Below, in pieces: positions 1-64,000 of a DNA stretch of 64,000 nucleotides. Both the position numbers and the translations under genes were made by a program. The stretch comes from Morinoia aosen (taxonomy: Eukaryota; Arthropoda; Malacostraca; Amphipoda; Talitridae): positions 3,376,838-3,440,837 of the forward strand of contig CM059580.1 in assembly GCA_030386875.1 (NCBI GenBank). Reading direction: 5' to 3'. The notes below the pieces were generated by a model. The model made no database searches and had not been told where the DNA came from. It worked only from the letters and a program-made list of their open reading frames with translations. How positions within the stretch are numbered: position 1 is the first letter of the stretch; the number at the start of each line of letters is the position of its first letter.

Positions 1-246
1 ATAATTATAATTTGAAATAATAATTTGAATTTGAATTCTGAAATAACAGTTTTGAAACTTGTTCAATTCAGAGATCACATTCCATTTGACATGAAAAGAG
101 TACCATGTACCAAAAATGACATCTGTTAATCGGACAGTTCTCACTCACTTTAGAATAAATTTATCGTAATTTTTTTTTTGATGAATAGCTAAAAAAAATT
201 AATAAATTTTTTTAATGAATGTCTGCATAAATCAAAAAGCTCCCGC

Positions 247-621
247 CCCCTCAGGGGGATACAGGTATTGTATCTATGGGAATTAGCGCTCCCAGGGGAA
301 CCATGTGTGGGCCTGAGCTAAAGGTTAGGTAGGCTTCCTTCTTGTTGAAATAGAATAGGTTTTTGTTTTGTTACGGACCATCTTTTTTCGGTTGACTGCT
401 GTCCTGTTTTTCAGCACCTATTGCTTTCTTCTTCTACTTTTGTCTTGTTTCATGAACTTCTTTCTTAGCTTACTGTTTCTGTGCACCTTGTGCATAGATT
501 CCACGTTCCCTCAACTCCATACTAAATGGTGCCTTCCTTTTTCCTCTCTTGGAACATCTTTATCGTGGTTAAGGGAGGCTAAAACTTTCTTATATAATAA
601 TAATAATAATAGTAATAATAA
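247..621 (+). mobile_element. SINE-like element family 1, copy A (complete)
   Basis: It starts CCCCTCAGGGGGATACA and ends in a (TAA)n tail. It is flanked by a perfect 14-base direct repeat (CAAAAAGCTCCCGC) at 233-246 and 622-635, which I read as a target-site duplication. There are 5' short hairpins (GATACAG.TATTGTATC; GGGA..TCCC). I see no pol III A/B boxes and no coding capacity. The TSD length and simple tail fit LINE-driven retrotransposition. Confidence 0.75.
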
Positions 622-641
622 CAAAAAGCTCCCGCTTACAT

Positions 642-1297
642 CGACTATGTGTGAGCACGTACACCATGCATTGTGTATGACTATATACTCGTATATATTT
701 TAGAATATGTTGTACTCTCGAAGTAAATCGTTTTTACGTATTTTGTTATGTGTATGATGATTTGTAGCATTATTTGACAAGCTATGAAATTATGTAAATT
801 TGAATGCAGAGGTAGGGGAATTCAAAACAACCAAATTTTTTTAGGATACACATTATTTTTTTACTTTTCAAATGCAGAAATTAATATTCTAGGTGAAAGA
901 AAATTTGCACGACGATAATAGGGAATAAAATAACAATTCAACATTTCAGTGGAAGCTTAGTCGAATTCATAATTAATTCGGAACATCGTTATGTTAATTA
1001 GGCGTTTAATTTTAATAACGATTATGGTATTTTCAATTTCACCAACTTACGTTAGTGCATCTAAATTAAGGGACATGGCTGAAATGCCAGAATTCTTAAA
1101 TATAAATATTCAGTTATAAATATGGAATAAATCTTCCGTATTGGGTGCATTTAACGAGCCGTGTATGAGTGACGTAGAAAAATAAAACAAGGGGAAAAAC
1201 AAAACAAAAATCTTGTCCGTGTTTCCACAATTTTTTTAATATGAATGTTAATATTCGAATGGAACGTCTTTTGAATTAGGTGACGATTGGTCGTTTA
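642..1297. other. AT-rich non-coding DNA
   Basis: I see no gene, domain or repeat worth naming here. Confidence 0.5.
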
Positions 1298-1530
1298 GTC
1301 ATCAGTGACTAGTTGTAGTAACCAGATCAGATGGTTACTAAATATGGGATAACCTATTAGTCATCAGTAACTAGTAGAAACCAGATCAGATGGTTTTTAT
1401 ATTTGGGATAACCTATTAGTCATCAGTAACTAGTAGAAACCAGATAACCTAGTCAACCTAACGTAAGACAATAATCAATGGGATAACCTAGCCTAAGGAT
1501 ATTCATGATAGCAATTACCTAGTCAACTGA
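1298..1530. repeat. Tandem repeat, about 62-base unit, about 3 copies
   Basis: Units share GTCATCAGTAACTAGTAG and ACCAGATCAGATGGTT, decaying at the 3' end. Confidence 0.7.
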
Positions 1531-1639
1531 AACCTAGGTAACGAATAGCAAATCTTACTAAATAATAGAATGTTATTGTTGGTATATATTTAAATAGTTG
1601 GGCCATATTTATTGCTACATCGGACGTGGGTCATCATAT

Positions 1640-1815
1640 GGTAGTACATAGTAGACACGAGGCAGTACATGGTAGACGACATGGGCGTACATGGTAGACG
1701 ACATGGGAGTACATGGTAGACAACAGGCAGTACATGGTGGACAACATGCAGTACATGGTGGACAACATGACATTACATGGTAGATGACATAGCGGTATAT
1801 GGTAGATGTTGTCTA
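1640..1815. repeat. Tandem repeat, about 21-24-base unit
   Basis: Units of AGTACATGGTAGACGACATG with variants, about 8 copies. The short ORF that follows (1799-1984) begins inside it and is not convincing as a gene. Confidence 0.7.
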
Positions 1816-2359
1816 CTCCACAGCCGAGTGTGACGTAGACAACACGCCTGAGGATCTACCAGCGTCTACTGAGGATGTACCCCAGAAAAAACGTAAGGTT
1901 TATCTGGACTTTTTATACAAGTCTACTTTGCTTCTACTCGAGTCTACTTTGCTGTACAGCCTCTCTACGTTCTACCGCTGGTAACTCTATCGTTACTTCA
2001 AATTCTACTCTGCTTTTTAAGATATTCGACATTTTTTTGTCGTTTTATTAAATTTATATTTTTTAACATTTTACATTTTTACATTTAGTACATTTCTACA
2101 TTTAGCACATTTCTACATTTATACATATTAACCATTTTTCGCGTTTTTGCGTCATATCGTTTTTATGTATATGAAAATATTCCAAAGTTTTAGATTTTAC
2201 GTTTGGTTCATTCCTGCAATTTTGTATTTTTGCATCTGTGTACTTCTAATATTTCTGACCTACAATTCAAATCCCGAGCACAGAACTCCGATTGGGCACA
2301 TAATTGATATTTGCCTTCGATTTTATGGTATAGAATTTTTTATCAAGTATTTATTTTGA

Positions 2360-2762
2360 GTCGTAACTCCTCCCACCGCTGCCACCAATGATCCAATGTT
2401 ATCATTTGCATGATTAAAGTTGTCACTTATCCCACCGCTGCCACCAATGATCCAATGTCATCATTTGCCTGATTTAAGTCGAAACTTATCCCACCCCTGC
2501 CACCAATGATACAATGATAGCATTTGCCTGATTAGAGTGGTAGCTTATCCCACCGCTGCCACCAATGATACAATAACATTAGCCTGATTAGAGTGGCAGC
2601 TTATCCCACCGCTGCCATCAATGATACAATAACATTAGCCGGATTAGAATGGTAGCTTATCCCACCGCTGCCATCAATGATACAATGATAACATTAGCCT
2701 GATTAGAGTGGTGGCTTATCCCACCACTGCCACAAATGATACAATGTCAGCATTTACTTAAT
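2360..2762. repeat. Tandem repeat, about 55-60-base unit, about 7 copies
   Basis: Units contain TTATCCCACCGCTGCCACCA and ATGATACAATGATA, with length differences between copies. Confidence 0.75.
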
Positions 2763-3216
2763 AGCGCTACTGTTAAGTTATAATTAACGGTTAAACCATC
2801 AATAACACGACCTAAGTCATTAGATTGATGTTGAGATCTGTTTATTTTTGTATTATTTCTGATTAATAATAATTGATTGTAGTTTTGTATTTTTGTCTCA
2901 ATTATTGATTATTACTTATCACTTGAGAAGGTAATGCAAGAGAGGACACGCTACGCGTCTGTACATTCCAAATCAATTTGTACTTGTACAAATAGCTCTG
3001 TACATTAACCTTACTTTGGACATAGTGTATTGTGTAATATTTTGAAAGTATGGCGGTGTGTGGGTACCTAAAATGTTTTTCTGCGTCAGATATCCATATA
3101 TTTATAGCCCCTTTAGTTGATAACTATGCTTTATTTATACAGCAGTTGTGTGCTCATGTATAGGTTATGTAAAAAGGCTGTCACAAGTGCACAGTTATTT
3201 GCCTATTAATATGAAT

Positions 3217-3350
3217 GCCAATTTAGGTGTTAATGCCGATAAATTTTGCGGTTGAAGTAAACCCTAATGCCGGTAAATATTAGGGTAAAAGTAAGCCATA
3301 ATGCCGATGAATATTAGCCTTTAGGTAACTTTCAATGCCGATGAATGCCA
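3217..3350. repeat. Degenerate tandem repeat, AATGCCGATRAAT unit
   Basis: Five or so copies spaced 25-40 bases, directly upstream of the giant exon. Confidence 0.6.
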
Positions 3351-3388
3351 AACAAATTACTGCTCGCCAGGGTGGTTCTTAGTTCCAG

Positions 3389-6300
3389 CTGACGACAAAC
3401 TCTCTGCACCACCTGCACCACCTGCACCACCTACACCACCTGCACCACCTGCACCATCTGCACCACCTGACGATGGAAGTTGTGTTTACAGATCAGATTT
3501 AGAGAACCAGCTGCCACTCGGTGGGAACCATTTGAACTTGAATGGTTACCAGCTGCTGGTAACCGAGAACCAACTGCCGGTAGCTGGGGACCAAAGGCCA
3601 CTAACTGGAGACCACATGCCAGTAACTGGAGACCATATGCCAGTAACTGGGTACCAGCTGCTGCAGAAGAAGCCTATTGCACCTACAAGTGACATAGTGA
3701 GGGACTCCCAACAATTACAAATTAATAAATTCAATTTACCGACTATAGAAACCCAATTGACGAAAGATGAACCCAAGTCGCCGATGAATGAACCCCAGTC
3801 GCCGATGAATGAACCCCAGTCGCCGATGAATGGATCCAAGTCACCGATAAATGATCATCAGTCGCCGATGAATGAACCCCAGTCGCCTATGAATGAATCC
3901 CAGTCGCCTATGAATGAATCCCAGTCGCCGATGAATGAACCCCAGTCGCCGATGAATGAACCCCAGTCGCCGATGAATGGATCCAAGTCACCGATAAATG
4001 ATCCCCATTTGCCGATAAATGATCCACCTATGACTGACGCCACACAGCGAACAATCGGCCAAAACCCCTTAGATAAAAAAGAAAATACGTTCGCAACGAT
4101 GGCTGTCAAATCCAAAACCCGAAAAAGGAAGACTCCTGTCTGCGGCAACGCTCCTTACATCGTAACTGAAAATAGGAAGACAAAAAAAGGTATGGCTCCA
4201 AAGAGCAGGCCTATGGCTGGTGAAAGTACGCCGATGAATGAAAAAAGTCCATTAACCGTCACCGATTCAGCGATGCCTGAGCGTTGTGATCTGATTCCTG
4301 AGGAGAATATTTTACTTCGTGATCACCAAAGACTGCTTCTTGATGCTGGGAAATCGAGATTCATTTATCAGGATCCCCATACCGACGGAGAAAAGGCAAA
4401 GATTGATGATCACCCGCCGATGAATGAGGGAAGGAGTGATGTCAGTGTTGACTATACGATCACACTTGGCTCTGGCGAGCCGCTGATCAATAAAAGTTCT
4501 ACTGCTTTGGAATTAGAGCTGTCGCATCGTGGTGGTGAGCCGATCAATGGTGATGATACTGTGGCTGTTGATCACCAAACTCACGGTGGGGATCAATTTG
4601 ATGTCGATGTAGGTTCGATGTTTGATGCTGATCAAATGCCGATAAATCCACGCTGGGGGTCTGTATGTGATAGAGGGAAGCCGATAAATGAAATAGATAA
4701 GCTGATAAATGAAAGTGGAAAGTTGTTTAATACTGAGAAGCAGCAGAAGACTGAAGGCACGAGCTTTAAAACTGATGGAGGCGCAACTGATAGTGAAAAG
4801 TCAAGTGGAATCGAGGAGACAACTGAAGTTGGAAAGACTAAAACTGGGGATGGAGAGACTACAACTGGGGATGGAGAGACTACAACTGGGGATGGAGAGA
4901 CTACAACTGGGGATGGAGAGACTGCAACGGAGGATGGAAAGACAACAACTTGGGATGGAAAGAAAACAACTGGGGATGGAGAGACTACAACTGGGGATGG
5001 AGAGACTACAACTGGGGATGGAGAGACTACAACGGAGGTTGGAAAGAAAACCACTTGGGATGGAAAGAAAACAACTGGGGATGGAGAGAAGAAAATTGTG
5101 AATGGAAAGACTACAACTGGGGATGGAAAGACTACTACTGGGGATGGAAAGACTACAACTGGGGATGGAAAGACTACAACTGGGGATGGAAAGACTACAA
5201 CTGGGGATGGAAAGACTACAACTGGGGATGGAAAGACGACAACTGGGGATGGAAAGACTACAACTGGGGATGGAAAGACTACAACTGGGGATGGAAAGAC
5301 TACAACTGGGGATGGAAAGACTACAACTTGGGATGGAAAGACTACAACTGGGGATGGAAATACTACAACTGGGGATGGAAAGACTACAACTTGGGATGGA
5401 AAGACTACAACTTGGGATGGAAAGACGACAACTGGGGATGGAAAGACTACAACTTGGGATGGAAAGACTACAACTGGGGATGGAAAGACGACAACTGGGG
5501 ATGGAAAGACTACAACTGGGGATGGAAATACTACAACTGGGGATGGAAAGACTACAACTTGGGATGGAAAGACTACAACTGGGGATGGAAAGACTACAAC
5601 TTGGGATGGAAATACTACAACTGGGGATGGAAAGACTACAACTGGGGATGGAAATACTACAACTGGGGATGGAAAGACTACAACTTGGGATGGAAAGACT
5701 ACAACTTGGGATGGAAAGACGACAACTGGGGATGGAAAGACTACAACTGGGGATGGAAATACTACAACTGGGGATGGAAAGACTACAACTTGGGATGGAA
5801 AGACTACAACTGGGGATGGAAAGACTACAACTTGGGATGGAAATACTACAACTGGGGATGGAAAGACTACAACTGGGGATGGAAATACTACAACTGGGGA
5901 TGGAAAGACGACAACTGGGGATGGAAAGACTACAACTGGGGATGGAAATACTACAACTGGGGATGGAAAGACTACAACTGGGGATGGAAAGACTACAACT
6001 GGGGATGGAAAGACTACAACTGGGGATGGCAAGACTACTACTGGGGATGGAAAGACTACAACTGGGGATGGCAAGACTACTACTGGGGATGGAAAGACTA
6101 CAACTGGGGATGGAAAGACTACAACTGGGGATGGAAAGACTACAACTGGGGATGGAAAGACTACAACTGGGGATGGAAAGACTACAACTGGGGATGGAAA
6201 GACTACAACTGGGGATGGAAAGATTACAACTGGGGATGGAAAGACTACAACTGGGGATGGAAAGACTACAACTGGGGATGGAAAGACTATAACTGGGGAT

Positions 6301-9300
6301 GGAAAGACTACAACTGGGGATGGCAAGACTACTACTGGGGATGGAAAGACTACAACTGGGGATGGAAAGACTATAACTGGGGATGGAAAGACTATAACTG
6401 GGGATGGAAAGACTACAACTGGGGATGGAAAGATTACAACTGGGGATGGAAAGACTACAACTGGGGATGGAAAGATTACAACTGGGGATGGAAAGACTAC
6501 AACTGGGGATGGAAAGACTACAACTGGGGATGGAAAGACTATAACTGGGGATGGAAAGACTACAACTGGGGATGGAAAGACTACAACTGGGGATGGAAAG
6601 ACTATAACTGGGGATGGAAAGACTATAACTGGGGATGGAAAGACTACAACTGGGGATGGCAAGACTACTACTGGGGATGGAAAGACTACAACTGGGGATG
6701 GAAAGACTACAACTGGGGATGGAAAGACTACAACTGGGGATGGAAAGACTACAACTGGGGATGGAAAGACTACAACTGGGGATGGAAAGACTACAACTGG
6801 GGATGGAAAGACTACAACTGGGGATGGAAAGACTACAACTGGGGATGGAAAGACTACAACTGGGGATGGAAAGACTACAACTGGGGATGGAAAGAATACA
6901 ACTGGGGATGGAAAGACTACAACTGGGGATAAATTTAAAGATCAATGCAAGCAGTTAATTGTTGATAACCATTTCACCTCTAAGGTTGATAAATGCCCGA
7001 TTATCGGCGATAATGAACCATTTAACGACCACCCGACTGTTCTTACCGACGATGCTGATGATCTTGATTTATCAATTGCACATGAGGTTATCGGAGTAGG
7101 AGACACATTTATCAGCGAGTGTTCTCCGTTCATCGGCGTCCCAGAGTCGTTTATCGGCATCCCAGAGTCGTTTATCGGCGTCCCAGAGTCGTTTATCGGC
7201 GTCCCAGAGTCGTTTATCGGCGTCCCAGAGTCGTTTATCGGCGTCCCAGAGTCGTTTATCGGCGACCCAAAGTCGTTTAGCGGCCACCCAGAGTCATTTA
7301 TCGGTAACCCACAGTCGTTTTTTGCCGGTCAAGAGTCATTTATCGGCCGCCCAGAGTCATTTATCGGCGGCCCAGAGTCTTTTTTCGGTAACCAAGAGTC
7401 ATTTATGGTCAAATCATCGGCAGTTCAAGAGGAATTTCGGATTTTTGGGAGCCAATTCGTACCCGGAAATCGTGATTTCGACAATGACCCATTATCCAGA
7501 GAGGGAAATCTCATAATTCAGGAAATTCATGGCGATGAATTCGCCGAAGAATCGCCGATGTACAAAGTAGATTTCGAGGAAGATTCTGGAGAATTTAGCC
7601 CTGGAAGACCATATTCTCGCCTCGAGAGTTACTGTACAGATGATTCTAAAGAATCTTGCGGTGGTGGTGATTTTGAGTCGAAAGAAATTTCGCCAGATTC
7701 CGATTCCCGTGGAATCGGTGATTCTGAATCCGACGGTGATTCTGAATTTGCGATACTCTCTGAAGATTCTACGTCAGATATTTTTGTTCAACATTCTCAA
7801 TTGAGCGAAGAAGATTCCAGAGATTCTCGCGCAGAATCGTCACCTATAATCAACGTTGTGCTGCCGAGGCTGAAGAAAGAGTCCGCCAAACTGACGGATC
7901 TGAGCCGGTATGATTCTGACGAAAATGATTCTGTCGTTGCAACTGTCCGCAAGCCGTGTAAGCGGCGGAGGAAGAACGGCGTGTGCGGTGTGCCGGGCAC
8001 CGAAGTGTGCGGTGTGCCGGGCACCGAAGTGTGCGGTGTGCCGGGCACCGAAGTGTGCGGTGTGCCGGGCACCGAAGTGTGCGGTGTGCCGGGCACCGAA
8101 GTGTGCGGTGTGCCGGGCACCGAAGTGTGCGGTGTGCCGGGCACCGAAGTGTGCGGTGTGCCGGGCACCGAAGTGTGCGGTGTGCCGGGCACCGAAGTGT
8201 GCGGTGTGCCGGGCACCGAAGTGTGCGGTGTGCCGGGCACCGAAGTGTGCGGTGTGCCGGGCACCGAAGTTAATGAGAACAAAATGTACTGTGATGAAAT
8301 AAAATCGAAAGGGGGCCAAAATCCAACAATAACGAGAAATGTTACCCGAAATGACGTAAACCTGAGAGAACCTGGTGATGCAAAACCTGATGATGCAAAA
8401 CCTGATGATGCTAAATCTGATGATGCTAAACCTGATGATGCTAAATCTGATGATGCTAAACCTGATGGTGCTAAATCTGATGATGCTAAATCTGATGATG
8501 CTAAATCTGATGATGCTAAATCTGATGATGCTAAATCTGATGATGCTAAACCTGGTGATGCTAAATCTGATGATGCTAAACCTGATGGTGCTAAATCTGA
8601 TGATGCTAAATCTGATGATGCTAAATCTGATGATGCTAAATCTGATGATGCTAAACCTGGTGATGCTAAATCTGATGATGCTAAACCTGATGATTCAAAA
8701 CCTGATGATGGAAAACCTGATGATGATGCAAAACCTGATGATGATGCAAAACCTGATGATGATGCAAAACCTGATGATGATGCAAAACCTGATGATGCAA
8801 AACCTGATGATGCAAAACCTGATGATGCAAAACCTGATGATGCAAAACCTGATGATGATGCAAAACCTGATGATGATGCAAACCCTGATGATGATGCAAA
8901 ACCTGATGATGATGCAAAACCTGATGATGATGCAAAACCTGATGATGCAAAACTCGATAGTTTTCGGCTTGGCTGGAAAGATCACGTGATCAAACGACCT
9001 GATCATGATCAATCGAATATCAGCAATGATAAACTGAAGCAAATTGATCACCGTGGTGATAAATCGAAGGTTAAGCGAAGGCACAGTGATAAATTATTTA
9101 TTGAAGGTGATAAACGAGAAGATAGTGATAAAACCAACAGTGATCAACTCCACGATGAATTTCAGGATCATTGCTCAAATGATCGCCATGATGATCATCT
9201 GATCAATGCTGATAAATTAGCAGCGAAGAAAAGTGATGTAGATTCAGAAATAGGCACTTCTTCCAATGAATATATCGCTGATAGCATTATTATCGAAGAC

Positions 9301-12300
9301 AAAGAGAAGGCGGTTGGACACGAAGATTCTACTAGAAACAAAGAGAAGGCTGCTGGACACAAAGATTCTGCTGAAGACAAAGAGAAGACTGTTGGACACA
9401 AAGAGAAGGCTGTTAAAAACAAAGAGAAGGCTGATGGAGACAAAGAGAAGGCTGTTGGACACAAAGAGAAGGCTGTTAAAAACAAAGAGAAAGCTGCTGG
9501 ACACGATGATTCTACTGGAGACAAAGAGAAGGCTGCTGGAGACAAAGAGAAGGCTGCTGGAGACAAAAGAAAGGCTGTTGGACACAAAAAGAAGGCTGTT
9601 GGACACAAAGAGAAGGCTTTTGGACACAAAGAGAAGGCTGTTGGACACAAAGAGAAAGCTGCTGGAGACAACGAGAAGGCTGTTGCACACGATGATTCTA
9701 CTGGAGACAAAGAGAAGGCTGCTGGAGACAAAGAGAAGGCTGCTGGAGACAAAGAGAAGGCTGTTGGACATAAAGAGAAGGCTGTTGGACACAAAGAGAA
9801 GGCTGTTGGACAAAAAGAGAAAGCTGCTGGAGACAACGAGAAGGCTGTTGGACACGATGATTCTACTGGAGACAAAGAGAAGACTGCTGGACACAAAGAG
9901 AAGGCTGTTGGACACAAAGATTCTACTAGAAACAAAGAGAAGGCTGCTGGGGACAAAGAGAAGGCTGTTGGACACAAAGAAAAGGCTGTTGGACACAAAG
10001 AGAAGGCTGTTGGACACAAAGAGAAGGCTGCTGGAGACAAAGAGAAGGCTGCTGGAGACAACGAGAAGGCTGTTGGGCACAAAGTTTCTACTGGAGACGA
10101 AAAGAAGCCTGCTGGGTACGAAGATTCAACTGAAGACAAAGAGAAGGCTGCTGGGCACAAAGAAAAGGCTGTTGGACCCAAAGATTCTACTGGAGACGAA
10201 GAGAAGGCTGCTGGAGACAAAGAGAAGGCTGCTGGAGACAAAGAGAAGGCTGTTGGACACAAAGAGAAGGCTGATGGAGACAAAGAGAAAGCTGTTGAAC
10301 ACAAAGAGAAGGCTGTTAGAAACAACGAGAAGGCTGCTGGACACAAAGATTCTACTGGAGACAAAGTGAAGGCTGCTGGACACAAAAATTCTATTAGAGA
10401 CAAAGTTAAGGCTGCTGGGCACAAAGAGAAGGCTGCTGAACACGAAGATTTTACTGGAGACAAAGAGAAGGCTGTTGGACACAAAGTGAAGGCTGATGGA
10501 GACAAAGATACTACTGGAGACAAAGAGAAGGCTGTTGGACACGAAGAGAAGGCTGCTGGATACAAAGATTCTGCTGGAGACAAAGAGAAGGCTGCTGGAG
10601 ACAAAATGAAGGCTGCTGGAGACAAAATGAAGGCTGCTGGAGACAAAATGAAGGCTGCTGGAGACAAAGTGAAGGCTGCTGGATACAAAGAGAAGGCTGA
10701 TGGAGACAAAGAGACAGCTGCTGGAGACAAAGAGAAGGCTGCTGGAGACAAGGAGAAGGCTGTTGGACACAAAGATTCTACTGGACACGAAAAGAAGCCT
10801 GCTGGGTACGAAGATTCAACTGGAGACAAAGAGAAGGCTGCTGGGCACAAAGAAAAGGCTGTTGGACCCAAAGATTCTACTGGAGACGAAGAGAAGGCTG
10901 CTGGAGACAAAGAGAAGGCTGTTGGACACAAAGAGAAGGCTTTTAGAAACAAAGAGAAGGCTGCTGGACACAAAGATTCTACTGGAGACAAAGTGAAGGC
11001 TGCTGGACACAAAAATTCTATTAGAGACAAAGTTAAGGCTGCTGGGCACAAAGAGATGGCTGCTGAACACGAAGATTCTACTGGAGACAATGAGAAGGCT
11101 GTTGGACACAAAGTGAAGGCTGCTGGAGACAAAGATACTACTGGAGACAAAGAGAAGGCTGTTGGACACAAAGTGAAGGCTGCTGGATACAAAGATTCTA
11201 CTGGAGACAAAGAGAAGGCTGTTGGGCACACAGAAAAGGCTGTTGGACACAGAGAGAAGGCTGCTGGATACAAAGATTCTGCTGGAGACAAAGAGAAGGC
11301 TGCTGGAGACAAAGAGAAGGCTGTTGGACACAAAGTGAAGGCTGCTGGAGACGAAGATTCTACTGGAGACAAAGAGAAGGCTGTTGGACACAAAGTGAAG
11401 GCTGCTGGATACAAAGATTCTACTGGAGACAAAGAGAAGGCTGTTGGACACACAGAGAAGGCTGTTGGACACAGAGAGAAGGCTTCTGGATACAAAGATT
11501 CTGCTGGAGACAAAGAGAAGGCTGTTGGACACACAGAGAAGGCTGTTGGACACAGAGAGAAGGCTTCTGGATACAAAGATTCTGCTGGAGACAAAGAGAA
11601 GGCTGCTGGACTCGAAAAGAAGGCTGCTGGAGACAAAGAGAAGGCTGTTGGACACAAAGAGAAGGCTGTTGGACACAAAGAGAACGCTGTTGGACACGAA
11701 GAGAAGGCTGCTGGATACAAAGATTCTGATGGAGACAAAGAGAAGGCTGCTGGACACAAAGAGAAGACTGCTGGAGACAAAGAGAAGGCTGCTGGAGACA
11801 AAATGAAGGCTGCTGGAGACAAAATGAAGGCTGCTGGAGACAAAGTGAAGGCTGCTGGATACAAAGAGAAGGCTGATGGAGACAAAGAGACGGCTGCTGG
11901 AGACAAAGAGAAGGCTGCTGGACACAAAGAGAAGACTGCTGGACACAAAGAGAAGACTGCTGGAGACGAAGAGAAGACTGCTGGAGACAAAGAGAAGGCT
12001 GCTGGAGACAAAATGAAGGCTGCTGGAGACGAAGTGAAGGCTGCTGGAGACGAAGAGAAGGCTGCTGGAGACAAAGAAAAAGCTGCTGGAGACAAAGAGA
12101 AGACTGCTGGAGACGAAGAGAAGACTGCTGGAGACAAAGAGAAGGCTGCTGGAGACAAAATGAAGGCTGCTGGAGACGAAGTGAAGGCTGCTGGAGACGA
12201 AGAGAAGGCTGCTGGAGACAAAATGAAGGCTGCTGGAGACAAAGAGACGGCTGATGGAGACAAAGAGAAGGCTGCTGGGCACCCTAAGGATAATGGTGAC

Positions 12301-12796
12301 AAAGAGCAGTCGGATGGTGACGTTAATCTTCAAAGAGATGGCAAATTGAAAATCGTTGACAAATTCCAAATCCAAAATACTGCTTTGAAAAATCGCCATA
12401 ATCAAGAAAACTTTAAACCGATTTCTTACGGGACCCTGGTTTTCGAAAGTCCGGTTATTGAAAAACCTGTTTCTGAAAGACCTGTTTCCGAAAGACCTGT
12501 TTCTGAAAAACCAGTTTCCGACAGACCTGTTACTGAAAAACCGGTTTCTGAAAGACCTGTTTCTCAAAAACCGGTTTCCGAAATACCTGTTTCTGAAAGA
12601 CCTGTTTCCGAAAGACCTGTTTCTGAAAAACCGGTTTCCGAAAGACCTCGTACTGAAAAACCGGTTTCCAAGGACACGCTGGCTTCTGAAAAATCTGGTT
12701 CTGAAGAAACACCCTTATATGAGAAGCCGGTATCTGATGCGCTCAAGAAACCGACTTGGACCAAGAAACCGAAACCGAAAATTTTGCGGCCTGAAG
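3389..12796 (+). CDS. Unc-89: Exon 1: giant low-complexity repeat exon
   Basis: Open from 3325 to a stop at 12871. No ATG is needed: the frame runs up through an Ala-Pro-rich stretch (3406-3465), with a possible acceptor at 3387-3388; another at 3490-3491 would enter a different frame, so the 5' edge is uncertain. The donor is at 12797 (GAAG/GTACAG), phase 1, and joins exon 2 in frame as ...KILRP-E-A-PPHV. Successive protein repeat blocks are MNEPQSP (3778-4020), GDGKTTT (about 4840-6930), ESFIGVP (7129-7410), VCGVPGTE (7981-8268), [10 protein letters not shown] (8371-8950), [16 protein letters not shown] (9299-12280) and [11 protein letters not shown] (12450-12680), with unique charged or acidic Ser-rich spacers between. 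No globular domain is recognised. By analogy with the KSP region of nematode UNC-89 or titin PEVK it may be an extensible, disordered spacer; that is inference. An independent gene is less likely because the donor and phase fit Ig1. Confidence 0.7.
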
Positions 12797-15700
12797 GTAC
12801 AGGAATTTTTTTTTGGATGTCCTCTGGCATGTCCATACTTTATGGATATTATATATGGTGCATGGTTATTTAAGAAAGTTAAATGTGGTGTACGGATATA
12901 TATGGAACTTTTCTATGTGATGTACTGATATTTATGGAACTTATACTCGATGTACGGATATTTATGGATATTTCATGTGGTGTACAGAAATGTATGGAAC
13001 TTTTATAGTTGGTGTACGGATATTTATGGAACTTTTATATGTGGTGTACGGATATTTATGGAACTTTCATAGTTGGTGTACGGATATTTATTGAACTTTT
13101 ATATGTGGTGTACGGATATTTATGGAACTTTTATATGTGGTGTACGGATATTAATGGAACTTTTATATGTGGTGTACGGATATTAATGGAACTTTTATAT
13201 GTGGTGTACGGATATTAATGGAACTTTTATATGTGGTGTACGGATATTAATGGAACTTTTATATGTGGTGTACGGATATTAATGGAACTTTTATATGTGG
13301 TGTACGGATATTAATGGAACTTTTATATGTGGTGTACGGATATTAATGGAACTTTTATATGTGGTGTACGGATATTAATGGAACTTTTATATGTGGTGTA
13401 CGGATATTTATGGAACTTTTATATGTGGTATACGGATATTAATGGAACTTTTATATGTGGTGTACGGATATTAATGGAACTTTTATATGTGGTGTACGGA
13501 TATTAATGGAACTTTTATATGTGGTGTACGGATATTAATGGAACTTTTATATGTGGTGTACGGATATTAATGGAACTTTTATATGTGGTGTACGGATATT
13601 AATGGAACTTTTATATGTGGTGTACGGATATTAATGGAACTTTTATATGTGGTGTACGGATATTAATGGAACTTTTATATGTGGTGTACGGATATTAATG
13701 GAACTTTTATATGTGGTGTACGGATATTAATGGAACTTTTATATGTGGTGTACGGATATTAATGGAACTTTTATATGTGGTGTACGGATATTAATGGAAC
13801 TTTTATATGTGGTGTACGGATATTTATGGAACTTTTATATGTGGTATACGGATATTAATGGAACTTTTATATGTGGTGTACGGATATTAATGGAACTTTT
13901 ATATGTGGTGTACGGATATTAATGGAACTTTTATATGTGGTGTACGGATATTAATGGAACTTTTATATGTGGTGTACGGATATTAATGGAACTTTTATAT
14001 GTGGTGTACGGATATTAATGGAACTTTTATATGTGGTGTACGGATATTAATGGAACTTTTATATGTGGTGTACGGATATTAATGGAACTTTTATATGTGG
14101 TGTACGGATATTAATGGAACTTTTATATGTGGTGTACGGATATTAATGGAACTTTTATATGTGGTGTACGGATATTAATGGAACTTTTATATGTGGTGTA
14201 CGGATATTAATGGAACTTTTATATGTGGTGTATGGATATTTATGGAACTTTTATATGTGGTGTACGGATATTAATGGAACTTTTATATGTGGTGTACGGA
14301 TATTTATGGAACTTTTATATGTGGTGTACGGATATTTATGGAACTTTTATATGTGGTGTACGGATATTTATGGAACTTTTATATGTGGTGTACGGATATT
14401 TATGGAACTTTTATATGTGGTGTACGGATATTAATGGAAATCTCTCACAAGCGTGCAACCATTCATGTTTTTAGGGACTGTGTTAGGATGTACTTTGTTT
14501 AGGGATACCAAAAATTTGAAAGACTGCTCATGCGAGAAAATTGAAAAATGTAAATTTTGGTGTCTACATGGGCCTGTCAACCTGGATTAGAAATTACAAT
14601 CTATCAAGTAACCTGTCTCGCATTAAATTGTAATGATACAAATTGTAATGATGTCTATTGTAACTCTTTTTCAACCCATTTTGCCACTCGTAAGAGAGTT
14701 TATATAGCCGGTCATCATCGAAAAAAATGCTAAGAACTTCTGATATTTGCTGGAACGTTGATTTAAATTCGCGTCCACGGATTTTTATATTAGCGACAAC
14801 GACGTTTAAATTAGCGGCAACGATTTTTAAATTAGCGGCAACGATTTTCAATTAGCGGCAACGATTTTTAAATTAGCGGCAACGATTTTTAAATTAGCGG
14901 CAACGATTTTTAAATTAGCGACTACGATTTTAAAATTAGCGACAACGATTTTAAAATTAGCGACAACGATTTTTAAATTAGCGGCAACGATTTTTAAATT
15001 AGCGGCAACGGTTTTAAATTAGCGGCAACGATTTTTAAATTAGCGGCAACGGTTTTAAATTCGCGTCCAAAGATTTTTAATTTAGCGGCAACGATTTTAA
15101 ATTAGCGGCAACGATTTTTAAATTAGCGGCAACGATTTTTGAATTAGCGGCCGCGATTTTTAAATTAGCGGCCGCGATTTTTAAATTAGCGGCCGCGATT
15201 TTTAAATTAGCGGCCGCGATTTTTATATTAGCGGCAACGGTTTTTAAATTAGCGGCAACGGTTTTAAATTAGCGGCAACGATTTTTAAAATTCACCGCAA
15301 GGAAAGCGTATTGCAGAATTGTGTAGTTCTTCCTTGTTATTATGCTGTTTTAGCAAATTATTTATTTACTGCGTTATATACATATAAATGTATATTAATA
15401 CCCAAAATTTGGTATATTTCTATACTTATATATGTATATTTATGCACATATATATATGTATGTCTATATACATTTACATATATAATCATGTAATTGTATG
15501 TGCATGTGTACGTATACTGAATGTTTCATTCAAAGGATGTATAATTTTGTTGTTTGTATTTATATATCAGTTTGGTGTGTTTATTGAGAAAGTTGTGTGT
15601 GGTTGCGATGCTTGTTTTACTTGTCTCGTGTTCGTGACGTTTAACTGTTTGTGTTGTACAGTAATTCAAGTCGGGTTTGTGTTGTAAGTGTGGATGTCGT

Positions 15701-16730
15701 AACAACTTGTGTTTGTGTTGTTAACGTTTGTGTTGTGTTTTTTAAACTCCTACGAGTTATTACGAGTTGTGTTTGTGTTGTGTTTTTGTTTACTGGTTTT
15801 TAAACTGTGCGTGTTGAAGCTGAACTGTTATTATCTTTATATATCATAAATGTAATCTAATAAAAATATATTACCTTTCCCTTTCCGTGTATCTTTTGTG
15901 GTGAGTAAAACTGACATATTCGTATAGTTGTATGTTGTAATCTAAGGTAAACATGACCGAAAATAATAACACTTACTAAAAAATAATAACCTATAAACAA
16001 CTGAACGAAATGATGGAATATTCATAAATAAAAATGTAAATATTCATAAATATAAATGTAAATATTCATAAATAACAATGTAAATATTCATAAATAACAA
16101 TGTATTTATTCATAAATAACAATGTATTTATTCATAAATAACAATGTAAATATTCATAAATAACAATGTAAATATTAATAAATAACTATTTATTCATAAA
16201 TAACAATGTATTTATTCATAAATAACAATGTATTTATTCATAAATAACAATGTATTTATTCATAAATAACAATGTAAATATTCATAAATAACAATGTAAA
16301 TATTCATAAACAACAATGTATTTATTCATAAATAACAATGTATTTATTCATAAATAACAATGTATTTATTCATAAATAACAATGTTTTTATTCATAAATA
16401 ACAATGTATTTATTCATAAATAACTATAAATATTAATAAATAACAATGTAATTAATAGTTTGTATTCGTTTCGTGGAAATGTTCTGCGAATAATTGGGTA
16501 CCGTCCTACTCCTTTGTTTATTTAAATTAAATTATTTCTCTTTCTACTAAACAACAACTTTTTACCTTTATAAGTTTTTAGTATCTGAGGCAGTTTCAAC
16601 AGGAAGTTTCTACGTATTTATTTTATTTTAAAATAATAAATGTGATTCAAATCAACCCTTTTACCTCAGTATCTTTGTTGTAAACATGAAACGTTACACT
16701 AATTACCAACCGAATAGTCAGATTATATAT

Positions 16731-16775
<45 letters not shown>

Positions 16776-19700
16776 GCTGGGCTAAAGGCAAGGTAGGGCT
16801 TCCTTTTATTGATATAGAATAGTTTTTTCTTTTTTTATGGACCATTTTTTCTCAGTTGACTGCCGTCCGGTTTTTCAGCACCTATTGCTTTTTTTTTAAT
16901 TCAAAAATTTTTTCTAACTTGCAGTTCCTATGCACTTGGTGCATAGATTCCACGTTCCTTTCAGTCCATACAAAACGGTGCCTAATCTTATTATGGATTC
17001 GAAAGACACGCAAAGCCTACACCCAACCCCCTTGCCCCCCTCCTTAAGCAACATTGACTGCCCCTTTACCCCTGACAAACATTTAACCCTCCCTTTGTTC
17101 CTCATTACTCAAATTTAACCCCAAAATTTAACCTCTTTTGCCTCCATTTTGCAACATTTAACCTTTGCTGCTCCCAACAGTGCAACATTAATTTCAACAT
17201 CTAACCTTTTTTGCTCCGTTACGTAACATTAACCCTCACTTCCCTCCTCCCCATCACGCAATAATAACCCCCCTCTCCCCCCCAGCGCCCCCCCACGTGC
17301 TGTCGAACAACTTCAGTGAGGGCAAGAAGGTGGTCGCCATGCACAAGTTCGTGCTCGAAGTCGAGGCCACAGCCGTGCCTGACGCTGTCGCCACCTGGTG
17401 GGTGTTGGTATCTAGGTTAGGGTACTAATACTGGTACTGGTATTTAGGTCACGGTTATCCCAGATGGGCGCTGAGTACTGGGTGCTGGTATCTAGGTTAG
17501 GGTACTAGTACTGGTATCTAGGTTAGGGTACTAGAACTGGTATCTAGGTTAGGTTAGGGTACTAGTACTGGTATCTAGGTTAGGTTAGGGTACTAGTACT
17601 GGTATCTAGGTTAGGGTACTAGAACTGGTATCTAGGTTAGGTTAGGGTACTAGTACTGGTATCTAGGTTAGGGTACTAGTACTGGTATCTAGGTTAGGGT
17701 ACTAGAACTGGTATCTAGGTTAGGTTAGGGTACTAGTACTGGTATCTAGGTTAGGTTAGGGTACTAGTACTGGTATCTAGGTTAGGGTACTAGAACTGGT
17801 ATCTAGGTTAGGTTAGGGTACTAGTACTGGTATCTAGGTTAGGGTACTAGTACTGGTATCTAGGTTAGGTTAGGGTACTAGTACTGGTATCTAGGTTACA
17901 GTTATCCCAGCTGGGTACTGGTGCTGGGTGCTGAGTACTGGGTGCTGGTATCTAGGTTACAGTTAGGGTACTGGTACTGGTATCTAGGTTACAGATTATT
18001 AGATTAGATTATAAGTTAGTTTAAGCCTCCCTAACCGCTGCAAAAATAGAGCGTATCGAAGAGAGGAAGGAGGAAGGCACCATTTAGTATGGGGATAAGA
18101 AAATGAGGAATCTATGCAGAAGGGGCATAGAAACAGTAACATGGGAAAGAAGTTCATGAAATAAGATAAAAGTTGAAGAAGAAAGTCAGAGGTGCTGAAA
18201 AACAGGACAGTAGTGAACCGAAAAAAGTTGGTCCCTAACATAACAAAAAAAATTTTATTTCAACAAAAAGAAGGCCTACCTAACTCTCAGCTCGGGCCCT
18301 CACATTTTTCCCCTGGGAGCGCTAATTCCCATAGATACAATAGTTGTATCCCCCTGAGGGGATCTAGGTTACAGTTATCCCAGCTGGGTACTGGTGCTGA
18401 GGGCTGAGTACTGGGTGCTGGTATCTAGGTTACAGTTAGGGTACTGGTACTGGTATCTGGGTTACAGTTAGGGTACTTGTACTGGTATCTGTGTTAGGTT
18501 AGGGTGCTGGGTGCTAGTACTACGAAATTGTTACTAGTGCAGAGTACTGGTACTTGGGCCACAGTGACATTTCAGCACGTGTGACGGATTTAAGGAGTTC
18601 AGCTCAGTGATCTTTTGTTCGTGGACCGATTGTTGTTGAATTTTTCCAAGCGTATGTAAGTTTTTAAAATAAACACATTTTGCTCAAGTTACTTTTGCGA
18701 CTTAGCAAGTCAACGACATGTCAACAACATGTCAACAACATGTCAACAACATGTCGACGACATATCAATAACGTGTCAATAGCGAGTCAATAGCGAGTCA
18801 ATAGCGAGTCAATAGCGAGTCAATAGCGAGTCAATAGCGAGTCAATAGCGAGTCAATAGCGAGTCAATAGCGAGTCAATAGCGAGTCAATAGCGAGTCAA
18901 TAGCGAGTCAATAGCGAGTCAATAGCGAGTCAATAGCGAGTCAATAGCGAGTCAATAGCGAGTCAATAGCGAGTCAATAGCGAGTCAATAGCGAGTCAAT
19001 AGCGAGTCAATAGCGAGTCAATAGCGAGTCAATAGCGAGTCAATAGCGAGTCAATAGCGAGTCAATAGCGAGTCAATAGCGAGTCAATAGCGAGTCAATA
19101 GCGAGTCAATAGCGAGTCAATAGCGAGTCAATAGCGAGTCAATAGCGAGTCAATAGCGAGTCAATAGCGAGTCAATAGCGAGTCAATAGCGAGTCAATAG
19201 CGAGTCAATAGCGAGTCAATAGCGAGTCAATAGCGAGTCAATAGCGAGTCAATAGCGAGTCAATAGCGAGTCAATAGCGAGTCAATAGCGAGTCAATAGC
19301 GAGTCAATAGCGAGTCAATAGCGAGTCAATAGCGAGTCAATAGCGAGTCAATAACACCCCTGAACCGCCAGGTTCGTGAACAACAAGGAGATATCGGCCG
19401 CAGAAGACGTGAAGATATCACGTGACGGCCAGAAGTACACGCTGGAGCGTGTAGGGTGCGACCCTGAGCACAGCGGGGAGTACACCTGCAAACTTAAGAA
19501 CAAGATCAAGGAGGTGGCCGTAACGGGCAATGTAACGGTCTACGGTGAGTACTGTAACGGGAAATGAAACGATGCCTGGTGAGTGCTGTAACGGACAATG
19601 TAACTGTCTACGGTGAGTGCTGTAACGGGCAATGTAACGGTCTACGGTGAATACTGTAACGGGCAATGAAACGGTGTACGGGGAGTGATATAGCGGTGTA

Positions 19701-22700
19701 GAATACGATGTAGTAATTGGTCGACCTGTGCGCCAATACACAAAGTTTAAACTATGAATAATTTCTAATTATACGTATTTTCGATACATTTATTTTCGAT
19801 GTGAGTGATATATCACCTATCTACTAACTTTAAATTCTTAACATTATATAAGAGGAGTTGCACATGGTTGGTTCAAATCATATCGGAAGCAATATGTCGA
19901 CATTGACGATGCACAATTGGAACGACAGACAATCAGCCATGGAGTTCCCCAAGGGTCGGTCCTTGGGCCTCTCGTATTCTTGATCTTTATCAACGATTGG
20001 ATTAGAAATGTGGAGAGCGTAAGTAATGAGCTGCAAAAGGTTTCAATGCGGCTTGACACTAATAAAATATGTCTTAATACTGATAAAACAAAGTGCATAT
20101 TATTCTAATACAAGAGAAATATGTTTCTTCCACGCATTATGACTGGTGATGGTGAAATTGAAGAAACAAACTCCTGTGAGTTCCTAGGCATTATATTAGA
20201 TAAACATCTGATATTCAAAGAGCATATTGCTCGTATCAGTACTAAATTATCAAAGTTCGTAAGAATTTGTCATACAGGGGAAAATGCATTGCCCGAAGAA
20301 AGTTTAAAAAAATTTTATTGTAACATAATTTTACCATATTACAATACGGAATCGAAGCTCGGCACAGAACTGATAAAAATAAAACAGATTTGCTTTGGAC
20401 TCCAAAAAGATCTATTCGATCGGTAATGAAATAAGAATTCAATGCTCACACAAATGATTCACTCGATAGGTAGTTTTTGGGTCTCTACAAGCTCACGATG
20501 CGCAATTTCATGTATAAGATACTGACTGATAATGGCGTTAGAGAACTCAAACAATTATTAACTGCTCAAACTGGCCATCATGATCATTTAACCCGGAATA
20601 GAAGTAACGTCATTATTCAAAATCTCGGTCACAACAGTGACCTCTTCATTGGAACTAAGAATTGGAACGCAATCCCTGCTGAGATCTGTGGAAACAGTTC
20701 TTACAAAGCTTTCAAAACAAATCTTGAACCCCTCTTCCTATCGAAAAAAATGTTAATCACATGAGGTAATTAGATTGATTTTTTTCTGTTTTATGTTTTA
20801 TCTTGATGGGGAAATTTACCATGGTTAAAGACATAGATCTTAAGTCTGTTCCCAATCATTTTCTAGAACACACTGTTCCCATCTAGCCCATGCAAACTAT
20901 TTTTGTAAAATTATGTATAGAATCTTGAGAGCACTAATTTATAGATCAGTCTAGCGTGTAACTAGTCTCAGTAAATTAGGTTAAAAATAACTGTACACCT
21001 TGAAATATCGTTGAAGATAGGATGCCCTAGAAGTCGCTGAAGTTATTCAGGCCCACAAGTAGCTATACTCAAATGTGTCCAGTGTACTAGACTCAACACT
21101 TCGACTGCGGCTGGTAAAGCTGAACCTTAACATCCAACTCATATTTAAAGTCAATTGCAGTCAGCAATGTTGAAAATAGCAAACATGAACTGGATCGTGC
21201 CTTCATTTAGCTTTGATTAAGTATTTATGGAAATTGTGTTTGCGACTACTGGTCGGTCAGCAGCGTTGTGAAAATCACCTCCGTGTACCACCGGTGGCGC
21301 ACGTCCCCGTCAGAGTGCTGAGAAACAATCTACGGCTGCATAACTTGGGGGAATAAATTGTTAGAATTGTTTAACGGACATACATATCCTCTAATTAGTC
21401 ATTTCCTACGCCCACAGAAAAGGAAGCGCGCGTGCGCAATCCTCTGCAGGATGTCTACGTGAAGGAGTTCTCGGCCGCCACTCTCAAGTGCCAGATTGTG
21501 GGCGATCCTGTGCCTTCTGTTGAGTGGTGAGTGGCGTGTGTTGAATGGTTTCCTGTCGAAAAAAAAAAGGACAGAATGCTTCATTTCAACCAAGCCTGAT
21601 GCATGTCACCTTGTACATCGGTATATCAAATGCCTCATAACTAACACCAGGACGCCATGACGGTTGGTATATCAAATGCCTCATAACTAACATCAGGACG
21701 CCATGACGGTTGGTATATCAAATGCCTCATAACTAACACCAGGACGCCATGACGGTTAGTATATCAAATGCCTCATAACTAACACCAGGACACCTTGACG
21801 GCTGGTATATCAAATGCCTCATAACTAACACCAGGACGCCATGACGGTTGGTATATCAAATGCCTCATAACTAACACCAGGACACCTTGACGGTTGGTAT
21901 ATCAAATGCCTCATAACTAACACCAGGACGCCATGACGGTTGGTATATCAAATGCCTCATAACTAACACCAGGACGCCATGACGGTTAGTATATCAAATG
22001 CCTCATAACTAACACCAGGACGCCATGACGGTTGGTATATCAAATGCCTCATAACTAACACCAGGACGCCATGACGGTTGGTATATCAAATGCCTCATAA
22101 CTAACACCAGGACACCTTGACGGCTGGTATATCAAATGCCTCATAACTAACACCAGGACGCCATGACGGTTGGTATATCAAATGCCTCATAACTAACACC
22201 AGGACACCTTGACGGTTGGTATATCAAATGCCTCATAACTAACACCAGGACGCCATGACGGTTGGTATATCAAATGCCTCATAACTAACACCAGGACACC
22301 TTGACGGTTGGTATACCAAATGCCTCATAACTAACACCAGGACGCCATGACGGTTGGTATATCAAATGCCTCATAACTAACACCAGGACGCCATGACGGT
22401 TACCCCCGGTCAAGCCGGTACCCATTTCCGACACCTGGGTAGAGTGGGGAATTGTAGCTGAGTTCTCTCTTTACCCAACGGGGAGAAAAACCGGGTGGCA
22501 CTGCCTAGATTCGAACCTCCGACCCTCCCGTTTCGGGCGCTGGCTCTTGACCACTGAGATACTGTGACCTCGTGATACTAGAGTGTTGAGGGCCTATTTT
22601 CGGGTTATGATTAGCTCCTGTTTCGTAGTGAGGAGCCTCTTGTAGAGTGGCGAGGGGGTTCTGTTGAGTAGTGAAGGGGTTCTGTTGAGTGGTGCGAGGC

Positions 22701-25700
22701 TTCATGTTGAGTGGTGCGGTGTCCTGTTGAGTGGTGCGTGGCTTCTTTTTGAGTGGTGAGGGATCTCTGTTGAGTGGTGTGCGGTTTATTTTTTAGTGAT
22801 GACTGGATTTCTCTTCAGTGCTGAGTGCCTTTCTTTCGATGGGTGAGGCGCCCCCCCCCAAACTGACTCCCCCCCCCCCTCCCTCCCCCCAGGCTGCGGG
22901 ACGGCGCCCCCCTCCCCCCCTCGGGCCGGTTTGAGGCCTCCGAGGACCGGTCCACACACTGGCACACCCTCGTCTTCAGGGACGTGGCAGAGAAGGACCA
23001 GTGCACCTTCACCGTCAAGGGTACCAACTCCCATGGTACCTGCGAGACTTCGGTGGGTACCATGTGTCTGGGGTACTTGTCGTGGTACTTGTCGGGGTAC
23101 TGGTGGTATGGTGGAGATACGTGTATGGGTACTTGTGCTGGTGCGTACCGTGTACTTGTGTACCGTGGTACTTGTGCTGGTGCGTACCGTGTACTTGTGT
23201 ACCGTGGTACTTGTGCTGGTACGTACCGTGTACTTGTGTACCGTGGTACTTGTGCTGGTACGTACCGTGTACTTGTGTACCGTGGTACTTGTGCTGGTAC
23301 GTACCGTGTACTTGTGTACCGTGGTACTTGTGCTGGTACGTACCGTGTACTTGTGTACCGTGGTACTTGTGCTGGTACGTACCGTGTACTTGTGTACCGT
23401 GGTACTTGTGCTGGTACGTACCGTGTACTTGTGTACCGTGGTACTTGTGCTGGTACGTACCGTGTACTTGTGTACCGTGGTACTTGTGCTGGTACGTACC
23501 GTGTACTTGTGTACCGTGGTACTTGTGTTAGTACGGCTCATAAAATTGGTTGATGTTCAATAAATTGAAATATCCTTTATTTTCGATATTTCGAATTTTT
23601 TCGAAATATCGAAATTTTTTCGATATTTTTATCTTTCGATATTTCGATATTTTTCGGAAATTGAAATAAATTTTCGAAAGCAGCGGATGCAAATTTTTTA
23701 TTCGATTTTCATGAGTTATGTAAAGATTTCTGTAAATAAATAAACTCAATGTGTTTTTTGTCCGTTCCTTGTCCGTTTTTTTTAATTTTAGTACAAGATT
23801 TTTAATTTTCAAGATTTAGTGCAAGATTATTAATTGTACAAGATTTAGTACAAGATATTAAATTGTACAAGATTTTAATTTTCGTACATGAGGTACAAGA
23901 TTTTAATTGGTTTTTAATTGTACAAGTGGGTCAGACATGTTTTGGCTACATCTACATATAAAGTAAATAAATAGAAATCGATTAGCCGTAATGAAATTAA
24001 TAAATAGGACTTTAACAAATAAAAAAATTGACAATTAATTGCTTTCCCTATTAAGTAATTTGTGCCTTTACTTATCTATGGAAATGAGCTCTTCCAAAAG
24101 GAAAGTGTGAGGTCCCGAGCTTAGTGTTAGATAGACCTTTTTTGTTGCATAAAAATAGTTTTTTGTTACGGACCATCTTTTATCGGTTGACTGCTTCCTG
24201 TATTAATTTCTTCTTCAGATTTTGTCTTGTTTCATAGACTTCTTTTTCAACTTACTCTTTCTGTACGCAGGGTGTGGGGACCACACATCCCGTGCATAGA
24301 TTCCCCGTCCCCTAAATCCATATTAAATAACGCCTTATTTTTTTTTACTATAACACATTTGCCTTAAATGGCGCAGCCCAAGTTATTTCATTTAGTATGT
24401 AATTGGCTTTACTACGGTTAGGAAGGCCTAAACTAACTTATTTAATTTAGTATGTAATTGCTGCTTATTAATGAGTTCGCTGTCCCCAGTGCCGCCTGGG
24501 TGTGCTGGTGAAGCCCCAGCCTGGGGAACTAAATGGGGACACCGTCGACTACGGCGGCAACGTGACGCTGTCGGTGCCCATACACGCCTACCCCGCGCCT
24601 AAATTGGTCTGGTGAGCAAAATTGGCGTTGTAATGGGGCGAAATGGGGATCAAATAGGCCGAAAGTAGAAGGTTCTCTATTGATATCGCCTGCTCTGCGC
24701 CTAAATTGGTCTGGTGAGCAAAATTGGCGTTGTAATGGGGCGAAATGGGGATCAAATAGGCCGAAAGTAGAAGGTTCTCTATTGATATCGCCTGCTCTGC
24801 GCCTAAATTGGTCTGGTGAACAAAATTGGCGTTGTAATGGGGCGAAATGGGGATCAAATAGGTCAAAAGTAGAAGGTTCTCTATTGATATCGCCTGCTCT
24901 GCGCCTAAATTGGTCTGGTGAACAAAATTGGCGTTGTAATGGGGTGAAATGGAGATAATATAGAACTGAAATAGGTTTTCTATTGATATCGCCTACCCCG
25001 CTCGTAAATTGGTCTGGTGAATGAAATTGGCGTTGTAATGGGGCGAAATGGGGACGAAAAAAGGCTGAAACAAAAGTTCCTTCACTTATTTCACTATAAT
25101 TCGAATTGTAAATTTTTTGAAATTGTTGTAATTGGGTAAAGTTTCTTGACATGACAAACTGTGCTCTTCAGGAGTTTGAAAATAATTTTTTTTTGTCAGA
25201 GCGAGAGCCTTCGGGAATTAAATGCTTCACATCTGGAATTGATTGAAATTGGACGTAATGAAATTGAAAATAGGGGAGCTATTGATGTGTAATTACGCGA
25301 AATAAGGCAGAACTTTACCATCCCCCCCCCCGCGCAGGTCGCAGAACGGCAAGGAGGTTCCCGACTCTGACCACACCCGCTACGTGCGGGATGAGGCTGC
25401 CGAGATCTACAGCATCGTCATCTCCAACGCGACGCTCGACGACATCGGCACGTGGGGCTTCGTCGCCTCCAACGACGCGGGCGACGCGCAGGCCACGTGC
25501 AAGCTGCACGTGCACAGTGAGTGGGGGCACGTTGGGGGTGAGGAGGGGGGTGCACGTGTTTGTATGTGCACCGTGAGTGGAGGCACGTGGGGGTGGGGAG
25601 GGTGGGGAGGGGGGTGCGCGTGTTTGTATGTGCACAGTGAGTGCGGTGCACGTGAGGCACGTATATTGTACGTGCACGTCTGTATGTGCGCGTGGGGTGT

Positions 25701-28700
25701 AGGTGCACGTGAGTGTGTGATGCACGTGGGTGTATGTGTGTACGTTGGATGGGCTCACACATGTGCGTGGGGCACTTATGTAAGTATGTGTGTGTGTAGG
25801 TGCATGTTATGTACCTACACACACACCCTTAAAGGGCCCCAAAACTCCCTCAAAGCTCCATAAACTGCTCGGAACTTTATCTGGTTTACCCGTGTTGCAG
25901 CCATGGTACCGTTAAGTCTCCTTTAACTACTCTATGAACACCTAAAATCTTCTCACAATCATCCAAAACCTACCACAAAGCTCCATAAACTGCTCTAACT
26001 GCCTCAAAACTGCTCACAACCGCCCCAAAACTGCTCTAAACTACCCCAAAATTGCTCTAAACTACCCCAAAATTGCTCTAAACTACCCCAAAATTGCTCT
26101 AAACTACCCCAAAATTGCTCTAAACTACCCCAAAATTGCTCTAAACTACCCCAAAATTGCTCTAAGCTACCCCAAAATTGCTCTTAACTACCCTAAAACT
26201 GCTCTAAACTACCCCAAAACTGCTCGTAACTACCCCAAAACTGCTCGTAACTACCCCAAAACTGCTCTAAACCGCCCCAAAACTGCTCTAAATCAAACCT
26301 GGTTTACCCGTGCCGCAGCCGTGGTGCCGTCGGTGTCGCTGGAGCTCAAGTCGCAGGACGTGTGCCTGGAGGACGAGGTGACCTTCACCCTCAAGTGCTG
26401 CGGCCTGCCGCTGCCCGAGCCCAAGTGGAGCAAGAAGGGCGTCCTGCAGAAGGAGGACGACCGGACCACCATCAGGAGCGTGGAGGCGGACACTCACACC
26501 ATCACCTTCAAGGATGTCCGCATGGAGGACTACGGCAAGGTGGCTTACCCGTGTGCTGGTATAGGGAGGCTTTATTTTACAAAAGGGTTACCCGTGTGCT
26601 GGTATAGGGAGGCTTTATTTCACAAAAAGGTTACCCGTGTCCTGTTATAGGGAGGCTTTATTTTACAAAAGGGTTACCCGTGTGCTGCTATGGGGGCACT
26701 CATGATGATAGGATGGTTACCCGTGTCCTGTTATTGGGGCACTCTTGATTATTGGAGGGTTAGCCGTGTCCTGTTATTAGGGCACTCTTGATTATTGTAG
26801 GGTTACCCGTGTCCTGTTATTCGGGCACTCTTGATTATAGGAGGGTTACCCGTGTCCTGTTATTGGGGCACTCTTGAATATGGGAGGGTTACCCGTGAGT
26901 TGTTAGTTGCAGGGTCTAATTTGTTTGGTGGCGTATCCGTATGCTGTTCCAAGGAGAGTAATTCACTTGGTAGGTTACCCGTGTGCTATTATAGGCAGGC
27001 TTTATTTCACAGAAGGATTACCCGTGTGCTGTTATAGGTAGGGTCTAAATTATCAGAGTGTTACTCATGTTCTGTTATAAGCGGGGTCTAATTTGTATAA
27101 CGGCTGACCCGTGTGCTGTTATAAGGACTTTCTTAATTATAAGAGGGGTACTCGTGTGCTCGTATGGGCGGGATCTTGATTAGAGAAGGGTTACCCGTGT
27201 GCTGTTACGACTAGACATAATTACATCAGCACTACCACGGGTGGGACTATTAACAGAGCTATTTATCTAGGCTACGTCGCCCCTACCAACGTTGACTTAA
27301 CGCCTACCGCAGATCGAGGTGGTCGCGACGTCGGTGGTGGGCACGACGACGTCGTCATGCGAGCTGACGCAGAAGACGTTGCCGTGCGAGGTGCTGGAGG
27401 GCCTCGAGAACGTCACAAAGGGCGCCGAGGGCGACGACGTCACTCTGTCCGTCCTCGTCCGTGCGTCGCCTCGTCCCGTCGTCATCTGGTGAGACGTCGC
27501 CTCGTCCTGGGGCGGGGACGTGTTACCGACGTCGTTTAATCTGATTTGACATATTCTGGACGTAATTTGTTTCAATTTGACGTATTTTAAACGTCATTGA
27601 CGAAAATAAGATGTATTTTGAACGTCATTTACAATTTGACGTTTTTTGGACGTTATTTGCTCCTGTCTGACGTATTGTGGACATCACTAAGTCTTATATG
27701 ACGCATTTCGGACGTCATTTACTCTAATTTAACGTACTTTGAGCGTATTTTTGAAAAACTAACGTAAAATTTACTATAACTATCTTTATTGAGATTTGTT
27801 GTTGTTACCTAAACCTCTACACTTCGCACACACTCATACTCTCCACCCATGTCAAAACTTTCTGCAATATTTCACTTCACCACCGCCAAAAGTGTGCGTG
27901 TCAATGAGTCCATACCGAAACTGCTTTAGAAACTGCCATTCATTGCCAGGATTTCACGATTTTTTGTAAAGTAGCTGCCGTTTGTTGCCACAGCTGCCGG
28001 ATTCTGAATATAAAAGCCGCTGTTTGTTGCCACAAATGTTGGATTCTGCCTGAAATGCTGCCGTTTGTTGCCACTACTGCCAGATTTTGCATAGAAAACC
28101 TGCCGTTTGTTGCCACAAATGTTGGATTCTGCCTAAAATACTGCCGTTTGTTGCCACTACTGCCAGATTTTGCATAGAAAACCTGCCGTTTGTTGCCACA
28201 AATGTTGGATTCTGCCTAAAATACTGCCGTTTGTTGCCACTACAGCCAGATTTTACATAGAAAACCTGCCGTTTGTTGCCACAAATGTTGGATTCTGCCT
28301 AAAATACTGCCGTTTGTTGCCACTACTGCCAGATTTTGCATAGAAAACCTGCCGTTTGTTGCCACAAATGTTGGATTCTGCCTAAAATGCTGCCGTTTGT
28401 TGCCACTATTGCCAGATTTTGCATAGAAAACCTGCCGTTTGTTGCCACAAATGTGGAATTCTGCCTAAAATGCTACCGTTTGTTGCCACTACTGCCAGAT
28501 TTTGCATAAAAACCCAGCCGTTTGTTGCCACAACTGCCGGATTCTGTTTGTAAAAGCTACCGTTCGCTCCTCCATATGCCGGTTTTATGTTTTTGTGTAA
28601 AAAATGTTCCGTTTGTCGCCGCAGGACGAAGGATGGCGACCAACTGATCGAGAGCGACAAGGTCGTCATCACGGCTGAGAAAGTCTCCTACTGCGATATG

Positions 28701-31700
28701 AGGTATTGTTTTATTTTATTAGCTAACCTTTAAATTTCTATTTATCGATTTGTTTTCCTATGATTTTAGATTGACGAGCCTATCTGCGCCACCTAAAATG
28801 ACGGCGTTTTTGAACTTGCGCACAAGGCTTGTCAAAAATTTCGTTTTTCAATGATATTCGCTGAACAGGTAGATAATTAAAGCTGGTAAATACAGAGGAG
28901 GATCAATTATTCTCTCGTTACTTGAACGATAAAAAGAACTGAGTGTGTTATTGTAGGCTTTCATCAATAACCACGTAGGTTTTTGTGAATTTGCTGGCGA
29001 TCTACCCGTACGAAAACCACACATCGAGCCGCCACCCTAGGAAGACCAATTGCTGTGCATTGGGATCCATTCAGAGTTAAATTCTGAACAATGTATACTT
29101 AAATGACTCCCAGAAATGAATAACACACTCATCGCACTGGTTCAACAACTGAAATACCTCTTTTTTGTCCGCTCACGTTGCGGCTTCTTTCAAAAATTCA
29201 ACCAAGGGTTTTTAAAGCACTACTTCCACTCTTGACGACTCCAACACTCCTTTCCCATAGTCGAAGCTAACGGTTTTGACACTCTGCTCTGTCATTACTG
29301 CATCTCGCGCTCTGCTATTTGCCCCGTGCTATCATCACATGATTCTCTACAACCTCACATGCTCCACCCTGAGCCGTCAACGAAGCCGGCGTAGTCACCA
29401 CTCTGAGTTCACTTACATACATACATACATAAATTCTGAACCGTCAACGTAATCGGCGTAGCCACCACTCTGAGTTCACTTACATACATAAATTCTGAGC
29501 CGTCAACGAAAGCAGCGAAGTCACCACTGTGAGTTTACTTACATACATAAATTCTGAGCCGTCAACGAAATCGGCGTAGCCACCACTCTGAGTTTACTTA
29601 CATACATAATTTCTGAGCCGTCAACGAAAGCAGCGAAGTCACCACTGTGAGTTTACTTACATACATAAATTCTGAGCCGTCAACGAAATCGGCGTAGCCA
29701 CCACTCTGAGTTCACTTAGATACATAATTTCTGAGCCGTCAACGAAAGCAGCGAAGTCACCACTGTGAGTTTACTTACATACATAAATTCTGAGCCGTCA
29801 ACGAAATCGGCGTAGCCACCACTCTGAGTTGACTTACATACATAAATTCTGAGCCGTCAACGAAAGCGGCGTAGTCACCACTCTGAGTTTACTTACATAC
29901 ATAAATTCTGAGCCGTCAACGAAAGCGGCGTAGCCACCACTCTGAGTTCACTTAGATACAGAATTTCTGAACCGTCAACGAAAGCGGCGTAGTCACCACT
30001 CTGAGTTCACTTAGATACATAATTTCTGAGCTGTCAACGAAAGCGGCGTAGCCACCACTCTGAGTTCACTTAGATACAGAATTTCTGAGCCGTCAACGAA
30101 AGCGGCATAGTCACCACTCTGAGTTGACTTACATACATAAATTCTGAGCCGTCAACGAAAGCGGCGTAGTCACCACTCTGAGTTTACTTACATACATAAA
30201 TTCTGAGCCGTCAACGAAAGCGGCGTAGCCACCACTCTGAGTTCACTTAGATACAGAATTTCTGAACCGTCAACGAAAGCGGCGTAGTCACCACTCTGAG
30301 TTCACTTAGATACATAATTTCTGAGCTGTCAACGAAAGCGGCGTAGCCACCACTCTGAGTTCACTTAGATACAGAATTTCTGAGCCGTCAACGAAAGCGG
30401 CGTAGTCACCACTCTGAGTTTACTTACATACATAAATTCTGAGCCGTCAACGAAAGCGGCGTAGCCACCACTCTGAGTTCACTTAGATACAGAATTTCTG
30501 AGCCGTCAACGAAAGCGGCGTAGTCACCACTCTGAGTTCACTTAGATACAGAATTTCTGAGCCGTCAACGAAAGCGGCGTAGCCACCACTCTGAGTTCAC
30601 TTAGATACATAAATTCTGAGCCGTCAACGAAAGCGGCGTAGCCACCACTCTGAGTTCACTTAATGCAATAGCTAGTCAACGACCGAGGGTGTAATAACAG
30701 ACGACATACAATACCCATGCTACTGTTTCTTAACATTGTATTCAAAACAAGGCTAACACCTGACTTGCACCTCAGACTGTCCCTAACGCTGGTGGAGGCG
30801 ACGTCGCTGGAGAGCGGCCAGTACAGGCTGCGCTTCTCGAACCTCGTCAACGAGGCGACGACGGAGACGGCCCTCGTTGTGCGACGTAAGTGACGTACAT
30901 GGGCAGATTTTTTGACGTACATGGGCGTATTTTGTGAGGTACATGGGCGTATTTTGTGAAGTACATGGGGGTATTTTGTGACTTATATGAGTGTATTTTT
31001 TGACGTACTTGAGTGTATCTTGTGACGTGCATGTGCGACGTAAGGGACGTACATGGGCGTATTTTGTGAAGTATATGATCATTATTTGGTGGCGTAAGTG
31101 ACATACATGGGCGTATTTTGTAACGTACATGTACGTATTTTGTGACGCGAGAACGTAATTTTGTGACGTTAGTGACGTTCATGAGTATTGCTGTTTTGTG
31201 ACGTACACGAGCGTTTTTTTTGACGTACATGGGCGTATTTTGTGACGTACATGGGCGTTATTTTGTGACGTACATGGGCGTTGTTTTGTGACGTACATGA
31301 GCGTTATTTTGTGACGTACATGGGCGTTTTTTTGTGACGTATGTACATGAGCGTATTTTGTGACGTACATGGGCGTTGTTTTGTGACGTATGTACATGAG
31401 CGTATTTTGTGACGTACATGGGCGTTGTTTTGTGACGTATGTACATGAGCGTTGTTTTGTGACGTACATGAGTGTTTTTATTTAATGACGTGCATGAGCT
31501 TTAATGAGTTTCTCTTAGAATTCACGAATGAAAATGAATCTAAAATAAGAAGAGGAAGCTGGTAAGTTAGTCATGTTTTATTAATGAATAAATACATTGT
31601 ATTTGTCAATTGTTTTATTAATTTCATTTCAAAATTGTTCTAAGTTACGAAAATTAGAGAACATTTTTTTACCGTTATCCCTGCGTTGCATCACACATGA

Positions 31701-34700
31701 CACACATGACGGGACCCACATATTCCCCCACAGCGGAGCGCAAGGCCCCCAAGATGAAGATAAAGCCCCAGGACTGCGAAGTCACGGAAAAGGGCCCCGC
31801 CATTTTCAAGTGCAAGATTGCAGGCTTCCCTCGGCCTGATGTGAAGTGGTGAGTGAGGGTAGTGGCGAGTGAGGGTAGTGGTGAGTGAAGGGAGTGGTGA
31901 GTGAGGGTAGTGGTGAGTGAGGGGAGTGGTGAGTGAGGGGAGTGGTGAGTGAGGGGAGTGGTGAGTGAGGGGAGTGGTGAGTGAGGGGAGTGGTGAGTGA
32001 GGGGAGTGGTGAGTGAGGGTAGTGGTGAGTGAGGGTAGTGGTGAGTGAAGGGAGTGGTGAGTGAGGGTAGTGGTGAGTGAGGGGAGTGGTGAGTGAGGGT
32101 AGTGGTGAGTGAGGGTAGTGGTGAGTGAAGGGAGTGGTGAGTGAAGGGAGTGGTGAGTGAGGGGAGTGGTGAGTGAGGGTAGTGGTGAGTGAGGGTAGTG
32201 GTGAGTGAGGGTAGTGGTGAGTGAGGGGAGTGGTGAGTGAGGGTAGTGGTGAGTGAGGGTAGTGGTGAGTGAGGGTAGTGGTGAGTGAGGGTAGTGGTGA
32301 GTGAGGGTAGTGGTGAGTGAGGGGAGTGGTGAGTGAGGGTAGTGGTGAGTGAGGGTAGTGGTGAGTGAGGGGAGTGGTGAGTGAGGGTAGTGGTGAGTGA
32401 GGGGAGTGGTGAGTGAGGGTAGTGGTGAGTGAAGGGAGTGGTGAGTGAGGGTAGTGGTGAGTGAGGGGAGTGGTGAGTGAGGATAGTGGTGAGTGAGGGG
32501 AGTGGTGAGTGAGGGTAGTGGTGAGTGAGGGTAGTGGTGAGTGAGGGGAGTGGTGAGTGAGGGTAGTGGTGAGTGAGGGGAGTGGTGAGTGAGGGTAGTG
32601 GTGAGTGAGGGTAGTGGTGAGTGAAGGGAGTGGTGAGTGAGGGTAGTGGCGAGTGAGGGTAGTGGTGAGTGAGGGGAGTGGTGAGTGAGGGGAGTGGTGA
32701 GTGAGGGGAGTGGTGAGTGAGGGTAGTGGTGAGTGAGGGTAGTGGTGAGTGAGGGTAGTGGTGAGTGAGGGTAGTGGTGAGTGAGGGTAGTGGTGAGTGA
32801 GGGTAGTGGTGAGTGAGGGGAGTGGTGAGTGAGGGTAGTGGTGAGTGAGGGTAGTGGTGAGTGAGGGGAGTGGTGAGTGAGGGTAGTGGTGAGTGAGGGG
32901 AGTGGTGAGTGAGGGTAGTGGTGAGTGAAGGGAGTGGTGAGTGAGGGTAGTGGTGAGTGAGGGGAGTGGTGAGTGAGGATAGTGGTGAGTGAGGGGAGTG
33001 GTGAGTGAGGGGAGTGGTGAGTGAGGGTAGTGGTGAGTGAGGGTAGTGGTGAGTGAGGGGAGTGGTGAGTGAGGGTAGTGGTGAGTGAGGGGAGTGGTGA
33101 GTGAGGGTAGTGGTGAGTGAGGGTAGTGGTGAGTGAAGGGAGTGGTGAGTGAGGGTAGTGGCGAGTGAGGGTAATGGTGAGTGAGGGTAGTGGTGAGTGA
33201 GGGGAGTGGTGAGTGAGGGTAGTGGTGAGTGAGGGGAGTGGTGAGTGAGGGTAGTGGTGAGTGAAGGGAGTGGTGAGTGAGGGGAGTGATGAGTGAGGGG
33301 AGTGGTGAGTGATGGGAGAGGTGAGTGAGGGGAGGGGTGAGTGAGGGGAGAGGTGAGTGAGGGGAGGGGTGAGTGAGGGGAGTGGTGAGTGAGGGGAGTG
33401 GTGAGTGAGGGTAGTGGTGAGTGAGGGTAGTGGTGAGTGAGGGTAGTGGTGAGTGAGGGTAGTGGTGAGTGAGGGTAGTGGTGAGTGAGGGGAGTGGTGA
33501 GTGAAGGGAGTGGTGAGTGAGGGTAGTGGTGAGTGAGGGTAGTGGTGAGTGAAGGGAGTGGTGAGTGAGGGTAGTGGTGAGTGAAGGGAGTGGTGAGTGA
33601 GGGGAGTGGTGAGTGAGGGGAGCGGTGAGTGATGGGAGAGGTGAGTGATGGGAGAGGTGAGTGAGGGGAGTGGTGAGTGAGGGGAGTGGTGAGTGAGGGG
33701 AGTGGTGAGTGAGGGGAGTGGTGAGTGAGGGGAGTGGTGAGTGAGGGGAGTGGTGAGTGATGGGAGAGGTGAGTGAGGGGAGGGGTGAGTGAGGGGAGTG
33801 GTGAGTGAGGGGAGTGGTGAGTGATGGGAGAGGTGAGTGAGGGGAGGGGTGAGTGAGGGGAGTGGTGAGTGAGGGGAGTGGTGAGTGAGGGGAGTGGGGA
33901 GTGAGGGGAGTGGTGAGTGAGGGGAGTGGTGAGTGAGGGGAGTGGTGAGGGAGGGGAGGGGTGAGGGAGGGGAGTGGTGATTGAGGGTAGGTTTTTTGTT
34001 TTGCTACGGACCGTCTTTTTTCGGTTGACTGCTGTCCTGTTTTTCAACACCTATTGCTTTCTTCTTCTACTTGTGTCTTGTTTCATGAACTTCTTTTCTG
34101 ACTTGCTGTGGGGACACCGCGTGCATAGATTCCCTGTTTTCATCTACCTTTCAAAAAACAGTGCTTTCTCCTTTTCTGAATGATGCCTGCCTCTTTCCTC
34201 TCCTGGAAACACCTTAGTTATTGCTCAAACCAAGTAATCTTCTTCCCTCTACAAACGACGCCTCCCTCCTTCCTCTCTTGGCAACATCCACTCACCCGTC
34301 ATATGTTACGGCCAGGCTGAAGGACGGTCGCCAGGTACGGCCGTCGGACGTGATCAACGCAGGCATGACGGCCGACGGTCAGTTCTACCTCGAGTTCCGA
34401 CACTGTACGGCCGAGGACGCCGGCACCTACACGGTCGTCGCTGAGAACGAGGAGGGCAGGACTGAGGCAACTGTCAACCTCACTGTCAACCGTGAGTGCT
34501 CGTCGCCATTGCTGGTTGTTGAAGTTACTGTCAACTGTCAACCTTATTGTAAACCTATCTAACCTTACTGTCAACCTTGTCAACCTTACTGTCAATTGTC
34601 AACCTTGTCAACCTTAATGTCAACTGTCAACCTTGTCAATCTTACTGTCAACTGTCAATCTCACTGTCAACCGTGAGTGCTAATCGCCGTTGCTGGCTGT

Positions 34701-37700
34701 TGAAATTGTTGGTACTGGCAACCGTGAGTGCTGGTTGCCATTGCTAGTTGTTGAAGTTACTGTCAACTGTCAAACTCACTGTCAACTGTCAACCTTACTG
34801 TCAACCTTGTCAACCATACTGTTCAACCTTGTCAACCTTACTGTCAACTGTCAACCTTGTCAAACTTACTGTCAACTGTCAATCTTACTGTCAACCGTGA
34901 GTGCTAATCGCCGTTGCTGGCTGTTGAAATTGTTGGTACTGGCAACCATGAGTGCTAAATGAAATATCTAGCTGGTGCTGTTGTTGATACTGTCAACTGT
35001 CAACCGAACTGTCAACCGTACTGTCGACTGTCAACCGTGAGTGCTAGTTGCAATTGTGAGATATTACTGTGGTTAGTAATATTTCACAACTTTACTGTCA
35101 ACTGTCAACCTAATTTTCAACCTCGCTGTCAACTGTCAATCTAACTATCAACCTTACTGCCAACTGGTAACCTCACTGTCAACCGTGAGTGCTCATCGCC
35201 CCTTGTATTGCTAGGTGTTAGTGATACTGGCAACTGTTAACCTTACTGTCAACCGTGAGTGCTAGGCGCAATTGATGACTGTTATGGTGGTTGATACTGT
35301 CAACCTTACTGTTAACAGGGAACCTTACTGTCAACTTAACTGTCAACCTAACTGTCAACCATACTGTCAACTGTCTGTCAACTGTGAGTGCTCCTCGCGA
35401 TTGCTTTCTGTTAGTACTGTGATAATTGCAAATGTCAACCTTACTGGCGACCGTGAGTTAATCCTGATGACTGAAATTTCTAGCTATTACTCTGATACTG
35501 GCAACTGTCAACCATGAGTGCCACTGCGATTACTAGCTGTTACTGTGGTTGATACTGTAAACTGTCAACCTTACTGTCAACTGTGAGTGCGCCTGGTGGT
35601 TGGGTTTGCTAGCTGTTACTGGGGTTGATGCTGTCAACTGTCAACCTTACTGTCAACTGCGAGTGCGCCTGGTGGTTGGGTTTGCTAGCTGTTACTGGGG
35701 TTGATGCTGTCAACTGTCAACCTTACTGGCAATCGTGTGTGCTCCACGTCACTGGAACTGTGGTTCACGCTGGCAACTGCGAGGGTTGTTGGCAACTATC
35801 TGTCAACCGTCAATAATTGTCACTTAAAAACAGTTCAATTAGAAACCTAATTTAGAAACAGTTCAATTAGAAGCCTAATTAGAAACTTAATTAGAAACCT
35901 AATTAGAAACTTAATTAGAAACCTAATTTCAATAATTGTCACTTAAAAACAGTTCAATTAGAAGCCTAATTTTTTCATTTTACAACATCTATGCCGTAAA
36001 ACACTTTTTATTAATTAAATAATTAAATTTAAAACTATGGATTGAAACAATTCATTTGCCCCAACAGATACAGACTTGTTATATATTTATATATTTACGA
36101 AGGCCTGTGTATCAAACATCCGCAATTTAAGTATTACATCTTTTCAAAATATTGTGACAAACTCTTAAGTAAATTATTTCTGTGGAAAAAAATCAAAAAC
36201 ACAGGATAACAGAAAAAAATGTATTTTGCTAGGAATTTTTTCTGCCATATTTGGGTATTTTCTGCCATATCTGGGTATTTTTTATGAATATTCTACAGCT
36301 GGACTTTACGGGTGTCTCTTTTATTATTTTGTACTTTCGTGGTGTACTTTTAGACTAATTTAGGTTATTGTACTTCTTTCAAACCGCATTTAATTCCTCT
36401 TGAGGCATTATTTGAAAATTTTAGGTATTTTCTCTCACGTTCCTGTGTATTTAATTTTTTGAAGATCTTTTTTGAGCATTTCTGGGCATTTTTCTTGATT
36501 CTAGGGTTTTTTAATGCCAAGCTTCCCTCCCCAGCGCCACCCAGCCGCCCAGAGTTCCTCCAGGAACTCCGGCCGACGAAGGTCATCCGCGGCTACCCCT
36601 GCAGGATGGAGGTCAAGTGCGGGGGCTTCCCGCCCCCCGTCATCCAGTGGTGAGTGGGGGGCAGTAGAGTGGGGGTGAGTGGGGGGCAGTAGAGTGGGGG
36701 TGAGTGGGGGGGCAGTAGAGTGGGGGTGAGTGGGGGGCAGTGGAGTGGGGGTGAGTGAGGGGGCAGTAGAGTGGGGGTGAGTGGGGGTGAGTGAGGGGGC
36801 TGAGTGGGGGGCTGTAGAGTGGGTGAGTGAGGGGCAGTAGAGTGGGGGTGAATGAGAGGGCTGAGTGGGGGGCAGTAGAGTGGGGGTAAGTGAGGGGACT
36901 GAGTGGGGGGCAGTAGAGTGGGGGTGAGTGAGGGGGCTGAGTGGGGGGCAGTAGAGTGGGGGTGAGTGAGGGGGCTGAGTGGGGGGTGAGTGAGGGGGCT
37001 GAGTGGGGGGCAGTGGAGTGGAAGGCTCTACCCCACTCTTGGCAGGAGAGTTAAGTGTCTCCCCCTCACTAGATAGAGTGGGGGACTCAACTTCCCCCCC
37101 TTTAGACAGTAGAGCGGGGAGAGTTAAATCAATCAATTAATATTGAATGAAGCTGGTTTGTGTGTGCAATATATTACGTACACGCATGTACGTAATATAC
37201 TTGCATTACGTACACGTGTGCATCATTCAACAAACACTAAAAACTTCGGATATATTTTAATGAGAAAAAGTAATTCAAGTAAATAACCTTTGAAATTATT
37301 TAAACAATAATGAGTAAATTAATTAAATAAGGATTTGAAATCAGTTCAACGGCAATTTATAAAGCAATTAAAATAACTAGTCAAATACGGCCGTCACTGA
37401 TCATCTAGATGACCGTCTTTATGTAACCGTCACTTACTCAGTACGGTCCTACGGCGATAACCGTCCCGGCGTAATCGCCTTGGCTATAACCGTCCCGACG
37501 TAACCGTCACTTACTCAGTACGGTCCATTACGCTTGCAGGCTGAAGGACGGTCAGCCGCTGGCCGTAGACGGGAAGCATGTCCAGCAGATAACGCTGGAC
37601 GACGGTACGGTCATCCTGCAGCTGGACAGCGCTACGGACGCCGACGCTGGCCGTTATACCTGCGTCGCTCGTAATGCGGACGGTGAAGGATCGTCCAGCG

Positions 37701-40700
37701 CTCCTCTGGCCGTACTGGGTACGTCTGCTGGCCGTACTGGATACGTCTGTGTGTGTGTGTAGATGTCTGCTGGCTGTACTGGGTTCGTCTGCTGGCCGTA
37801 CTGGGTACGTGTGCTGGCCGTACTGGATACGTCTGTGTGTGTGTGTAGATGTCTGCTGGCTGTACTGGGTTCGTCTGCTGGCCGTGCTGGGTACGTCTGC
37901 TGGCCGTGCTGGGTACGTCTGCTGGCCGTACTGGGTACGTCTGCTGGCCGTGCTGGGTACGTCTGCTGGCCGTGCTGGGTACGTCTGCTGGCCGTGCTGG
38001 GTACGTCTGCTGGCCGTGCTGGGTACGTCTGCTGGCCGTGCTGGGTGCGTCTGCTGGCCGTGCTGGGTGCGTCTGCTGGCCGTACTGGGTACGTCTGCTG
38101 GCCGTATTGGGTATTCTGAGTATAGATGTCTGCTGTGTGTAGACGTTTGCTGGCCGTACTGGGTACGTCTGCTGGCCGTACTGGGTACGTCTGCTGGCCG
38201 TGCTGGGTACGTCTGCTGGCCGTGCTGGGTACGTCTGCTGACCGTGCTGGGTACGTCTGCTGGCCGTGCTGGGTACGTCTGCTGGCCGTGCTGGGTACGT
38301 CTGCTGGCCGTATTGGGTATTCTGAGTATAGATGTCTGCTGTGTGTAGACGTTTGCTGGCCGTACTGGGTACGTCTGCTGGCCGTACTGGGTACGACTGA
38401 GTGTAGATGTTTGCTGTGCGTGGACGTTTGCTGGCCGTACTGGGTACGTCTGCTGGCCGTACTGGGTACGACTGAGTGTTGTAGAAAAAATCTCTTTAAA
38501 ATAAATATAGAAGCTGGCTGTTCAAACGTTATGGGGTAAAAACAGTACGATTTAATGCTTCGAAGCCGTAAGGCTCTTAAATGTTTTCTTTATTTAAAGA
38601 ATCTCCAAGAAACTAAATTTCATCTCTGATAAGTCTCAGAAAACTGCGTGGGGGTGCAGCGATAGCAGCGGAGCGATTTGTGGGCCGGGCGAGTCTCGAA
38701 TGCGCAGGAAGGAGCGAGACACGGCGCGAGACCGGCCCTCTCCGCACTGTTACGCCCCACCTGCATATTAAGTTATATGAGAAAATGGGCAAAACATCGA
38801 GATTTTAGAATATCATTGTGGTATAATTTAGGCAAGCTTCATATTCTCAATTTATCATAATATTTTTTACTGAATGTGAGCTTGTTGATTACGAACCAAT
38901 AATTTCATCAAATCGGTACCACAATAAAAGAATAATATTTTTAGACTTCAAGAAAGTAATTTGCACCGCCAAATTGTAATGAAGAAGAGGTAGTCTAAGA
39001 GGCGCTTGCGAAACGCAAGCCCGGATACAGGATCAGATGAGGTGCCAAGCACGGCATCGAACGAACCTCAGACGAGGAGTATCCTTGTGGGCCATGTCTT
39101 CCCCCGTGGTAGTCGTCTCAGTAGACGATCCCCTCTGCCTCCCCCGCTGCCGACGCGTAGTCCCCCCGAAGTCGAACTTAGCCGAAAGTGACTTCAGCCA
39201 TCACACTGATGTCGCGATCCAAGAAAAATGAGCCGCGCTGACACAGCTACGCTGAGGCGGATGCTTATCCTTGGGACTGAATGAGAGTTGTTTCAGGTTA
39301 GTGTGGAAGTGTGAGTCTGTGTGTCACAACCGAAGCATGCTTGAGTACGTCTCCTCTTGTGGGAGACTGGGCTTTTTCTTCGTTGCATTTGAAACGAAAA
39401 TTGGATGTATTGAAAGTTGGGACTAAATGCGAAGGGGATGGCATGTGGAAAAAAACTTTCCTAAGCCAGCCTAAATTAATTATTCAACAAGTGTAGCTGT
39501 CTGCTGTGCGTGGACGTTTGCTGGCCGTACTGGGTACGTCTGCTGGCCGTACTGGGTACGTCTGCTGGCCTTACTGGGTACGTCTGCTGGCCTTACTGGG
39601 TACGTCTGCTGGCCGTACTGGGTACGACTGAGTGTAGATGTCTGCTGTGTGTGGACGTTTGCTGGCCGTACTGGGTACGTCTGCTGGCCGTACCGGGTAC
39701 GTTTCATGATTATGCCCTCTTTATAACACCCATATATTGTACCCTCATCCGTACCCTGTTAACCGTACTCACAGACCACATCCGTACTGACGGCCAGCCG
39801 GACGGCCCGCCGCAGTTCACGTCCCCTCTGAAGGACACTACGGCCGACGAGGGCAAAACGCTACGGCTGCCCGTAGCCGTACGGGGCGGGCCCGTACCCA
39901 ACATGAAATGGTACAAGGACGGCCGCGAGATAAAGCTCGACGACCGCATGTTCTTCACTTACGACGGAGACAGGGTGAGGGGCTAGGGGGTGAGGGGTGA
40001 GGGGTAGAGAAGGGAGGGATGAGGGGTTTTGGGGTGAGTGGTGCATGGTGTGAGGGGTGTATGGGGGGTGAGAGTGAGGGTGGGGCGTGGGGGTGAGTGG
40101 TGTTGGGTGAGGGGAGAAGAGGTGTCAGGGGAGTGAGGCGTGAGTGTGAGGGGTGAGGAGTGGAAGGAGTATGAGGGGTGTAAGGAGTGAGGGGGTGTGA
40201 GGGTTGTGAGGGAGTGTGAGGGGCGAGAGCCACTGCAACCACCGGCTGAAAATACCGCAAATGGTTCACGAATCTCTTACTACACAAATCACGTGGAAGA
40301 TTTGGAATTTAAACCTACGATATTTCGACTCTATTTATATTTGAGTAGATGATTACAATTAGTATGACGCTCGTTACATACTCCATGGAGCGTCATATGT
40401 TGAATTCGTGTCGTATCCTTCGTTTGCTCCATGTCGTACCATTCGTATGGTCCATGGAGCACCACTCGCCACCTCCATGCCGTACCATTATAAGCTCCAT
40501 GGAGCACCCTCTCCATCTCCACCCCCAAGTCGTTCCTGGAGATCCGGCCGTGCAAGGCATCAGACTCCGGCGTGTACTCCTGCGTGCTGGAGGGCGAGGA
40601 CGGCACCAAGGCCGAGACCTCCTGCACCGTCACCGTCAGGAAGTGCTTCGAGGCACCCTCCTTCTCCCAGGGTTTCAACTCCATCCAGCAGGTGGGACTA

Positions 40701-43700
40701 GGTATCGGTGGATAGGCCTAGGTACTTAGTGGGTAGGTTTAGGCCTCCTTTCTCCCAGGGCTTCAACTCCATCCAGCAGGTGGGACTAGGTCTCGGTGGA
40801 TAGGCCTAGGTACTTAGTGCGTAGGTTTAGGCCTCCTTTCTCCCAGGGCTTCAACTCCATCCAGCAGGTGGGACTAGGTCTCGGTGGATAGGCTTAGGTA
40901 CTTAGCGGGTAGGCTTAGGCCTCCTTTCTCCCAGGGCTTCAACTCCATACAGCAGGTGGGACTAGGTCTCGGTGGATAGGCCTAGGTACTTAGCGGGTAG
41001 GTTTAGGCCTCCTTTCTCCCAGGGCTTCAACTCCATCCAGCAGGTGGGACTAGGTCTCGGTGGATAGGCCTAGGTACTTAGCGGGTAGGTTTAGGCCTCC
41101 TTTCTCCGAGGGCTTCAACTCCATCCAGCAGGTGGGACTAGGTCTCGGTGGATAGGCCTAGGTACTTAGCGGGTAGGCTTAGGCCTCCTTTCTCCCAGGG
41201 CTTCAACTCCATCCAGCAGGTGGGACTAGGTCTCGGTGGATAGGCCTAGGTACTTAGCGGGTAGGTTTAGGCCTCCTTTCTCCGAGGGCTTCAACTCCAT
41301 CCAGCACGTAGGCCTAGGACTTGGTAGGTAGACCGAAGCCTTCTTCTTGCAGGGCTTCAACTCCATCCAGCAGGTGGGTTTAGGTCTCACGCAGATAGGC
41401 CTAGTCTTTAATGTGTTAGACCTGAGGTTTCCAATCTGGACAAATTACCCACTAGAGGGTTATAAAAATGCTGCATTGGGTGATAAATTAAATTTTTTTT
41501 TGTTGAACAGTTTTTAAAAGAGTGGAGTAGACTACTCATCTTGCTGCAGTATTTAGCAAGCAAAAAATTGTAGAACTTCAACATTATAAGTGACGTTAGT
41601 GAGGTGATTTTAGGACAAATTGCTGTTAAAATAAATGTTAAAGTTTGAATTTGAATAGGGTACTTTTAAACAGCACACAAATATGAAAATTAAATATTTC
41701 AAATAATTACTATCTTTTATCAAGTACATTCTCCTGTGACGTTCTAAGGATTTGAAATACGTTTCATTTTTTAAAATACAAATTTTGAACCCAAATTAAT
41801 AATTATAAACTGCGTAATAAACCCTGATAATAAATATCACTGTCACTATTTTCAGCACAATTAGTTGATGAAATAATTATCCTGCACATGGAAACTAAAA
41901 TGTGACAACATTAGAGGACCCAATAATACATAATATCGCAAAATACCGAAGTTCTCCATACAATGTTCCCATTTTCTGTGGTGCTTTCTGTGTCGCGTAT
42001 TCTGATTGGCTGATGTGGCTAACATCCGCGTGCTGTCGGCCAATCAGCTGCCGGGACTGGACATCAGGCATTATTAGTTGATGATGATCAGTCATTATTA
42101 GTTGATGGGGAAAAGATGCATTCAAATTTAAAACACTTTAAAAAAATGCAAGGTAAAAAAATATCGCAAAATACCAAAGTCCTCCCTAGAATCCCCCCAT
42201 TTTCTGTGGTGCTTTCTGTGTTGCGTTTCCTGATTGGTTGATGTGGCTAACACCCGCGTGCTGTCGACCAATCAGCTGCCGGGACTGGACATCAGGCTGA
42301 GCGTGCGGGCGGACGGCGTGCCGCGGCCGGACCTCACTTGGTTCAAGGACAACAAACCGATCGACTTCTCCGTGAGTGCAACCGTGGAAAATAAGGTTCG
42401 AGAGGATAAAAGACGCGGTTAAACGGTGTAACATTGAAATAAGGGACTGAGAGGTAAGTTTAGGCGGTGCAAAGTTAGGATCGAAAGGATAAAAGATACG
42501 TTTAAACGGTGCAAAGTTGGAATAAGGGGATGATAAGCAAGTTTAGGTGGTGCAAAGTTGTGATGGTGAACGGAAGTGATGTCACTTTCAGCTGGTACAA
42601 AGTTAAGATCAAGAGGATGACAAAAACATTTAAACGCTGCAAAGGTGGATTGGCGACAATTTGCTTCGCTACTTCTGTTGCTCTGAAATTCAGAATGGAC
42701 TTTTGGATTGTTTTTGAGAATAGGACTTTTTATTTAGAAGCATATTTCTTTATGAGAAGCTCCATTTTCTTGCATGACTCAATTTATTGTAGGGTTTATT
42801 ATTTTGTTCAAGTGAATACCATGCAGACTGCGACATCTACCGTCACCCCTACCACCTCACCACCCAACAACCTCACTACCCAACCACCACTTCTACCACC
42901 TCACCCCCAACCACTACCACCATCCCTACCTCCTCACCCTCAACCACCACCACCGCTACCACCTCACCCCCAACCACCACCCCTACCACCTCACCCCCCA
43001 GCCACCACCACCTCACCCCGACAACCACCACCACCACCCCTACCACCTCACCTCCAACTACCACTTCCATACTAACTCATCCCCAACCCCCGTCCCTACC
43101 ACCTCACCTCCAACCACCACCACCTCACCCCGACAACCACCACCACCACCCCTACCAACTCACCCCAACTACCACTTCCATACCACCTCACCCCCAACCA
43201 CCACCCCTACCACCTCACCCCCAACCACCACCCCTACCACCTCACCCCCAACCACCACCACCTCACCCCGACAACCACCACCCCTACCCCCTATCATTAT
43301 TCCCCGCGCCCCTCAGGACGAGCGCTACAAGGTACGGCGGGACGGGCAGGCCACGACGCTCCTCATCCGCACCTGCAGCTACTCGGACTGCGGCATCTAC
43401 CGCTGCGTCGCCACCAACCAGGAGGGCACGGCCGAGCATGAGGCGGCTGTGGAGGTGGCTGACGAGATGTGAGTGGGGGGAGCTCTTGTGGGGGGGCTCT
43501 TGGGAGGACTCTTGGGGGAACTCTTGGGGGGAGTACTGGGTCCTTAGGAAGGGAGACTTTGTTCTTAGAATGGGGGACTGGGTTCTTATCAAGGGGGCTA
43601 AGTCCTTAGAAGGGTGAGACTGGGTCCTTAGAAAGGGAGACTGGGTCCTTAAAAGGGGAGACTGGGTCCTTAAAAGGGGGACTGGGTCCTTAGAAGGGGG

Positions 43701-46700
43701 ACTGGGTCCTTAGAAGGGTGAGACTGGGTCCTTAGAAAGGGAGACTGGGTCCTTAAAAGGGGAGACTGGGTCCTTAAAAGGGGAGACTGGGTCCTTAAAA
43801 GGGGGACTGGGTCCTTAGAAGGGGGACTGGGTCCTTAGAAGGGGGACTGGGTCCTTAGAAGGGTGAGACTGGGTCCTTAGAAAGGGAGACTGGGTCCTTA
43901 AAAGGGGAGACTGGGTCCTTAAAAGGGGAGACTGGGTCCTTAAAAGGGGGACTGGGTCCTTAGAAGGGGGACTGGGTCCTTAGAAGGGGGACTGGGTCCT
44001 TAGAAGGGTGAGACTGGGTCCTTAGAAAGGGAGACTGGGTCCTTAAAAGGGGAGACTGGGTCCTTAAAAGGGGGACTGGGTCCTTAGAAAGGGAGACTGG
44101 TTCCTTAGAATGGGGGACTGGGTCCTTATCAAAGGAGACTGGGTCCTTAGAAGAGAAGGCTGGGTCTATAGAAGGGGGGACTGGGTCCTTAGAAGAGGGG
44201 ACTGGATCCTTAGAAGAGGGGACAGGATCCTTAGGAAAGGGGCTGGGTCATTTCGAAGAGGAAACTTTACTTCTTTTCCTGCCCTGTATGGAATCAATAA
44301 CCCTAACCATTGGTGAATGATAGCCAAACATTTTCAATTGGTCCATCAATTTTGGGGCACCAATCGTCAGTTGCTTCATAAATTTTGGGACCCCAACCCT
44401 GATTTGGGTTACCTAAGCCCCAAATACCCCAGCCCAGACTTGGAACCTCAACCCAGACTTGGAACCCCAACCCAGACTTGGAACCCCAACCCAGACTTAG
44501 GACACCAACCCAGACTTTGAACCCCGACCCAGACTTGGAACCCCAACCCAGACTTGGAACCCCAACCCAGACTTGGAACCCCAACCCAGACTTGGAACCC
44601 CAACCCAGACTTGGAACCCCAACCCAGACTTGGAACCCCAACCCAGACTTGGAACCCCAACCCAGACTTGGAACCCCAACCCAGACTTGGAACCCCAACC
44701 CAGACTTAGGACACCAACCATGATAATTCATTCCCTACCACATTTGGGACACCAAACCTGATATCTCACCCCACCTATTATATATGGGACCCCAACCTTG
44801 ATCTCTCCCCCCAGCGACCCAACTCTGAAATCTCATCCCCCTACCATATTTGGGACCCCAACCCTGATATCTCATTCCACCCCCCATATTTGGGACCTCA
44901 ACCCCCAACCCTGATATCTTCCCCCCCCCCCAGCGATCCCAACCCTAATATCTTCCCCCCCCCCCCCAGCGATCCCAACCCTGATATCTTCCCCCCAGCG
45001 ATCCCAACCCTGATATCTTCCCCCCCCCCCAGCGATCCCAACCCTGATATCTTCCCCCCCAGCGATCCCAACCCTGATATCTCACCCCCTACCATATATG
45101 GGACACCAACCTTGATATCTCACCCCACCCCCCATACTTGTGACCCCAATCCTGATTTCTCCCCCCCCCCCAGCGACCCAAACCGTCGGGCGGAGGCACC
45201 GGTGTTCCTGAAGGTGGTGGGGGACCAGGAGGTCTACGAGAACGACCACGCCCGCTTCAAGGCGGTCGTGTCCGGCAAGCCCTTGCCTGACTTCCAGTGG
45301 CTCAAGAATGGTCAGCCTGTCGTGGAGACGTGAGTGGACTTGGTGTTATATTCACCTATTCCGAGTGGACCTGATATTGACCATCGTGGAGACGTGAGTG
45401 AACTTGATATAAACTTTCATATTGAGCAATTCTGGACTTCCACTTTATCTTTGCTCAGATCCAGAGACAGAACACGTCACTTTATTCCCAATTTTATCGA
45501 AGGACAGAATACTCCCCTCTATCCCCACTCCTGTCTAGGGACAGACCATATCACTTTATCCCCACTCCTGTGGAGGGACAGACCATATCACTCTATCCCC
45601 AATCTTACGTGGGGACAAAACATTCTCCTGTATCCCCAATCCTATCCATAGACAGACCAAAACACACTATCCCCAATCCTACGGAGTGACAGAACACGCC
45701 ACTGTATCCTTGCTCTTGCGTGACTTGGTATAACGATACCCATGTGTTTGTATCAGCTTAGGATCCTTACTTTAAGACATTTTAAAATCCAATGATGTGT
45801 TTTTTGTATCTTCTTTACTGCAAAAAATAATTTTTTTTCCACGCAGGAACCGCGTCATCCCAGAACGTGACATAGACGGCATCCTGCGGCTGACGGTGCG
45901 GCACGTGACGGAGGACGACGCCGGCACCTACACACTCAAGGTGTGGAACGACCACGGCAAGGCCTCCTGCATGGGCAAGCTCGTCTGCGAATGTGAGTAG
46001 AGTTACCTAGTGGCCTAGTTGCCTACCTAGTGGCCTGCCCTGTTTCCTGCCTAGTGGCGGGCTCAGTTTCCTGCCTAGTTGCCTGCCCTGTTTCTTACCT
46101 AGTGGCCTGCCTAGTTGATTAGTTGTGAGTCTAGTTTACTCTGTGAATGTGAGTTTGAAGGCCTAGTTGACTAGTTGCGAGTCCGGTTGACTAGTTGCGA
46201 GCCTAGTTGACTAGTTGTGAGCCTAGTTGACTAGTTGTGAGCCTAGTTGACTAGTTGTGAGCCTAGTTGACTAGTTGTGAGCCTAGTTGACTAGTTGTTA
46301 GCCTAGTTGACTAGTTGTGAGCCTAGTTGACTAGTTGTGAGCCTAGTTGACTAGTTGTGAGCCTAGTTGACTAGTTGTGAGCCTAGTTGACTAGTTGTGA
46401 GCCTAGTTTACTAGATGAGAGCCTAGTTGCTTGCCTATTTGTATGCCGAGTGGCCTGCCTAGTTGCCTGCCTAGTTGCCTGCCTAGTCTCCTGCCTAGTT
46501 GCCTGCCTAGTTGCCTGCCTAGTTGCCTGCCTAGTTGCCTGCCTAGTTGCCTGCCTAGTTGCCTGCCTAGTTGCCTGCCTAGTTGCCTGCCTAGTTACCT
46601 GCCTAGTTGCCTGCCTAGTGGCCTGCCTAGATGCCTGCCTAGTGGCCTGCCTAGTGGCATGTCTAGTGGTATGCCTAGTTGCATGTCTAGTGGTATGCCT

Positions 46701-49700
46701 AGTTGCATGTCTAGTGGCCTGCCTAGTTGTCTGCCTAGTTATACAGTTGACTAGACGTGAACCTGGTTGACTCTGTGAATGCGGTTATACGGGCCTAGTG
46801 GCCTGCCTAGTTACCAACTTATTTACCTAGTTCAAAGCCTAGTTGACTATGTGTATACAAGTTTGGAGGCTTATGTCTCACAAAATCCCACTATGTCCCC
46901 ACAAAAATCTACAAAGTCCCACATTGTCCTACAAAGTTCCACAATGTCCCACAACGTCCCACTATCTCCCACAATGTCCTACTAAGTCCCACAAAGTTCC
47001 ATAATATCTCACAAAGTCCCACAATGTCCAAAAAAGTTCTACAAAGTTCCACAATGTCCCACAACGTCCCACTATCTCCCACAATGTCCCACTAAGTCCC
47101 ACAAAGTCCCACAATGTCTCACAAAGTCTCACAATGTCCAAAAAAGTTCTACAAAGTTCCACAATGTCCCACAACGTCCCACTGAGTCCCACAATGTCTT
47201 ACAAAGTCCCACAATGTCCAAAAAAGTTCTACAATTTTCCACTATGTCCCATAATGTCTCACAATGTCCCACAACGTCCCACAACGCCCCACAAAGTCCC
47301 ACAAAGTCCCACAATGTCCCACACAGGCCTATCAAAGAAGGCCCGTCGCCCGGTCGGAGACGAGTACCAGGGCTGGGACAAGATGAAAAGGTCCGGCATT
47401 CCAATCCCGCTGCCGGACCGTCCCTTCCTCAGCGCCCTGTCGGACCGACGGGTGACCGTCTCCTGGCTCCCGTACATCCCCCAGGGGCCCCAGACACCCG
47501 TCACCTACCAGGTCGAGATGTGCGAGAGTCCCGAGGGAGAGTGGTTCACCGCCAGGACGGGTGAGTGGTTCTTGGAGGTGGTTGGGGGTGCTTGAAGGGG
47601 AGTGGTTCACCGCCAGGACGGGTGAGTGGTTCTTAGGGGTGGTTGGGGGGGGGGGGGGGTTGGGGGGTGCGGAGTGGTGGTGGTACTTCGGGGTGGTTGG
47701 GGGGTACTTGAGGGGTGGTTGGTGGTACTTGAGGGGTGGTTTGGGGGTACTTGGAGGGTGGTTGGGGGGTTCTTGAAGGGTGGTTAGGGGGTTCTTGAAG
47801 GGTGGTTGGGGGGTTCTTGAAGGGTGGTTGGGGGGTTCTTGAAGGGTGGTTGGGGGGTTCTTGAAGGGTGGTTGGGGGGTTCTAGAAGGGTGGTTGGGGG
47901 GTACTTGAGGGGTGGTTGGGGGGTACTTGAAGGGTGGTTGGGAGGTACTTGAGAGGTGGTTGGGGGGTACCTGAGGGGTGATTGGGGGGTACTTGAGGGG
48001 TGATTGGGGGGTACTTGAGGGGTGATTGGGGGGTACTTGAGGGGTGGTTGGGGGGTACTTGAGGGGTGGTTGCGGGGTACTTGAGGGGTGGTTGGGGGGT
48101 ACTTGAAGGGTGGTTGGGGGGTACTTGAAGGGTGGTTGGGAGGTACTTGAGAGGTGGTTGGGGGGGCTTGGGTGGTGTTTGGAGTGATGCTTGGGAGGGG
48201 GGCTTGGGGGTGCTTAAGAGGTGGTTGGGGGGTGCTTGAGGGGTGGTTGGGGGGTGCTTGAGGGGGGTTGTTGGTACATGAGAGCACTTTGGGGGTGGTT
48301 GGGGAGAACTGGGGTAACCGCCGTACAGCAAGTGGGGAGTACGGCGATGGCATAACTTCTTGCTAAAGATGTTCTTCAAGGTAATGATGACGATGATGAT
48401 GATAATCACAATAATGATCGTATTTAAGGACCATAATGATTGTAATGATGATGATGTTAATTATGATTGATAGTTATTAAGGACCACCGTGCATCCATCA
48501 AATGCACCAGTGTAATAATGACGATGATGTCTATAATAATAATACTTAAGACGATGATGATGATGATGATTATGGCATTGTCAATGATAATAATGGCAAT
48601 AATGATGCGAATGATAGTAATTACTGAACGCCACCGCAGGCATCAGGGGCACCAGCGTGGACATCACCAACCTCGCCCCCAAGGCAGACTACAAGTTCCG
48701 GGTGCGGGTGGAGAACCGCCACGGCGTCTCCGAGCCATCCCCCTACGTCGCCACCTTCAGGTACTGGGTCCTCCCGCAGAGTGTCAGGTACTGGGTCCTC
48801 CCGTAGGGCGCCAGGTACTGGGTCCTCTCGTAGGGCGCCATCTTCAGATACTGGGTCCTCCTGTAGAGCACCACCTTCAGGTACTGGGTCCTCCCGAAGG
48901 GCATGTGTTGTGTGGTCACACAAGCCCCATGCTCTGTATATTAGTTCATCTGTTTAGAGTTGTGTGCCCATACAATTATGTGTGTTCGAGAAAGTCTAGC
49001 GTGTGTATACTATCGTGTTATCACACATTCATACACGTACGACATAAGTATACATGAGCCTATGTTTTCATACACAGCTGTAGACCCACACATGAATGGC
49101 TGTGTATACACACAAAAAATACAGGCCTGTGTTAAGTGTCCCGTTTCACACATGCAATATGTCTGTTCTGCAATATGTCTGCAATATGTAAATGTCTGTT
49201 CGGTAGGCTTTACTACATACGAGATTCCTTTCAACATCAGGTATTTCAAATATCAGATTCATCCTGACATTCAACTACTTAATCTATTTTGCACAATAAT
49301 GTTAATCTTCGTGGCACCAGTCCCTTCAGGGGGATACAACTATTGTATCTATGGGAATTAGCGCTCCCAGGGGGACTATGTGAGGTCCCAAGCTAAAGGT
49401 TAGGTAGGCTTCCTTCTTGTTGAAATAGAATAGGTTTTTGTTCTGTTAGGTTTTCGGTTGACTGCTGTCCTGTTTTTCAGCACCTATTGCTTTCTTCTTC
49501 TACTTTTGTCTTGTTTCATGAACTTCTTTCTTAGCTTACTGTTTCTGTGCACCTTGTGCGTAGATTCAGCATTCCCTCAACTCCATACTATATGGTGCCT
49601 TCCTCCTTCCTCTCTTAGAACATCTTTGTCGTGCAGTTAAGGGAGGCTAAAACTTTCTTATATAATAACAATTCATGACACCTGTCATGACGACCCCCTT

Positions 49701-52700
49701 ACCCTGCCCCCCCACCAGGAGCAAGCTGGAGGTGCCCCCCGTGTCACAGCTCCCCACCCTGCAGCCCCCGCAGGAGCCGACGGAGGGTCCTGTCGTGCCC
49801 GCGGGCTTCACCATCGACAGGGACACCCGCGGCAACTACTTCGCGCCTCCTAGGTGAGCGTGGGTCCTGTCTAGGTGAGCGCCTGTCTAGGTGAGCGTGG
49901 GGCCTGTCTAGGTGAGCGTGGGCCCTGTCTCGGTGAGCGTGGGCCCTGTCTAGGTGAACGTGGGGTCCTGTCTAGGTGTGCGTGGGGGTCCTGTCTAGGT
50001 GAGCGTGGGGTCCTGTCTGGGTGAGCGTGGAGTCCTAGGTGAGCGTGGGACCTCACCTAGGGCCCGTGGGGGGTGAGCGAAACTAGGTAGAGTCATTTAT
50101 ATGGGGGAAATACACCTCCTCTTGTTCGGCTAGCCAATAGGAAGGCATTATTTCATGACGTCACCATTGCGACATGTCGTTAGGCTAATAGGGGAGATTG
50201 AAGTGTTGCCAAATGCGATATGAGCGCTGCTATTGGTCCGTTGTCGTGGCATCACCATCACGACATGGACAAAAAAATGACTGGTTTGACCCTACCTTGT
50301 CCTTACACTGGGTACTTTAATATAGAGGATATTTTAAACAGCTGGTGAAGAAATTGATAATGATAATCTAAACTATGTATAATAGGAGCCAAGTTAATTA
50401 AACGGCGAGGCATTTATAATTTTCGCCGCCGTTTAAGCTTTTTTGTTCAAGGCGGCTATAATAACCGTACCACCGGCCGTTGTAACCGTACCACCGGACG
50501 TCCTAACCATACCACCAATCGTCCTACCATACCACCGGACGTCCTAACCATACCACCAATCGTCCTACCATACCACCGGCCGTCCTAACCGTGCCACCGG
50601 CCGTCCTAACCGTGCCACCGGCCGTCCTAACCGTGCCACCGGCCGTCCTAACCGTGCCACCGGCCGTCCTAACCGTGCCACCGGCCGTCCTAACCGTGCC
50701 ACCGGCCGTCCTAACCGTGCCACCGGCCGTACTAACCGTGCCACCGGCCGTCCTAACCGTGCCACCGGCCGTCCTAACCGTGCCACCGGCCGTCCTAACC
50801 GTGCCACCGGCCGTCCTAACCGTACCACCGGCCGTCCTAACCGTGCCACCGGCCGTCCTAACCGTACCACCGGCCGTCCTAACCGTGCCACCGGCCGTCC
50901 TAACCGTGCCACCGGCCGTCCTAACCGTGCCACCGGCCGTCCTAACCGTGCCACCGGCCGTCCTAACCGTGCCACCGGCCGTCCTAACCGTGCCACCGGC
51001 CGTCCTAACCGTGCCACCGGCCGTCCTAACCGTGCCACCGGCCGTCCTAACCGTGCCACCGGCCGTCCTAACCGTGCCACCGGCCGTCCTAACCGTGCCA
51101 CCGGCCGTCCTAACCGTGCCACCGGCCGTGCTAACCGTGCCACCGGCCGTCCTAACCGTGCCACCGGCCGTCCTAACCGTGCCACCGGCCGTCTTAACCG
51201 TGCCACCGGCCGTCCTAACCGTACCACCGGTCGTCCTAAACGTACCACCGGTCGTCCTAACCGTGCCACCGGCCGTCTTAACCGTGCCACCGGCCGTCCT
51301 AACCGTACCACCGGTCGTCCTAAACGTACCACCGGTCGTCCTAACCGTACCACCGGTCGCCCTAACCGTATAAACCGGTCGTCCTAACCGTACCACCGGT
51401 CGTCCTAACCGTACCACCGGTCGTCCTAACCGTACCACCGGTCGTTCTAACCGTACCACCGGTCGTCCTTACCGTACCACCGGCTGTCCCAACCGTACCA
51501 CTGTAACCGCACCACCGGCTGTCCTAACCGTACCACTGTAACCGTACCACCGGCCGTCCTAACCGTACCACCGGCCGTCTTTACCGTACCACCAGCCGTC
51601 TTTACCGTACCACCAGCCGTCCTAACCGTACCACCAGCCGTCCTAACCGTACCACCGGCCGTCTTTACCGTACCACCGGCCGTCCTAACCGTACCACCGG
51701 CCGTCTTTACCGTACCACCGGCCGTCCTAACCGTAACACCAGCCGTCCTAACCGTACCACCAGCCGTCCTAACCGTACCACCGGCCGTCTTTACCGTACC
51801 ACCGGCCGTCCTAACCGTACCACCAGCCGTCCTAACCGTACCACCGGCCGTCTTTACCGTACCACCGGCCGTCCTAACCGTACCACCAGCCGTCCTAACC
51901 GTACCACCAGCCGTCCTAACCGTACCACCAGCCGTCCTAACCGTACCACCGGCCGTCTTTACCGTACCACCGGCCGTCCTAACCGTACCACCAGCCGTCC
52001 TAACCGTACCACCGGCCGTCCTAACCGTACCACCGGCCGTCCTAACCGTACCACCGGCCGTCCTAACCGTACCACCGGCCGTCCTAACCGTACCACCGGC
52101 CGTCCTAACCGTACCACCGGCCGTCCTAACCGTACCACCGGCCGTCCTGACCGTACCACCGGCCGTCCTAACCGTACCACCGGCCGTCCTAACCGTACCA
52201 CCGGCCGTCCTAACCGTACCACCGGCCGTCCTAACCGTACCACCGGCCGTCCTAACCGTACCACCGGCCGTCCTAACCGTGCCACCGGCCGTCCTAACCG
52301 TACCACCGTAACCGTACCTGTTGCCGCAGGTTCCTACGGCTGCCGTCGGACACTCAGTACGGTCAGCGCAGCTTCAGCGGCTCCCTGCGCTGGTACGCCT
52401 TCGGGTACCCGACCCCCAAGATCAGGTTCCTCTTCAACGGCGTGCCCCTCGAGACGGGGGTGAAGGGGGGCAGGGTCACCCACACCCAGGACGCTGGGGG
52501 GGAGATTATGGTCTTCATAGACAAGTGAGGGACTTTGTTGTCCTAATGTTGGGTGTCCTTATCGTTAATGTCCTAGTGTGTCGTGAAATTTCCTTCTCTA
52601 ATTCTGCATTTCCTAATGGGTCGTACTGTGTCCTACCATAGTAGTCCTTCTGTGTCCTACATTTATACGTCGCAATTTGTCCTATAATAATTTTCCCTAA

Positions 52701-55700
52701 TCCTGTATGTCCTAGTGTGTCCTAATCCTGCATGTCCTAGTTAGGGATAATAACCTCGTAAGTCTCCAATTGATTGACCACTTGAGTGTAACATGACGCA
52801 ATCGCCGATCCATTTCAGCTAGTGAAAGTTGCAATTGACACTGGAAATATTGATGAATGATCAATTTCTACATTGTACTCGGAAGGTTCGTTGAACAGTG
52901 CACATCCTATTGCGATTTGCATCGAGGGGAAAACGTGGGGTCCCGAGCCAGAAGTTAGATTAAGCCTTCCTTGTGTTGGAATAGAATAGGTTTCTTTTTG
53001 TTTCGTTACGGACCATCTTTTTCGGTTGACTGCTGTCCTGTTTTTCAGCACCTATTGCTTTCTTCTTCTACTTTTGTCTTGTTTCATGAACTTCTTTTCT
53101 GACGCGTGTTTAGATTCCCCTTTTCCTCAACTCCACACTGGACGACGCCTTTTCCCCTCCTCGCGTTGGAACGCCTTGTTCCGTGGCTAAGGAAGTTATC
53201 ATTAGTTAATTTATAAGTTATTAATGACTTATGATCTATAACTCATGAACAACATACAGGGTGACGGAGGCGGACGTGGGCCAGTACGAGTGCATCGCCC
53301 GCAACGAGTACGGCGAGTCGCGGCAGAAAATCAACTTCGAACTCGCCGAGTACCCGAGGTGGGGGGGGGGGGGGGAAGTGTTGTTTTGGAAGTTTGATGG
53401 GGGGGGGGGTTTGTAGGGTATATGAGGGGGGGGGGGGAGTGTGGGGTAGTATATAAGGGGGGGGGAGGGGGGGAGTGTGGGGTATATAAGGGGGGGGCAG
53501 TGTGGAGAGTATCGAATTTTTTGAGAGGTGTCGTTTGGGGATTTTAAGGGGAGGATAGTGTGCGGAGTATGGGGATTTGGGGGGATAGGAGAGGAGGGCA
53601 TTTGGTAACTTTGAGGGGGTTTTCGTGGGGGGGAGGGGAAGTGTGGGGAGTATGGAGGGTTTTGGCGGGGGTTGTTTTTTTAAGGGTGGGGAGTGTGGGG
53701 AGGAGGGGCGTTGTGGGGATTGTGAGAGGCGAAGCCGTGTGGGGAATGTGGTCCTGAGGAGAGATAGAGAAGGGGAGGAAGGGGATTTAAGGGTGATCAG
53801 GGTCGTACTTGAGTCGTATCTGGGTTGTAAACATAAGTTCCAAGATACACGTCTTAAATGAGATCATTATTTATTTAGGAAAGTCAACGAATAAAAATAT
53901 TTTGGAACGTTTTGACCTCCAGGGTTATTATCAACCTGAAAACAAGTAGAAAAACTAGTCATATGTCAAATTAACATCAACCATGGAAGAATATAAGCAA
54001 AATAACACATGAAATGAACAAAATAATATAATGTTCAGTATGAAAATTCCGTTAGTTGTAAGGGGAAGCTGACTGCATATAATTTAAAACCGGTTTTTCT
54101 TTTAAAATGAGGAGAGACTCTAAATATTTATCCATTAGATTTAATGGAATAGAAATTATTAGTCTAAAAATCGCCTAATTTAACAGGGTATTAGGGTTAT
54201 GGCAGGGTTGTCACAACCCTAATAATCGTTTATATTCAGCTAGGGTTGTGGTTTGGTTGTGGTGAGGTTGTACTAAGGTAGTGACAGAGTGGAGTTTTTT
54301 GTAGAAAAACTTCATTATAATTTCGGGCTGTTAATTTCCGAGGTGTTACCATTCTTACGACCGTGATATGGTAGGGTTATGGTAAGGTTATGGTAAGGTT
54401 ATGGTAAGGTTATGGTAAGGTTATGGTAAGGTTATGGTAAGGTTATGGTAAGGTTATGGTAAGGTTATGGTAAGGTTATGGTAAGGTTATGGTAAGGTTA
54501 GGGTAAGGTTAGGGTAAATTTAGGGTAAGGTTAGGGTAAGGTTAGGGTAAGGTTAGGGTAAGGTTAGGGTAAGGTTAGGGTAAGGTTAGGGTGAGGTTAT
54601 TGTAAGGTTAGGGTAAGGTTAGGGTAAGGTTAGGGTAAGGTTATGGTAGGGATATGGTAAGGTTAGGGTAAGGTGATGGTAGGGTTATGGTAGGGTTATG
54701 GTAGGGTCATGGTAGGGTTATGGTAGGGTTATGGTAGGGTCATGGTAGGGTCATGGTAGGGTCATGGTAGGGTTATGGTAGGGTTATGGTAGGGTCATGG
54801 TAGGGTCATGGTAGGGTTATGGTAGGGTTATGGTAGGGTTAGGGTAGGGTCATGGTAGGGTCATGGTAGGGTTAGGGTAGGGTCATGGTAGGGTCATGGT
54901 ATTGTCATGGTAGGGTCATGGTAGGTCATTGTAGGGTCATGGTAGGTCATTGTAGGGTCATGGTAGGGTTATGGTAGGTCATTGTAGGGTCATGGTAGGG
55001 TTATGGTAAGTTTATGGTAAGGTTATAGTAAGATTATGGTAGGAGGAAAAATATGGTTGTACTTATCACTAGATATTGCTGTTGTTGTTACGAGGTTATG
55101 GGAGAGGTTTCCATGAGGTTATTTCTAGTATGTGATTAAAATTTTGTTATATATGTTTTTGTGATGTATGATAAGCTTGTCTTTTTGTATAGGCATTAAT
55201 AAGGTACCATTCTGGAGGGAATATTGTGTTATTTAAAAAAGTTATCAAAAAATTGAGCAAAAAATTATAAAAAATGGAGGAAAAATAGCTTAATTAAACA
55301 AAACGATTATAAATAAAATTAGTAAGGGTAAAGCTTAAGTTACTGAATTAAGCTTATCATGTTAATTTAAGCTGAAGCAAAATTAGGTTTGAGCCCCCAA
55401 ACAATTAATTCAAAATAAATAGAATAAAATTAGCGTGGAGAATGAAGTTTTGTTTTGTGTTGAAAAAGAAGAAAATTTTCAATTCACTTCGAATTATTGG
55501 AATAAAATTAGGGAACTAAATAAAATAAACTTTACATAAAAAGAAGTAAAAATAGTTTATAAAATGAGTTAATATAAAACTTAACCATTAAAATCCCTCA
55601 CAGAGTCACGCAACATCTTGAAGAAACGCATATCCGGTCACACGCGACCGGCCGGATAGTGTGCCGGATAGCCGGATATCCGCCGTGTACTGTCCAGTGG

Positions 55701-58700
55701 TACAAGGATTGGATGCCTCTGCAGAAATCCTTCAGGATCCGGGTAAGTTCATCCCGGATACTAGTATCTGGATACCAATATCCGGTCCCGGATACAAATG
55801 TCCGGCCCCGGATACAAATATCCGGTCCCGGATACAAATATCCGGTCCTGGATACAAATATCCGGTCCTGGATACAAATATCCGGTCCCGGATACAAATA
55901 TCCGGTCCCGGATACAAGTATCCGGATGTTAACTTATTTATTGGTTACCTGTAGGAATCGCTGATACATGTATCCGAACATCGGTATCCGTAGGCCAAGT
56001 CAAATATTATTTAATATATGTAGGAATCGCTGGATATCTGCATCCGGATAAATACTCGTATCCAGATTTTCTGCTGGACAAAATCCGTAGGATGTTTTGT
56101 TATGATCATCAGTCGAACCCTCTAGATATCTATATTTCAAGCATCCGGATACCCCATGCATCCGGATACCGGATACCTCATGCATCCGAATACCTCATGC
56201 ATCCGTATACACCATGCATCCGGATACCGGATACCTCATGCATCCGAATACCTCATGCATCCGAATACCTCTTGCATCCGAATACCTCATGCATCCGTAT
56301 ACCCCATGCATCCGGATACCCCATGCATCCGGATACCGGATACCTCATGCATCCGAATACCTCATGCATCCGTATACCCCATGCATCCGGATACCCCATG
56401 CATCCGGATACCGGATACCCCATGCATCCGGATACCGGGTACCTCATGCATCCGAATACCTCATGCATCCGAATACCTCATGCATCCGTATACTCCATGC
56501 ATCCGTATACCCCATGCATCCGGATACCGGATACCTCATGCATCCGAATACCTCATGCATCCGAATACCTCATGCATCCGAATACCTCATGCATCCGTAT
56601 ACCCCATGCATCCGTATACCCCATGCATCCGGATACCGGATACCTCATGCATCCGAATACCTCATGCATCCGTATACCCCATGCATCCGTATACCCCATG
56701 CATCCGGATACCCCATGCATCCGAATACCGCGTGCATCCGGATACCTCATGCATCCGGATACCTCATGCATCCGGATACCTCATGCATCCGGATACCTCA
56801 TGCATCCGGATACCTCATGCATCCGGACACCCCATGTATCCGGAGACCCCATGCATCCGGATACCCCATGCATCCGAATAACTCGTGCATCCGGATACCC
56901 CATGCATCCGTATACCCCATGCATCCGGATACCCCATGCATCCGAATACCTCGTGCATCCGGATACCCATGCATCCGGATACCTCATGCATCCGGATACC
57001 TCATGCATCCGGATACCTCATGCATCCGGATACCTCATGCATCCGGATACCTCATGCATCCGGACACCCCATGTATCCGGAGACCCCATGCATCCGGATA
57101 CCCCATGCATCCGGATACCCCATGCATCCAGATACTTCATGCATCCGGATACCCCATGCATCCGGATACCCCATGCATCCGGATACCCCATGCATCCGGA
57201 TACCCCATGCATCCGGATACCCCATGCATCCGGATACCCCGTGCATCCGGATCTGTTTAAGGGTCTGAGGACCCCTCACACCGCGTGCATAGATTCCCTG
57301 TTTGTTTGATCAACTCCACATCAAATGGTGCATTCCTCCTTCCTCTCCATGGAACACCTTTGTAATGGCTAGAGGGCGTGCTCTATATTTCGATCTTAAG
57401 CTTAATTTTCAGTGAAACGAAATTATTTTTTCCTCAATATCTGTATCTCGAATTGCTTTTTCTTTATTGCTAGATTAATTTTACTGTATTTTCGTGAATA
57501 ATAAATTACTTTTTTTTATTTTTATACTTGCAGTCGGAATTCATCGAGCCCGACCTCTACATCCTGAACTTCAACGGCGCCATCGTGCGGGACTGCGGCC
57601 TGTACTCCCTGAGCGCTGTCAACGTTGCCGGGGCCGCCTGCAGCTCGGTAGGTGGCTGGCAACTGGCAACGTGTGGCAACTGGAGAGTTGTGTGGCAATT
57701 GTGCGATATGTCGGTTGTGGTGGTGTCGGTCAACTCTGATTAGTTAACTAGAGCTTTGTGGGACAGCTGTCAACACGTGGCAACTGGAGTGTTGGGTTGC
57801 AACTGTCAACTTGTGGCCACTGTCAACTTGTGGTATCTTGAGTGTTGTGTGGTAATTTTCAACTTGTGGCAACTGTCAACTTGTGGCAACTGTCAACTTG
57901 TGGCAACTGTCAACTTGTGGCAACTGTCAACTTGTGGCAACTGTCAACTTGTGGCAACTGTCAACTTGTGGCAACTGTCAAGTTGTGGCAACTGTCAACT
58001 TGTGGCAACTATCAACATGTGGCAACTGTTAACATGTGACAACTGTCAACGTGTGGCAACTGTCAACGTGTGGCAACTGTCAACGTGTGGCAACTGTCAA
58101 CGTGTGGCAACTGTCGACGTGTGGCAACTGTCGACGTGTGGCAACTGTCGACTTGTGGCAACTGTCAACTTGTGGCAACTGTCAACTTGTTGCAACTGTC
58201 AACTTGTGGCAACTGTCAACGTGTGGCAACTGTCAACTTGTGGCAACTGTCAACGTGTGGCAACTGTCAACTTGTTGCAACTGTCAACTTGTGGCAACTG
58301 TCAACGTGTGGCAACTGTCGACTTGTGGCAACTGTCAACTTGTGGCAACTGTCAACTTGTTGCAACTGTCAACTTGTGGCAACTGTCAACGTGTGGCAAC
58401 TGTCAACTTGTGGCAACTGTCAACGTGTGGCAACTGTCAACTTGTTGCAACTGTCAACTTGTGGCAACTGTCAACGTGTGGCAACTGTCAACGTGTGGCA
58501 ACTGTTAACATGTGACAACTGTCAACGTGTGGCAACTGTCAACGTGTGGCAACTGTCAACGTGTGGCAACTGTCGACGTGTGGCAACTGTCAACGTGTGG
58601 CAACTGTCAACTTGTGGCAACTGTCAACTTGTTGCAACTGTCAACTTGTTGCAACTGTCAACTTGTGGCAACTGTCAACGTGTGGCAACTGTCAACTTGT

Positions 58701-61700
58701 GGCAACTGACAACGTGTGGCAACTGTCAACTTGTGGCAACTGTCAACGTGTGGCAACTGTCAACTTGTGGCAATTTTGGTGTCGCGTGCCAAGTGTAGAG
58801 TTGTGTCACTGAGCAAGTAAATGCGCTCAATGAGCAGTGCTACCAGATGCAATATGAGCGCTGCTATTGGTTCGTTGCCGTGACGTCAGCAAAACCACGC
58901 CGTCAACGAAAGAAAGACTGGTTTGAACCTACCTTGTTTCCTTTACCGTGCTACACAGTAAATAACCCCCAGTTACCTCCCCCCCCCCAGTGCCTAGTAC
59001 AGGTGGAGGACGACGACGACACCTTCGTCTGGACGGGTCCCGGCAAAGGGCGTCACGTGCAGATCAACAGACGCAGGGGGCAGCTGGAGGACCACTATGA
59101 CGTGGGCGACGAGCTGGGGCGTGGTACCCAGGGCATCACCTACCACTGCGTGGAGCACTATACTGGTGGGTGGTGGTGGTGTGGTAACCAGGGCATCACC
59201 TACCACTGTGTCAAGCACTACACTGGTAGGTGGTGGTGGTGTGGTAACCAGGGCATCACCACCACTGTGTCAAGCACTACACTGGTAGGTGGTGGTGGTG
59301 TGGTAACCAGGACATCACCTACCACTGTGTCAAGCACTACACTGGTGGGTGGTGGTGTTGTGGTGGTGTGGTAACCAGGGCATCACCTACCACTGTGTCG
59401 AGCACTATACTGGTAGGTGGTGGTGTTGTGGTGGTGTGGTAACCAGGACATCACCTACCACTGTGTCAAGCACTACACTGGTGGGTGGTGGTGGTAGGTG
59501 ATGGTGATGTGGTGGTGGTGTTTCTGGTTTCATTTTATACATGGTAGGTGGCGGTGTTGTGGTGAATGTAAAGTGGTGGTGTTGTGGTGGTTGTGAGGTT
59601 GACGTGTTGTCGTTGTGAGATGGTGGTGTTGGGGACGATGATGCGAGTACCACCGTATTGTGCTGCAATGACCCAGCACCACAGTAGTACCTTGACCTTT
59701 TGGTACGTGTTGAATGGTACCTCTTGTAGTCACCATGACCGAGTGGTCGCGAGCGTGCCCTCCCAATTGAAAATTATCGCCCTTTTCTGGTAGTAAATTA
59801 GTCGTAAAAGATCAAAAACGGCACAAAAGGGCCAAAAATCACGACTTCAAACCGACTCCTACCTATACTTGGCCTATTAGGGCTTGAAAAGGGCTCTTCA
59901 TTCAAATGGCCTTTTATAGGTCTAGTCAATGGCTGTTTTCAGGCTCATTCGGGTCGTTTAAAGTCGTTTTCAAGCCTTTTTTGACAACCTCTAGCCTCGT
60001 TCAAGTAGTAGAGAAGCCCAAAATGGCCGTTGCCTTAGCCGTTTCGATGCCCAGAAATAGCCGTTTAACAGGGCTTAAAATAAGTGACATTTGCACTGAA
60101 AAGGGCTAATTTACTGCTTGAAAACGACCATCCCATGGCTTATAACTCCTTGAAAACGCTCTGTAAAAGGCTCAGAATTTCAATTGGGCTTCACGGGAAG
60201 GGTTGGCAGTTCGAATCCCGGCAGTGCCACCCGGTTTTTCTCCCCGTTGGGAAAAGGGAGAACTCGGCCACAATTTTTCATTCTACCCAGGTGTCGGAAA
60301 TGGGTACCGGCTTGACTGGGGGTAACCGTCATGGCGTCCTGTTGTTAGTTATGAGGAATTTGAAAAAACCTATGTGCAAAATGATATGTACCAAGCTTGA
60401 TTGGAATAAAACATCCTTTCTTTCTTCATTTCTTTCGAAGTTGGTGGGGACATGACCCTTACAAAGTTTGGCCACAATAACATTCCCTACTTGTACCCAG
60501 GTCCCAATTTGACCCCAACTAAGTTTTTCCACGATAAAACTCCCAACTTGCCCCCAGGCCGCAACTTGGCGGCGAAGAGCATGTGGGGACACGACCGCTT
60601 CAAGGTCTGGATGCACCTGGAGCACGAGATGATGAACCTGACCAACTCCTGCCGCTACATCTGCCGCCTCTACGACGCTTACGAGAGCCCCAGGAACATG
60701 GTGCTGGTCATGGAACTGTATCCTTTGTGGGCCTGCTCTCCTGGGGGGAGGGTACTCTCCGGGGGTGAGGGTACTCTTCTGTTCTGAGGGTACTCTCCTG
60801 TGGTGAAGCTACTTTCTGGGTCAATCATCAATGTACATCGACTATCTCAAGATAGTGACACACTTGTGTGTGTCATAGGATGATATAACACACATAAGTG
60901 TGTCAAGCTTTACACACTTGGTGCAAGCCAGTACTATTTCTCATAAATCTTTCATTTTCTAATACCAGCCTGAAAATACACGGAATAACTGATAATATCT
61001 ACGAATTTGAAGAAAAAATAGCCATCACTTAAATGTTTTATTTGAGAATTATCCACCTTTGAGAAATTCGAAAGAATGCAAATTTTTTACAGGGAAATTT
61101 TTCACAGTTTGCAGCATGAATATGTGATTTATCTTTTCCAACCGCTTAAAGCTGTGATCTGAGGTGATGTATCAGATGTAACAGGATTTCTTCAAATAAC
61201 CGTTTGACACACTCAAATGTGTCCAAATAACCGTTTGACACACTCAAATGTGTCCAAAAAAATCGTTTGATGCACTCAAATGTGTCCAAATAACCGTTTG
61301 ACACTCTCAAATGTGTCCAAATTTCTGTTAGTGAACTTGCTCATATATATATATGCAGTATATCACTACTCCTGCAAGCGTGACATTAATATTAACTCTT
61401 ATTCATAGAATATGAACCATGTAAGATTAATACCACACAATCATACATACAGTATGTAATAACATGTTAGGTCATTATGACCAAATGACTCTTTACTCAA
61501 TAATCCTTTTCAAAGTCTTTTTTCCATAACAGCCCTGAGTAAAAACAGTACACAAACCCTACACAATCACAACACCAACCTATACAATGCCCACACACCA
61601 TCGCCTCGTACTTCCCCTGCACAATACCCCCACGCCCTATACACAATACCTCCCCTACGCCCCCCTTCTTAATACCCCCGCACCCCCTGCACATAACGAA

Positions 61701-61890: not shown

Positions 61891-62150
61891 GTGAGTACTG
61901 GGGCCTCAATGTGAGTACTGGGGCCTCAATGTGAGTATTGGGGCCTCAATGTGAGTACTGGGGACTCAATGTGAGTACTGGGGACTGAATGTGAGTACTG
62001 GGGACTTAATATGAGTACTGGGGCCTCAATGTGAGTACTGGGGCTTCAATGTGAGTACTGGGGCTTCAATGTGAGTACTGGGGCTTCAATGTGAGTCCTG
62101 GGGACTTGATGTGAGTACTGGGGCCTCAATGTGAGTACTGGGGCCTCAAT
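61879..62150 (+). repeat. 20-base array of exon 31 end/donor, about 13 copies
   Basis: GGCCTCAAT/GTGAGTACTGG is repeated head to tail, each copy with an intact GTGAGT donor. Confidence 0.92.
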
Positions 62151-62154
62151 GGGC

Positions 62155-63715
62155 ATGTCGAGTGGGAGTCCTGGGGCTGCGTATGTCCAATGGAAGTCCT
62201 GGGGCTGGGTGTGTCCAATGGGAGTCCTGGGGCTGGGTGTGTCCAATGGGAGTCCTGGTGCTGGGTGTGTCCAATGGGAGTCCTGGGAGTCCTGGGGCTG
62301 GGTGTTTCCAATGGGACTCCTGGGGCTGGGTGTGTCCAATGGGAGTCCTGGGGTTGGGTGTGTCCGATGGGAGTCCTGGTGCTGGGTGTGTCCAATGGGA
62401 GTCCTGGGGCTGCATATGCCCAATGGGAGTCCTGGGGCTGCGTATGCCCAATGGGAGTCCTGAGGCTGGGTGTGTCCAACGGGAGTCCTGGGGCTGGGTG
62501 TGTCCAATGGGAGTCCTGGGGCTGGGTGTGTCCAATGGGAGTCCTGGTGCTGGGTGTGTCCAATTGGAGTCCTGGTGCTGAGTGTGTCCAATGGGAGTCC
62601 TGGTGCTGGGTGTGTCCAATTGGAGTCCTGGTGCTGAGTGTGTCCAATGGGAGTCCTGGGGCAGCGTATGCCCAATGGGAGTCCTGGAGCTGCGTATGCC
62701 CAGTGGGAGTCCTGGGGCTGGGTGTGTCCAATGGGAGTCCTGGGGCTGGGTGTGTCCAATGGGAGTCCTGGGGCTGGGTGTGTCCAATGGGAGTCCTGGG
62801 GCTGGGTGTATCCAATGAGAGTCCTGGGGCTGGGTGTGTCCAAATGGAGTCCTGGGGCTGCGTATGCCCAATGGGAGTCCTGGGGCTGCGTATGCCCAAT
62901 GGCAGTCCTGGGGCTGCGTATGCCCAATGGGAGTCCTGTGGCTGGGTGTGTCCAATGGGAGTCCTGGGGCTGGGTGTGTCCAATGGGAGTCCTGGGGCTG
63001 GGTGTATCCAATGGGAGTCCTGGGGCTGGGTGTGTCCAATGGGAGTCCTGGGGCTGGGTGTGTCCAATGGGAGTCCTGGGGCTGGGTGTATCCAATGAGA
63101 GTCCTGGGGCTGGGTGTGTCCAATTGGAGTCCTGGGGCTGCGTATGCCCAATGGGAGTCCTGGGGCTGCGTATGCCCAATGGCAGTCCTGGGGCTGCGTA
63201 TGCCCAATGGGAGTCCTGTGGCTGGGTGTGTCCAATGGGAGTCCTGGGGCTGGGTGTGTCCAATGGGAGTCCTGGGGCTGGGTGTATCCAATGGGAGTCC
63301 TGGGGCTGGGTGTGTCCAATGGGAGTCCTGGGGCTGGGTGTATCCAATGAGAGTCCTGGGGCTGGGTGTGACCAATTAGAGTCCTGGGGCTGCGTATGCC
63401 CAATGGGAGTCCTGGGGCTGCGTATGCCCAATGGCAGTCCTGGGGCTGCGTATGCCCAATGGGAGTCCTGTGGCTGGGTGTGTCCAATGGGAGTCCTGGG
63501 GCTGGGTGTGTCCAATGGGAGTCCTGGGGCTGGGTGTGTCCAATGGGAGTCCTGGGGCTGGGTATGTCCAATGGGAGTCCTGGGGCTGGGTATGTCCAAT
63601 GGGAGTCCTTGGGCTGGGTGTGTCCAATGGGAGTCCTAGGGCTTGGTTTGCCCAATGGGAGTCCTGGGGCTGGGTGTGTCCAATGGGAGTCCTGGGGCTT
63701 GGTTTGCCCAATGGT
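62155..63715. repeat. 28-base array GGGGCTGGGTGTGTCCAATG + GGAGTCCT, about 55 copies
   Basis: Includes a higher-order block (CTGCGTATGCCC x3 with a GGCAG variant, then CCTGTGGCTGG) seen three times at about 62,850, 63,135 and 63,385. Confidence 0.92.
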
Positions 63716-63724
63716 AATTGTTGG

Positions 63725-63985
63725 GCTGTTTATGTTGAAAAAACCTGGGGAAACGGAAATTTTTTTGCTTTGTAAATTGCATCTTTTTTCGGTTGACCGC
63801 TGTACTGTCTTCAGCTTCCGGTAGTTTATTTTTCAACTTCTATCTCGTTTCATAAACTACCTTAATAACGTGCTGTTTGTGCGGAGGCCCACATTTTGTA
63901 CATAGATTTCCTGTTTTCTAAATTCCCTTTTGCCTTCTTTTTTCCTTCATTTGAAACACCTTAGCAATATGTTGAGAATTTTTCG
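63725..63985 (+). mobile_element. SINE-like family 1, copy I (decayed, 5'-truncated)
   Basis: TTTTTTCGGTTGACCGCTGT, CATAAACTACC and TACATAGATTTCCTGTTTTC landmarks near the window end. Confidence 0.6.
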
Positions 63986-64000
63986 CAAATTTATTTTATT

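Follow-up and report, generated by a model that had tools for sequence, protein, structure and literature searches.

The locus and its exon model

The window, a stretch of 64,000 nt from the amphipod Morinoia aosen, contains a gene that, judged from its predicted product, is a malacostracan obscurin. The product shares 58% identity with a Penaeus obscurin-like protein over 90% of the query and has the obscurin/UNC-89 architecture, in which an obscurin-type kinase comes after Ig and FnIII domains; the kinase portion matches obscurin 8ak2 (E 2e-34), and titin and twitchin chains match as well. The model comprises 31 exons (e0-e30), all on the forward (+) strand like every feature of the window located below, which join into 4640 codons in a single frame with zero stops. 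Exon e0 (3370..12796; donor AAG/gtacag, the slash here and below marking the splice junction) is a giant low-complexity exon of coding minisatellites; its open frame spans 3325-12796 and its true start is uncertain. The short exons e1-e30 (17286..61890), supported by frame and shrimp alignment, encode Ig and FnIII domains and the start of the kinase. They lie at 17286-17397 (e1), 19372-19544 (e2), 21418-21526 (e3), 22893-23052 (e4), 24490-24611 (e5), 25338-25516 (e6), 26319-26539 (e7), 27313-27488 (e8), 28625-28702 (e9), 30776-30885 (e10), 31734-31848 (e11), 34316-34491 (e12), 36535-36649 (e13), 37540-37718 (e14), 39775-39974 (e15), 40530-40691 (e16), 42276-42371 (e17), 43317-43468 (e18), 45174-45329 (e19), 45847-45992 (e20), 47327-47560 (e21), 48640-48760 (e22), 49719-49853 (e23), 52330-52524 (e24), 53260-53358 (e25), 55604-55742 (e26), 57534-57647 (e27), 58991-59165 (e28), 60558-60717 (e29) and 61752-61890 (e30). 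Against shrimp obscurin P0001, 27 of the 30 junctions are testable and all 27 are gap-free within 4 residues, local identity being low (0.25-0.31) at four of them; the same holds for 19/19 junctions with P0002 and 14/14 with P0003.

Copies of splice junctions in the introns

Many introns contain copies of their own 5' junction. For each donor, the 30-mer from -15 to +15 was aligned to the remainder of its own intron, with 870 mismatched pairs as the null (99% point 13.0, maximum 16). Scores exceed 13.0 at 16/31 donors (e2, e3, e5, e6, e10, e11, e12, e13, e14, e16, e19, e21, e22, e23, e28 and e30) and the null maximum at 15/31, while e7, e20 and e25 tie at 13. The exon tail by itself has a copy in its own intron (score of at least 12) for 8/31 exons, compared with 0.2% of mismatched pairs. 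The initial annotation had described minisatellites that start at donors and copy the exon end plus the donor; self-alignment at the exon borders recovers the same 16 donors and no others, its exon N being e(N-1) here. Two further cases lie beyond the window: e31 (score 16), with an array that starts 3 nt into the intron, and e32 (score 22), with one that starts 10 nt into the intron and whose unit includes the exon end plus donor.

At most of the named donors the repeat does begin at the junction. After e2, a 34-nt unit detected by TRF (19520..19686) includes 25 nt of exon in its first copy (score 28/30), a 102-nt unit after e5 (24595..25054) includes 17 nt (score 30) and a unit of ~60 nt after e6 (25510..25654) includes 7 nt (score 19). 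Exon sequence is likewise part of the 22-nt unit after e14 (37706..38479; 13 nt; score 28), with more copies at 39514-39702, the 88-nt unit after e16 (40657..41325; 35 nt; score 28), the 61-nt unit after e21 (47534..47649; 27 nt; score 28), beyond which lies a 22-nt array (47682-48270), the array of ~27-nt period after e22 (48749..48902; 12 nt; score 25) and the ~60-nt unit after e28 (59121..59495; 45 nt; score 25). The array after e11 (31845..33987; score 20) holds 134 copies of the 16-nt unit AGTG/GTGAGTGAGGGG, among them 125 decoy donors that score within 0.5 of the real donor or better. A 21-nt unit, CTAG/GTGAGCGTGG, follows e23 (49850..50036; score 20), a 20-nt unit, GGCCTCAAT/GTGAGTACTG, follows e30 (61882..62151; score 24), and the complex array after e12 (34482..34956) is built on ACTGTCAACC/GTGAGTGCT, with later copies of which the best is at 35170-35199 (score 28). 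Four donors depart from the initial description, though the junction or donor is copied at each. The exon-end and donor copies after e3 form a displaced TRF array (22641..22779; best copy 22680-22700; score 17) 1.15 kb downstream; the array after e10 (30890..31470; 22/44-nt unit; copy at 31032-31054; score 21) begins 4 nt inside the intron; the 25-nt period after e13 (36649..37021) repeats the donor with just one exon base, its score of 16 equalling the null maximum; and the exon end and donor of e19 (45320..45406; score 21) have one extra copy only, 54 nt away at 45384-45406. Across the 13 arrays walked, GT is kept, for example, in 129/134 copies after e11, 12/13 after e30, 14/18 after e14 and 3/5 after e22.

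The units resemble the exon end next to them and show no match to other introns, which rules out one common satellite imported into all of them. Collapsed or expanded tandem copies set at junctions by the assembler are a most improbable source: one amphioxus array of the kind called a mirage was aberrantly assembled in a draft (excerpts of PMC3087553), but here the units differ among introns, point variants are numerous among the copies and the coding arrays stay in frame, and a myosin gene on another contig, C11, shows the same type of junction, with a 42-nt unit that includes 19 nt of exon.

Acceptor borders are copied at 5/30 in the same test, and at one more, before e31, outside the window. 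An acceptor-seeded TRF array before e19 (44904..45089) repeats ...CCCCAG/CGATCCCAACCC (score 21 at 44920-44944), a single copy of the acceptor and e17 start (42033..42062; score 28) lies 213 nt upstream of the real acceptor, and a copy of the acceptor and e7 start (25886..25912; score 19) lies 406 nt upstream. Two arrays in the window come within 5 nt of an acceptor, and TRF arrays crossing one number 0 in the window versus 4.0 expected (P=0.017). Donor-edge arrays are G-rich (mean skew +0.41, positive in 14/16) and arrays near acceptors C-rich (-0.51, positive in 1/7), as local seeding predicts for each side. G skew is nearly nil or negative in the arrays after e12, e16 and e22, so an R-loop cause, if there is one, is not universal.

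Chance, selection and the origin of the arrays

In the obscurin gene, the evidence supports the seeding of arrays at donors far more often than uniform births predict. The 30 complete introns contain 65 merged arrays. Of these, 14 cross a donor, where 2.55 (sd 1.57) are expected, an excess of ~5.5-fold that none of 2000 simulated random placements reached. The birth model depends on TRF boundaries and on a guessed unique target: with half of that target the mean rises to 4.84 (14 reached in 0/1500 runs), with one-third to 7.06 (P=0.01), and for the 9 crossings of at least 7 nt the one-third target gives P=0.088. Matching for GC raises the expectation to 3.66, leaving an excess of ~4-fold. The earlier argument that chance would hardly place so many arrays on junctions is thus upheld, and a purely neutral filter is insufficient given an excess of this size over uniform births.

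It might be held that donors are nothing special, and that in introns packed with minisatellites the arrays border every feature but the acceptors, from which selection excludes them. Arrays take up 56% of intron bases, donor occupancy at 0-5 nt (0.48) is near average, random interior 30-mers recur at about the rate of donor junctions (58% of 310 trials versus 16/31), and myosin genes show no excess. Occupancy, however, counts expanded length, for which reason it was dropped as a test, whereas a junction is one ancestral position that is hit only as seeds fall; with the observed crossings set against either expectation, we regard this reading as quite unlikely.

The phenomenon had been presented as that of one gene. 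Arrays are indeed many in obscurin, but their density there is ~6.5 times that of myosin regions (65 arrays in 22.4 kb of unique sequence, compared with 74 in 165.8 kb), and the claim needs this context. A survey of C25 (one 6-kb stretch and six 2-kb samples) gave array fractions in the 2-kb samples of 0.51 at 1.0 Mb, 0.85 at 3.34 Mb, 0.30 at 3.48 Mb and 0.29 at 6 Mb, and of 0 at 2.5 and 27 Mb. The comparison with other large genes that the initial annotation proposed was made on myosin genes, where 62 of the 79 matches listed fell in regions read and the score cuts left 46 donors and 31 acceptors. Arrays cross 1/46 donors versus 0.62 expected, a control too small to confirm or refute an excess, and 1/31 acceptors, which speaks against the idea that acceptors cannot be crossed. 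Copies of 20 nt scoring at least 12 occur for 5/46 exon ends and 4/31 exon starts, five of these nine in a C1 gene with neighbouring similar exons. At six further loci the putative donor had no array; two of these donors had negative scores.

Genome-wide evidence for donor seeding is mixed. In three tandem copies, AAGGTAAGT has 6544 matches in the whole genome compared with 736, 880 and 1385 for motifs of the same composition, though dispersed families can inflate such counts. Among the matches listed, arrays of consensus donors are present at three to four times as many loci as the matched control, each count being set against one control motif: 13 versus 3 loci on C1:1-52.3 Mb for AAGGTAAGT (p=0.02), and for CAGGTAAGT 25 versus 6 up to C13:50.3 Mb, or 20 versus 6 with 2-Mb clustering. 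As a match count, however, CAGGTAAGT falls below its control (206 versus 309), and AGGTGAGT is just 1.18-fold above its own (3912 versus 3317), the reversed control TGAGTGGA being unclean since it is present in GTGAGTGGA. In the other DNA read, strong donors occur in array units at close to the shuffled rate (8/54 observed versus 5.4 shuffled, 7/71 versus 6.0, and 1/18 versus 1.4); reversing the 71-unit set leaves 2 with strong donors. These results bear on donor-specific mutagenesis, in which tandem duplications at 5' splice sites across the genome would be triggered by transcription or splicing events. Candidate triggers are R-loops on a non-template strand rich in G, pausing, and invasion of the duplex by U1-bound RNA. 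The donor crossings in obscurin and the tandem-copy and locus counts favour it, but the weak motif contrasts, the myosin donors, the array units elsewhere and the low G skew of some donor arrays tell against it, and it is an unlikely though serious possibility. It is conceivable, and no more than tentatively proposed, that minisatellites arise preferentially at 5' splice sites across this 2-Gb genome, with splicing or transcription writing intron repeats; obscurin might then be a gene in a repeat-prone region with about every second donor affected. If donor seeding were general, splicing or transcription would be linked to minisatellite birth, and the arrays would offer a countable natural system for minisatellite starts.

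The donor in use is apparently the first, exon-proximal one, which the conserved protein needs: by sequence comparison, each of the 27 testable junctions fits the shrimp protein with it. The decoys, up to 125 of them about as strong as the real donor or stronger, are apparently ignored, which makes the gene a test of exon-proximal donor choice. The suggestion that redundant or decoy donors are selected, the extra 5' splice sites strengthening or regulating splicing, finds little favour. It was assessed at 17 array donors, defined as those with a TRF edge from -60 to +5 (a rule that admits e7, e15 and e18 and leaves out e3 and e19). At 3/17 (e6, e22 and e28) splicing from one or more downstream copies would maintain the frame, and in C. 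elegans one intronic minisatellite shows enrichment close to alternatively spliced regions (excerpts of PMC4039745). Positions +1 to +6 of the donor also show slightly better conservation than the remainder of the unit (mean mismatch over arrays 0.051 versus 0.093; lower in 9/13), although 9/13 is not significant by sign test, copies within an array are not independent and only one copy was walked for e23. At 14/17, on the other hand, the sequence holds no strong downstream copy that keeps the frame stop-free, which leaves selection for spare donors without support. Nor are array donors weaker than others (7.83 versus 6.45, p=0.20), on which ground the idea that weak donors need arrays was rejected. 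Such selection is, we consider, very unlikely.

The arrays are probably locally born minisatellites of the mirage type in an array-rich region, with the first donor working and selection filtering harmful arrays. A tandem duplication would have covered the exon end (1-45 nt), the donor and part of the intron, after which the duplicated segment would have multiplied into the intron; the array density suggests a high rate of array birth and expansion in the region that contains the locus. Exon definition would make the spliceosome choose the exon-proximal donor, and because that donor stays in use, copies to its right would cost little. Selection would remove arrays that alter the protein or split an acceptor. 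Such a filter predicts coding arrays in multiples of three only and no TRF array across an acceptor in the window; TRF periods are divisible by 3 in 13/13 rows inside e0 versus 51/151 intronic rows (rows overlap), and together with the clear acceptors this points to selective filtering. Filtering would explain the asymmetry between donors and acceptors but not the whole donor excess, and initiation or survival is probably also favoured at donors.

Comparison with known systems

The human gene 6-16 (IFI6) reportedly has a minisatellite that overlaps a donor and supplies several usable donors. Several copies are thus said to be used in IFI6, whereas the conserved obscurin protein needs the first donor, and at 14/17 array donors no strong downstream copy would, from its reading frame, give a usable transcript. 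In C. elegans, the intronic minisatellite CeRep25B is linked with splicing; as described in excerpts of PMC4039745, it is a repeat family clustered on two chromosomes and does not, as the obscurin arrays do, take its seed from the adjacent exon end. In the Rogers model, introns are gained when AG/GT proto-splice sites are tandemly duplicated, which excerpts of PMC3087553 discuss as an outcome of mirages. The obscurin arrays resemble this model in that exon sequence is duplicated with splice signals; they differ in that no new intron is inferred, the junctions agreeing with the shrimp protein. New introns have been proposed to originate from mirages (excerpts of PMC3087553), and 16 copied donors in one gene would make the process trackable across decapods.

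No description of border-spanning minisatellites in arthropods was found among the titles and abstract openings of one literature collection. The phenomenon is already known from amphioxus as mirages, whose anatomy the crustacean arrays share as far as their sequence goes. According to excerpts of PMC3087553 and PMC3902484, mirages are minisatellite-like copies that span an exon-intron border and repeat the splice signals, are known from Adh3, the globins BflGb6 and BflGb9, TnC and PGBD5, have units from 10-72 bp (Adh3) to ~160 bp (globins), and reportedly leave regular splicing unaffected. In obscurin, too, the unit spans the exon-intron boundary, splice signals are repeated and, through the acceptor copies, both 5' and 3' borders are affected. 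The two differ in extent: the amphioxus sources, as excerpted, describe a small number of 5' and 3' borders from a few genes, whereas in the crustacean 16/31 donors of one gene and two more downstream are copied, with a bias toward donors.

Copied splice junctions in an obscurin gene

The gene lies on contig CM059580.1 (C25), one of the 29 contigs that make up a 1.99-Gb genome, the window corresponding to C25:3376838-3440837. On the + strand, a giant low-complexity exon (e0; open frame 3325-12796) is followed by 30 short exons (e1-e30), the last of which ends at 61890. Spliced together, these exons yield 4640 codons with no stops, and two further exons (e31 and e32) continue the frame within the 6 kb past the window. 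Its best homologues are obscurin-like proteins from Penaeus (58% identity over 90% of the query) and Scylla (55%) and a Halocaridina hypothetical protein (57%), which most likely place the animal among the malacostracan crustaceans; the kinase part matches obscurin in the PDB (8ak2). The coding sequence of the giant exon is itself made of minisatellites at 3370-12796, with periods of, for example, 21, 24, 15, 36 and 81 nt. Copies of a dispersed element (...ttttcggttgactgctgtcctgtttttcagcacctattgc...) occur in introns and upstream, at 379, 16847, 24180, 34018, 49451 and 53014, and the intron after e2 contains a fragment (19900-20760) that, judged by eye only, resembles a reverse-transcriptase gene. 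The intron after e29 (60718-61751) looks U12-type, with donor GTATCCTTT and with TCCTTAAC shortly upstream of the acceptor, and carries no donor-crossing array.

When each 30-base donor junction (-15 to +15) was aligned with the remainder of its own intron, 16 of the 31 donors scored above the 99% level of a null made of 870 mismatched pairs, and 15 above its maximum. Once exon numbers are shifted by one, these are exactly the 16 donors listed as copied in the initial annotation. Exon tails of 20 nt scored at least 12 in their own intron at 8/31 ends, compared with 0.2% of mismatched pairs. The array after e11 comprises 134 copies of a 16-nt unit (AGTG/GTGAGTGAGGGG), the 88-nt unit after e16 includes 35 nt of exon, and the unit after e28 includes 45 nt of exon. 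The initial description needs amending in detail at four exons: the copies at e3 lie 1.15 kb away, the repeat at e10 begins 4 nt into the intron, the donor repeated at e13 brings only one exonic base, and e19 has just one extra copy. Beyond the window, a 19-nt array starts 3 nt into the intron after e31 (junction score 16), and the 20-nt unit after e32 consists of the exon end plus the donor (junction score 22). A candidate microexon of 21 nt that keeps the frame, cag/GGCTTCAACTCCATCCAGCAG/gtggga, also lies within the 88-nt units after e16 (40756-41380); cag is kept by six intronic copies and is gag in two, and the acceptor is better (cttcttgcag) in the last copy, near 41350.

Donor and acceptor borders against chance

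Arrays occupy 56% of the introns, and an array beside a donor is therefore unsurprising in itself. Random interior 30-mers recurred in 58% of 310 trials, a figure inflated by expanded length because a junction is one ancestral position. A birth model with one seed per array, placed at random in unique sequence, gave 2.55 donor crossings (sd 1.57) versus the 14 seen, a number reached in 0/2000 runs, and 3.99 acceptor crossings versus none seen (P=0.017). Expected donor crossings rose to 3.66 when birth rates were matched for GC on the basis of 36 interior arrays, to 4.84 with half the target (0/1500 runs reached 14) and to 7.06 with the target cut to a third (P=0.01); for the nine crossings of at least 7 nt, the harshest setting gave P=0.088. 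A donor excess in the obscurin gene is well supported but depends on array boundaries and an assumed target, and the initial contention that arrays lie on junctions beyond chance is borne out.

On the donor side, array occupancy rises from 0.48 (0-5 nt) to 0.76 (100-150 nt); on the acceptor side it rises from 0.04 to 0.37, and two arrays there end 5 nt or less from an acceptor. Acceptor borders are copied at 5/30 (e7, e17, e19, e21 and e29), the best copies lying 46-406 nt upstream of the real acceptor. Outside the window, an acceptor-seeded array (L052:296-413) made of the acceptor together with the start of e31 (CAG/ATCGGCGATAATCTG) lies upstream of the genuine e31 acceptor, at a distance of some 170 nt. 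TRF periods are divisible by three in 13/13 rows in the giant exon versus 51/151 in introns; together, coding periods in threes and the near-empty acceptor borders point to filtering by selection. Mean skew is +0.41 in donor-edge arrays, which are rich in G, and -0.51 in those near acceptors, which are rich in C, as expected if every array copies its local seed.

Donor choice and redundancy

Alignment with the Penaeus protein is gap-free within four residues at all 27 testable junctions (of 30), local identity being low at four of these, and likewise at 19/19 junctions against Halocaridina and 14/14 against Scylla. These alignments indicate that the exon-proximal donor is probably the one required by the conserved protein. 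Selection for the arrays as redundant donors, proposed in the initial annotation, appears unlikely from the sequence: mismatch to consensus is slightly lower at donor positions than in the rest of the unit in 9/13 arrays, a weak result confounded by shared descent among copies, but 14/17 TRF-array donors are followed by no comparably strong or stronger donor in frame before a stop, and donor strength does not differ between array-bearing and array-free donors (p=0.20). Such in-frame donors number at least one each after e6, e22 and e28; e11 is followed by 125 decoys of similar or greater strength.

Other loci and the amphioxus mirages

Samples of 2 kb from C25 were array-rich at 1.0, 3.34, 3.48 and 6 Mb (0.29-0.85), and the two from 2.5 and 27 Mb held no arrays. 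Myosin regions from the same genome, 179 kb in all, have an array cover of 9%, and arrays cross 1/46 donors versus 0.62 expected (on contig C11; 42-nt unit, 19 nt exon) and 1/31 acceptors. This extension to other large genes, as the initial annotation had suggested, yielded a mirage-type minisatellite at a donor but showed no donor excess, at low power. A muscle-type myosin gene on contig C1 (35644596-35648320) has six neighbouring matches to head-domain positions 376-452, which resemble tandem alternative exons. Strong donors occur in 10/16 obscurin junction arrays versus 2.4 when shuffled; away from these junctions they occur at close to the shuffled frequency, in 8/54 (shuffled 5.4), 7/71 (6.0) and 1/18 (1.4) array units, and the reversed units of the 71-unit set hold two.

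Across the whole genome, three exact motif copies at gaps of 5-30 were counted. Triples of AAGGTAAGT gave 6544 matches versus 736 (reverse), 880 (shuffle) and 1385 (reverse of shuffle), with 13 loci versus three for the control on C1:1-52.3 Mb among the matches listed. Those of CAGGTAAGT gave 206 matches versus 309 for the control and, among matches listed up to C13:50.3 Mb, 25 loci versus six (20 versus six with 2-Mb clustering); those of AGGTGAGT gave 3912 versus 3317 for an unclean control motif. Among the matches listed, the number of loci with consensus-donor arrays is three to four times that of the single control motif used for each, an apparent excess to which dispersed families could contribute. 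A genome-wide donor effect is compatible with this per-locus excess, and is possible rather than proven.

Two amphioxus studies describe mirages, tandem repeats across both 5' and 3' exon-intron borders that leave splicing undisturbed, and put them forward as a path to new introns (PMC3087553; PMC3902484). The obscurin donor arrays show the mirage features open to test here and are filed under this known kind; unlike the amphioxus examples, they comprise many arrays in one gene, favour donors and occur in a different host.
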